Assembly: GCA_903813345.2 (NCBI GenBank)
Contig: CAIIXF020000004.1
Location: 24,121,985-24,185,984, forward strand
Reading direction: 5' to 3'
Length of the DNA stretch: 64,000 nucleotides
From: Owenia fusiformis
Taxonomy: Eukaryota; Annelida; Polychaeta; Sabellida; Oweniidae
The position numbers and the translations under genes are program-made. Positions 1-64,000 of the stretch are shown in pieces (the stretch's first letter is position 1; each line of letters opens with the position of its first letter). The notes under the pieces are model-generated. The model saw only the letters and a list, made by a program, of their open reading frames with translations. It was not told the origin of the DNA and made no database searches.

Positions 1-172
1 TGTTTTGTTTGTATGATTAAAGGCTAATATTTCAAAAAGTATTCATTGTTTCTGTAGCTGTGAATGTTGACTCAAACACATCCGGTTGGTATATATCGTT
101 ACGGCATTGTAATCTTTATTTGTATACATGTCAATGTCCCAAAATATGATGATGTCTTCCGCCATTTATTCC

Positions 173-179
173 TATATAA
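173..179 (+). promoter_or_regulatory. TATA box of gene A
   Basis: TATATAA lies 38 bp upstream of the start codon. The surrounding ~200 bp is conserved upstream of genes B and C, including a shared GACACAATG start context. The 5' leader must be very short unless transcription starts elsewhere. Confidence 0.65.
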
Positions 180-217
180 CCACCCCCCTTTACGGCAACT
201 TTATGCTGATCGACACA

Positions 218-272
218 ATGAAGAGTAGAAGCATCTTAACAGCGGCTCTAGCCATAGCGCTGGTAGTACTGG
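218..272 (+). CDS. Gene A exon 1: signal peptide
   Basis: Encodes M-K-S-R followed by a hydrophobic Ala/Leu/Ile/Val stretch, ending in phase 1 at a consensus GGTAAGT donor. Same length (55 nt) as exon 1 of gene B and near-identical to exon 1 of gene C. Confidence 0.85.
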
Positions 273-3200
273 GTAAGTAAGCATAGTTTTATATAGACGT
301 CTGAACAGCCATTTGTGAATAATACTGTAATATATATATATAACTATTCTTCTCTAAAATCAATCTATGGCTAAATTCAAGGTTTCTTTCATCAAAGACT
401 TAGATGTAGATATTTGAGATGTCAGGCAATCCGCCTCAAGAAAGTAGTCTCACTTTTCTAGGAGGGTGAGCTCAGGTGCAAAAACAGCTGATCCAATATT
501 ATTTTCTCATCGTAAAATGTTACTAGGCTTCCATTTTTAACACAGTTTTGACAGAAAGTCATGCCGTAAATGAAACAGATTTCTCTGTTAATCGGATTTG
601 GCTTTATAGTGAAATGGTAACAAGTTTGTACTTTTTTTCCCATAGGTTCACATTCCACTGATGGAATACATTTTGAACCGCAATTTTTTCAATTATTTTT
701 TTACATGGAACTTAAACCATATTTGGTGTTTCCTAAGGTTTTACTTTTTAGATGAAATGATTGAAAGTATATGAACTGATTTTTTGACAATATGTTTAAT
801 AATATTTCATAACCTCAATTTATTTTAATATAACAGGAAATTTAAAACTGCTCTTTTATCAAATTTATTAGTTAGTTGCATTGACAGTTTCTTGTGCTTG
901 TTATTTTTTAATCAGATTTAGTGATATTATACGATACGTATATAAATCTGTTCGTCGAGAAGTATTGTTCCTACGTACACAATAGGAATCTAGAAGAAGC
1001 ACATATCAATTTAGTGTCTTTCCATTTGTTTGAAATTGAAAAAATGTTTAGCTAAACATTTGGTTTATCAGCACGTTTATAAGCATTGAATATCCAAGTC
1101 AAAATACATGTACACGTGTATGGTGTAGGCATTTAGAAAAATGTTTCCTTCGGCGAAGGTACACATAACAAGTAAACAGAGGAAAATAAACGATGTGAGT
1201 TCGTTTGAACTGAATAATGAAATGAAACTTTAGAAATGAAATGAAACTTTAAAAAACTACATTTCATATACATTGACACTAATATGATTAAAAATGAAGC
1301 AAAATGTTAACGACATAATTTGTTTTAGTATTATTTCTCTAAAGCTTGCCCTTAATCATTACGTTTTAATTTGTTAAAAGCCAAGTAAATTAATATGTTT
1401 TCTTCACCATAAAATTAAAGTAGATTTGAAATACATGTAGATCGAGAAAATCGAGTGAAATCAAGTCAGCATTTAACATCCGGTCTTTTTGCATTTGACT
1501 GGTATATTTACTTATCTCTACGGAGACTTAACAAATATAAAACGTTGGCTACATTTATCTGTATTAAACTGGTTTCTCTGTCGTCATTTTTTCAACGACT
1601 CACCCGTGTTACCAAAATTATGAATGCACAATATGCATTTTGACAAATTATAGATAAGAACGCTAGAAATATTCTCATGGGCATAGTTCAATAAATGCTG
1701 TCAATCGGCACACAGCTTTCACTCTTCAAAAATGTCAACTTGATTGCCTTATATAATTTCATGAAATTAAAAACATTTGCATCAGTGTTGCGACTGCATT
1801 GTTCAATTGCAATGAGTCAAATAAGAATTACAATTTTTTATTGCTTGTATCTTTTGAATTTATATTTAATGGGACTTCATGTGAGTTTTTGGGAACTTAT
1901 TCCCAAGCGGGATAGATACAATCCCCTCCATAAATTCGGCAACCTTAGCTCCCCCATTGAACTACGTGTTAAAGCCTCTTTACGTTTGAATTTTTATTTA
2001 CTTAACTTGCGATGAAAATACTTATAATATTGATGGAAACGTATCTTGACTTTATTTTCAAAACCTCAACATTTTCTCAATGTTTTCCCCAATGACAATA
2101 GGTCGAAAATTGATGATAAATTTGATGTATTTTTGAAAATAGACATCCCCGTGTTAACCAATGAGAAATGGTAGGTTTGCCGCAAGTCATATGACAAAAT
2201 ATCCATCGATCCGAGACCTTGCAAAAAAATACGAGTTAGGCAGACAATTGAATTTGCTAACTTTAGTTAACAAAAAAGTGACATGTTTCTTCAGGTTTAA
2301 CAAAGTTATAGGTCTTTAAAATCAAAATTGTTTTTCAAAACCCTATCCCATTGAAATATAACAGAGGGCGAAAATGATTTTCAAAAATGACTTTGTACCT
2401 CTGTAACTTTAGTTTTCATCGAGTAAACTAAAGACTTATTTAAAATATCGTATGTTGTAATTGAGGAAAAAATTGGGAAATTTTTGAGGTATTGGAAATA
2501 AAGTCAAGTTACGTTTCCATCAATATTATAGGTCATTTCATCGCCGGTTAAGTAAATAAAAATTCAAACGTAAAGGGGTTTAAATACGTCGTTCAATAGG
2601 GGAGCTAAGGTTGCCAAACCTATGGAGTGGTTTAAACGTCACCATGTGATACGGGGAGACATATTGAATCTCGTGGGTCACCTGTGAATATAAATGCATG
2701 CGAGCTTTTTTTTTATTTTACTTGCCAAATGCTTTTCATCGTATTCGGATCATTTACTTGGTAGAACACATAACTCAATGAAAAAATATAATAGTGAAAT
2801 ATTTCGATAATCTTGTACGTTTATTAATTAAAAAGCCTATCTAATTGGACTCCCCTGATATTTCAGGTATATACGACCCATCCTATATATGGTTTAGGAC
2901 AAAGGTAACTTCATATGTAAACATCTTTGATGCATTCAGTATTTGATTTCGGTAAATGCATATTTACATGATAATGGGAAAGACACTTCATTAGACCAGT
3001 TGTTCAAAATCATTTATGAAAATAACATAGAACTTGCCATTTTGTGGATTTACCTTAATTGCTGAATTAAAGCTTCTTCATGTTTTTAAACAGTTTTTGT
3101 GAACATTTGGAATATCAACGCTATGATAATTATCCATCGTGCTGTAACCACAAGGTCATGAGTTCGGGATGTGTGATAGAAAATGTCAACTTGATTGCCT

Positions 3201-6200
3201 TAATATAAGTTCATGAAATTAAAAACATTTGCATCAGTGTTGCGACTGCATTGTTTAATTGCAATGAGTCAAATAAGAACTACAATTTTTTATTGCTTGT
3301 GTCTTTTGAATTTATATTTAACGGGAATTTTTGGGAACTTATTCCCAAGCGAGGTAGATACAATCCCCTCCATAAATTCGGCAACCTTAGCTCCCCCATT
3401 GAACTACGTGTTAACGCCTCTTTACGTTTGAATTTTTATTTACTTAACTTGCGATGAAAATACTTTATAATATAATATTGATGGAAACGTATCTTGACTT
3501 TATTTTCAAAACCTCAAAATTTTAGGTCGAAAATTGATGATAAATTTGATGTATTTTTGAAAATAGACATTTCCATGTTAACCAATGAGAAATGGTAGGT
3601 TTGCCGCAAGTCATATGACAGAATATCCATCCATCCGAGACCTTGCAAAAATACAATTTAGGTACACAATTGAATTTGATAACTTTATTTAACAAAAATT
3701 GATTTGGGCGAAAATGATTTTCAAAAATGACTTTGTACCTCTGTAACTTTAGTTTTCATCGAGTAAACTAAAGACTTAATGAAAATATTGTATGTTGTAA
3801 TTGGGGAAAAAATTGGGAAATTTTTGAGGTATTGGAAATAAAGTGAAGTTACGTTTCCATCAATATTATAGGTCATTTCATCGCCGGTTAAGTAAATGAA
3901 AAATTCAAACGTAAAGGGGTTTAAATACGTCGTTCAATAGGGGAGCTAAGGTTGCAAACGCTATGATAATTATCCACCGTGCTGTAACCACACGGTCTTG
4001 AGTTTGGGACGTGTGATCTCCTTGTCTTTATTTATCTGTATATCTGTACACAGCCAATATAATTCGGCGCCGTTCCGGCATCGAAAAAATTCGGCGCTGT
4101 TCCGGCACCGTTTCGACACCGTTCCGGCACCGAAACCTTTTGACACCAAAATTTGCTACCGGACTAGTCAGTCCATTTACAAATTGTCATTTGTACATCT
4201 TGAAATATTAATGTTCAAGTCAATTCAAGTTGGATTTACAAGCACTGATTGTTCCGTCGATTTCAATGAGTTTTAGCCATACCTGCTATCTTTGAAAGCG
4301 CATGCATTAAGCTCTAGAAAATTGTTACCTTGATTTTAATTTTTTATCAAAGTAATAGGTTATTGTTTGAGGATAACATTCCTGGTTCTAAAACCATATT
4401 TTGGTAGAAAATAAACACTCTGTGAAACATTTACAGCCCCTTGGTCACTTTGACCTCTGTCTATTGACATTTTTAATATGCTATGCACTTGAATTGTAGG
4501 TAACATATTGTTTTTATGTGAATTTGTCTAAGCAGTTCTGAAGACCCAACTTGTGAAAAAAACATAGATTATATAATTATTATCATTTACATCCAACACG
4601 AAATAGTATTGCTCAATTCAAAGATTTAGGAAATATCACAAAACAGAGAATTATCGTCTTGAAGTACCTCTTGACAAAACAACTTTCGCCCAGTTGTGTG
4701 TAAATGTGTTTATGAATATATGTGAGCCAAGAGAAAAGGCCAAATAAATTGTAATGCGTATACATATTACCTCTGGTACGTCTGGGCGTTAACACCTGTT
4801 CTCTCAAGTCAGATTAGCCAGTGACAAAACTTTTTATTCTATATTGCCGATGATCTCGAGTGTTGAACACGTTGAGCTAGGCGCTTATGCCGTATCCAAG
4901 ATGTCGTCTGTTCGAAACCCTTGAGCTCCCTGCGTTTATTCATGAAATAAATTGTTCGTATTGTGATGCGTTGTCATTTTGATATTGATTCTTTCTGAAT
5001 TCTCGACAAATGAAAATACATACATATCGTGTTTTGCTTCACATTACATGTTTCGATATGTATGCTTAAGTATTGATAATATAAATGTTGATGTATTATA
5101 GTTTCTGAGAGCTATGCCCACAGGGATAGGAAAGGTAGGAAAGGTGGGAAAGGTCGCGATCCGCCGCCTCAACAGCCCCCAATTGCCCAACGTCCTGTTA
5201 TTGGAAGAAGTGAGTAAATACATTGGAGAGCACGTATCATTCACGTATCAATAAATCCGATTATTATAATTTATATGAGTTGTGTGTTACTTTGATATGC
5301 TATTGATATTGAATATAATGAAAACAATCAAACGAATCACAGATTCAATACAAGCATCTTTTTCAATGTTATTACTTATCTTCTTACAAAACAGAATGTA
5401 TATGGAGTGACTATGGTGATGAGGAATATGGGAAATGTTCTGTTAGTTGTGGGGGAGGCACACAACAAGTGATGCGTTACAGGTACAAGTTATACGGTGA
5501 TGCAGAGACCGGGAATCTAGAATGTATTGGTTCAAGCTTCATGTATGTGAGAACCCAATCGTGTAATACTCAGTCATGTCCAGGCCCTCAAACTACTCCA
5601 AAAAAGATCATTCCACCTGGACCAGGCCCTCAGCCGCCTCGACCTCAACCGATTGTCCCACCTCCTGTCCCAGGGAGAAGTGAGTAACCAGTTTGATTAA
5701 ATGTATAAATAACAAATATATAATTAATTTTGGCAATGACGTAATTGTTTAGAAAGTCTTGTTTATGCTAGCGATAAACAGATGAGATTATATACTCGCA
5801 GTTACTATCATATAATATTGTTTCCACACAGAATGTAGATGGAGTAACTACGGACGAGAGAAATTTGGCCCATGTTCTGTAAGTTGTGGAGGCGGCACAC
5901 TTAGAGTGACACGTAAAAGGAACAAGCTATACGGTATTGCAGAAACCGGGGATCCAGAATGTTACGGTTCGGACACAGAAGTTATTAGAACACAATCATG
6001 TAACACTCGGCCGTGTCGAGGTGAGTAACCAGTTCAATTAAATATACGCACTGATACAGTGATCGTTATTATGAATTTGGTATTACATAATAGAATAGTT
6101 TCTAAATAGCAGAAAAACAATGAAATCTAGTGCTGCCATCTTTTATTCAGCTTTTTGGCTAAAGTTTGATCCACTTACATGCTAAAATCTTGGAAAAGTG

Positions 6201-9200
6201 GCTTAATTTCATGATTTATCAAAGAGTGTTAGTTGAATCTGTATAAAACTTGAATGATATACCATATGAGGACCCTGTTTATGTACACGTTGTGATTCAA
6301 CATGCAAATGTTGGTTGACATAGAATTTTAGCATTTCATGTATGGAGATTTAGCCCAAGTTTTTTAAATTGTCATAGAAAATTATTCAAATTACATAACT
6401 GTGTAAATCAAAGCTATTATAGAAGAAAATATTTCACTGAATTCAGATATGCCATTTAAAAGAAGGTAATGTAAGGTTTAATATGCAAATCTCTTAAAGT
6501 GTGCGCCAAAGTTTAATACTGCGCAGGCGCAGCGTTCTCGCTTAACTATATAAAGATATCACCGGGTACATGATTCAGAGGTAAGCAAGGAAGGCGAACA
6601 ATCTTCGTCTCGTGATGATTTACCGTATAATCGTAACCAGGGAAGTTTCACCATTGAAATTGAAAATTACTATTAGATGTAGTTTGTAGATGTTATTTAT
6701 GAAGCTATTTAGTGTATGTATCAATCAAATGGCTCATTTTGGACATATAAAAAGTATTTGTCTTTTGTTTCCCCTGAAATCGTATTCCCACACATAAATA
6801 GTGTACATTATGTAGTACATATTGAATAGCCTGGTATAGTAACACCGTGTTTATATAATATTGAAGGGCATGCTGATTGTACACACGAGTACATGCATGC
6901 AAGAAGGCCTAATTTTATATAGCTTGCATACCTAAATAAAAAATAAACCCTTCTAATCCCCTTATGTAAATACGGCGGTATACGTAGCCCGATTTATCGG
7001 AATCTTTAAAATCTCACAAAAATGAGATTAAGCTTTTCAAAAGCTATATGGAAACTACACTATTGCTAAGGATGGTGTTTTAGCAATAATGACAGATTGA
7101 AGAATAGAGCGATTTCGGTAAAGTTCTCATTTCAAATTCGTATTTAAGTATATTTGAAATCTTAAGGGTCTTGTCACAATAAATCAATTTGAAATCGATA
7201 TTCATGAACTCTATCAAGTTTACACAATAGCTCCAAGTTGTAAAGCTCATTCATCAATGCATGACGGCGGATGTAATATCGTTGCATCGTTGTTATTTGT
7301 ACAGTATCAACTTAATACCTAGCTTTTGTGGCGTGGTGTGCTCCCAACATGTGAATAATTCCACAGTTCCTGTTAAAGTTTAAGTTGAGATATAAGTTTA
7401 GAACGTATAAAAGGCATATGTACGTGCGATGATTGTTAACTTTTAAAATTAGATCTCCGAGTAGACCCTGAATTATATTCAGAGTATCCAATCAAACACT
7501 TTTACTTCCATTTTGATACACTAATCAATCCAATCTATGTTGGAGATTTATAGAGCGGGCCATTTTGATGCATAATAAACTCAAATCCAGTTTTTTACAG
7601 GGTGTTCCATAATATTCATCATCGAAGATAGTCCTCTAATGTATGAGTTTTGACGAAAAGTTTTAACATACGCAGAAGTCCCATTTTCGTAGTACCATAT
7701 TGACTGAATAGTTTTGGATATTGTTTATAACAATAACAGACTCATGAATAAAAGCATCTATACCAGTGCTTATATCAAAATGTATACACTATTTTTTCAA
7801 CACAGGGTGTAGATGGAGTAACTATGGCTCAGCAACATTTGGTCCATGTTCTTCACGTTGTGGAGGTGGCGTATTAACGGTTACACGTACTAGGACCAAG
7901 ATATGGGGTCCAAGTGGGGATCCAGATTGCTATGGTTCTAACACTGATGTGAGAACACAGTCATGTAACATGCAGCCGTGTCAGCCCGTAATCATCCCAC
8001 AACCACGACCCGTTCCGCAGCCTATAGTCATTCCGCAGCCAATCCCAGTTGTCCCGCATCCAATCCCAGTTGTCCCGCATCCAATCCCAGTTGTCCCGCG
8101 TCCAATCATACATCAAAGTAAGGAACTAGTTGATTAACATTTATCCATAATAATTCGGATAATAATCATCTCTAGGGGCTGATTTATAATTGTCATTGCA
8201 CGTTAGATAACTTATAAAAATGTGATTACATATGAAAGATCAAAAAGAATTCAAATGTTTTATTTATTGTGGTCAAAGTTGTGTCCGGTGCTTCAACAAT
8301 TTTTTCATTATGGCATCGTTTAAAACAAAGTTCCTATCTTAATCTTAAATGTTATTCTATTTCATCATATGTGAACCACATTACATATTTTAGAATATAT
8401 GCGTGATCCTTTATTTAGTTAATGACATTTATCTGGTTATGGTCTACATATACTCATTTACTGAATGTATGGCGTACTTTTTATAGATAATAGGGCAATC
8501 AAGCTTGCATATAAAATCGAAACGCCAACATATGACCAATCGCCCATACAAATGCATCGCTTAAATATTTTCCGTTCACGTTTTGGTTGTGAAAAACTCC
8601 TTAATATTTAGATTATTGATGACATTGCAATTCATCATTCCAAATAATATATTATTGTATTATAAGATTGCCAATGGGGACCATGGACGAGATGGCAACT
8701 ACTGGAACCATGTTTCACGTTCGATCAACGATGTGGAGTTGCGATGAGTCGACGATCACGCCGGTGCTATTGTAATGGGATTGAAGTGGATCCTCGACAC
8801 TGTACTGGTATTGCAGTAGAACAAACCACGAGACCTTGCTGCGTCGACCATCCTGGACCTCAACCACCTCGTAAGTAGACATCTAACTCGCAAGTCATCA
8901 AATATAGAATAAACGATTTGCAAAATTTTGCGGTAACGATAACAAAAAACTGCGGATGGGATAGACAGCATGTCCTCTTTCTCGTCTATAGACAAGATTC
9001 ACAGATGAGATTTCCGCTTCAAATAGTTCCATTCGGTAACGTATAATGGTTATAAAGTCTGGGTGAAATCTGCCGAGTGGCTTGCTAGAAGCAGAATATA
9101 AGCTGTAAACTTACCGACTGAGATATTCAAGTTCATAATTTTTAGTCCATTCTCGTGTTTTCTCAATATCTGTGCCTCATAGCCACACAAACTATTTACT

Positions 9201-12200
9201 GTAAGTAAATTGTGTATAAACAAGCCATAAAATGACAAATCCAGAACAGGAATGTGGTGTTTATTGTAAATAATAAGGTTTCAAACGCAATGTTGTTAGA
9301 CGACTACGTAGATTACTAAACTTGGTGTAGTTTTGAATTTCAAACTCAACAGTATCTCGATTATTTCATGTTATCCCCGGGCATCAATTCGCAAAGACTA
9401 CGTTCAAAATATACATTACTAAATGCATCACCGAAGGCAATGCTTACATAAATCGTTCATCCTTTCATTGATACACAGTAGTAGAAAATAATGCACCAAC
9501 CCTAGTTTTCTGTTCCATCGCGGCCATTTTATTGGATGGATCAGTGAACGTAGCCGTCCAACCTTGTCGTAACCATCATGCTATAGCAGGGTGATACTGT
9601 TATAAACAAACCATTGTTCTTCTTCCCTTCATATGCATCCTCCTTTAAAATATGTCTTTAAAATGATTGTATGAGATTCGTTTAGCTAAATGTGTTTAGT
9701 TTAACATTTTTCTATCAGCTTTCTTCGCCACTTTTATGACAAGCTATGATATTAACAATGTGAACATTTGCTAATGAGTGTAAATGTTTTCGAAAACAAT
9801 TTCACTTACAATAATGGGCCGTGTGGGTTCACAACCACGTTGTTAATTTTTGGAATTCATTGATTTGATAGATTAATCATTTTTTCATTCTTCGTGTGCA
9901 TAAGTTATAAGAATATCTTGCTCTAGCCCCTCGTGTGCCCATGTGGTGTCCCGCCCTATACCCTAAGTATTTATGTGGTGGCGAACGGTGAGCCCGAACG
10001 GCCTAATGTGACAGCTCCATTAAATAAAACTATTTGCAAAATTGTTAAAATATGTTACGTAAGACAATTTCCTCACTTCCTCACTCCCATTATTGTAATA
10101 TAAATGTATGTATTGATGACACCAAGTCCCATACTTTTGATCTTTAGAATACGTGTTAGCTCCTATTATTAAAAACCCATAACTTACTGATACCCATGGC
10201 CTTATATCATACGGTTGTTGCAAACTTTGGTCATAAAACATGAACGCTTTTCAACGAATATGTTTATTTATTAGCAGACGAAGATTTCGGTAGAAGCGAA
10301 AGCATAATTTATGTGTATACGTAAAGAGTATAAGTGAATTGAAATTGGGATTTTGCAACAATATGCACTAATACGTATAGAAACAATTTTAATTTAATTT
10401 GTTTCACCAAAATTAAATATTTCCCCTTCCAAATTCCTTATGTATAAGATGGTTTTGATAATGTGACTATTATATGACTTCATGCCAAGTCTAGTATTAT
10501 TATGATTCCTGCCAATACCTACTGTATATCTAAACGATAAAGGGTTTACTGACTTGTAAACACCATGATATAGGCGATTGCTTCTTTTGAAAAGCTATGC
10601 AACCAATGACAAATGATATCATAATAGTTATAGACTCCCTTTAAAAGTTATAACATAAAGGATTTATAAACACTCTACAAGTGTTCTGCGAAATCTCTAT
10701 GTATTCATAAAGTATAAGGATGAGCTAGCTAAGTTGGAGACAGCTAAGTAAATATGCATATATTCATAGACTATAGACCAACGTTTAATTGTTGCAATTG
10801 GGAACTATAACATGACATACTGTAATCAAGCATGAACCATCGTTTATTTATTTCCTAGAACCAGGCTGTGGCATATGGGGAAAGTGGATGGATGTTCCTG
10901 GAAAATGTAATCCACCAGCAGATTGTACACCACTTGTTCCAGTGGGTAAGAAACGAGAGACATGTGTCATCACGACATACAAATGCCAAGTAGTAAGGCA
11001 GTGTACACCATGTCCAGGAATACCAAAAGGTTGCATAGGAGTCGCATTCAAAACAGAAGATCGCCAATGTTGCAAAACAGGTATGGTGGAAGAATAATTT
11101 ACTGTAGCTATTATCAGAGGTGCAAGGGTTATCAGAACAGAAAATCACATATGTTGCAAACAGCTATAGTGGTAGAATAATTTACTATAGCTAGTATCAG
11201 AGGAAGGGTTATCGAAACAGAAGATCGCACATGTAGTAAAGCAGATATAGTGGTAGAGTTATTTATTATAGCTAGTATCAGAGGTACAAGGGTTATCAAA
11301 ACAGAAGATCGCATATGTTGCGAAGCAGATATTGTGTTAGGATGATGATTATCTATAGCTAGTATCGGAGGCTCAAGGGATATCAAAACAGAAGATCGCT
11401 TATGGTTTAAAACGGGTATGGTTGTATACTTATTTACTATAACTATTATCAGAAGTATAAACATGGCGTAGAATAATGGAAATAACGTCACAACACATGC
11501 GCGTAAATTGACATTTCATGGTCCAAAGATTTCAATGGAGAGCAGTCTTCATCAAAATTTAAAATCTTAATAACTTTTTAGCAAATAATTTATTTTCTTA
11601 GGATTCAACGGATCCTTGTTAGACTCAACGAAGTGTTCATTTTGATATATAAAACAGCAAAATCCATCCACAGATCTTTCGGCTTTTTAATGATTTAATT
11701 TTTGGGATATTTTGCTAAAATCCCCCATTGGCTGCCATTACAAACTTTGAAAAAACTCAAATCCTCATCATTTCATATCATTCGTTAAGTGGTCTAAACA
11801 ACTCCAATCGCTTAGGATTCAACGGATTCTAAGAGATCAAAGCTAATACAATATGTTGACAACCCCCGTTTCAATATTTGCCGCATAATCTTTCGGCCTT
11901 TTAGGTTATAAATTTGTCAATATTTTGATTTTCGACGTACTTGGATCCTAGATTCATTGTCCCGGTGTAAAAGGGTAGGAGGTCCTATCAAATTATGGTC
12001 CTACTCTCCATTGATTTATATGGTGACCTAAATACAACTCTTTCCCTCATTATCTTATACACAATCAGGGCCAGTAAGGGCCGTTAAGAAAGGGGACCAT
12101 AATCCCTGGGGGATCATCATTTCTTTCACACCTGGGCAGTTCTAGAGGTTTTAGTGCTAGTTTAGAAGGCGTTCATTTTACTATATCGACCTGAGAAATA

Positions 12201-15200
12201 TGTGACGTCATAGTGGTGGTCCATATGGACCGGTCTAGAATATACTAGTATTCTGGACCGGCAATTTTCCCCGGGAAATTAGATATCGTTCAGTGCGTAA
12301 GATTTTCTTGCTATTTCAGCCCTGGTCGTTAACGGTGGTAATAATACTAATAATAATAACGTCATTTCTGCGAGCAATATAGTGAAATATTGGACCTTGG
12401 GCCTTCGGCCCTCGGTCCAATATTTCACTATAATGCCCTTAGAAATGACGTTATTGTACTATTATAGCTAGTATAAGATGTCCAAGGGTTATTAAAACAG
12501 AATATCGCACATGTTGCAAAACAGGCATGGTGGTAGGATTATTAGTTAAGAGTAAAGGTCAAAATTACAAAATTGCAATGATCACTCGTGATATTCAATG
12601 CTATGCAATATATGCCCTAAAAAGCAGAATATAAGTTTTTGAAGAGTTGAAAAGTTTTTATCAAAAATTTTGCATCGGGGAATTTGAGGACATTATACAG
12701 TGTATCTATTTCATCAATATTCGTAACATTAATATCTTCGGTCACGGTGTAAGTTAAACCGAACATAAACAAAATCAGTTACAACAAATGGTACCTACTA
12801 TCCCACATATAATTGACTGTCTTACACAACAAATATGTAAGATGCTTCAAAACTGTATTCGACCCGATCAAATATAAATTTGATAAGTATTTTAAATATA
12901 TGCGATGCCAAGTACCATTCGTGTTGGGTAAACATATTCATTTGTGGTAAACATATTCATTTGTGGGGTAAGTCACGTGACTTACCGAATGATTTTATAT
13001 AAACCAATGTTCATATTATGGACTTTTTCTGCATCTTTATTCGATTTTCACATTTTTGTATTTGATTACAACCATTCGATATTCCACTCTATTAAAATAA
13101 TTCGAAACACGTAATAAATTTGTTTGTTTTTTCACATTTATATTTGATTTATGTACCTATATATGCGGTAGATGCACTTGTATATGCGGTTCATGTTATT
13201 GAGTGCTTGGTAAAATGTCACATATTTAAGTCCACGTACACACACGAACAAAGACGGTTGACACATATATTAAGAACACGCATCAAATACAAATATACTT
13301 TGGAACCAAATAATTTTCATTTACCGAACAATCATAGAGTCCAAAATAGCACGGACATATAGTGACTTGCCCCACATAATTAATTACATGTACTTTCGCA
13401 TAAAATCACTTGGGGTAAGTCACGTGGCTTACCCCACATAAATGACACATGCAGTAGCATAAAACCATTCGGTAAATCACGTGACCAGTGACGTTGAAAT
13501 TATTTCAAAATGAATGAAACAAGCGAGGAAAAAGAATTTGAACAAGATTCATATTCACAATTTAGAGAGGAAATTGACGAGTTATTAGATCATTGAAGCA
13601 TGAGGCTACAGGCGATCCTTTCTTAATAGAAGATACATGTACATGTTCGCAATCGGAGAATCACACCAGAGCTCTTGAATATATAGATAGCGCAGTCACG
13701 TGACTTACCCCACATCAAAACAGTGAACAATTATAGTGTATTTATTGCATCAATATTCGTAACATTAATATCTTCGGTTTTTACCCCACGGAGTAAGTTA
13801 AACCGAACATAAACAAAACCAGTTACAACAAATGGTACCTACTATCCCACATATACTAGTAATTGATTGCCTTACGCAACAAATATGTAAAATGCTTCAA
13901 AACTGTATTCGACCCGATCAAATATATAAATTTGATAAGTATTTTGAATATGTGCGATGCCAAGTACCATTCGTATTGGGTTAACATATTCATTTGTGGT
14001 AAACATATTAATTTGTGGGGAAAGTCACGTGACTTACCGAATGCTTTTATAAACCAATGTTCACTGTTTTGATGTGGGGTAAGTCACGTGACTTCGACCA
14101 TGTGACTTGTGCCATCTATATATTCAAAGAGCTCTGGTGTGATTTTATCGCATCCTACGACCCCTTTAGATTGTGGTCGTACGCGCCAATTATTGGTCAG
14201 TCAATGTTTTTACAAAGTTGGAGAAAATACTACGCATTGCACACCTAAATGACCTACCTCGATACATTCCTTAGTATTTTAGAATTCTTTTTATGTAGTT
14301 GAATCGCCAATTGTATGGGTTTATCGACAGAACGAAGAGATTTAAGTTTTTACATCGGAAATATATCAGCAATTTTCAAAATGTCGGAAGGGGAATTCCC
14401 CAGGGATTTCCCTTATGACTGGTGCATGCCGGGAACTGAATGGAGGAATTTGACGGTTGAAATAAGTTAAATATTACACGCAAATATTGCTATCAAAAAC
14501 GAAAATTTCTTTGTTTTGCCGATAAACCCACACAATTGTGGATTCAACTACACGGAAAGAATGCTAAAATGCCAAGGAATCTATTGAAATAGGTATCTTA
14601 AGTGTAAGAAGCGTAGAAAATTCTCCCATGTTGTAATCGTACAGGCAAAAGAATAAGACGTTCGCAAGACTAGAACGTAGAGATAGTCTTGGAACGAGAT
14701 AAGTGTGATTCTCCAATCGCGAAAACGTATCTTTTATTAAGAAAGGATCTCTTGTAGCCTCATGCCTGTGATCTAATAACTTCTCAATTTCCTCTCTGAA
14801 TTGTGAATATGAATCGTATTCAAATTCTTTTTCTTCGCTTGTTTTATCCATTTTGAAATAATTTCTACGTCACTGGTCACGTGATTTACCGAATGGTTTT
14901 ATGCTACATGCAGCATGTTTAATTTAGTGGGGTAAGTCTTACCCCACATAATTTTATGCGAAAGTACATGTCATTAATTATGTGGGGTAAGTCACTATAT
15001 GTCCGTGCTATTTTGTACTCTATGATTGTTCGGTAAATGAACATTGTTTGGGTCTAAAGTGTATTTGTATTTGATGCGTGTTCTAAATATATTTGTCAAC
15101 CGTCTTTGTTCGTGTATGAACATGGACTTAAATATGTGATATTTTACCAAACACTGAACAACATAAACCGCATATACAAGTGCATTTACCGCATATATAG

Positions 15201-16405
15201 GTACATAAATCAAATATAAATGTGTAAAAACAAACAAATGTATTACGTGATTCGAATTATTTTAATAGAGTGGTATATCGAATGGTTGTAATCAAATACA
15301 AAAGTGTGAAAATCGAATAAAGATGCAGAAAAAATTCCATAACATTAGGACAGTATTCCTATAGCTGTTCGATAAAAATAAAAAATATGTCCACATTTAT
15401 CTCATTCGTCCATTTAAATGGCATTGCATGGGTAATAGACACTTAAACCACACTTAAGTAGCAACACAATAGAATGAACGGTGCTTTATTTTTAAGAATA
15501 TCCAGCTAAAACAAAGAGCAGTGTATTATTTTTCTATTGTTTTTTAAGAGTCAACACTTGGCTTTTGCTAGCCAAAACCAGTGTGGCATAAAAGACAATT
15601 GACCGTCACATGCAATGCACTTACGCTTAACTAATTATACCATATCCACGCCTTCAATAGTTGAAAAACGTTAAACTGTACATGCCGTGTTAAATGCACT
15701 GCACTCAAGATGGGCTAATTACAGCCACTCACTTCTGAATAAGCGTACCCAAGTCAATACAAAAAAAAGAAATTCAATTTTCTTTAAATTGGATCTTTTG
15801 GTCCAATTTTGGGTTTAAGGAGAAAAAATTGTTTTGTCTAATACCTCGTTGTTTATCCCTAACATAAAAACAGAATGAAGCCAACTCTATAAAATATAAG
15901 CTAATTTTCATTGATTTCCTATTACACGATGGATTATTTGTAGGTCCAAAGCCAACAACAAAAAAACAGACAACCCCAAAGAAGACAACCCCAAAGGCGA
16001 CAACAACAAAACCAGCGACAACAACTAAAAAAGTAGAACAGTGTCCAAAATATACCTGGGGACTATGGGAGGACTGTGATAATCCTGGTTGTTCTCCTTT
16101 TCTTGACCACCCTGGTTTTCCACAGAATATAAGACGAAAACGACAGCAGCCTTTTAGTTGCGTTAGCGTAGAGGAAACAATTTGTAAACGCGTTAGCACG
16201 GGCTGCACTAATTGTGGCGGCAAAATTTGCCCCAAGGAGCCGCAATTTGAAAGAAAAAAATTGAAATGCTGCAGTAAGAAAACATAAAACTCGAAAATAA
16301 TTTGATAAATAACATAAACACTTTCATGTTGCTAAGTATAAGATTTCTTAACCGTTGAAATTCATGCTTGAATAATTTTTTTTTGTTTTTGTTTCAGATG
16401 TCTAA
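218..16405 (+). CDS. Gene A: secreted modular TSP1-like cysteine-rich protein (9 coding exons)
   Basis: Reconstructed by splice sites and phase: exons 218-272, 5102-5209, 5395-5679, 5832-6020, 7806-8117, 8667-8870, 10859-11080, 15944-16273 and 16398-16405, totalling 1713 nt (570 aa plus stop). Order: hydrophobic signal peptide with a likely cut after S-Y-A (residue 25); basic Gly/Lys/Pro linker; three TSP1-like modules (C-x-W-S ... CSxxCGGG ... QSCxxxxC) with Pro-rich tails; one type II module; one type III module; a Thr/Lys-rich stalk and a 10-Cys type IV module. All internal introns are phase 1. No transmembrane segment is visible, so the product is probably extracellular. TSP1 domains in known proteins bind matrix and glycosaminoglycans; the actual role here is unknown. 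Could be a matrix, adhesive or immune-type secreted protein. Confidence 0.8.
1919..2630. mobile_element. Foldback MITE, copy 1 (CACTCCCCTCC-type TIR)
   Basis: Long imperfect inverted repeats (CAATCCCCTCC... at the left) with a second internal inverted pair around AAAATTGATGATAAATTTGA. Gene C intron 1 has the uninterrupted site at about 60740-60760, which fixes the boundaries. Same family as 3361-3956 and 22018-22907. No coding capacity. Confidence 0.75.
3361..3956. mobile_element. Foldback MITE, copy 2 (right end truncated)
   Basis: Nearly the same as 1919-2630 but with an internal deletion and the right terminal repeat cut off at GGTTGC, where it joins a copy of the 3120-3180 flank. Probably arose by local duplication rather than a separate insertion. 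Confidence 0.65.
4062..4140. repeat. GC-rich short tandem motif (TTCGGCGCCGTTCCGGCAC)
   Basis: Degenerate tandem copies of a CG-rich ~20-bp motif, clearly different in composition from the AT-rich intron around it. Confidence 0.6.
4848..4930 (+). repeat. tRNA-like segment, possible SINE head
   Basis: A GTTGAGCTAGGCG block followed about 40 bp later by GTTCGAAACCC resembles the A and B boxes of a tRNA promoter. A diverged copy sits at 61432-61495 in gene C intron 1, so it predates the duplication. No complete tRNA cloverleaf was traced. Confidence 0.35.
5102..5209 (+). CDS. Gene A exon 2: end of signal peptide and basic linker
   Basis: Starts V-S-E-S-Y-A, a sequence shared with genes B and C (V-x-E-S-Y-A), giving a likely signal-peptidase site after SYA. 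The rest is RKGRKGGKGR followed by Pro/Gln. It has no cysteines, unlike its counterparts in B and C. Phase 1-1, acceptor TTATAG, donor GTGAGT. Confidence 0.8.
5395..5679 (+). CDS. Gene A exon 3: TSP1-like module 1 with Pro-rich tail
   Basis: Six-cysteine module: C-x-W-S, CSVSCGGGT, then C and QSCNTQSC. It is followed by a long Pro/Gln tail. This exon is orthologous in position to exon 3 of gene C. 285 nt, phase 1-1. Confidence 0.85.
5832..6020 (+). CDS. Gene A exon 4: TSP1-like module 2
   Basis: Begins K-C-R-W-S and carries CSVSCGGGT, the basic VTRKRNK strand, GDPECYGSD and TQSCNTRPC. No Pro-rich tail. 189 nt, phase 1-1, CACACAG acceptor and GTGAGT donor. Confidence 0.85.
6021..7805 (+). other. 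Gene A intron 4
   Basis: No exon found. It holds an isolated promoter-like patch at 6509-6600 (a CG-rich near-palindrome followed by TATATAAAG) and at about 7603 a CAGGGTGTTCCATAATATTC sequence like a mariner-family end, without a partner. Confidence 0.45.
7806..8117 (+). CDS. Gene A exon 5: TSP1-like module 3 with PQPIPVVPHPI repeats
   Basis: TSP1-like core (CRWSNYG, CSSRCGGGV, DPDCYGSN, QSCNMQPC) followed by a tail with tandem copies of P-I-P-V-V-P-H. The DNA repeats almost perfectly, so copy number may vary between individuals. 312 nt, phase 1-1. Confidence 0.85.
8118..8666 (+). other. Gene A intron 5
   Basis: AT-rich intron of 549 bp. I see no repeat, RNA gene or exon in it. Confidence 0.5.
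8667..8870 (+). CDS. Gene A exon 6: type II WG-x-W...CC module
   Basis: Encodes C-Q-W-G-P-W-T, two spaced cysteines, RRSRRCYC, HCTGIAVEQ and RPCC. The tryptophan ladder, Arg strand and C-x-G spacing look like a strongly diverged TSP1 fold with a terminal Cys-Cys. Three copies of the same module are in gene B. 204 nt, phase 1-1. Confidence 0.8.
8911..9592. mobile_element. TIR element, degraded copy (family of 59338-60611)
   Basis: About 680 bp matches the outer parts of 59338-60611 and lacks that copy's internal ~545-bp insertion. The right end (GTCGTAACCATCATGCTATA) is clear; the left terminal repeat is eroded. It lies in intron 6 of gene A. No coding region recognised. Confidence 0.65.
9593..10858 (+). 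other. Gene A intron 6, remainder
   Basis: AT-rich with a GC-richer patch at about 9925-10018. No exon, RNA gene or defined repeat recognised. Confidence 0.4.
10859..11080 (+). CDS. Gene A exon 7: type III 10-Cys module
   Basis: Begins GCGIWGKWMDVPGKC and continues with DCTP, ETCV, YKC, RQCTPC, GCIGVAFKTEDRQCC: ten cysteines ending in Cys-Cys. Gene B 44762-45019 is the counterpart. The 3' end with its GTATGG donor has been copied downstream as a decaying tandem array. 222 nt, phase 1-1. Confidence 0.8.
11046..11470 (+). repeat. Tandem array of the exon 7 3' end and splice donor
   Basis: About five degenerate units of 82-87 bp. Each copies the end of exon 7 (ACAGAAGATCGC...TGTTGCAAAACAG), the GTATGGTGG donor and ~45 bp of intron. 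A sixth unit at 12462-12545 has been split off by an insertion. Confidence 0.75.
11481..12454. mobile_element. Candidate insertion with a terminal hairpin
   Basis: Interrupts the exon 7-derived array between its fifth and sixth units. Its ends read AATAACGTCA and TGACGTTATT, an inverted match. The right end is a near-perfect hairpin (12354-12454). About 90 bp (12036-12130) also occurs at 51525-51592, so at least part is dispersed. No coding region seen. Confidence 0.45.
12354..12454. repeat. 100-bp hairpin
   Basis: Inverted arms of about 48 bp (AATAACGTCATTTCTG... and ...AGAAATGACGTTATT) around a short TTC loop beside GGGCC/GGCCC. Likely a foldback MITE or the end of the surrounding insertion. 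Confidence 0.75.
14297..14553. mobile_element. Small inverted-repeat element at the centre of the foldback
   Basis: Ends GTAGTTGAATC...GGGTTTATCG and its inverted partner, about 32 bp each. The similarity continues outward for ~50 bp, so this may be the loop end of the larger palindrome rather than a separate insertion. Confidence 0.45.
14564..14851 (-). CDS. 95-codon ORF in the foldback right arm, unknown
   Basis: Begins MDKTSEEKEFEYDSYSQF, acidic and hydrophilic. The left arm has the same start at 13510 but hits a stop after 28 codons. Conservation between inverted arms could reflect recent duplication rather than coding function. I do not recognise the protein. Confidence 0.3.
   Translation of the reverse strand: MDKTSEEKEFEYDSYSQFREEIEKLLDHRHEATRDPFLIKDTFSRLENHTYLVPRLSLRSSLANVLFFCLYDYNMGEFSTLLTLKIPISIDSLAF
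15344..15943 (+). other. Gene A intron 7, distal part
   Basis: AT-rich sequence between the foldback and exon 8. No repeat or exon recognised. Confidence 0.4.
15944..16273 (+). CDS. Gene A exon 8: Thr/Lys-rich stalk and type IV 10-Cys module
   Basis: Starts with a low-complexity Thr/Lys/Pro stretch of about 40 residues, a possible O-glycosylation stalk. A module follows with WGLWEDC, NPGCSPF, DHPGFP, RRKRQQ and a terminal LKCC; its ten cysteines match gene B 46246-46572 one for one. The donor GTAAGA directly follows CTGCA. 330 nt, phase 1-1. Confidence 0.8.
16398..16405 (+). CDS. Gene A exon 9: terminal two codons and stop
   Basis: After a TTTTTGTTTCAG acceptor the frame completes one codon, adds Val and stops at TAA. 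Gene B has the same arrangement (46734-46741), which supports both models. Confidence 0.7.
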
Positions 16406-16499
16406 TGATGAACTTGAAACACACGTCCAAACCCCAAACCTGAAACAGTAAAATATGAAACAATTATGATCAACATATCTTATCTAAATTTGATTACGT

Positions 16500-16505
16500 A
16501 ATAAA
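16500..16505 (+). terminator. Poly(A) signal of gene A
   Basis: AATAAA about 95 bp after the stop codon. The 3' UTR around it (GAAACAATTATGATC..., ATAAAGGCCAATTGATT) is similar to that of gene B. Confidence 0.7.
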
Positions 16506-17290
16506 GGCCAATTGATTCTTGCTGCAAAAGAAAAAAATGTGTTTGTATATTGCACAATTATAACCTTACTTTCATGTATTCGAAATTATCCCTTCTGGTC
16601 CTTAATTGCTCAAGGAATTGTGTGATATCAGTCACGGATATGTAACACCCCCCCCCCTCCCCCATCCTTTGTTCAAGAAACAGTACCACAATCTAAATCC
16701 GCAAAATCAATGAAAACATACCATACACTGAAAAACAAATAAAAAACAATGATGGTCTGAAGGAGCCCAAAGGGGAATGGCTCATAATTCAGCATAGTTT
16801 TAACAAGGTGGATACAGGCATGTACCGTGTACGTAATGAGTAAAGCTGTTTTTCAAGATTTAATAATAAGCAATATTTTTAGTATATACCGTATGGTCAT
16901 GATAGCCATTAAATGTCGTTGATATTAACACACAGGGCACAGGCTTTGATAGAAAAACAGAATTTGACTCTACTTGAAAATATAAATTATGGTAAATTTC
17001 CCCACATGCAGTGAATAGCCTCGATTTGTTTATTTTACTCTTATGTGTACAATATGTTGATGTTGTATTTTTGTATACCAGCATGCTGATATATATCATT
17101 CTTTTGAAATCTGATTTATAATCTATTTCGCACAATGTTATTTCATGTTCGAAAGGCATGACAAATTCAAAAATTAAATATTCAATCCATACAGTTAATC
17201 TGTTGATGAATCAGATTAAAAACACGGGTAAACAAAATCAGAAGGTATTGTGTTCGTCTAGAGCGCTGTACAAACCGAGCTATATTACTT
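16506..17290. other. Intergenic A-B, proximal
   Basis: AT-rich with a run of ten C at 16648-16657 followed by further C. No gene recognised. Confidence 0.4.
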
Positions 17291-18700
17291 AGTAGCCTGG
17301 GCAGAATTGTTTAAGGGTCACTTTTCTTTAATAACTTTTTCAAATGTCAGAATTATCAAAAACGATTATATATTTGAAAACTAAGGTAAAATTCTGACAT
17401 AACAAATATTTAAGAAACATCTCTTGATTTATTAACATTATAGGCGTTTATATTATGAGTAATGTGAAGGCATAATTCATCATTTTGTCTCATATTTTAT
17501 CAAAAATGGCAGCATATTTTGTATATTTAATGTTCAATTGAAAGTTAATATTTATGCAATGCCATACGCCTATGAAGTCATTTTTTGCTATTCATTTGTT
17601 ACCTGTTACCTGTAGTGGTTTAGCAACCCTAGTTAGTTTATATCCAAAGGACACGTGTACGCTTTTGTAGAATTTGTTAAATAAATATAACATACTTTAC
17701 AAAACTTTTTTTTATACATGGAAAGACGGCTATCTATCGATAAAGAGCTTGTCTAATTGTATATAAAACTAATGACCGATTGCGTAACCATGAGATAATG
17801 TTACGCAATGAAAGAGCATACTCCTGGTTATGCAGCCTAATCATTAATCTTGGGAAAAGAGCCCAAAAATAAGTATACTCGTGAACGGGAGATAAATTTA
17901 ATGAATAAAAATGCTCCGTGAACAATAAGATACGTCGTTCCCCAAAATTGAATGAATGAGGTCTGGTAAAGACGAAGTAAGTGTTAGTATGATGTACATG
18001 TAAGTGTTTGCATGCTAATACGGAGAGCACCGTAGAATAGGCATGTTACTGTTAAGCAAACGAGGCGCGAAAGTAAGCAACATGTAAGGATTGAACACAA
18101 AATGCAGCACGACTTATCCAAGATTGCATATTGGGGCGCAGCAAATGTGGTCCATCCTATATAGGCACCTTTCTACAGAATATCTCAGTGGAGAAAAAAG
18201 TTCGAATGGGTACACCTCGCGTGCACGGTTTACCATTTTGCATGTCATTCCCATCCTTGGAATGCATTTGAATTTTTCCTTAGCTTTACAAGGGCCTTTG
18301 AGATGGCTGTTTTGGGCCCTTGTGATTATTTTGGACCCACTCTCATCACTCCCCAAACATAGGGATGCCACTTATAACATCCTCTTGGACACAACCCCGA
18401 CCATTTCAAAAGAATTCAGTTCATGACCCCCGGAGTATGCCTTCTTGTATTTGAAAATTGGTCAGATGATGCATTACATCAGGATTGTAACCTTAACAGC
18501 ATGACCCTAGAAACCTATGACAACTTCCAACAGAACATTCAAATTCACGAAAAATGCTGCCATGTTTAAACAAATATGAGAAAAAATGAGACAAAATATT
18601 ACTCTAGTTTTTAAATATGTAATCCGTTTTTGATTATACTGAAAATTAAAAAAAGTTATTCAAGGAAAAGTGACCCTTGAACAATTTTGTATGGGCTACT
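17291..18700. mobile_element. 1.4-kb TIR element, unknown family
   Basis: Inverted ends of about 85 bp: AGTAGCC...TTTAAGGGTCACTTTTC at the left and GAAAAGTGACCCTTGAACAA...GGGCTACT at the right. A second inverted pair (ATGGCAGCATATTT and AATGCTGCCATGTTT) lies inside. No transposase is visible and no clear target duplication was found. Confidence 0.6.
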
Positions 18701-21300
18701 CAATAATTTTGCTTGAACACGTTTACAAATATTCATTTATGTATCTTAAAGATACAATAAACAATTTATATATATATGTATATACAGGGTGGTCATAAAT
18801 GGAAACCCTGCCACTATTTTCCACATATCTCTGTCATTTCAAAAAATACTCCTTGATTTTTTCCATCATTTGTACATCATTCAATCAACAGCCTGTTGGT
18901 ATCGTTTAAAAGATGTCCAGTAAAAGAAAATGTTATCCGTCCAATATTTAAAAAGATATTTCAGTTTTTGAGATTTTGAAACATGGGGTCTATGGGGAAT
19001 CAACCCGAACCAGAAGTCACACTTTCAAAACAATTCAAAGTTTATTAAAGTCCCCGTCTAAAGTTTGAAAATATTTTTTATCATTCATTTACTATTTGTC
19101 AGGACTTAAAACGTGATTTTAGAGATTTTTGAACAAAAAACATTTTATGAAAAATAAGTTGTGAGCATTTCATTTCTCAAATATTCAAATTTCCCGCCAT
19201 TTTTCAAAAAAGTTGAAATTTCTTAATCATCAAATATTTCTTAATGCATTTCAAAAAAAGTTTATCTTTTTAACACCAATGCAAAGATTGAACAAGGACA
19301 CACTATTTCAATAATAAAATACCATAAATATGGGCCACTTCAATGTTTTAGCATATCAAAAATATTTTGAAACATTGGTGATGTCACGAAGGTAGCAAAA
19401 ACTTTTTGAGAAAAAATGAAATTTTTTTTTCGATGTCAATCTTTTCTAAATATGCTAGACTTTCATAAAAAACAATGTTGATTGTCTAAGATTAAAAGGA
19501 AGAATAAATAATGTTTTACATATCATTGTACCATCGGTTTCTATGAGAACTAAAATTTTAAAATGCGTTTTTCTCAGAACCATTTTCATGCATTGATAAG
19601 TTCATTTCTCGCTTATTTATAAACCGAATTTCTTTTAAAAAATGGGATGCTATGCATTGGTATGAATTGTGGCTAATTAGAAAATATGAGTGACCTCTAA
19701 AAGTTGGTTTTAAATAAATGCACAAATTTCGGAACAAAAAGTCTATCAAAAACCACTTTTTGAAATTTATAAAAAAAAGTTACACATATCACACTTTGAT
19801 AACACTTGTTAAGACTACAATATAAGCCAAAGTGGTTTAAACTTTATATGGGGCCTTAAACAAATTTCGAAACCATACTTCTAGATGTACTTTTACATTT
19901 AGATAGTAGTAGATTTCAAATATGATATCACTTTGACTGAAATTTGAATATGGAATGACGTAAATCAAGATTATTTTTTCTCGCATCTTTCTATTGTAAT
20001 GGAATAAGGGGCAAGAGTTGGAGTCACGTACTGTAAATAGACTTTTGTACAAAATACCCTATAGTTTATCAATAAATATTTCCAAAGAATTCGGCTTATC
20101 CATTGCTAAGAAAATTCCTGTCACGCAGCTCCATTTTTGGGACAAAAATGATACATTCTACTAAAAACAATTGTTTTCATTTGAGTTACATATCTCACAC
20201 GGGTATATGGTAGGATAATGTAACTTGATATCCTTGGGTAGAAACAACTCCCCGTATTAATCTGACGGGAGCTGGTATCTTTATCCTCGCTAGGACCACC
20301 GACAATGCAAGCCAGCACAGGCCTTTTATCGAGTTAGTATCACTCTAGTAATCTACTTCTCTGGTGTACTATAAAGCATAAACTGGCTCCTGTCGCTGCA
20401 TGCTAGATTGAACCCAGGATCTTTGATCTTCAGCAGTCATATATCGCAACTATAACTTTTTACGATGACGTTTTTGCTGCCCGTTTTGTGAAGCGGTCAT
20501 AGTAACGAACGTCGCAATTCGTCAATTTATTCATGTATTTACGAATGAGTTGATATGGTTATGAATAAGATTAATTAATTGTAAAATTGAAATTTTGTAA
20601 TATACTTGGGATGATCATTTTTATGTAGTCGATACTTTCATGAATATGATTGATTAATTGTTTATTGAAATTGAAATTTTGTAAGATACTTGACATGATC
20701 ATTTTTGTGTGATCGGCTACGAATATGTATGCAAATGTTAAAAGGGAATGGACTAACGATAAGCATTACTAGTATTACAGAACACAGCGAGTAAAAAGAG
20801 CATTTAAGAGTAGAACATTCATAAGGAAAACAACAATCCCATATGATCTAACTTGAAAATAAACCATTACTATTACCACTTCCCATAGCATGCAAGTACC
20901 ATTATCACAATACCAGACAACTAAAACACTAATATGAAATATTAGGTATTGCCGGCGATTTATAAGAATATCACACTTGTGGACATATAGAACTGGGCAA
21001 TAAATGATGATATCGCTCTATTTAGAAATTTAAGACTGATTATCCAATAGATGGCGATATAAGAAAAAACATGAACAAATCAATAATCTTATATAAAACG
21101 TCAACACGTGATTACAATCGCATCCAATCAAAATAGAGATCGGGCGATTTCCACATAAGCACAGGAGGTGACGCATGCGCATGCTGTGTTGCTCTTTAGT
21201 AAATCATTATAACGGGGCATAATATATTATTCAATAACAATGGCAATTTTATACTTTTATTCAGTTGAATTAGTTGAAAAAATAGGCCGTCAAATAAATT
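18701..21300. other. Intergenic A-B, distal
   Basis: AT-rich. At 18786 a CAGGGTGGTCATAAATGG sequence resembles a mariner-family end without a partner. An ~80-bp direct repeat lies at 20562-20634 and 20641-20722 (TTAATTAATTG...GATGATCATTTTT). No gene recognised. Confidence 0.45.
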
Positions 21301-21487
21301 TTTCGATATGTTCGATTGTGTGTGTTTAAGGACTAATATATCAAAAGTTTTGAATTGTTTCAGTTGCTCTGAATTAAAAACATGAAATACTTTATGTGAC
21401 ACATTGCAACGGTATTGTTATGTATAGTTGCTAACACGTCAAAGTACCAAAAATGTGATTTTTCTTTCGCCCATGCATGTTTGTCCC

Positions 21488-21494
21488 TATATAA
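21488..21494 (+). promoter_or_regulatory. TATA box of gene B
   Basis: TATATAA lies 40 bp before the start codon, in the same CCCTATATAACCA context as gene A. Farther upstream, 21140-21190 has a CATGCGCATGC block that aligns with 50370-50425 upstream of gene C. Confidence 0.65.
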
Positions 21495-21533
21495 CCAATC
21501 CCCACCATGACAAGTTTGTGCTTTTTCGACACA

Positions 21534-21588
21534 ATGCATACTGGACGCATCTTTATTGCGGTCCTTGTCATAGGACTGGCACTATTAG
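21534..21588 (+). CDS. Gene B exon 1: signal peptide
   Basis: M-H-T-G-R then a hydrophobic Ile/Val/Leu/Ala stretch, ending in phase 1 at GGTGAGT. Same length and start context as gene A exon 1, but the sequence has diverged. Confidence 0.8.
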
Positions 21589-24500
21589 GTGAGTTAATAT
21601 ATCTTTTAATGAAATGGTAAAAATACAACCACTTGGAAATAATGATTATACCGCTCTGGTATTTCTTTCTAATATTTACTAGTGTATTGTTTATGTTAAA
21701 GCTTTGATATTCATCCAACGATGGCTTTTCTTCGTAGTGCACTTTTTATTTACTTTGCTTTTAATTTAGGTGTTTATTTTAGTTACATGTACCTTTTCTT
21801 TGGTCTTTTGTTCATCAGCATGACAAGAATCTTAGAGACCTGAATGACAAATTCAAATTCAGAAATATTACCAAAAGTCAGTCTTAACATTTAAAAATAT
21901 GTTTAATTGGAAAATAACCAAAGTGAGTTTATTTCGCCCAAATATAAACTTAACCTTGGAACAAAATAGTAATCCCAGCTTTAATGATTATATATCGTCT
22001 TTATGTTCCAAAAGTTACACTCCCCTCCATAAGTTTGGCAACCTTTTTCCCCCATTGAACTACGTGTTAAAGCCTCTTTACCTTTGAATTTACTTAATCT
22101 TAATTTTATTTACTTAACCTGCGATGAAAATACTTAATACTATTGATGGAAACCTAAATTGACTTTAATTCCAATACCTCCAAATTTTCTCAATTTTTTC
22201 CTCATTTACAATAGGTCGAAAATTGATGATGAATTTGAGGAATATTTGAAAATCGACATTCCCATGTTAACCAATGGGAAATAATAGGTTTGCCGCAAGT
22301 CATATGACAGAATATCCATCCATCCGAGTCCTTGAAAAAAATACGAGTTAGGCAGGCAATTGAATTTGCTAACTTTATCTAATAAAAATTTGATATGTTT
22401 CTTCAGGTTCAACAAAGTTATAGGGCTTTAAAGTCAAAATTGTTTTTCAAAAAACCTCTCCCATTGAAATAACACAGGAGGCGAAAAATTATTTTCAAAC
22501 ATGACTTTGAAGCGCTGTAACTTTAATATTCATCAAATAAACTAAACACTTAGTGTTAAAAAAAAGTTAGACAATTCAATTTTCTATATAAAAATATTTT
22601 TTGCTGAATCTTTTACTGAAAAGATATCCTGATTTCTGATTTGCCCCGAACCCTCCATTTCCAATTGGATTATATGGGAATGACGATTTTCAAAAATTCA
22701 TCAAATTTATCATCAATTTTCGACCTATTGTAATTGAGGAAAAAAATTGAAAAAATTTGGAGGTATTGGAAATAAAGTCAAGTTACGTTTTCATCAATAT
22801 TATAAGTTATTTCATCGCCGGTTAAGTAAATAAAAATTCAAACGTAAAGAGGCTTTAACACGTAGTTCAATGGGGAAAAAAGGTTGCCAAACTTATGGAG
22901 GGGAGTGTATATCGATATTCTTTAAAAAAGAATTATACATAACTGATACTAAGAAAGAACGAATGGAAATATTGATACGTTGAATCTACTTTTACAGCTT
23001 TACAGTAATATTTTGAAACATATTCTCAAATGTTTACTTTGATAAAGGTGAACTTTTAAAATTACTTAGTAATATTTTGACAAATAATGCAATAAAATTC
23101 CCAAATGGTCGTCAGTTTTGCTTTACATATATAAAACTATAGGTATATGGGTAAATAGCTTAGTATATACAGGAATCAAGGTAACTGGCGTTCTCACTTA
23201 GTTATTTCTTGTTAAGACTTTCTAATTAGATTCACAGACTCCTTAATACAAGGGTCGTTCGAAAAGTCTTGCACGACAGCTTCTCAGTACTGCATTGCAA
23301 GGCCACGCACATATTTTTTTGGACAAGAGAGTATATCCTTTTTTTAAATTCAACTGATACATTGTTTTTGAATAGTTGATATTCCTATTGATTCGTTATG
23401 AATTGTTAACTGATTAAGATTCATTTAAATAGTACAGTATAGTGTACTTATATGTGACATCAGTATTGAAAATATAAAATGTAATTGCATTATAGTTTCT
23501 GAGAGTTATGCTGGCAAGGGTGGAGGAAAGGGCAAGAAAAAGATGTGCAAGCCCTGCAAATCCAAATGCAATTATGGAAAACGCTGCAAGAAAATCTGCA
23601 ATCTGAAACCGGTATGGCTATTTATTGTATTATATTTAAGATTACAATTCGTCTTCTTAATATTGAACATTTAGAAGGATGTTTCTATATTCGATTTGAA
23701 AATATATCAAAGATAAAAGAGAATGTACATGTATGACCAATAATTACAATATCATGTTACAATATACAACCTGCCTTTCCTTTGGATCAAACTATTGATT
23801 GCAGTAGCTACTTCTCAAATTGGGTAGATACAGAGAATAGGTAATTTCTAACAATTCAAATGAATGCAGGAGTACTTTAACATTGCATATTTAATATGAG
23901 GCAAATATGAGCGAGCAATATCAGATGCTCAGCTATCATTAAAGCTGAGATGTCTAAAACTATACTGTTTACAAAATCCGTAGTGTTGAGCGAAATTGTC
24001 TACAATTGTATTGTATTGTATTTTGTTTACCACCAATGAAGGTGAGCAATACCTCTTTGATATATCCCGTAATTTACGTAATTAACCTTGAAGATAGACC
24101 CAGAAACCCCTCCTTGAAGGAGCCCTGTGTTCTTTTATGTGCACTTATACATAGACATACAAGTACACACCACAGCCTTTTGTACGAGTTGCGGACCACT
24201 CAGTCAAACACCCTGAAGTACTTCACGCAAACAAGCAAATTTAGTCTTGCCTGAACTGGGGATCAAATCCGGGACCTATTGCGCAGGAGGTACATGCGCT
24301 ACCGCTGAGCTACACAGGTGGACTTTACTCAAGAATATAATACTTGATTTAACTTAAACTTTTAACATGGATTTCTGAAAAGTCACATGCACTTTTGTAT
24401 TCGATTACAGACATTCGACATTGCATTCTATCTTATCATTTCGAAACATGTCATAAATTTGTTTTTTGCACAATTATATTAGATTTATGTACACTGTACT

Positions 24501-27500
24501 CCCGGTAATTTTCGCGTGCTACTATTAGGTAGCGATCTGAGGCACTTCGATCAGGGTGTTGTCGGGACAATTTCTCTTGTGACTTAGGTTATGTATTTAG
24601 GTCTATCTCAATAGATTTTACTGGTCTTATGCGCCGCAAATGGTGCGAAAGATGTTAAAATTGCATTTTCGACCCTAAAATTCAGATTTCTTGGGGGTAC
24701 ATTATTATTTAGCTATAAAACAAAAACTAAACAACCAATGCTTCTTTCTTCTGGTGTTTCTGTTAAGAGTAATTATATTTAAAATGCATATGTAAAAGAA
24801 TTGAAGAATTTTAACTTAATTTAAAAACAACAACATTTTTTCACCCTAAAATCATCGAATTTAGGGGGGTCGAGAGACACTGATCGGAATTGATATTTTA
24901 ATTTCTCAATCAATCTTTGTTTAATATTAATGAAACTTTCCTAAAAATAGCACCAACATGTCCCCAGCATATTACCCATAAAGAAAAAACTCAAACTCTG
25001 ATGTTTTTATCTATTAGAGTCAATTTACCTCTCTCCTCTTTCCCTTATAAAAGGAGTGTGGCCATTAATACATGTGGATTTAAACAGTAGCATGATGTCA
25101 CATTAAATGAATACATGTACATATCATGTATTTTATCAAATATATTACCATAAAATATTTTCACTTAGGTGTATACATAGAGTACATACCTGTGAATTAT
25201 TTATAATACAATATTTATTCTATGTAGGCTCGAGATATAAGAATATTAAAAATCTGAAGTTGAATATTATCTAATACACAGTTCACGACTCAGTCATAAT
25301 ATTAATTTTACTCATTGTATGAATTTCTGTCATCACAAATGTAGTTTTTATTCACTAGAATATATTTGATCCACAAAGCTTTGTATTTGCTAAACTTCCT
25401 CTTCATTTTGATCTTCTAAAGTATCATATAAATACGATAACATCTACCAGGTCCTGGGGTAGAATTTTATCTGGATTTGACACCCATTGAAATCCAAATG
25501 GCCATCTTTCATCCTCCATCCATGTGACACAGGGGAAGGGAATTGATGGGTAGGGGATGTGGGCAAGATTCCATATGTGTGCTTGATAACTGGCCCTTAC
25601 CAGATGCTGCTGTAATGAATCTTTACATGGGGGTAGGAGGCTTATGTCAGTGCTTTCATAGCTTGTTATCACACTTGGAGCAGGTTTTGGTTGGAATTTG
25701 TTCTTGAATAAGGTATATCTCAGCTCATTTATATTTGAACACTTTTTGTTTCCATACATCTGGCAAGAAAACTTCTCAGCACATTTAGCAGTTTGGTCAT
25801 TAATGACCCCTCTAATGGTGCCGAAACCTTTTTGATTTGAAATTCTACAGATCTCATAAGTAATTTTAGGGGGGGGACACTTTCCCCCTTCTCACAAAGG
25901 CACTGAAGGAATCACATCCAGTGAATGAATGGAAGGCTGGTAAAGCATTACAAATTTCCAAATGTCTGAACTGAGCGCATTTCCTACTTCCTTTACATTA
26001 AAGGGGCAACAAGGACTGTAGAGAGAAAATTCGAATTTTTTTCTTTTTTTCTGAGCTATCAGGTCAATATTTGGCTTAACATCTTCTTTGACATACCTAT
26101 TTTCTGAAAATGTATGGATAAACTCTCCATTTAGAAGTGTAAATTCAGTTCAAAGCTTCTATATTTGATTTTTAAGATTCACCACGTTTCAAGAGGAATA
26201 TCAGCTGAAATTATGTTCATCCAGGGGGTTTCTTTGTAGATAATAAAAATATATGTTAGTCTTGATGAAATATCCAAACTTAAATATATTTTGACACTGG
26301 TCGATGATCGTTGAATTACCCCCCTGCACTAATTGTTGCACCTTTAATAAGTCATATGTGGTCTGCACTACCAGTGTCGAAAATTAATGGAGTTTGAATA
26401 TGATTGGAAAGTGCACAAGAAGTACAAAAACATCGCTATCTGGGGATCTCACAACTATAGTTTTTTCTGTATTTTCAGGTTCATTTCATGTTAATTGCAT
26501 GGAGTATAATTTTTGTATCTACCTCTTTGTGGGAAGATTTCAGACTAGGTTCAACTCTATGTGTAACAGTAGTTCTATCACTGGTGCACTGTACAGATCT
26601 CACCACATGAATCTGTCTTTCTTTTATCTTTTTCCATTCTTCAAGGATCAACTGACTGAGCTGCATTTCATTCTCATCATTTAAAAGGAATTCCTTCCAA
26701 TTGTTAGGAATCCTGGTATTGAGTCCTTTTATTATTAGCTTTTTGGAGACACGCCTGCATATTCTTTCTGGTTCTTTAATTGAATCTTTCTTATAGGAAG
26801 CATCTGATGGATCCTCTCTGCCAATAATCCAAATGTTTTGGGTCGCTCAGGAAGTATATGGAACAATGCTTTGCCATCATAGACTATAATTGTTTTTTTC
26901 TGGTTTGGGTCCATGTCCAATATTATTATTATATTATATTCCAGATCATGTAATAATTTTGACTTTTCTGTTTTAACCAAGAACCCATCAGGTGTTCCAA
27001 GAGCCCAGGGTATTGGACTCCGGGGATATTCCAATATTCGCTTTAGACTGATACTATGCGGCTCTGATAACATGACTAACTGGCCAAATATATTGCGCTC
27101 AGCTCTAATCTCAATCAGTTTGTTTCCAGAGCTTTTCACCTTTTTGACTCCAGCATCAGATGTTTTCTTTTATGGGGTCATGAAAACTTTTTCCCTTCTG
27201 CACAAATTGGTCTTGAATATATTGCTTAAAGGCTTGTGTGCCCTTGGATGCTGCATTTAAGAGATCATCTGCTAAATTAAAGGGTGTTTGCATTCCAGAT
27301 GATATACAGTATAAATGATCATTGTCCTCAATTTGGAATGGATTGAGAAAGCCATCAATTGAATCAATCAAATTAATTAATAATAGAACATCAGACAGTA
27401 ATAAGCCTTGAATAGCTTACTATTCTCCCTTATTGTTTTGCTACTTGTTCCCTGCAAATAATGGATAGCAATTTATAATTGCAATTAGATAATCAGTTTA

Positions 27501-30500
27501 TTAATTAAAGTTAAATATAAAGATATTTTGTATAAAGTAAAACCTGTGTACAGCGAACATCTATAGAGCCACAAAAAATGTGTTCACTATTGGTAGATTT
27601 CAATACAGAAAGACAATTTGTATTGGAATCAAGGTATGTGCTGAAAATAAGGTGTTCATTTTACACAGGTGTTCACTAGAGAAAGGTGTTCACTAACACA
27701 GGTCCCACTGAATTAGGCTTATGTCATTTTAAAGACATTCACTAGCTACAAGTAAAACAAGGCATTAACATGACAAAATGTCACCACCTAGTTGAAACAA
27801 GATAAGAAATATCTTTTTAACCTTGAGGAGGTCACTAAAGGTCAAATCTATTTTGACCTTTAGAATGTCATTTAATGATCAAATCTATATTCTTAAATCT
27901 TAAGAAGGTCATTGAAGGTCAAATCTCAAACCTTAAGTCAGATTTGAACTTCCGATAACTTATAGATGATTTTGAAAAAAATGGTTAATTTGAAACAAGT
28001 TGAAAAAAGACCTTTTCTGACCTTGAAAAGGTCATTGAAGGTCAAATCTTAAATATAAAGTCGGATTTGAACATCTGAAAACATGTAGATGGTTTTGAAA
28101 ACAATTGAAGTCAGTCTATACAGTATTTGTTAATTATTGGAAATTGTAAGAATTTGTTACAGACCCCAATTGCCAACCACCAACCACAAACCGCCGACCA
28201 CTGACCACCGTCAAAAAAGAACAGAGACCTTAACAATATGTCACCACTTTTTGTTGGTGACATAAAAATGATAACCTGATATGAACCATCCTAAGCAGGT
28301 GTCCAGAATCTGTACCTCCTTCTTCCCCCTGCTATTACCAATTTGGACGTGCCGATTTAACTGAATCACATGATCTAATTATGCACAATGACTTATACAT
28401 GATTTCTGTCGCAGTGTTGCGACAGCCAATCAGATTGCGATTTCTTAATCGGGGAAATGGTGACTGCTTATCGCAGGGGGTAAAAAGAAAGAATATGTTC
28501 TGGATTTTGAAGCCCTGTGATCAGAGGATGGATATGAACATGAAGTATTTATTTTTAGATGAACATGCCAATATGGCCACGTCTTTCTAAAAAGGGAAAG
28601 AGGGGAGAGGTAAATTGACCCCTATAGGCAAAAAACATGTTAGAGTTTGAGTTTTTTCTTTATGGTAATGTATTGGGGACATGTTGGTGCTACTTTTAGG
28701 AAAGTTTCATTAATATTAAACTGAGATTGATTGAGAAATTAAAAAATCAATATCAATCAGTGTCTCTCAATCCCCCTAAATTCTAAGATTTTAGGGTGAA
28801 AAAATGTTGCTGTTTTTAAATAAAGTTAAAATTCTTCAATTTTTTTACATATGCATTGTAAGTATGATTACTCTTAACAGAAACACCAAAAGAAAGAAGC
28901 ATTGGTTGTTTAGTTTTTGTTTTATAGCTAGATAATAATGTACCCCCAAGAAATCTGAATTTTAAGGGGCGAAAATATAATTTTAACATCTTTCGCACCA
29001 TTTGCGGCGCATAAGACCAGTAAAATCTGTTGAGATAGACCTAAATACATAACCTAAGTCACAAGAAAAATTGTCCCGACAACACCCTGATCGAAGTGCC
29101 TCAGATCGCTACCTATATATTTTGCGCTTTTCGTTAGTTTTGAAAAATTCGCGAAAGGCAAAACCATTGGTTGAAGGAACAACCATGGTTGATATCAAAG
29201 CCGAAAGAGTGATCCTGTATGACAAATTCGCAGAATAGCCGCGAAATTTAAAAAAAACTGAAAATTAGTGAAATATAATATAATTTGAAAATGTTACTAA
29301 TATATGATAACAATCAAGTTGTATCATTCTAGGTCATCATCAGTGTGTGATGTCAAATCTCACATGAAAATGACAAACTACAAAATAATAACGGAAAATA
29401 ATCAATATTCCATCACCCCTATCAAATAACCTCTTTAATTCTATAATTACTCATACTCAGTATGGAAGATTAACTCATTTGACCCTTCTAAGAAGAATAG
29501 TCTGTTGTAATTTTGCTTCACTTGTTCAGCTCTTTAATTAAGGTGTGACATATCCTTGCTATGTTCAACAAAACAAATGCTTTAAAACAAGGATTTTCCC
29601 TATGCATTGGTTTCCTTGTTTTTAGGGAACTAAATGTGACGACAAGTGTTGGAAGAATTGTATGAAAAAATCTAAACCGATGCCCGATGAACTCCAATAT
29701 TGCATGGATAAATGTAGAAGTGAGTAAAGTTTATTTGAAACATTTGAAAGTGCAGTTCTTTATTCTTATGTTTGAATCACCAGGGCCTATGACATTGTGC
29801 AATCCTAGAATTGATCCTGGTTGTTGTCGTGGTAATTATGCATTGGTTTTTAGTTATATATTACCATAAGAACCCAGCTTCAGAGAAGTCATATAACGTC
29901 GGCCTCTGACCTCCCCCAGGGGGAAGGGGGATGTTAGACGTTGTTTCTTTTCACGTTAGATCATGGTTTTGGGATATATATGGTCTACTTTTCTTATGAC
30001 AGATTGACACTTACAGTTTGCTTGTCTTGTTGGGTTTCTTTAAAGTTTTTAGTCACTTTCCCTTTGTCATTTGCGCTTATATAGTCCTCATCCTACTGCT
30101 CCACCTCGGATTAGTAGAGACCGGCTTCATATGGTTACTCTGCGCCTGCTTCTAAGGTTCTATAGAAAACATTCCTCCTACTCCTTCAGAATCGTCAAAA
30201 CTACTTCATTATTTGAAACAGTTTTGACATTGTCATCTTACTGATGATATGGACGAAACGAGCATTAGGTATGACTATTCCATAACAATAAATTCGGCCT
30301 AGTGTTTGAATTGTATTGGAATTCTACTTTTTATATTCACTTGATATTTTATCAAGGGCTGTATATAGTCAGAAAACACATAGTCGATGTTTCATTTCTA
30401 TTCCAGTTCCACCTACTCCTCCTCCGACCGCAACTCCAAGGCCACCCCCAAGTAAGTACTGTATGTCACAAAATGAAATCGTAACTTTATATTTCAATCA

Positions 30501-33500
30501 AAGCATCAGACTTTTAAGTTTCTATGGCATCCACATAATTTACGATGGATATAACACACTTTTGATTATACCTTATGACGAATACTCAAAACGTCTTTTC
30601 TTGTGCCTTGTGTGGTTGACATAATTTTATTTCATGCTGAAAATTGCTTAAAAGTTCTATTTTCTCCTTACCTAGATTTTTACATATCTCAAGAAGTACC
30701 TTAGAAGTACATTTTCCCTTACTTCATATTACTTTCTCGGTAAGAACCAGGCATTATTTGAACAAAGCAGGAGTTTATCATGACCTTGCTCTCTCTAAAA
30801 ATAAGTAGGTCAACACAATTGCAAACAGAACTAATCCACATTCAATGACTATTTAAATATGACTATTTATGTGTACAAAATATCAATCCAATGAGTGTAT
30901 AGAGTGACGCAATCAAACATTAGGACATCTGCCAAATGGGGTTTATACATTTTGGAGACATTTTCTAAGACTGATAAAAAATTCACACTTTCACAGGAAG
31001 TGATACATACCTCCCAAATCAACCAAAATATATTTATATCAGTAATCTTGAATGTTTTTTTATTGCTATTTCTTGAAAATATACATATTTTAACTACAAT
31101 TTGATCCTAGATATTACCCCAGAGGTGTTTATAGCCATTCATTCTTTATCCAATATTGTCCTGGATTGTGATGTTGACTCTTGTTTGGGGGAAGGGAATG
31201 GTTTTACACCCCATTTCTTTCACATTAGATCATGGTTCTGGCATATATAGAGTATATTTTTTTTAAGTTTAAACTTAACGCCTGCTTTTCTCGCTAGGTG
31301 TCTTAAAGTTTTTTAGTCTCCATCCTTTTGGCGCTTGTGCTAAGATATTTAACGTAGAATGAAGACTGAGTAATAATGGTGCAGCGAAAGGAGAAATTTG
31401 GCTTATGTTCTGCAACTTATATCAACAATCATTCAATATCGATATACGTAGAATGTAGATGGAGCGAATATGGCGAGGAGAAATTTGGCTTATGTTCTGC
31501 GACTTATATCAACATTCATTCAATATTGTTCTTTAACACAGAATGTAGATGGAGCGAATATGGCGCGGAGAAAATTGGCCAATGTTCTGCAAGTTGTGGG
31601 GGTGGCATAACAACAGTGACACGTAAACGGACTAAGTTATATGGCTATGCAGAGACCGGGGATCCAGAATGCTATGGTTCTGACACTGTTGTTGTGAGAA
31701 CCCAATTGTGTAATATTCAGCCATGTTGGGGGCCTCCACCGCCTCCACCTCCTCCAACTACCCCGCCTCCCATTATAGGGAAAAGTGAGTAACCATGCAG
31801 TCGAATCGTATCACTAAAACTATACTAAACAAAATCTCAGTTCGGCATATCATAATTATTTAAAGGATATTGCTTAGATCAAATAAATATAACCTATACA
31901 GAATCTGCACTAACACTCAAATCAACATTTCTCAAATATTAATTTAACGTAGAATGTAGATGGAGCGAATATGGCGCGGAAAAACGTGGCCAATGTTCTG
32001 CAAGTTGTGGGGGTGGCATGTTAACAGTGACACGTAAACGGACTAAATTATATGGCTATGCAGAGACCGGGGATCCAGAATGCTATGGTTCTGACACTGT
32101 TGTGAGAACCCAATTGTGTAATATTCAGCCATGTTGGGAGCCCCTGCCACCTCCACCTCCCCCAACTTACCCGCCTCCCGTCATAAGTGAGTAATCAATC
32201 GAACTACATGTATCACTAGTACAATGATAATCAATATCGTAGTTAGGTATGACATAAATTTTGAGAATGTATCGTTGTTAAAGCGAAAATAGATGAAACA
32301 ATTACAGACTCTACACTATATATACCTAGTTTTAACGTTTCAGTAGATCAACTTTATGAATAAACGTTCTTTGACTAAGGTATATACATGCATCACTTAA
32401 TTTGCTCCGGACGTTTTGTATGATCATTTAAACCGTTCAATTAACACTTTTAAAATTTTAAATATGTTTTTTTACTTACGTTGTATCCCTTTTTAGCACT
32501 TTTTGGATGAGAATGTTGGATCATTCGAACCTTTATTTTACGGAGATAACATTATCTAGTCTTGTGCATCGTGTTCAAAAGTGTTTTTAACGAACACATG
32601 TTACTTATAATTAAGGAGATCGCATTATATTTACATTATAGAGAAATAGAAAGTGAAAATTGTCCTCTCTAAGATATTGGAGATAAGCTCATGCGGAATT
32701 ATTTGATGGATAAGTGAAAATATGCCTAGAATACGATGGGCAATTTTTCTAATCATTACAAAAAATACTGTCTTAAAACGACAATAGGATACAATACAAA
32801 TACAAGCCGGACTCATACACCATCACATTCTTATTGAACACAGCAAAAAATGTGTACGAATGCAACGAATCCTGACGTCAGGATACATACAGGATATGCA
32901 CCCAGTGTTTATATTGTATAAACATAGTTTCGAAACTATGTTTATACAAAATAAAAATGAGCTAAGGATAAGCGAAGTACCTCATGGAGGTCATAGTTGG
33001 TGCTTTGTTGCGAAGATATAAAAAGTCCTAAACACTTTTCACATCTATCTTAAATGATATTATTATTCCCTTTCGTGTTTTGATGAATCGGAAAGTACAT
33101 TCGTGGCATTTCAAAAAAATTTCAAAATATAACATAATGTTTTTAGATTGCTACTGGGGAGATTGGACTGAATGTCCTTGCATTAGAAACCAATTACCTG
33201 CTACTGCGACATGTCGAATTCATGGTATTTCAAAATGTCATAGAACCCGTAATTGCCATTGCACTGGAAAACGAACTGGTGTCGCAACTTATCCTCAATG
33301 CGCAGGTCTTTCGATAGAATATGAGCACAAGCCATGCTGCTATAGCCACCATTATCATACAAGCCCCCCGACTTATCCACCTCGTAAGTAACAACTTACT
33401 CGTAAGAATTAGGCTAGGCAAATGGAAGTTAAACATCCCACAATTGCAACAGTTTATAAAATAGGCTTATATTGTATATTGATACCAGTTGAAAAACATA

Positions 33501-36500
33501 TCAAAAATATAGAAAAATATATGCAGTGGACAAATATGAAATGTCACATTCCAGGTACCCCCCTCCAAATTTGAGTATGGGATTGTAAATATTTTTTTAT
33601 TTCAAAATGGAATACTCTTGTCAACTAAACGAGAAATATTATGATAGTTTACTGACATAAGAGCAACTAAAAATTGTTAACCAACTATTTGAGTGCAATA
33701 ATTGTCATTTCTAGCGCCAAATATCTGAAAATAGGCCATCAAATAGCCCGAATTTAATATAACAATGTATTTATTTCTGTATCAATTCATTAGAATTGCA
33801 TGAAAAATATCAAGGAGGGTATTGTACACCTGATCATTGTCTTTGATAAGTATCAGGGTCATTAAAGGGGCAATAAGGCTTGTAGAGAAAAATAAGAAAA
33901 TTTTAACTTTTTCTGAGCTATCAAGGCAACAGTTGGCTTAACATCTTCTTTGACATACCTATTTTGTTAAAATGTATGGATAAACTATCAATTTCGGCAT
34001 TAAATTCAGTTCAAAGCTTCAAAAAGGGGACGTCCACTTTTATATTTTTAAGATCCGCCATGTTTCAAGACTAATATAAGCTGAAATAATGATTATCTAG
34101 GGGGATTCTTTGTAGAAAATAAAAATAGATGTTAGTCTTGATGAAATATTCATACTTAGATATGTTTTGACACTGGTGCATAATCGTTGAATGGCCCCTC
34201 TGCACTACTTGTTGCACCTTTAAGTGACAATTGAGCGTGAAAATAATATTTGAAATTTCAATATTTTACCATACCCACTTTTGGGGTGACCTTACTTTTG
34301 TTTAATTACTTCCAAGATATGTCATATTTGAACTCAATAGCACAACTAAATTATTTGTAAAGGCTTATTTTGTCCTGAAAACAGTTTTTTGAGGTTATCA
34401 GGAAAGGATTATGTAAAAAAAAAAGTAGAAAAACAGCAAATGCCAGGTGAAATATAGGGGAAGCCCTACTTTTAGTTGATAACTCTTAAATTATCAAATG
34501 CTTTTCCTTTTAAATTCAATTTGATATATAATATACCTTTTCTGGTAAAACAGAGAACGATTTGTTACAATCAGTGGTCAAAAAATGTCCTTGAAAAGGC
34601 AACAAAATGTTAAATATCCCTGTCCCTGACATCAGTTTATTAATATAAGCCAAAAAAGGTAACCCAACCAAATGTTTGTTAATAACCCAGTCATTCATCA
34701 TGGGTTTGACATCATATTTGGCACAATTACCTTGTTCAATGTTCTTTCATTCTACTAAGTGTCATTGATCTATCCTTAATAGTCACGATTTTATGGCCAT
34801 TTACAAAATGTGCTCAAAATATCGAAATGTGCCTAACTGACTGGACATCAATACCACCAGTTTTTTTTATCTGTGGACCTTTTTTCGATACTAACAACAC
34901 TTGAAACATTAAAACAAGAGATAAGAATGAAGATGAGAGTCATAACACATGATCTTTATGCTCCTGATTTGAACAACAACGCACGATACGTTCAAGTTGG
35001 CCTCCAGGCATGACACCCATATTTCATGGCATGGTATAAAATGGCCATAAAATCGTGACCACTAGAGACCACTGAGACTGGGTAGATTGATAATACCTTG
35101 ACCAAGACTCAATTCTGCCAAATATGACACTAAATCCATGCAGGATGATTGGACTGGATTATTAAGATTTGTTTGGGTTACCTTTTTGGCTCGCCCTGTA
35201 TTAAGGAAAAATTGTTACTTTTGACTAAGGTGTTCTTAACCACACAGTGATATTGAGAAATGAAATGAAGAAGTTCAACTGAAGAATGTTCGATTTCAAG
35301 ATGAAATTCAATAAAAAATGAGAAAAGGGTTTCTACATTAATAAATCCTCCTGAGTTAACTAGTGTAACGCAAAGTAAATCCCTGGTCTTTATACAGGGC
35401 CTGGTTCGATTATGTTATGTTCATTATCAAAAATGCTGCCTTTATTTTGTAATCTTAACCTTCATATATGTGTCTTACTTATAGAGAGCAAAAAAGAATG
35501 CTGATTAAATAAGCTTAATACTATTATGTTGTAACAACAATCAGTTACAACCTTGTCTATCACCAGCCCTCATCAGGGACGGATATGGGAACCAACAAGG
35601 GGGGGGGGCAAATGTCAGGTCTGAGAAAAAAACTTCCGCGGAAAAGATTTTGGGCCCCTAAAACCCTGAAGTGGGCCCAAATTTTGAAATATTGAGACCC
35701 ATTTTCTTCAATTAAAAAATAAGGCTTTAAAAGGCCCATTTATGACCAAAAAGGCTCACTTTTCGGGGCCTTAAGGCCTTTTTGGGCCCAATTTTCTTTC
35801 TGGGCCCGCCCAAGGGGGTGGAAGGGGCCCAGATCTGCCAGTGTTCATTATTTAGTCATCATTATTCTCATTATCAGTAATGGAGGTATTTGCACAAATG
35901 CCTTTGCATACCTTACATGTCAAAGAACAGTTATTTCATTTTTCTACAAGAACATCTCATAGAAATACAATCTGCCTTACACACACAATGGATGATCTCT
36001 GAGAACGGGGAGCTGCATTGGGCAATTGGTACATAGTTTCGTTGCTTATTTCCCAGCCCAATTATAATGGAGGCAGTTTATTTCCCTCCCACTCCTGGAT
36101 CTGATGGTACACTCTGTAACTGTGGTATTCCGCAGCATCAGAAAATTGAGGAAGAACTCTCTTTTAATAGAATTTTAGAAGCCTAAGATAATTTAGGATT
36201 TCACCATTTTCCACCATAAATTGACAAAAGAGCATGTTCCTCTGCAATGACAGAGTTGCTTGCATTTCACTGGTTTTCTACTTGTTTACGTTGTAACAAA
36301 ATGTCGGAACATCGAAGGTTTGATTTTTCTTTTTTCTTTATTTCACACATTGTAGGCAGAATTCCCACAACATTCTTATCACAAAAATGTATCAGTATTA
36401 TATGTTTAAAAAATGTACATATTTGCGAACAAATAGTTCAGAAGACAACAGAATCTTCGATTTAATTCCTCACTTAAAAGTTACATAAACGGTATTTCGA

Positions 36501-39500
36501 TAAACAATTAAGATCTGCACTTTTAACCCAAACCGTTTATTTAGCTTAAGTAAGGAATTAAATCAACAATTCTGTGAGAAAAAAAACATCGTGGGGATTC
36601 AGGCTACAACGCGTGAAAAAAAAGGAAAAAATAGATATCGTACTTTCGACGTTTAGACATTTTGCTACCGAAACGACAGGCGTAATCGAGCGGATCACCA
36701 GTGCTTTTGGTAATTTAAAAACAACCGCTTGTTTTCTCAAGAACTCACTCTTTTTTATCTGCCTCAATGATAGCCTTTTGTCTATGCCATATATAACCTG
36801 AATGCGATGTCACACCCCAGAAAAGAAACAAAATATTGTCACAGACAACTTTTCCAAAGATAATCTTATTTCATTTATATTCCAACATTTTGTTTCTTGG
36901 GTTGCTGCTTTTGGTTCAGGTTTGAAGAAAATATTGAAGTATGTGTTTTGTGCATGATAAATGAGAAGCACAAGGAGATCTGTATGAGTACTGTATTTGA
37001 GGTTTGGACACTGGATTGCAGTTTTCACAATCACAATATCTGCATCCGATTCTGAATGCAGCACATGTACACTCAATGTTTTCCAACCTGACAGACAGAA
37101 TTACCATCATTCCTATGCACTGAAATTATATTAATGAAAGACTCCCCAGATATCTGAATTTTAATGTTCTCTGTCAGTTTAAATTCCGTTTAATAACCAT
37201 GCATAAATTCGTTTCTACAGCATTATACATCCAATGGATAGTTCCATAGTAATGTACTCTTATGTAATGATTTATTTATCTGATGAATTTAAATATATGC
37301 AAATTTTGTAATTGCGGATTGTAATTAATAAATTAAACAATATTAAATTCCACAAAAACTACAACTTACATTATTTATATAAGCCTAGTATAGAGCAGTT
37401 ATCAAATACCCTAATATCAGAGTGGTGATATGTAATTATTCATCAAATAAAAGTGAGGTCACCTTAACATTTCACCTGGTGCAACTAATAATTCCTATTT
37501 TTCATACTAATAAGGTATAAACCTTCACAAAACTTGTATTTTAGATGGTGACAAGCCTATATAAATGATTTAGATGTCAACTCTAATACAAATGTGATGC
37601 ATTGTGGGAGCTAATCATCAAAACTATAGTCTCCCCTATAGTGGGCGGGGCAAAACTATGAAAATGAAATAATTTTTTTCTTCCTAAGTATACACATTAG
37701 AATTCTGACACTCACCAAATATGAAGTTCATATGAATATGTAACACCATGATTTTTTTCATGCTTTTCTGACAAACTGATCCTAAAATATCTAAATAGAT
37801 ATGTGATAACATGCCTGTTTTGTGGCCTATTTTGTTATACTTTGGGGTCAAATGACCAATTACTGGTCTCAAAATTGATTAAAATAATATTTTAATTATT
37901 TATGAATATGTGATCTATCATAATAAAGCTTGAATACTTGACTAAATTGTTTCCTACCAATACTCAATTTTGGGGTAGGGTTGTAGGGGGTACCTAGGAA
38001 GTGATATTTCATATTTGTCCACTGCATACATTTTTCTATATTTTTGATATGTTTTTCAACTGATATTAATACATAATATAAGACTAATTTAAAAACTGTT
38101 GCAATTTTTGGGATGTTTGGGCCTTTTATGAGCCCATTTGCTTGGCCTAAATGTCGTCACTACATTTATGTACTCTTAACATCAAACATATCTTTAGAAA
38201 ACGTCAATGAGACACTCAAAAAACTCATATAAAATATTTAAATGAATCGGAACGTATCCTGATGCAATTGAATTTAAGATTCCCAAAATATATCATTATG
38301 TTTTTAGACTGCTACTGGGGAGATTGGACTGAATGGGTATACGGTACTTGCGTTATGAGTTATTCAGCTGCTACTACGGATTGTCAGATTCATGGAATTT
38401 CAAAATGTCATAGAACCCGTTATTGCCATTGCACTGGAAAACGAAGTAGTGTGGCCGCTTATCATCAATGCACTGGTCTTTCGATAGAATATAAACACAA
38501 GGAATGCTGCTATAGTCACTCATATACAACCCCTCCGACTCATCCAACTCGTAAGTAACAACTTACTTGTAAGAATGTCGTCGCTACATTGAATGCCATT
38601 GCATTTCAAAATCCTTTCAATATATCTTTATGTTTTTAGACTGCTACTGGGGAGATTGGACTGAATGGGTATACGGTACTTGCGTTATGAGTCATTCAGC
38701 TGCTACTACGGATTGTCAAATTCATGGAATTTCAAAATGCCATAGAACCCGTCAGTGTTATTGTACTGGAAAACGAAGTAGTGTGGCCGCTTATCATCAA
38801 TGCACTGGTCTTTCGATAGAATATAAACACAAGGCATGCTGCTATAGCCAACCATATTCTACACCCCCTCCGACTCATTCACCTCGTAAGTAACACCCTA
38901 CTTGTAAGCATGTCTACATACTTTGATTTTTATCGTACCTAATAAAGGTACGATATTGTCGTCAGCTTGACGGGCGGGCGGGCGGGCGGGCGGGCGGCGG
39001 GCGGGCGGCGTCTCACTTTTCAGCTTGTCTACAGGTTTCAAGCCAAACCATTTGACAGATTCATCTGAAATATTAAGGAATGTTTCTACGTATCAAAGTT
39101 AAGAACTGATTAGTTTTTGGGCATTCTGGGTAAATTTTAAGGTGGCCATTTTGGATTTTCCGTCCTAAAATCTTCACTTTCAAGACTTGTCTACAGGTTT
39201 CCAGCCAAACCATTTGACGGATTCATCTGAAATTTTCAGGAATGTTTCTACCTATCAAAGTTAAGAACTGATTAGTTTTTTGGCATTCTGGGTAAAATTT
39301 AAGGTGGCCATTTTGGATTTTCCGTCCTAAAATCTTCACTTTCAAGACTTGTCTACAGGTTTCCAGCCAAACCATTTGACGGATTCATCTGACATTTTCA
39401 GGGATGTTTCTACGTATCAAAGTTAAGAACTGATTAGTTTTTTGGCATTCTGGGTAAACTTTAAGGTGGCCGTTTTGGATTTTCCGTCCTAAAATCTTCA

Positions 39501-42500
39501 CTTTCAAGACTTGTCTACAGGTTTCCAGCCAAACCATTTGACGGATTCGTTTGAAATTTACAGGGATGTTTCTACGTATCAAAGTTAACAACTGATTAGT
39601 TTTTGGGCATTCTGGGTAAATTTTAAGGTGGCCATTTTGGATTTTCCGTCCTAAAATCTTCACTTTCAAGACTTGTCTACAGCTTTCCAGCCAAACCATT
39701 TGACGGATTCATCTGAAATTTTCAGGGATGTTTCTACGTATCAAAGTTAAGAACTGATTGGTTTTTGGCATTCTGGGTAAAATTTAAGGTGGCCATTTTG
39801 GATTTTCTGTCCTAAAATCTTCACCTTTAAGACTTGTCTACAGGTTTCCGGCCAAACCATTTGACGGATTCATTTGAAATTTACAGGGATGTGTCTACGT
39901 ATCAAAGTTACCAACTGATTAGTTTTTGAGCATTCTGGGTTAATTTTAAGGTGGCCATTTTGGATTTTCCGTCCTAAAATCTTCACTTTCAAGACTTGTC
40001 TACAGGTTTCCAGCCAAACCATTTGATGGATTCATCTGAAAATTTCAGGGATGTTTCTACGTATCAAAGTTAAGAACTGATTAGTTTTTGGGCATTCTGG
40101 GGAAATTTTAAGGTGGCCATTTTGGATTTTCCGTCCTAAATTCTTCACTGTCACACTGCTGTGTTTAGGTACGATATTGTTCACGTCTGTGCCTTGTTCA
40201 TTATATACTTTTATATTAATTCACTCATTGATATCAATATAAGTACTCATTCGGTAATTTTACTCGCACAGATATTGGTATTAACTCGTGGATATAAATG
40301 ATATCACTCAAAATGTATTGGATATCCTATACTTATTACAACCCAAAATGAACAGAAATACATCCATTAGCGTTCATCTATTAGCACATTACTATGGAAA
40401 AGTGGTGCCATCTTAATATAAAATGCTTATTAATGTTTATTTGTGTTCGTACTATTCAAATGGCAAATGGTGGCACAGGTGTATAAACGTATACATATAT
40501 TCATAAGCGTTTACTAAATAGAGAGGATAATATGCACGGACAACCTAAACATAAACCTGTGTTCATGCATACGCGTATAGGTTTTTCTAAATCTTCATTT
40601 TGAGCAGCAAAATAAGTGATATCACCGTATATACATTGATCGCCTATTAACACAAGTGCGTGAGAAATGACTCGACGAGATCCGCAAAATTCAAATGTAT
40701 TGTAATGGTTATTTTTAAATGATTCATTGGTGTTTATTTTACAGGCTACTGGGTAAAATGCTTTAATATATTAAAGACAAAATAATATTTTTACACTCTT
40801 TAATTTAGGTCTTGGGTTTCCATTTGACCATGATAAAATTTGTTTCCTCTTAATAACATTGAGTAAATATTTGAACACAGAAATTAATGGATCAGCCTAT
40901 AGTGTGAATTTCAGCAGACCAGACACCCAGAAATTTTTTATTTTGATCATAGGAATAAGGGGGTTTCTCGCAAAATTTATGTCCGAAACCAAATATGATA
41001 TTTATTTGGGGAAAATAAACATCACCGTCCTCTGATTCATTAAATAAAATGGTCACTGTGTGTGCTTATATTTTGTTTCGTTTTTTTGTCTTTAGGTTTG
41101 AATACAATTGCCCTTTAATGATATGTACAGTAGAACCTGCTAAGTGGAACACCTCACCTCATAAGTGGCACAGTTTTTTAAAGTCCTATGACCAATTTTC
41201 TACATGTAAATGAATCTCCGTAATAAGAACACAGAACGCCGCCAGATCGTTTGTAGTACGTACAGAAGTAGAGCTCAATAGAAAATACTGTTATAATATT
41301 GAGTGTTTCTTACTACTAGATACCATATGGCCGAAATATGTGAAGTGGAACAGCTCCTAAGTGGAACAATTTTTGAAACAACCAATGGCGTTCCACTGAC
41401 AAAGGTTCTATTGTATTTCAAAAGGGTATTGTCGACTATACTCGCTTACCAGTAGTTTGATTTCATATGCACTATTTCATTGGTCAACTCAATCAAACCC
41501 CTCACTTATGAGGTTGACCATCTTCGAATTCCAAGTTGGAGAAACTAAAGTCTTGAAAATCAAGCTATAGGCTGACTGGCCAGGTTGTTCTATTTACCTA
41601 GTTCATAGGAAGTTGATAATGTAGGCCGAATAATATGATATCCCATTCATTAAAATCCTGAATCAATCTCTGACAAAATAATAAGACTTGGACAGAAAGT
41701 TCACCCTCTGATTCCAAGGTATGATATTCTACAACGTGGTTTATAAGGTTCGGTAATTTAGGAGTTCGTATAGAAGGACAGTAATAACATGTGAATCCAA
41801 CCATATTGAAATGCAAAGAACATAATATTATTAGAATCAACATGGTAAACTCTCACACTTGGCTGATCATAATTATTTCTCATAACATCCATTTTACTCA
41901 GTACTGAAGGGAAGTTGGAACGTCTGATATCTTTGGAATGTTAAGTATTATGTGTATTAGCCATAGGTATGTTGGTTCTGTGGTTTCAGTTATCTAAAAA
42001 AAGAAAATTTGGTGAAATAGACCTTTTAGTTCGGCGGATAATTGATTTTGCTTTATTTTTCAACTCAATTCAGGTATTTCGGTTAAGCCAATCACTGAAT
42101 CATTTTGCCAAATCAATCTTGAGTCTCTTATACAGCATAGGGAATATCATTTTTAGGTAACATAATATTACAGTGGTAAAGAAAAGAGAAACAGACATAC
42201 CTTTCCTCCGAAATGTTGAATTTTGCAGATCTTGAGTCTTTCCTCAAGCACTTGAAATAATAGGCGATCACTGTACATACAGTGGATATATTCATCTAAA
42301 ACGTAAACGAAATAAGGAGTGGCATTGGCCTTTAAAGTAAAAAAAGATGAGATGGCCACAAATGATTGGCTGTAATAGTGAATTTATTTGAACATGGCTA
42401 TAGCCCAACAAACGATTTATTTGAGCCATTAAATGCATACACATTACACAACTATTCCTCAGATAAGCAACTTTCAAATTGTAAACATAAATATAAATAC

Positions 42501-42584
42501 TTTTGCTTTTTTCATTTTTTCATGGAACAAAACTCAAGTTACTGCCAACTCAAAAAGCTAGAGTTTCGCGCCTTAATGGCCATA

Positions 42585-42616
<32 letters not shown>

Positions 42617-44030
42617 CATGTTATGGGCATTGACCTTTAAAGTAAAAAATTAGTACCGTGGGTACTGGGCCCACATGGTGTTGCTCAAAAGTGAAAATAA
42701 AAAGACGGGTATAATTTCTTGCAGATTTTTTGTGGCAAAATTATTTCATACAACTACTCTTTACAAAGACATGGCTTTTTACAATGCAGGACACGTGAAC
42801 TTATTTGTAAAGCTAGGAAATGGGCCAAAAGTGAATTTCCTGAGACAAAAATGGTGGCCATTTTGAAATTAGGCGAGATTTTGAAGCAGGAGTCACAGGT
42901 TTTTTTTCTTTATTGATGTTGAACAAAATTATTTTAAATCGGGAATCCTATCTACAGAGGATTTAAAAAGTGTTGACAGAGGTTTAAAACTTGCCACTTT
43001 TTTGGGCTAACTGAGAGACAGATGGACGAATCAATGTTAACTAAAATGGCTGAAAATAAAAAAAACTCATATAATATTTTGCCGATTTTTGTAACAAAAT
43101 TATTTAATACAACTACTCTTTACAGTGACATGGCTTTTTACAATGCAGGACAGCTGAAATTATTTGTAAAGCTATGAAATGGGCCAAAAGTGAATTTCGC
43201 AAGACAAGAATGGTGACCATTTTGAAAATAGGCGAGCTTTTGAACCAAGAGTCATAGGAGAGTTTTTTGTATTGATGTTGAACAAAATTAACTTAAAACA
43301 GGAATCCTATCGACAGAGGGGGTTTAAGGCAAATGGTCCAAAAGTGGATTTTGCGAGACAGATGGACAAATCAATGTTAACTAAAATGGCTGAAAATAAA
43401 AAAATTGATATAAGTTTTTGCTGATTTTTCGTAACAAAATTATTTCATACATCTACTCTTTACATTGACATGGATTTTTACAATGTAGGACACTTGAAAT
43501 TATTTGTAAAGCTAGGAAAAGGGTCAAAAGTGAATTTCGCAAGACAAAATGGCGGCCATTTTGAAAATAATCGAGCTTTTGAGCCAGGAGTCATAGGGGA
43601 GTTTTCTGTATTGATGTTGAACAGAAATAACTTAAAACAGGAATCTTATCGACAGCGGTTTTTAAACGTGCCACTGTTGTTGACGGAAAAGTGGATTTCA
43701 CAAGTCAGATGGACAAATCAATGTTAACTAAAATGGCTGAAAATAAAAAAAATAGATATAATTTTTCGCTGATTTTTTGTAACAAAATTATTTCATATAT
43801 CTACTCTTTACATTGACACAGATTTTTACAATGTAGGACACCTGAAATTATTTGTAAAGCTAGGAAATGGGTCAAAAGTGAATTTCGCGAGACAAAAATG
43901 GCGGCCATTTTGAAAATAGGCGAGCTTTTGAACCAGGAGTCATAGGGGAGTTTTCTGTATTGATGTTGAACAGAAATAACTTAAAACAGGAATCCTATCG
44001 ACAGAAGTTTTAAAACGTGCCACTATTGTT

Positions 44031-44062
<32 letters not shown>

Positions 44063-46741
44063 GACGGACGGACGGACGGACGGACGGACGAGTGAGCGAT
44101 TGCAAAAGCTCACCATGTGAGCTAAAGAAATGAGATGGCCACAAATGATTGGCTGTAATGGTGAATTTATTTGAACATGGCTACAGCCAAACAAAGGATT
44201 TATTTGAGCCCTAAAATGCATACACATTACACAACTTTTCCTCAGATAAGCCACTTTCAAATTGTAAACATAAATGTAAATACTTTTGCTTTTTAAGGCA
44301 TTTTTTCATGGAACAAAACTCAAGTTACTGCCAACTCAAAAAGCTAGAGTTTCGCGCCTCAATGGCCATATAGAATTATTGAAACCGTTTAATACAATTA
44401 AGTACAGTAAAGTTATGTAATCTCAACCTCACTCAGAATCTCCTGTGTTATAGGTTCATCGCAAGAAGAATACCCAACTGACAACATTGAATTCACATTA
44501 AATTAACACGTTGAGGGGATTGTAAAACACGTTAAACTTGACGAGTTTTCATAATTTGTTGCGCACGCATCGCAATTCAAGTCCAGGTTTACGTTTTCGT
44601 CGTCCAAAAGATGAAATCTTATCTTTTCTATTGTGGCTGTAACATTTTGGCGCCGACTTAACATATGCGTACTTGATCAAGCTTTTATTTATTAGCACAC
44701 TGCTGTGGAAAATTAAGGGCCATCTAAACATGTTAATGCATAATCAACGTTTATGAATTAGCACATGGTTGTGGTATATGGGGACCATGGATGGTTGTTC
44801 CTGGTAAATGTGATCCACCAGCAGGTTGTACCCCATTGGACCCAACAGGTAGAAAACGCGAAATCCAAAATATGAGAGAGAAGCGGCAGTTCGTGTGTGT
44901 CATTATAACATACACGTGTCAATTTGTAAGGCAATGTACACCATGTTACTACGGATATAAGCACCAGGGATGCGTAGGAGTGTCATACAAAACAGAAAAT
45001 CGCACTTGCTGCAATCCAGGTATGGTGATCGATTATTTGTTATGACTTAAAGAAGAGGTACAAGGGTAGTTTAAATTGTAACAAACGTTCACGATTATCA
45101 AAGGCCATAAAAAATTCACAAAGTGGGTATAGTTCACCATAGAAGTTTGATCAATATAACACATGAGATGTCAACATTATCTTATATGTCTATTCAAATG
45201 GCTGCGAATGTGTTATAGGCACATAAAAACACATGAGGCCAAAACCTAAAATATAAGATATTATACAAATATTCAATCCTTTTGAGTGCAATAACTATAC
45301 CCAAAGAAAAAAGGTACATGGTCAATCGTTACAATAGTTTGTATAATTTTACCAAACTCTTCGAGGCATATTGTGTAAATGTTGTGAATAATGGCGGAGA
45401 TCTTTAGAAATAAGATGGAAATCTAAACTCTTCGAGGCGTATTGTATAAATGTTGTGAATAAGTGGTGGAGATCTTTAGAAATAAGATGGAAATCTAACA
45501 CTGTCACACTGACGATTTTGTGACCTATTCTATTCAATGCTTTCTAGATTTTTACCATATCTTCGAAATTCTTTGGCATTTTCAATTCATTCCCAAAGTC
45601 AAAGTATACATACACAACGTTTAGTGTGATAACAAGGATATGACCTTGCATCTTTTTTTCTTTACGGAGGGTATTTATTTCTGAGGGTGTATTCCTCGCA
45701 GCCGAAGGGCGAGAGGAACCCACCCCTCAGAAATATATACAGGTATTGCACGAAACAAGAATTCAATATTTGTTTTATTATATCACTGAACAAGTTATAT
45801 TGTAATATTAGCCTGATTTTGTAGTTGCACTGAGATAAGTTCACCAAAATGTTATTCAAATTTTCTTTGGAACAACTTGCAATGTCGATTTCACTCTCAT
45901 TTAAATACTTTTTACTCGTTCTAATCCTTCTCTGAGTAGCCTCTAAGTATCAGCTAATTAATCCATTTAAAATCCTGTTTACTTTCAACTAAAATTGGTT
46001 TATATAAAACGTCCGACAAAAATTTTCCAAAGGAAGAAATATCTTATGTGGTTTCCCTGGGAATACATAAAATAAACATGTAACGTACACTTGTTGAATA
46101 CCTGTATTTTTTCTTGAAAAATGAACCTTTCATATTGATGATTTACACACGAATTAAATACCCTGTGATATTTTTGGTCACATGATACATGACCGAACAA
46201 TCACAGTGCCGATTATAACTCATAAAAATAACCGATTGTGTGTAGGTCCAACAACAACAATAACAACAGCACCGACGCCAACTCCCACTACGACATCAGC
46301 AACAACAACAACAACAATAACACCAACTACAACTACAACTGCTACAACAGCTTGTCCAAGATGGGGCGACTGGGGACTGTGGGATAGTTGTAATACACCG
46401 AACTGTCAACCTTTCGTTGACTATCCCGGTTATCCAAAACGAAAACGACAACCTTGTACCCAGTTATTGGAAACAACTTGCACACGGATCAAGGCATGTG
46501 AGCAATGTGATGGCAGCACTGGGGACTGCACTATACCGCAACCGTCGGAAACAAAAATATTAAAGTGCTGCGGTAAAAAATTAATTCCCTGAATATTACA
46601 ATTAATATATATGTCAAATAACGATAATAAATTCATATATAACATAAACATTTTCACGTGGACAGGTATTCAATTGGAATAAGAGATCAAACCGTTAAAT
46701 TTTGTGATAACTTGACTAAATATCTTGTTTCAGTACCCTAA
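21534..46741 (+). CDS. Gene B: secreted modular TSP1-like cysteine-rich protein (13 coding exons)
   Basis: Exons 21534-21588, 23496-23611, 29626-29719, 29784-29831, 30407-30451, 31542-31784, 31953-32186, 33147-33383, 38308-38550, 38640-38885, 44762-45019, 46246-46572 and 46734-46741 total 2154 nt (717 aa plus stop) in one frame. Order: signal peptide; Lys/Cys-rich region over three exons; short Pro-rich exon; two TSP1-like modules with Pro-rich tails; three type II modules; one type III; Thr-rich stalk plus type IV. Compared with gene A, the N-terminal cysteines and two extra type II modules are gains and one TSP1 module is missing. Exons 4 and 5 (29784-29831, 30407-30451) are the weakest calls. 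Large transposons sit in introns 2 and 8. Function unknown; the architecture suggests an extracellular structural or binding protein. Confidence 0.75.
22018..22907. mobile_element. Foldback MITE, copy 3, complete with TA target duplication
   Basis: 890 bp flanked by TA (22016-22017 and 22908-22909). Terminal repeats of about 65 bp begin CACTCCCCTCCATAAG and match almost perfectly. Subterminal inverted arms around AAAATTGATGAT are also kept. The TA duplication suggests mobilisation by a Tc1/mariner-type transposase. Best-preserved copy of the family in gene A intron 1. Confidence 0.8.
23246..23290. repeat. Mariner-like terminal sequence, solitary
   Basis: ACAAGGGTCGTTCGAAAAGTC resembles the ends of a mariner subgroup; a relative is at 57985-58012. 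No opposite end was found, so this is at most a fragment. Confidence 0.35.
23496..23611 (+). CDS. Gene B exon 2: Lys/Cys-rich N-terminal segment
   Basis: Starts V-S-E-S-Y-A (signal cleavage region), then GKGGGKGKKK and a CxxCxxxC...C...C pattern rich in lysine. It ends in phase 0, unlike the other internal exons, and pairs with the phase-0 acceptor at 29626. Equivalent to gene C exon 2 (61671-61796). Confidence 0.75.
24003..24325 (-). mobile_element. tRNA-derived SINE
   Basis: On the minus strand the head reads TAGCTCAGCGGTAGCGC (A box, about 24297-24315) then GGATTTGATCC (B box, about 24261-24272), typical of a tRNA-derived SINE. The tail at 24003-24022 has ATACA repeats. The related segment at 47500 has no insertion there, confirming the limits to within a few bases. 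Confidence 0.75.
25424..27371 (-). pseudogene. Broken transposase/nuclease gene of Academ-like element 1
   Basis: Read on the minus strand in order: a segment with FNLADDLLNAASKGTQAF (27371-27156); one with SPIPWALGTPDG and KTFGLLAERIHQ (27139-26735); the EADT-like motif (26666-26481); then, after the MITE insertion, FTGCDSFSAF (~25940) and LPPCKDSLQQHLVRASYQ with a C-terminal GFQW-type motif (25759-25424). Frameshifts and stops separate the pieces. The EADT...GCD order is that of XPG/FEN1 nucleases; the D-x-D motif between them is not readable here. Confidence 0.6.
25998..26347. mobile_element. TTAA-flanked MITE, copy 1
   Basis: Ends TTAAAGGGGCAACAAGG and inverted GTTGCACCTTTAA; TTAA at both termini suggests a piggyBac- or Kolobok-type target. 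A second copy sits at a different place inside the other Academ-like element (33862-34223). Confidence 0.65.
27540..27707. repeat. Small ACCTGTGT-ended repeat
   Basis: Begins AACCTGTGTACAGCGAAC and ends GTTCACTAACACAGGT, a short inverted match with GTGTTCACT repeated inside. Possible Tc1-type MITE within the Academ-like element. Confidence 0.4.
29626..29719 (+). CDS. Gene B exon 3: Lys/Cys-rich segment
   Basis: Encodes GTKCDDKCWKNCMKKSK ... YCMDKCR: five cysteines in a basic background, continuing the pattern of exon 2. Acceptor CTTGTTTTTAG, donor GTGAGT. It starts in phase 0 and ends in phase 1. Confidence 0.7.
29784..29831 (+). CDS. Gene B exon 4 (tentative): short Cys-containing exon
   Basis: 48-nt phase 1-1 exon encoding RPMTLCNPRIDPGCCR with acceptor ATCACCAG and a weak donor GTAATT. 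The frame is preserved with or without it, so it may be alternative or spurious. Confidence 0.45.
30407..30451 (+). CDS. Gene B exon 5 (tentative): Pro-rich exon
   Basis: 45-nt phase 1-1 exon encoding VPPTPPPTATPRPPP between TATTCCAG and GTAAGT. Its composition matches the Pro-rich linkers elsewhere in these genes. Confidence 0.6.
31358..31541 (+). pseudogene. Two duplicated 5' halves of a TSP1 exon
   Basis: Copies of the start of exon 6 begin at 31358 and 31452 (94 and 90 bp apart, each preceded by a TAG acceptor) and end after GGCTTATGTTCTGC.ACTTATATC. The first has stops just after its acceptor. The second is open through to the true exon at 31542, so a longer exon from 31452 would also keep frame. 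Confidence 0.65.
31542..31784 (+). CDS. Gene B exon 6: TSP1-like module 1 with Pro-rich tail
   Basis: CRWSEYGAEK, CSASCGGGI, VTRKRTK, GDPECYGSD, CNIQPC, then polyproline and GK. 243 nt, phase 1-1, TTAACACAG acceptor, GTGAGT donor. Confidence 0.85.
31953..32186 (+). CDS. Gene B exon 7: TSP1-like module 2 with Pro-rich tail
   Basis: Near-duplicate of exon 6 at DNA level; it lacks one Val codon and has Leu-Pro in the tail, pointing to a recent tandem exon duplication. 234 nt, phase 1-1. Confidence 0.85.
32187..33146 (+). other. Gene B intron 7
   Basis: AT-rich, no exon. It contains a 36-bp perfect palindrome at 32914-32949 (left half TTGTATAAACATAGTTTC). Confidence 0.6.
33147..33383 (+). CDS. 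Gene B exon 8: type II module, copy 1
   Basis: CYWGDWTECPC, ISKCHRTRNCHC, QCAGLSIEYEHKPCC, then a His/Pro tail. It has more cysteines near the start than copies 2 and 3. 237 nt, phase 1-1, TTTTTAG acceptor and GTAAGT donor. Confidence 0.85.
33862..34223. mobile_element. TTAA-flanked MITE, copy 2
   Basis: About 360 bp, TTAAAGGGGCAATAAGG at the left and GTTGCACCTTTAA at the right. It aligns with 25998-26347 but sits at a different place in its host element. Confidence 0.65.
35985..37110 (-). pseudogene. Broken nuclease/transposase gene of Academ-like element 2
   Basis: Minus-strand pieces in order: DADIVIVKTAIQC (EADT-type position), HTDLLVLLIYHAQNTYF, KCWNINEIRLSLEKL, a degraded segment where FSGCDT is expected leading to YGIDK and SEFLRKQAVVFKLP, and the C-terminal RVYHQIQEW ... 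LGWEISN region. The spacing resembles XPG/FEN1 motifs (E-A-D, D-x-D, GCD...GIG). Several frameshifts and stops; not functional. Confidence 0.6.
38308..38550 (+). CDS. Gene B exon 9: type II module, copy 2
   Basis: CYWGDWTEWVYGTC, CQIHGISKCHRTRYCHC, QCTGLSIEYKHKECC with a Tyr/Thr/Pro tail. Nearly identical to exon 10. 243 nt, phase 1-1. Confidence 0.85.
38640..38885 (+). CDS. Gene B exon 10: type II module, copy 3
   Basis: Nearly identical to exon 9 with an 89-bp intron between them, so a very recent exon duplication. Ends KACCYSQPYS and a Pro/His tail. 246 nt, phase 1-1. Confidence 0.85.
38967..39011. repeat. GGGC microsatellite
   Basis: Run of GGGC repeats (GCGGGCGGGCGGGCGG) directly before the 162-bp minisatellite. 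Could form a G-quadruplex on the plus strand. Confidence 0.8.
39020..40150. repeat. 162-bp minisatellite, 7 units
   Basis: CTTGTCTACAGGTTTC recurs at 39024, 39186, 39348, 39510, 39672, 39833 and 39995. Units are 161-162 bp and highly similar. GGTACGATATTGT flanks the block on both sides (about 38945 and 40170). Long minus-strand frames through it arise because 162 is a multiple of three. Confidence 0.9.
40151..41127 (+). other. Gene B intron 10, middle
   Basis: AT-rich sequence without recognised exon or repeat. Confidence 0.4.
41128..41413. mobile_element. MITE with CAGTAGAACC ends
   Basis: 286 bp with CAGTAGAACCTGC at the left and AAAGGTTCTATTG at the right, flanked by TA on both sides. 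Internal AAGTGGAAC repeats. Tc1/mariner-type non-autonomous element. Confidence 0.65.
42349..42585. repeat. Direct repeat flanking the 350-bp satellite, left copy
   Basis: GAGATGGCCACAAATG... to ...TTAATGGCCATATA recurs at 44132-44372 with about 95 percent identity by eye. A CATA microsatellite follows it (42583-42612). Confidence 0.75.
42660..44110. repeat. ~350-bp satellite, about 4 units, with GACA/GACG tail
   Basis: ACAATG(C/T)AGGACA recurs at about 42782, 43140, 43481 and 43830. Units share TTTGTAAAGCTAGGAAA and ATGG.GGCCATTTTGAAA. The array ends in a GACA then GACG microsatellite (44035-44091) and AAAGCTCACCATGTGAGC, as in many bivalve repeats. Confidence 0.8.
44132..44372. repeat. Direct repeat flanking the 350-bp satellite, right copy
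   Basis: Second copy of 42349-42585, about 1.78 kb downstream and in the same orientation. Confidence 0.75.
44762..45019 (+). CDS. Gene B exon 11: type III 10-Cys module
   Basis: GCGIWGPWMVVPGKCDPPAGC, VCVIITYTCQFVRQCTPC, GCVGVSYKTENRTCC. It carries about 12 more residues than gene A exon 7, in a basic loop (QNMREKRQ). Donor GTATGG as in gene A, but without a downstream tandem array. 258 nt, phase 1-1. Confidence 0.85.
45355..45498. repeat. Tandem duplication, ~70-bp units
   Basis: Two units of AACTCTTCGAGGC.TATTGT...GGAGATCTTTAGAAATAAGATGGAAATCTAA in intron 11 of gene B. A separate imperfect hairpin (TTTATTTCTGAGG and CCTCAGAAATATA) lies at 45670-45740. Confidence 0.75.
46246..46572 (+). 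CDS. Gene B exon 12: Thr-rich stalk and type IV 10-Cys module
   Basis: Begins with ~40 residues of almost pure Thr/Pro/Ala, a likely O-glycosylated stalk. Then CPRWGDWGLWDSC, NTPNCQPF, DYPGYPKRKRQPC, and KILKCC. The ten cysteines match gene A exon 8. 327 nt, phase 1-1; reading through the donor would give a TGA after seven extra residues. Confidence 0.85.
46734..46741 (+). CDS. Gene B exon 13: terminal two codons and stop
   Basis: After TCTTGTTTCAG the frame reads V-P-stop. It matches the terminal exon of gene A in length and position. Confidence 0.65.
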
Positions 46742-46844
46742 TAAAAGATAACAACACGACGGCCGCCCAGACATCAAACCTGAAACAGTTAAAGACGAAA
46801 CAATTATGATCTACATATTTTATTATATGAACAATTGATTGCTT

Positions 46845-46850
46845 AATAAA
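46845..46850 (+). terminator. Poly(A) signal of gene B
   Basis: AATAAA about 104 bp after the stop codon, in a 3' UTR similar to that of gene A. Confidence 0.7.
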
Positions 46851-47177
46851 GACAAATTCATTGCTGCAAAAAATTGTTGTTTTTGAATGACTGTGTATTT
46901 TAGAAGTAAGCTTTGCTTTCATAATATTTATTCAGGATTCATCGTTTCCTTCTATTCGCTGATTGCTGATTGAATTACATTACTATAACAGATGAGGAAA
47001 GAGATTGCCATGCGTTTATTTGCCCATTTAAGTGCATAACAATTACATTACGTAATGTTCCATAACGGTATCATTGTTCACATATTAGTAATTATTTCTG
47101 CTGCATTTTTGAATTGCCCGCGGCGGTGGTTGCTACCATGTTTGGGCTGCTATGTTTTTAAACATGTATTGATTATT

Positions 47178-47651
47178 TAGAAGGATGATTTTATTTTCGA
47201 TCTAGAAAATATGTCAAAGATAAAAGAGAAAGTATGACCCATAATTACAATATTATGTTACAATATACAACGTGCCTTTACTTTGGATCAACCTAATGTT
47301 TGCTTTAGCTACTTCTCAAATTGGGTAGATACAGCGAATAGGTAATTGCTAACAATTTAAATGAATGCAGGAGTACTTAAACATAAAATATTTGATATGA
47401 AGCAAATATCAGCGAGCAATATCAGATGCTCAGCTATCAAAAAGGCTGGGATGTCTGAAACTATACTATTTTCAAAACCCGTAGTGTTGAGCGAAATTGT
47501 CTACTCGAGAATATAATATTTGATTTAACATTAATTTTTAACATTGCTTTCTGAGAAGTCACATGCACTTTTGCATTCAATTTTATCTCATCATTTCGAA
47601 ACATGTCATAGATTTATTTGTTTTTGCACAATTATATTCGATTTATGTATA
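47178..47651. repeat. Copy of gene B intron 2 sequence between genes B and C
   Basis: Aligns with 23670-24002 plus 24326-24490, lacking the SINE. Continuing after the mariner, 49621-50073 corresponds to the MITE at 24491. Either a segmental duplication or a dispersed composite repeat. Confidence 0.7.
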
Positions 47652-47653
47652 TA

Positions 47654-49615
47654 CAGGGTGATCCAGAAGTAACGTCAAAGACATTTTAATTTCAAAAGTA
47701 TTCATCAGATCTTCATTGAATTTGGTATACATGTACCCACAACATTTCTGAGTTACCATCTCAAAGATTGGAATTCAATCATTTCATTGGTTGAAATTAT
47801 GGTTGCTATAGTAACCCGATATCGCGTAACCCGGGGCAAATTGAAGAGAAACCATAACGTTTTTGTGAATTTCTCTAATTTAAAAAGTCAGTAACATTTG
47901 AAAATGTTCATTGTTTGTTTTCTATGATTTTTATATTTGTTGCCATGGTAACAAATATGTAATAGTTGTGATGTCACAATAGGCATTCATAAAAAGCTTT
48001 CAATTTCTTTGAATTGCTTCCATCATCCATGACAAATACTAACATGACCAAGGACACTAACCCACCCAATTCAAGATGGCGCCAAGTCAGAGTAAAATAG
48101 AGCAAAGAACAAACATTAAGTTCTGTGTAAAGTTGGGGAAAGGTGTAAAAGAGACTATAAGACAGATAAAGAAGGCATATGGTAAAGCTGCCATTGCTGA
48201 GAGAAACATTTACAGGTGGTTTAACAAGTATTCCAGTGGATATGATGAAGTGGTAGACAAGCAGCGAGGAGGCAGGCCAGTGTCGTCATTCGATGATCAA
48301 ACCATCAAAGCAATTGAAGCTGATGTTATGGACAATAGGCAAATTTCTATCAGAGAATTGGCTGAAAAACACGATCTGAGCTATGGGACTGTGCAACGGA
48401 TACTGACAAAGAACTGTCTGTTAAAGAAGGTGTCTGCTAAATGGGTGCCGCATGACTTGACACAGGAGCAGAAAGACCGGCGTGTTAAGGCTTCAAGGGA
48501 CTTTCTTGCAAAATATCGGAGAGATGGAGATGACTTTCTTAACAAGATCATTACGAGTGACGAATCATTGCTATCATTCTACATCCCAGAGACCACGCAA
48601 CAAAGTTCATCGTGGAAACATGACAACTCCCCAACACCAACCAAGCCTAAAATAGTACCAGGAATTCCACAAAAGAAACAAATGGTTGTGACATTCTTTG
48701 ACATTAGAGGAATGGTGTTAACCCATTTTGTTCCCATTGGCCAGAGAATTAATGCCGTTTACATTGCAAAGGTAAGATATCATTTGTTCTAATAATACAT
48801 CATACTGTGAATTTTATTTTTAAATTAAAGTATTTAAATGTTGTTCACTGTCAATATAATTATAACTCCATGGCCATGATTCAAATCCAAATCCAATCAA
48901 TGAAACAACTGGTTTAACAACCATTAAACATTTGTTTTTCAGGTTCTGAAGCGTGATCTTCAACGTTCCCTGAGGAAAAAGCGTCCCGGACATCTGCAGC
49001 AGTTTATCTTGCATTGGGACAATGCCCCTACGCACACTGCAATCCTGACCAGCAACACAGTCCAAACACTTGGATTTCAACAACTTGAACATGCCCCTTA
49101 TTCACCTGATCTTGCCCCCAGTGACTTTTATTTGTATGGGGAACTAAAAAGAAACCTTAGTGGAAATAATTTTCAATCCTGTGAGGAATTGAAAAATGCC
49201 GTAGTACTAGCCCTACAAGGAATGAGTTCTAATGGATTTAATTCTGTGTTCAAGGAATGGGTATCCAGACATGAGAAATGTGTTGCAAATGGTGGCAATT
49301 ATGTAGAATGAACTATTATTAGTAACTGTGCAATAGTATGATTTATATTGTTGTGAAATAAAATGTTGAGGATATAACAATTTCAGATCTTGTTGATATT
49401 TTGAGATTACGCATTACACGTTAAGTAATTTGCCCCGGGTTACACGATATCGGGTTACTATAGCAACCATAATTTCAACCAATGAAATGATTGAATTCCA
49501 ATCTTTGAGATGGTAACTCAGAAATGTTGTGGGTACATGTATACCAAATTTCATGAAGATCTGATGAATACTTTTGAAATTACAATGTCTTTGACGTTAC
49601 TTCTGGATCACCCTG
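47654..49615 (+). mobile_element. Mariner transposon, structurally complete
   Basis: 1962 bp flanked by TA. Inverted repeats of about 190 bp, starting CAGGGTGATCCAGAAGTAAC, differ at only a few positions. It encodes one transposase (48076-49311) and sits at a site whose empty form is seen at 24490 (GATTTATGTACACTG). Near-identical ends and an open frame point to recent insertion. Confidence 0.9.
48076..49311 (+). CDS. Mariner transposase, two exons (intron 48772-48942)
   Basis: Cut-and-paste transposase of the Tc1/mariner superfamily. Exon 1 (48076-48771, 232 codons) holds the paired-type DNA-binding region: a first helix-turn-helix around residues 15-60 (RNIYRWFNKY), the GGRPVS linker near 66, a second HTH around 80-115, then WVPHDLT and the first catalytic Asp in TSDESLLSFY (D162). 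Exon 2 (48943-49311) holds HWDNAPTHTA (D258) and YSPDLAPSDFYLYG (D293). Spacing is D,D34D, as in true mariners. The product is 354 aa, close to the usual ~345. The 171-bp gap has GT-AG ends, a TTTGTTTTTCAG acceptor and in-frame stops; mariners are normally intronless. Without splicing the protein would end after ASP1 and be inactive. Confidence 0.88.
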
Positions 49616-49620
49616 TATAT

Positions 49621-50073
49621 ACTGTACTCCCGGTAATTTTCGAGCGATACTATATTTCGCGTTTTTCGTGATTTTGAAAAATTCGCGAAATATAATAGCC
49701 GCGAAATTCACCCAGTTTTAATTTGCGAAATTTGATAGTCGCGAAATTCCAAGGAAATTTCCGGGGATTTCAATGTTGACAATATTTCGTCCACTTTTCG
49801 TCCGCATTTTTAGTTTTGAAATAGAGAAATTAAAAGAGAGATCGTTATTAGTGTATTTAAATGATTATTCTATCGAAAAGGCAAAACCATTGGGTGAAGG
49901 AACAACCATGGCTGTTATCAAACTCGAAAGAGTGATCTTGTATGACAAGTCCGCGGACATTAAGAGCCGCAAAATTTTAAAAATCTTAAAATTAGCGAAA
50001 TAAAATAGTCGCGAAATATCAAAATGCCAAAAACGTGAAATATGATAGCGCCAAATATTTGTGGGAGTACAAT
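49621..50073. mobile_element. CTGTACTCCC MITE, undivided copy
   Basis: About 453 bp. Ends ACTGTACTCCCGGTAATTTT and inverted GGGAGTACAAT. The body is full of TTCGCGAAAT and its complement. A 76-codon frame inside (49773-50003) matches degraded sequence at 29155-29240 but looks incidental. Confidence 0.65.
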
Positions 50074-50696
50074 ATGTGGTAACACTTTTGAATATGCGGT
50101 GAATTTGTATCTATTGTATAAGTACTAGTCTAGAATTATGCTCGATCGGTGAATTTTCAAATGCGAACTTAAAAAGTCTCGTCTCTCAATACAATATGTT
50201 GTTCAATAAATATGTCCAGAAAGCACAAGTAAAATTGCATTTTAAAGGTTTTAAATTAATATAAGGAGGTATGAGATATATCAATATCAGGGGGGCGATT
50301 GTAAGAATTATACCTTACATTATCTTATATGTAACATCACGTAATTATTCTATCATCCAATGGAAATTGAGATGTTGGCATAACCACATGAGGTGAAGCA
50401 TATGCTTTCTGTGTTTTTCTCATTTCTCAAATCATTACATTGGTGCGCCATAACAGTTGGTAATTTGTAATTTCATTCAAAAGCATCGGTTGAGGCAATA
50501 ATACGTCAAATATATCTTTCGATCTGTTTTGTTTGTATGATTAAAGGCTAATTTATCAAAAAATAGTCCTTGTTTCTGTAGTTGTGAATGTTGACACAAA
50601 CACATCCGGTTGGTATATATCGTTACAATATTGTAATCTTTATTTGCATACATGTCAATGTCTCAAAATATGATGATGTCTTCTGCCGTTTATTCC

Positions 50697-50703
50697 TATA
50701 TTA
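50697..50703 (+). promoter_or_regulatory. Altered TATA box of gene C
   Basis: TATATTA stands where genes A and B have TATATAA, about 55 bp before the start codon. The rest of the proximal promoter closely matches gene A positions 1-217. Confidence 0.5.
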
Positions 50704-50751
50704 CCATAACCCTTGATAATCCTTGATGGCAACTTCATTTTGTTCGACACA

Positions 50752-50809
50752 ATGCAGAGTAGAGTAAGCATCTTAACAGCGGCCCTAGCCATAGCGCTGG
50801 TAGGACTAG
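50752..50809 (+). CDS. Gene C exon 1: signal peptide
   Basis: MQSRVSILTAALAIALVGLG, one codon longer than gene A exon 1 and otherwise nearly the same. Donor is GTTAGT, weaker than the GTAAGT of gene A. Confidence 0.65.
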
Positions 50810-53800
50810 GTTAGTAAGCATAGTTTTATATTGAAGTCTGAACAGCCATTTGTGAATAAAACTGTAATATATATATATATATAGCTATGATATAGCAAAT
50901 TTATTAGTAAGTTGCATTTACAGTTTCTTGTGCTTGTTATTTTTTTAATCAGATTTAGTGATATTATTTATAAATATGTTTGTCGAGAAGTATTGTAGTG
51001 CCTATGTACACAATATCATTATAGTGTCTTTCCATTCGTTTGAAATTGAAAAAAATATTTAGCTAAACATTTGGTCTATCAACACGTTTATAAGCATAAG
51101 ATATCCAAATCAAAATGCATTTAAAACTGGTCCTCCGTACTTAAATCTAAAAGAACACAACCACCATATAAATTTGCATTGGCTCTTATGTGCCGCTATG
51201 TCGCTATTTATTGGCCTATGATAATATCGTACATACAAACTCCACATACACAATGACCCTTTGGGCAGCACCTCGGAGGTGTCCCGGACTTATGATCGGA
51301 TCATAATCCTGGCATACAAAGCCATATATCATTAATATTCTGTAATCAACTTCTAAATCCCTCAGAGGTTAACGTTTTATATCGAATATTGTGCAGATGC
51401 CCCAGAGGCAAAATTCAATAATAGTCCAATGACATGATCTTAATCCCGGCATTTAAAGCCATATCATTAATATTATTTTCTAATTCTTATAAAATGGATT
51501 ATTCCTCAGAGGAACTCTTTCCCTCATTACCTTATACGCAATCGGGGCCAGTAAGGGCCGTTAACAAAGGGGACCATCATTTCTTTCACACCGGCATTTA
51601 AAGCCATATTATTAATATCATATTTTCTAACTTCTAAAGTGGATTATTCCTCAGAGGTAAACAGTCATATAATATAAAAACAATATTTATCTACAGATGC
51701 CCCGGAGGCAAAATTCAATAATAGTCCAATGATCTTAATCCTGGCATATGAATCTATATTTTGTTAATATTATATTATTGCATTGGCTCTTATGTGCCGC
51801 TATGTCGCTATTTATTGGCCTATGATAATATCGTACATACAGACTCCGAATACACAATGACCCTTTGGGCAGCACCTCGGAGGTGTCCCGGACTTATGAT
51901 CGGATCATAATCCTGGCATACAAAGCCATATATCATTAATATTCAGTAATCAACTTCTAAAGTTCACATTCCTCGGAGGTAAACTTTTAATATTAAATAT
52001 TACTTATGCATAGATGCCCCGATGGGCAAACTTAAATAATAGTTCATGATCAATTGATCTGATCATAATCCTGGCATACAAAACATTGAGTAAATATTAT
52101 ATTTTCAACTTCTAAAGTAGATTATTCCTCAGAGGTAAACTTTTAATATAAAACAATCCTTATCTACATATGCCCCGGAGGCAAAATTCAATAATAGTCC
52201 AATGATCTGATCATAATCCTGGCATATATTAAGATTCTATCAACTTCTAAAGTACGTGTTCTCCAGAAGTAAACTTACAATACCAAATATTCCTTATCTC
52301 CAGATGCTCCTGAGGCAAAAACTCTATAATAGTCCAATATTGATTCATGGGACTTAATTCTTTTGACTAATTTCAAAATGAAATCATTATTTAGCCTCGG
52401 AGGCAAATATCTCAAATCTTATAATGTATAAATAGTAATCTTTTATAGCTCCACAAACGTCTCAGAGACGAGTCTCGTCTGAAATTATAAATAATAAATA
52501 TATGGCAACTCCTTGCCCAAACATTAAACTCGTTCCATATGCCTCAGAGGTAAAGCTTTTTATCCAGCTTTTTATCTCAGTTATGAATTATTGTAAATAA
52601 TTTACATTTTATATTCATGTGGTTTCGGAAACCTTGCTAACATACTCTGTATACAATTTCTTAGTATTATATTTACAGTACTTATGCCCTGTAGGCTAAT
52701 AATTGAATTCTTTAATGGCAACCTCGCGGCGACCCCTTTTGCAAAGTGCGAAAGGTACCTTGTACATTTTGTTTTTTATATACAAGGAGGTCCACCTACC
52801 CCTAAGATGAAATTGGCGTTTGTAGGATTTAAGAATTCGAAACACAATTTACTTAAAACAAAAACTATCTCTAACTTTATATCAAAGTAAAAATACATTT
52901 GACAAAATATTTTAAAACAGTTAACCTTAAAGTTGTTTGGTAAATTTAGCAAATGCTGCCGTGTTAGCGTCACAAAGCCAAATGACTCAAAACCTATTTC
53001 CTAAACATAAATCACTCACTACTCATTCTACTCATTCAATCAATACCACCGTTTGTCGTCACTTAAATAGAACAGAACATACTCAAATATACACCCCCGT
53101 AACAAACTATAGAACACCTTCTCCAAATCTGATATCAAAACAGTGTGAAGTACCTGTATTAAATAATTTTCAAACTTATTCGCTACGCTCAATCGTTAGA
53201 AAATATCATTAAAACTGGTCCTCCGTATTTAAATCTTAAAAGAACACAACCACCATATAAATTTGCATTGGCTCTTATGTGCCGCTATTCCCGAAGAACA
53301 AAGATAAGGTAAGGTAAGAATAAGTTTAAAATCCCATTCAAATGAAGATAGTATATTCTTATTTAATATGAATAACGCAATAAACTTAATTAAGTCACCT
53401 ATTATAAACCAAGATTGATAACTTTTGTGCCTTTCTTGAATGTTACTCTCCACATAACCATCTATAGAACAATCACTTTCCACCTCCTATGAGCCGAACA
53501 ACCTACCGTTCACATCCACTGTTAGCACCTGTAGTAGTATCATCACTACGTTAACCATGTCAACCAAAGATGGTTGTTTCAACTCTTATTTCTTTCTAAG
53601 TACCCAAAAACATTTTTCTACAAGATGAGTAACACAATTTCTCCTCATACCTCAAAAACCTGCAAACCCCAAAACAACAAAATTTAACCGTTCTGATCTC
53701 CTTGACACTAGCAGACGAATGACTCATTTTTAAAAAACAATATTCTTAATAATTTCATCTGTGATTGGAAATGCTTGGTTAGCTGATAGACTACGTAAAC

Positions 53801-56800
53801 TACTTTCGTTATTCCATTTTGAAAACTTATATGCATAATTTTCTATCGTCTTTGGTTCTCCAGACTTCACCACAAAACCAGACATTTTCGTCTTATAGAT
53901 ATTTAGATTTTCATTGTCTCTACCTATTTGGGTCTTCTTCCTGCCATACCACACTGACGTTAACTGCATCTGTGTCATTTATACCCTGAAAACGTACATA
54001 CAACATCGTTACACAATGAAACTACCATACATCAAACAACAACAACAGTTCAATGCTTTTAATAATCTATTTTTATGCAATAAATATGCTCCTGAAGCAA
54101 CCAATTCTGAATATTCATATGCTATATCTCTGAGTGCCGGGCATTAAATAATCACCACCGGGTGGGAATTATATGTTTTTAATACAACTATGGTATCTTT
54201 TTCATTCACGTATTGACCAGTATACAGAAGAATGCCACTGTGGAAAAAACCATTAATACTTTCGCTTGCAACCATCAGCTTGAAATATTTGCAATCAATA
54301 CTACAGGTGTAACAACATAATTGATTTTACCACACCAGTCCTGAGAAAACGAATCGACAGCCTCAGTACCTACATAGTTATGCATATTAAGAATTAAATC
54401 TGTAACATTGCGTTCAATGTTGTCTGCGAATATGTCTACAGTAAACACTCCCCGTTTTGTATCTAAAAAGTTGAAGATATTCCAGTATATACCCCCAGTC
54501 ATTATAATTTATCATTTTGCTGATGGACTCAGCATTTCGGGTTAGTTCCCGCGGAATCCATTCAGGCTTCAAAACCTCAATTCGCTGCAAACATATTTCA
54601 CGAATATCAACGGCAAGTTTCTGAATTTCTTATATCATGCTACCCTTGTTTACTATATTCACTACACCAGTGTTGTCCGTGAATCAACAAACAATTCGAC
54701 ATTTTAAGTATATCTAGACAAATTAATCAACACCCCTTATACGTTTTGTTCATAGAGCTTTTTGATTTCTAAGTTTCTGACCATTTTTGATAACATACAT
54801 AATTCTCTATATTCCAGTACATATTCTCCACAAGCCCTACTCGATGCATCCGAATAAACAACTCTGGAGTGTTCAGGACACGTTTTAAAAACCTTTCCAT
54901 TCAATCTCTCAAGATTATTTTCACTTGAAACACAATTATTGCTTGGCTTGATCAGCTATCTTGATAAGACATCCCAGTATAATCTAGGACAACTATTTTT
55001 GAAACCCTCTTGTTTTGTGACTATATCACCTGTTGCACCCTGGCAGATTTTACTTTTCTAATTATGGAAACCACAACCCTTGGAGTGATCACATAGCCTG
55101 TACAGTACAAAACTTTTTACGGTTTCACTTCGGGATATAATTAATTTCCTTTTCAAATCCCGACCAAATCTTAGCCAAACCAAACCAAAACTAGTTTTGA
55201 GTGAACTTCCAGATAGGAACAAATCCAGATCGAATCAAATCTGACCTTATAGTATTTATAATTTTCTCAGACATTTAAGTCCACTATTTCCGGTCCTGAT
55301 TGCATCATCCAAGAATATTAAAATCTGAATCCAAAAGCCCTCCAATGTTTGACCAAGTATCTGACTTAATTATACGGTGATAGGATTGACAACCTTAGAA
55401 ACTTCAACTGTTTAATATATACAACCCTGTTCAAACAACCGTTCTTTATTTTCCTCTACAAATTTTTTAATTTTAAAATGCAAATCTGTTGCTTTTTATA
55501 ATTCTAGGTCTTTGGTATGACTCAAACCGAATTTTCTAACCATTTTCAATAACATCAATTATGTAAAGATTAGCTCTTACTGATTTCCAAAACGCTACAT
55601 TTTCTTTCAATTTTCCTTTTACAGTTTGATTCTTTTACTATTTTGATTACATATATAATTCAGATGTATACTTAACTTCCGGTTATTGCTGCTACTTTGA
55701 GCAGATGTCTCTTTGACAATCTCTGGACCAACACCTAGTTCTGTAGCAGCAAAAACAAATACCGTTGCCTCTGAACCGCCGTCCTGTTGTAGTTCTTATT
55801 GTTCTGAAGGAACCAGGCCCATCGAGACCTTCGCCTGCTGTAGATGACAAACCACCTCCGCCTCTGAAACTGACTTTATTTTTAGAAATTTTGTTCTGAT
55901 ATATTGAACTGATGATTTATCTCACTTCAAGAATGAGCTTGACGTAATAGCTTCTTGTCATCGTCGCTGAATCTGCAGTTTCTTAACGTTCATATTTTTC
56001 TACTACACACACTTATGGAGATTCATCAGCTATTTTAACCTATTCTATTTCATTAATTATTCAAAACCATACCTTCTGCCAGGACACCCACTTCGCCCTG
56101 CACATCTCGGTCTCCAATCTTCTAGATATTTGGAAGTATGTTATCCAATATCTCAGAGTTGAATTCATACCGTTTCTCTCGTCTTTTCTTCTGTATCTTT
56201 GTTTCTGTTTCCAACTTCCTCGCCAGTTTTGAACCATCTTTGAACAATTCACGTTTTCTTCGTTCTCCATTCTGAGTCTCAGTTGCGTATTTTAGTATAT
56301 AGCAAAAGACTCAATTGCAAGTCTTAATAAATTTAGCAAATGCTGCCGTGTTAGCGTCACAAAGCCAAATGACTCAAAACCTATTTCCTAAACATAAATC
56401 ACTCACTACTCATTCAATCAATACCACCGTTTGTCGTCACTTAAATAGAACGGGGCATTTAGGAAAATGTTTCCTTTGGCGAAGGTACACATAAGAAGAA
56501 AACATAGGAAAACATGTTGGATACTTCAGGAGGTATATCCCTGAAATTTCTGCCGTTGCCTCACCTTTCTTCAGTTTAATACGCAAGGACTACAACAAGA
56601 AGAAGAGATATGATGTTGTATGGACTGCTGAATGTGAAATCTGAAACTCAAAGAATTGCTGACCACTGCACCCATATTTGGATTATTCCCTGACTTCAAC
56701 ATGGAATTTATACTGAAATAGACGCTAGCTTGCGAGGAATAGGAGGCTGGGACCTCATTATCCGGTCAACGCACCCCAAATCACAATCGCAACGTAAATA

Positions 56801-59800
56801 TTTAGCGAATCGTACGCAAAACGATATTATGATGTCATCTCAAAGGCACTCTAGCGCAAATTCATTGCCGTTTTGCGTCTTTAACGCAAATCGCAGTTTT
56901 CTTATTACACGGTAGACGCATCGCTATTTTCATTTCGCATCGCAAATACACTGCTAACCGCACGCAAATTGGTATTATGCAGTCATCGCACAGTTGCGTC
57001 CACGTAAATCAGTTGATTTTTATGTCGCAAACTCCACTTTATTTGCGGCATCCCTGACCCTGCCGCAATATAAATCGCAAACATATCATCAAGAATCTTG
57101 ATAGTTTTCCTATTTAAATTAACATTATCGTTGTAGAAATCTAGGAAGTGCCCTTTGAGACATCTAACTAAAAATAGGTTGAAAAACATTAGAGACACAA
57201 ATAACCAAAACTTATCAAATTCAAGTCTGAAAGTGCACGAATATGCTACCTTGGTTTTGTGAAATCTATAATAAATATCGCAATTCCATTTCGCAAATAT
57301 CGTCTGCTAAAATTAAAATATTAGGGTTCGATCAAGCTGGAAAATGTGGCGCATATTATTCCAGGATGTTCACAATAGAAGAGGTTTACGCTTATTCAGA
57401 GACAGGAGTCAGCCGTTAGAGATGACTGACGATGAGATATTAAACAGATATCGCATGCCGAGGCCACTCATTCTTGAGTTGATTAATATATTAGATGGGG
57501 ATCTAGCGTCAAGAACAAGGAATCCTCAGGCAATTCCATGTCAGCTAAAAGTATTCATTTCATTACGATTTTATGCTACAGGTTGTATGCAAATGATAAA
57601 TGGAGATATATTCGGGGTATCCCAAACTACTGTTTCGAACATTGTTGCTGAGGTATCGGCGGTTTTCTCTAGGTAGGCTATATCAGTCGGACTAATTACA
57701 AAAACTCTGTAATTCAATGCAATCTGGGTGATTCGGGTCATACATCATGCTCTTTGTATGGATTTTATATGGATTAATTACTGTAGAGTTTCAATACTGG
57801 TGAGGATATATGTAATGATGTTTTAGGGATCTGTACTAGAGTTAAGGCTATATCGAGTCTAGGGATCCATACTAGGGTAAGACTTCATCCAGAGGTATGA
57901 GCGTAATGATGTTCTGAGGGTCCATACTTGTGAACATAGCATATTTGGTCAGGGATCCACACCATTGGTATCCTGTATATTATACAAGGGCCGATCAAAA
58001 AGTTTCTTACCATTGGCTCTAGATTTTATAATTAGAGGAGTTGGATGCTCAAACTTTTACATAAGACAGGGTAGTAAGTTTGCTTGAGACTGTCTGAGTT
58101 TCATTTAATTTGTTTGTTTTTTTGGTAGTGACACAGAGTCAATACATATTTTCAATGATTGAATTATTCAACATGTCCAAGGACATACATGAGAAATGAG
58201 CTTGAGATAAACCCATTCGAAATGGCATAAAAAGTACACAAATACATAGTGGATATAATAACATGTGAGAAATAGACACCAAAATGTCACCCCAAGCTAG
58301 TTATGTAAAGATATTTACATTTTTCCAAAATAAAAGTCATGTGCGAACGAGAATGCAGACTCTGCACCGGGAAGAGATCATTAGAACATGAATTCGCACA
58401 GAAATATAGTTTCCTCCAGTAATAAAACAATACCTTCGCCTTGATAAGATACTTTGTCATAAATCTTACAATATGGGTGTAATAACGATGTAGAAAATGG
58501 GTCACATACATCATCTTTCAAACATTTGACATTTTGTTCAAACAATTGCAGCGCCACCAGCGTTCTTCTTGAGAACTAAAACTAGGGACATGTCATTATT
58601 ACGTACTAAACCTACATGTAGGGACCTGTTATCTTACATAGCACTGTGGGATGTCACTTTGCCACATAAACGATGAGAGTTAGTTTGAATTGAATAATGA
58701 AATGAAACTTTAAAAACTACATTTCGTATACATTGACACTTATATGATTCTAAATGAAGCAAAATGTTAACGACATGGCTGTGAGTGATACCATAAAAAT
58801 AACAAAAGAAATTAATTCATACTGTGACAAAATTGTAAAAACTAGAACCACAAAGGTATAACATGTCGGCCTAATGTCAAACAAAACTAGTTAATTTGTT
58901 TTAGTATTATTTATCTAAAGTTTGCCATTATTTATTACATTTTAATGTGTTAAAAACATCAAGAAAAGTGATGTGTTTCATTCACCATAAAATTAAAGTC
59001 GATTTAAAGTACATAAAGATCGAGAGAATCGAGTGAAATCAAGTCAGCATTTAACATCCGGTCTTTTTGCATTTGACTGGTACATTTATTGATCTCCAAG
59101 GAGACTCTACAAATATAAAACTCTGTCTACATTTATCTGTATTAAAATTGGTTTCTCTGTCGTCATATTTTCAACGACTCACCCGTGTTACAAAAATTAT
59201 GAATGCGCAACATGCCTTTTGTCAAATTATAGATAAGAACGCTAAAAATATTTTTATGAGAATAGTTCAATAAATGCTGTCAATCGCCACACTGCCTTCA
59301 ATCTTGAAAATGTCAACGTGATTGCCTTATATAATTTCACGGTGTTATAGCATGACGGTTACGACAAGGCGATTTGCAAAATTTTAGCGGTAACGATAAC
59401 AAAAAATGGCGGATTTTAAAGACAGCATGTCCTCTTTCTCGCCTGTAGGCAAGATTCACAGATAATATTTTCTTTTCAACTAGTTCCATTCGGTGACGTA
59501 TATATGGATGGTTATCAAGACTGGGTCAAATCTGCCAGGTAGTTTACTAGATGCGGAATATAAGCTATAAACTTACCGACTAAGATGTCCAAGTTCATAT
59601 TTTTTAGTCCATCCTCGTGATTTCTCAGTATATGTGCCTCAGAGCCACTAAAACTATTAACAGTAAATTAACTGTGTATAAACAAGCCATAAAATGACAA
59701 ATCCAGAACAGGAACGTGGTCATATTGTAAATAATAAGGTTTTAAACGCAATGTCGTTAGACGACTACGTATGAATTCTATAGAGGGTAATGTAATGTAT

Positions 59801-62299
59801 TAGATGGGCATTAGATATTTCGCGGACGGTTACGTGCATGTGCATCTTTCAAGTTAAGGTTGTTGCTAGTTCTGATAGCCTCTTTCCATGTTATTGCTAT
59901 AATGGGTAAGAAATGGAATATTGAATTGCTTATATTTGTTTTCAGGACTCGCAAGAGACGCTCTTGTTTGAGCCTCTATAGGCCAAGGAAAAAATTGTGT
60001 CTTGCTTTATTCATGAAACCAATTCAAGTAAAAAAGATAGCAATGAAGAGGCAAAAGAAGAATTAGCATCAAGTACTGATGAATATGACAAAATTAATAA
60101 CTATGAATCTTGGATACATATTTGAACGAGGTTCGCGTAACTGTCAATCAATTTTTTGCCTAACCGCAAATTAAAAATACAATATTATGACTTAAGTAGA
60201 ACATATTAGGTGGTTTCCAATGCTCAATTGGCTTTTTGTGATTGTATGTAGGTTACATCTATATACCCCGAGGTCGTTAGGCAATGTAGACCATGCCCTA
60301 ACGACAAAAATAAACAAATTACTAAATTCTGTGTAGTTTTGAATTTCAAAATCAACAGTTTTTCGCTTATTTCATGTTATCCCCGGGCATCAATTTGCAA
60401 AGAATACGTTCAAAATATACATTACTAAGTGCATCACCGAATGCGATGCCTACAAAAATCGTGCATCCTTTCATTGATACACAGTAGAAGAAAATAATGC
60501 ACCAACCTTAGTTTTCTGTTCCATCGCGGCCATTTTATTGGATAAATCAGTGATCGTACTCGTATAATCTCGTTTTCAGAGGTGTCGTAACCGTCATGCT
60601 ATAACACCGTGAATTTCATGAAATTAAAAACATTTAATCGGTGTTGCGACCGCATTGTTAAATTGCAATAAGTCAAATAAGAAAGACCATTTTTATTGCT
60701 TGTATCCCTTGAATTCATATTTAATGGGACTCAAGTGGGGTAGATATATTAAGGTCTGTCACCATATGCTACGGGGAGACATATTGCATCTCATGGGTCA
60801 CCTGTGAATATATATGCATGAGAGTTTTTTTTGATTGAAGAAAACAAATTGCCATTTGTACAAATTGTCATTTTTACATCTCGGAAAATGAATGTTAGAG
60901 ACAAATCAAGTTGGATTTACAATTATGGAGTTTTAGCCAGAGTTTTTATTGTTTTAGGCTAACATTCCTGGTTCTAAAAACATATTTTGATAAAAAATAA
61001 ATAATTTGTAAAACATTTACAACCCTTGGTCACTTTGACCTCTGTCTATTGACATTTTTAATATGCTATTCATTTGAATTGCAGATAACATATTGTTTTA
61101 GTGTAACATTGTCTTAATCCAGCAGTTTTGAAGACCAAACTTTTGAAAAAACATAGATTATATTATTATAATCATTTACATCACACGAAAATAGTATTGC
61201 TCAATTCAAAGATTTAGGAAATATCACAAAACAGAGAATTATCGTCTTAAAGTACCTCTTGACAAAACAACTTTCGGCTAAATGTGTGTAAAAGTGTGTA
61301 TGAATATGAATATAAGCCAAGGGTAAAGACCAAATAAATTGTAATGCGTATGAATGTTACCCCTGGTACGTCTTGGCGTTAACACCTGTTCTCTCAAGTC
61401 AGATTAGCCGATGACAAAACTTTTTCTATTTGGCCGATGGTGTCGAGTGTTGAACATGTTGAGCTAGGCCGTATCCATGACTCGAGACCCTTGAGCTCAC
61501 TGCGTTAATTCATAAAATAAATTGTTCGCAACGTGATGCGTTGTATTTTGGTCATTTTGGTCATTTTTCATACCGATTCTTTCTTGACAAATGAAAATAC
61601 ATCTATTGTGTTTTGCTTCACAATACATGTTTCGATAAGTATTGATAATATAAATGTTGATATATTGTAGTTGCTGAGAGTTATGCCCAAAAAGGTAGGA
61701 AAGGTGGGGACAAGGCATGCATGAAAAATTGCAATGAAGAAAATCGCCGATGTAAAAAGATTTGCAAGAATGGATCGCCCCCAATCGATGGGAGAAGTGA
61801 GTAAATACATTGGAGAGCACGTATCATTCACGTATCATTAAATCCGATTATTTTAATTTATATGAGTTGTGTGTTACTTTGATATTGATATCTAATGATA
61901 TTGAATATAATATGAGAGCAATCAAACGAATATCAGATTCGATATAAGCATATTTTTCAATTTTATTACTTATTTTCTTACAAAATAGAATGTATATGGG
62001 GTGACTATGGTGAGGAGAAATACGGGGAGTGTTCTGTTAGTTGTGGAGGTGGCACACTACCAGTGACACGTTACAGGTACAAGTTTTTCGGTGAAGCAGA
62101 GACCGGGGATCCGGAATGCATTGGTTCGAGCTATATCTATGTGAGAAGCCAATCGTGTAATACTCATTCATGTCCATCCATACAGACTTCTCAACCTCCT
62201 CCAATAAAGATCATTCCTCCTGGACCGGTCCCTCCGCCTCCCCAACCGATTGTCCCACCTCCTGCACTATATAAAATAGAGAATATTGCTTGGTTATAA
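50752..62299 (+). CDS. Gene C: short TSP1-like secreted protein, possibly truncated (3 exons)
   Basis: Exons 50752-50809, 61671-61796 and 61989-62299 (to TAA) form one open frame of 164 aa: signal peptide, Lys/Cys-rich segment, one TSP1-like module with Pro-rich tail. Compared with gene A exon 3, the tail matches up to PIVPPP and then diverges where the donor should be, running to a stop. No TSP1, type II, III or IV exon follows before the window ends. A 10.9-kb first intron carries several transposons. It may be a functional short paralogue or a decaying one. Confidence 0.55.
51121..51199 (-). repeat. Split direct repeat B2
   Basis: TTAAAACTGGTCCTCCGTA... through TGTGCCGCTAT, matching 53209-53288. 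It forms the outer edge of the element. Confidence 0.75.
51200..52620. repeat. Degenerate tandem repeats with CCTCGGAGG/CCTCAGAGG motifs
   Basis: TGCCCCGGAGGCAAA-type blocks recur at about 51400, 51699, 52015, 52171 and 52304, alternating with TTCCTCAGAGGTAAAC and AATCCTGGCAT. A larger piece at 51175-51350 is repeated at 51778-51960. It lies between repeats B2 and A2 of the retroelement, where those repeats would normally adjoin. Confidence 0.7.
52941..53073 (-). repeat. Split direct repeat A2
   Basis: TAAATTTAGCAAATGCTGCC... to CACTTAAATAGAAC, matching 56328-56451 except for a short internal duplication (ACTCATTCT). Confidence 0.75.
53209..53288 (-). repeat. Split direct repeat B1
   Basis: Matches 51121-51199. 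It lies just downstream (minus strand) of the recombinase remnant. Confidence 0.75.
53405..53978 (-). pseudogene. Tyrosine recombinase remnant
   Basis: Minus strand: a core-binding start (GEPKTIENYAYKFSKW), then FLRYEE (~53641-53658) with the position of the first catalytic Arg, and a C-terminal SDCSIDGYVESNIQER with the nucleophile Tyr at about 53454-53456. The His-x-x-Arg region between is scrambled by frameshifts. Matches the DIRS/Ngaro recombinase layout. Confidence 0.7.
54275..55480 (-). pseudogene. Reverse transcriptase and RNase H remnant of the DIRS-order element
   Basis: Fragments on the minus strand: VEVSKVVNPITV and FLDDA (reverse transcriptase catalytic region, ~55430-55300), SDASSRACGEYVLEY (RNase H first Asp), DNTGVVNIVNKGSM, WIPRELTRNAESIS, and VDIFADN ... 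AVDSFSQDW. Frameshifts and stops throughout. Confidence 0.7.
56328..56451 (-). repeat. Split direct repeat A1
   Basis: Matches 52941-53073. Its outer end is the boundary of the element against sequence shared with gene A (GGCATTTAG.AAAATG). Confidence 0.75.
56519..56770 (+). pseudogene. Ty3/Gypsy pol fragment
   Basis: Reads GYFRRYIPEISAVASPF ... VVWTAECE, then with shifts LLTTAPIF, PDFNMEF and LRGIGG: the connection between reverse transcriptase and the first Asp region of RNase H in Ty3/Gypsy pol. Only ~250 bp remain, with no LTRs nearby. Confidence 0.65.
57344..57676 (+). pseudogene. PIF/Harbinger nuclease, N-terminal fragment
   Basis: 110 codons: RLFRDRSQPLEMTDDEIL, YRMPRPLILELIN, then SLRFYATGCMQ and GDIFGVSQTTVS, the conserved start of HARBI1-type transposases. 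The catalytic DDE part is absent; the frame ends at TAG next to GTAGGC, which might be a former donor. Upstream 56770-57340 is rich in CGCAAAT/ATTTGCG motifs, perhaps the element's subterminal region. No partner Myb-like gene found. Confidence 0.65.
57680..59337 (+). other. Gene C intron 1, mixed segment
   Basis: Contains imprecise AGGGATCCATACT repeats (57825-57965), a mariner-like end at 57985 (ACAAGGGCCGATCAAAAAG) without partner, and from about 58665 sequence collinear with gene A 1186-1760, interrupted by a ~110-bp insertion near 58777-58889. No exon found. Confidence 0.5.
59338..60611. mobile_element. TIR element with CACGGTGTTATAG ends, unknown family
   Basis: Inverted ends CACGGTGTTATAGCATGACG and its complement (about 28 bp). 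Gene A near 1755 shows the empty site, giving a likely AATTT duplication. An internal ~545-bp block (about 59772-60315), absent from the copy at 8911-9592, is a nested insertion; it contains an IR (GTCGTTAGG...CCTAACGAC, 60273-60305). No transposase recognised. Confidence 0.7.
60612..61670 (+). other. Gene C intron 1, distal part
   Basis: Collinear with gene A 1755-1915 and 2631-2705, then 4166-5101, without the insertions there. No exon. Confidence 0.6.
61671..61796 (+). CDS. Gene C exon 2: Lys/Cys-rich segment
   Basis: V-A-E-S-Y-A, QKGRKGGDKACMKNC, RRCKKICKNG, then Pro and GR. It combines the basic linker of gene A with the C...C...CKKIC pattern of gene B exon 2. 126 nt, phase 1-1, donor GTGAGT. 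Confidence 0.75.
61989..62299 (+). CDS. Gene C exon 3: TSP1-like module, reads through to a stop
   Basis: CIWGDYGEEKYGEC, CGGGTLPV, GDPECIGSS, QSCNTHSC and a Pro-rich tail. The match to gene A exon 3 ends at CCACCTCCTG; the expected GGGAGAAGTGAGT donor is replaced and the frame stops at 62297-62299. Confidence 0.7.
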
Positions 62300-62610
62300 G
62301 AAGTGTCTATTTGTAAGAATCTCTTGTAATCAGCAGTAATCAGCAAAAATACTCAGCACATATAAACAGAGACATTACAGAGACAATACTCGCTGCATAT
62401 ATGGAACACTCTGTATATTCAGGTATTGCTCCTCTTTATTTGTAGAACAGCGCATATAAGCACTGATTATATGTGAAGTTAAGAATACTCAAATATATGC
62501 AAACGCAATACTTTGTAAGTGTGCAATATAGTCACACATTATTATTGCTTCTTTCTGACAATATTAAGCTATTTCTAAGTTACACTGCTCATTTTATAAC
62601 TGAGCATACA

Positions 62611-62616
62611 AATAAA
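62611..62616 (+). terminator. Candidate poly(A) signal of gene C
   Basis: AATAAA about 310 bp after the exon 3 stop. Such hexamers are common in AT-rich DNA, so this is weak support. Confidence 0.3.
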
Positions 62617-62619
62617 AAA

Positions 62620-64000
62620 CAGACTATTTATGCGTATTTTTTCTTTTAAGCATGATAAAGCAATACAACAAAATAATGTAAGAATCGTCCGTAGTTCTTA
62701 ATGAATATGACTTTACCTGTGTTTAACAAGCAACTAGATGGATTTTGAAATGATCTATTTTTACTATAATTATGATTTTGGACACCTTTTAAGTCGCACC
62801 AGAAAAGAGAGATCTTCCTTGTAGTTATCAAAAGTTGTGCAAACACGTGTTTTGTATGGATATCGCCCCCCCCCCCCCCCCCCGACGGAAAGTTGGCTAC
62901 ACCGCTGAACTTGTTATCTCTACTTTCAGGGTCAATGCAACCTTATTCTTCCCGAGAAGGTATTATTATTTAACATTGACAACCTGTTAACACCGTTTGT
63001 ATTAAATCTTGGATTATGCATGGGAATTCAAGTTTTTACTTTTTCAAATCGCCGCTTTGATTGTTTCCAATTCCTCATGATCAAAGCAAATGGAAGTCTA
63101 GACTATTTTGGTCATGTTTTCGATTTTAATTATAATCCACACATCAATTCAGAATCATAAAATATAAATCACTGGAGCAACGTCCAACAGCTTTTAATCC
63201 GCTTAATAAGTTAAAACACATTAAGTTAAACACATTCTTGCCTTTGAATTAAAGTCCATGTTAAATTCTTCCCGGTAAAGTCGGTATTTAAAAACAATTA
63301 TAACAGGTAATGGAATCGAAAGAAGATTTCATAGTGTTTATGTTTCAATCAGTGTTGATTTCATTGTCTTATATAACTCATTTACATGAGTTTTCTATTC
63401 CCGATGCTTGGTCATAGTTTGCCCGGATAGTTTGTTCATAATAAATTGATTTAAGTTTAAATAGAAAATAAAGATAGTATTCTTATTTGAATTTTACAAA
63501 CTGGGTATCAAAAAGCCGGCTTTTTAACTTCAGTTTGAAACTGGCTTTTTTAATCCTGCTTTTTCAGAACTATAGATTGTAAATGCGGTTGCCTTTGTGT
63601 ACTTTTTTATGTTACGGTGCAGTTTTGTGAATCAAAATATCATTTTTTAATAATTTGATAATATGAGAAGGAAGAGAAAAAAACCCGGGAATCAACAGTT
63701 ATACAGGCTACATTCCGTCTCATTATCTATGTCATGATCATTACATGTATAACATAATTCCCATACCTGTTTACGGCTGGGTGTAGGTTCGCATGGGCGT
63801 AGCCAAGGCAGGGGGAACATGTGCGCTTGCATTCCCCACCCTCTCAAAAAGAAAAAGAAATTTTGCAAAATATGAAAAAACATTGACATTAACATCCAGA
63901 AATTCCGGGGATAAACGCCGTTCCGGGCCTCGCTTCGTTCGCATTGATGCAAACCCAAGAAATCTCACCCCTGAACAATTGCTGACTCTGCCTCTGGTTC
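62620..64000. other. Downstream of gene C
   Basis: AT-rich, with a run of 18 C at 62866-62883 and an inverted pair at 63508-63555 (AAAAAGCCGG...CTGGCTTTTTT). From about 63780 (GGGCGTAGCCAAGGCAGGGG) it is GC-richer and resembles a dispersed repeat. No exon of the family found. Confidence 0.45.

Follow-up and report, generated by a model that had tools for sequence, protein, structure and literature searches.

Arrays of TSP1 domains are carried by ADAMTS and ADAMTS-like proteins and by properdin, and SCO-spondin combines TSP1 with vWD, TIL and LDLa modules in a protein much longer than those described below. Within TSP1 domains, C..[ST]C..G is the O-fucosylation motif and W..W represents the tryptophan ladder, which varies in many of these domains. 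A secreted, thrombospondin-family protein of the SCO-spondin kind (Ofu-SCO) is described from the annelid Owenia fusiformis in the accessible part of one report (PMC5543218). In the tubeworm Paraescarpia echinospica, also an annelid, TSP1 is reported to be enriched among the domains of the tube matrix proteome, and type II–IV modules of the kind found here are not mentioned in the accessible text (PMC8476170). The flatworm adhesive protein Mlig-ap2 is likewise described as secreted, with multiple C-terminal TSP1 repeats and a place in glycosylated external material, and is unlike the present proteins in its length of 14,794 aa, its vWD, TIL and LDL domains and its 46 long repeats; no gene array is mentioned in the accessible part of that report (PMC6410801), whereas the genes described here are arrayed. 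Worms that are selective about the sediment in their tubes are said to include oweniids, and overlapping thread layers are described for the tube of Owenia collaris (accessible text of PMC4375521). None of the open-access titles and abstract beginnings searched described oweniid tube proteins, an oweniid tube proteome or the protein family reported here.

The window analysed (64,000 bp of O. fusiformis DNA) was shown to contain two complete genes (A and B) and one transposon-broken copy (C), and to lie within a ~218-kb tandem array that extends beyond the window on both flanks and comprises eight paralogous units of A type and B type. The first-pass annotation had counted three genes and had assigned them to a mollusc; the host is a tube-living marine annelid, its genome carries exons of the annelid erythrocruorin-linker family, and it agrees with the published O. 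fusiformis assembly in having 12 chromosomes and a Hox cluster on chromosome 1. Genome searches for COX1, GFP and molluscan haemocyanin found no match and carry no weight here, as mitochondrial DNA may be missing from the assembly and the GFP and haemocyanin searches were made without a positive control. That the genes are paralogous, modular, secreted and cysteine-rich, each with a promoter, and that A and B have terminal exons, was supported. The units differ in module number, and unit E was found to be a chimera in which A-type and B-type sequence meet at a sharp boundary. Module exons from D, E, F and G showed open frames, AG/GT sites and length changes that keep the frame.

Compared to TSP_1 proteins (PF00090), the full protein of gene A passed the Pfam cut-off (32.0 bits vs. 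21.6, in three stretches), and that of gene B remained marginal, just under it (21.0 bits, in two stretches). Gene A also passed the cut-off of PF19030 TSP1_ADAMTS (25.9 vs. 23.8). At E up to 0.1, full-length A and B matched TSP1 families only; no metalloprotease or properdin-specific match was obtained, unlike in ADAMTS and properdin, and no vWD, TIL or LDLa match, unlike in SCO-spondin.

All gene features given below are on the plus strand. Gene A begins with a promoter region (1–217, TATATA at 173) and a signal-peptide exon (218–272), followed by exon 2 (5102–5209), which encodes VSESYA and a basic/proline-rich stretch. Three TSP1 modules follow, at 5395–5679 (with a proline-rich linker; 17.8 bits for TSP_1 when scored by itself, under the 21.6 cut-off), 5832–6020 (27.4 bits) and 7806–8117 (with a proline-rich repeat linker; 25.3 bits). 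Next are a type II module with a CC end, TSP1-derived according to profile comparison (8667–8870), a type III module (10859–11080), a Thr/Lys-rich linker with a type IV module (15944–16273) and an 8-nt terminal exon with a stop (16398–16405), with AATAAA at 16500. The nine exons close into one frame of 1713 nt encoding 570 aa, as had been predicted.

Gene B has a similar organization. Its promoter region (21300–21533, TATATA at 21488) and signal-peptide exon (21534–21588) are followed by exon 2 (23496–23611, phase 1 to 0), which encodes VSESYA and a Lys/Cys-rich stretch and also matches A-type exon 2 DNA. The region 23501–23614 was considered as the last exon of gene A and rejected; it corresponds to gene B exon 2, since it lies after the B signal exon and ahead of the B-type bodies of D and G. 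Cys-rich exons 3 (29626–29719, phase 0 to 1) and 4 (29784–29831) are kept in D and G, and the proline-rich exon 5 (30407–30451) in D, E and G. Two TSP1 modules with proline-rich linkers (31542–31784 and 31953–32186), three type II modules (33147–33383, 38308–38550 and 38640–38885), a type III module (44762–45019) and a Thr-rich linker with a type IV module (46246–46572) precede the 8-nt terminal exon with its stop (46734–46741; AATAAA at 46845). These 13 exons also close as predicted (2154 nt, 717 aa). AG/GT was present at all junctions of A and B, and internal exons were of phase 1-1 and multiples of three in 7/7 cases in A and 9/11 in B, where the remaining two, of 116 and 94 nt, together restore the phase and the 94-nt exon is open when read in phase.

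The features said to be shared by the genes were largely confirmed. The start context GACACAATG was found at 212, 21528 and 50746, each time opening a signal exon (three matches vs. 0.68 expected); this count is weak on its own, because three were reached in 5 of 100 shuffles. Pairwise promoter alignments (A/B, B/C and A/C) each exceeded all of 200 shuffles, as did that of the 3′ ends of A and B with their matching terminal exons, and the order TSP1-II-III-IV-terminal exon is common to A and B. The V-x-E-S-Y-A region was recovered in all three genes, as VAESYA in gene C (match at 61670).

Gene C had been taken for an intact member, and this was not upheld. Its promoter region (50525–50751, TATATT at 50697), A-type signal-peptide exon with donor GTTAGT (50752–50809) and exon 2, with VAESYA and a Cys/Lys-rich stretch (61671–61796), are followed by a first TSP1 exon (61989–62264) which, as comparison with unit F showed (99.85% DNA identity from 61600 to 62264), is interrupted ahead of its splice donor. 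A CACTA-like transposon with a 3-bp target duplication is inserted at 62264/62265 and occupies the rest of the window (62265–64000, unstranded); it measures ~5.46 kb and ends at about 67729, outside the window. The last ~35 bases annotated earlier as gene C exon, from 62265, thus belong to the transposon. Besides, the second TSP1 exon of gene C is frameshifted.

Further analysis of the modules was based on alignments of 21/22 TSP1 exons of the array (the frameshifted gene C copy and half-exon repeats were excluded), 16/17 type II, 8/9 type III and 8/8 type IV copies; an identical second type II copy and a partial type III copy that gene C also holds were left out. The Pfam and PDB searches used 13/17 type II, 7 type III and 7 type IV copies, and the expanded TSP1, II, III and IV sets included a further 11, 9, 7 and 2 sequences from eleven loci (a part of the genome matches). 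Among the 21 array TSP1 modules, 16 showed a CSxSCGGG-like motif and 16 had six cysteines. The O-fucosylation motif was present in 16/21, and in 11/11 TSP1 modules at three other loci. W..W was detected in 0/21 array modules vs. 10/11 at these loci, where the only one lacking it is a sequence cut off at its start; it was present in all type II (16/16), III (8/8) and IV (8/8) modules. This absence sets the array modules apart from TSP_1 proteins and lowers the TSP1 claim, but does not end it, because many TSP1 domains vary at this position; in the array, the surface with which TSP1 domains normally bind may be changed.

Type II modules contain 8–10 cysteines (nine in 9/16 array copies) and a CC end. 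With array copies alone, their link to TSP1 was not significant in hhalign; it appeared once sequences from other loci were added (95.6%, E 1e-8), at a score reached by 0/120 Cys-fixed and 0/120 free shuffles. By this profile comparison, type II is a derived TSP1 repeat. For type III, the score against TSP1 was reached by 8 and 9 of 120 shuffles and that against type II, a weak similarity, by 1/120 in each shuffle type; type IV gave 9.1% with TSP1 and 48.5% over 13 columns with type II (hhalign score alone). A relationship between types III and IV is probable, as suggested by a profile score reached by 1/120 Cys-fixed and 0/120 free shuffles. None of modules II–IV matched a Pfam family over its cut-off, which distinguishes them from TSP_1 proteins. 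PDB sequence searches at E up to 10 gave no match for types II and III as single sequences or for types II, III and IV as profiles, and a TSP1 module weakly matched ADAMTS13 and thrombospondin-1 (8 sequences, E 0.03–0.23). AlphaFold mean pLDDT was 41.2 for type II (four copies from the window) and 39.5 for type IV (two copies), both too low to define a fold. Further copies of the modules lie elsewhere in this genome, and at two such loci TSP1s are followed by type IIs and then type III, showing that the architecture is not confined to the array.

Pairwise comparisons of units showed dN/dS of 0.37–0.60, with bootstrap limits below 1 in 10/10 pairs, which supports that the units are selected coding genes; for A and unit 0, dS was 0.68 and dN/dS 0.57 (0.40–0.77), for F and unit 0, 0.66 and 0.56 (0.40–0.78), and for A and B, dS was 0.81. 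Of the exons from A, B, D, E, F and G that entered these comparisons, 41/41 were in frame and open. An origin of the exons as open frames that arose by chance, or as dead copies, is therefore extremely improbable, given also the frame closure, the phase 1-1 symmetry and the conserved splice sites, even though gene C is really broken, the promoters of D and G lack a TATA-like element, and mapping recovered stop-bearing terminal exons for A, B, D and E but for no other unit. It is likewise improbable, if less extremely so, that the copy number is largely an assembly artefact, with C–F and D–G representing unmerged haplotypes or misjoins and chimera E a false join. Such an artefact would account for the 99.5–99.9% identity of C and F across several kilobases and the 99.7–100% identity of the D and G 5′ regions, and some small scaffolds do resemble extra copies (the matches of C218 mirror those at 11.46 Mb of C4). 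However, the dS values above place A, B and unit 0 well apart, C carries private insertions, and all units are ordered along a single 32-Mb contig; A and B of the window would stand even if the artefact were real.

Both proteins are predicted to be secreted, with an N-terminal signal peptide and no transmembrane span: hydropathy (Kyte-Doolittle, 19-aa windows) peaked in the window starting at residue 6, with 2.0 in A and 2.2 in B, and reached at most 1.0 and 1.1 beyond residue 25, so that no second hydrophobic span was found. Assuming cleavage after residue 24, mature A and B contain 8–11% Cys, 12–14% Pro and 9–13% Thr and have a pI of 8.9–9.3. After the signal peptide and VxESYA comes a short head, basic or Cys-rich. 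It is followed by TSP1 repeats joined to proline-rich linkers (three repeats in A and two in B), by one type II module in A or three in B, and then by type III, a Thr-rich stretch and type IV.

By analogy, we give about an even chance to A and B being disulphide-rich scaffold proteins of external material (tube, cuticle or mucus). The proteins might form a disulphide-braced rod, probably O-glycosylated, whose TSP1-type modules would bind glycans or other matrix proteins. Epidermal or tube glands would secrete the copies, which would enter a cuticle, mucus or the lining of the tube; duplication may increase the dose, and exchange between A-type and B-type units could create new module combinations. 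Function is an inference here, and the choice of material is a guess made from the composition of the proteins, the way of life of the worm and analogy. The TSP1-enriched tube matrix of Paraescarpia, the thread-layered oweniid tube and the TSP1 repeats of Mlig-ap2 are in line with such a role; the occurrence of TSP1 domains in nervous, immune and developmental proteins counts against it.

An alternative is that A and B are humoral immune recognition proteins of a sushi/TSP1 modular kind, in an array that diversifies by duplication and chimera formation, as the chimeric unit E and the unequal module numbers might suggest. At two other loci, sushi domains over the Pfam cut-off were found close to type II/III exons, be it in the same gene or in separate ones, and these also fit immune recognition. 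We consider this role unlikely, since the Pfam scan found no sushi domain in A or B, dN/dS below 1 in all pairs gave no indication that whole exons are under diversifying selection, and the proline/threonine-rich linkers suit structural proteins at least equally. Quite improbable, in our view, are secreted matricellular or glial proteins of the SCO-spondin kind that act within an intraepidermal nervous system or the overlying cuticle. TSP1 is the module in common. Expression of the SCO-spondin orthologue in the O. fusiformis ventral cord and brain, with SCO-spondin antibody labelling of radial glia-like cells there, is described in the accessible text of PMC5543218; A and B, however, are far shorter, gave no Pfam match to the other SCO-spondin modules and lie in an array with recent duplicates, which is unusual for single-copy developmental genes.

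Within the external-material reading, a bolder version, which we regard as distinctly unlikely, would make types II–IV a new class of disulphide module that budded from TSP1 and expanded genome-wide in an early-branching annelid lineage. The oweniid tube would then have the array proteins as its main cross-linking scaffold, with the odd cysteine of many type II modules bonding molecules to each other and A/B exchange yielding scaffold variants. Oweniids do branch early within annelids. The array offers candidate tube proteins with exact exon coordinates, and it illustrates the predicted rise of a new disulphide module (type II) from TSP1, with the TSP1-II-III order kept at several loci. Unit E, as a clean recent chimera, is useful for studying the recombination of modular matrix genes.

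The cluster of secreted cysteine-rich genes described in the first-pass annotation was shown to be real, well read and larger than described, with eight units found instead of three. These units (order 0, A, B, C, D, E, F, and G) are located on the plus strand of contig C4 at 24.0876–24.3053 Mb (~218 kb), and past the array related exons carry on along the minus strand as far as 24.328 Mb. Units 0, A, C, and F were of A-type and units B, D, and G of B-type. Comparison of C and F showed 99.5–99.9% identity across several kilobases, and a dS of 0.81 was found between A and B. The identity of introns and flanks shows that recent block copying has occurred within the array.

Unit E is a chimera of the two types. 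Its promoter and signal exon are A-type, with 99.2–100% identity to F up to position 124014 (window scale, counted from the window start and continued past its end), and its body is B-type, with 99.8% identity to D from 124016. Since the junction unites exons of equal phase, the chimera could still be read; exon 2 of this unit was found neither by module search nor by exon mapping of the array. A 72-bp deletion compared to B was common to D (window scale 103516/103517, stretch L008) and G (stretch L015). With it the B-type promoter loses its TATA-like element, and these copies may therefore be silent or differently regulated.

Exon models of genes A and B were assembled from module homology plus splice sites, within an assembly of 498.26 Mb in 525 contigs (window G000:C4:24121985–24185984, plus strand). 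Gene A consists of nine plus-strand exons (218–272, 5102–5209, 5395–5679, 5832–6020, 7806–8117, 8667–8870, 10859–11080, 15944–16273, and 16398–16405) encoding 570 aa, which immediately reproduced the 1713 nt predicted previously. For gene B, 13 plus-strand exons (21534–21588, 23496–23611, 29626–29719, 29784–29831, 30407–30451, 31542–31784, 31953–32186, 33147–33383, 38308–38550, 38640–38885, 44762–45019, 46246–46572, and 46734–46741) encode 717 aa. Their sum matched the predicted 2154 nt, an agreement that was partly guided because the 48-nt exon, picked by eye as the best among 25 candidates, was sought by the length missing from that total; the 94-nt exon came from a splice-site scan. Both exons, including splice sites, were conserved in D and G. 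The mature proteins contain 46 (A) and 73 (B) cysteines, and A and B are shown to encode secreted, basic, modular proteins rich in cysteine, proline, and threonine. The common promoter and terminal region proposed for A and B were borne out, as both alignments scored above every one of 200 shuffles (promoters 81, shuffle maximum 29; 3′ ends 100, shuffle maximum 27).

Several tandem repeats were seen within these genes. In gene B, ~87-bp copies of the beginning of a TSP1 exon (31389–31592) have an acceptor and lack a donor. They keep the frame open, so splicing at the upstream acceptor 31452 could add a partial TSP1 module. Such copies were also present at window scale 109489–109800 (L009) and 131058–131369 (L011). 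In gene A, about five 84-bp copies (11048–11453), which begin inside the 3′ edge of the type III exon and adjoin its donor, seem to be a decayed exon-edge duplication. The intron of gene B that separates its last type II exon from its type III exon contains a 162-bp array (39013–40153; 7.1 copies, 93%) and a 340-bp array (43016–44036; 3.0 copies, 89%).

The module exons recovered in D, E, F, and G had open frames and kept AG/GT sites, and their length differences between units were multiples of three (type IV: 324, 327, 330, 333, and 354 nt). Exon mapping yielded a stop-bearing terminal exon for A, B, D, and E only. Edge-to-edge mapping was not obtained for F exon 2, for the first type II exon in either D or E, or for most unit 0 exons; their modules were found by module search. 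Nei-Gojobori dN/dS was 0.60 for A-F, 0.39 for B-D, 0.46 for B-G, 0.50 for D-G, 0.44 for D-E, 0.42 for B-E, 0.38 for A-B, 0.37 for F-G, 0.57 for A-0, and 0.56 for F-0, with bootstrap upper limits of 0.50 to 0.95 over the ten pairs. Selection on the array genes is purifying but fairly relaxed.

Gene C, which is A-type, had been taken as an intact member. Its first TSP1 exon matches F up to 62264 and is then broken by an insert of ~5.46 kb (62265–64000, on to ~67729, past the window end) with a 3-bp target duplication and CACTA-type ends (CACTATATAAAA / CACTGTATAAAA), in which no ORF >98 aa was seen. This insert is a CACTA-like DNA transposon, and the last ~35 bases previously assigned to the exon lie within it. 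Downstream, the second TSP1 exon carries a frameshift, and gene C also contains additional insertions and a partial internal duplication. Another CACTA-like insert was seen at window scale 77459–82257 (L006). Between genes B and C, a Mos1-like mariner (47647–49622) has terminal inverted repeats of 196 nt (98% alike) enclosing transposase ORFs (48061–48792 and 48928–49311), the first with HTH_48 and Transposase_1 above Pfam cut-off. A gene B intron contains a ~4.6-kb insert (24526–29115) between long inverted repeats (155 nt, 96%; 316 nt, 91%), which is absent from D and G and whose three minus-strand ORFs had no Pfam match above cut-off.

Pfam TSP_1 was above cut-off in A and slightly below in B, and no copy scanned of types II, III, and IV gave a Pfam match above cut-off. 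With sequences from other loci added, type II aligned to TSP1 along its length at 95.6% (E 1e-8), and the score of 44.0 exceeded the maxima of Cys-fixed (19.4; 0/120) and free column shuffles (17.2; 0/120). Types III and IV aligned with each other with a probability of 93.5% untrimmed and 67.4% once trimmed, the trimmed score being reached in 1/120 Cys-fixed and 0/120 free shuffles. The link of type III to type II was weak (1/120 in each shuffle type), and none to TSP1 was detected in the shuffle test. Derivation of all four modules from TSP1 is thus supported for type II only. The O-fucose motif was present in 16 of 21 array TSP1 modules; W..W was present in none of the 21, compared to 10 of 11 at other loci (L017, L018, and L021), where the eleventh was cut off at its start.

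The array products are TSP1-repeat secreted proteins, a known kind, with unlisted modules. Modules stiffened by disulphides and joined by extended linkers of proline and threonine, with the O-fucose motif kept in most TSP1 modules, would make a rod that fits a secreted matrix. TSP1 domains are enriched in a tubeworm tube proteome (PMC8476170). The tube would be the most likely site of these proteins, followed by cuticle or mucus; an immune or a neural role is less probable.

The host had been taken for a mollusc, which is the wrong phylum. Three exons, one holding a stop, matched the annelid erythrocruorin linker family PF16915 above cut-off, and no match was found in control genomes. Nine of ten strong homeodomain matches were at C1:18.02–18.47 Mb, and the six fetched include proteins resembling Lox2/Lox4 and a KLTGP tail of Lox5-like type, signatures that place the host among lophotrochozoans. 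The host is very probably Owenia fusiformis, in whose published assembly chromosome 1 carries a compact Hox cluster (PMC9977687).

Related modules were also present at other genomic loci. With a type II sequence from C9 as query, 46 matches were obtained (E up to 0.01): on C4, 15 at 24.09–24.33 Mb, 9 at 27.78–27.86, and 7 at 11.47–11.93, besides 5 on C9 (one of them containing a stop), 3 on C12, 4 on C292, and 3 on C218. Judged by mirrored matches, C218 probably duplicates C4:11.46 Mb. Type III gave 16 matches, seven outside the array, and type IV nine, two outside and the unit 0 copy not among them (both E up to 0.1); TSP1 searches gave at least 95 (E up to 0.001) and at least 59 (E up to 1e-6). 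The arrangement of A and B, with TSP1s first, type IIs next, and a type III after them, recurred at C9:13.04–13.05 and C12:6.53 Mb. A single open minus-strand exon (L025:378–1001) contained two tandem type III-like modules, the first not significant and the second at 0.0028. At two loci (L017:753–1244 and, on the minus strand, L020:7703–7999), sushi domains above Pfam cut-off were seen near exons of types II and III, so that related genes may be sushi-TSP1 mosaics.
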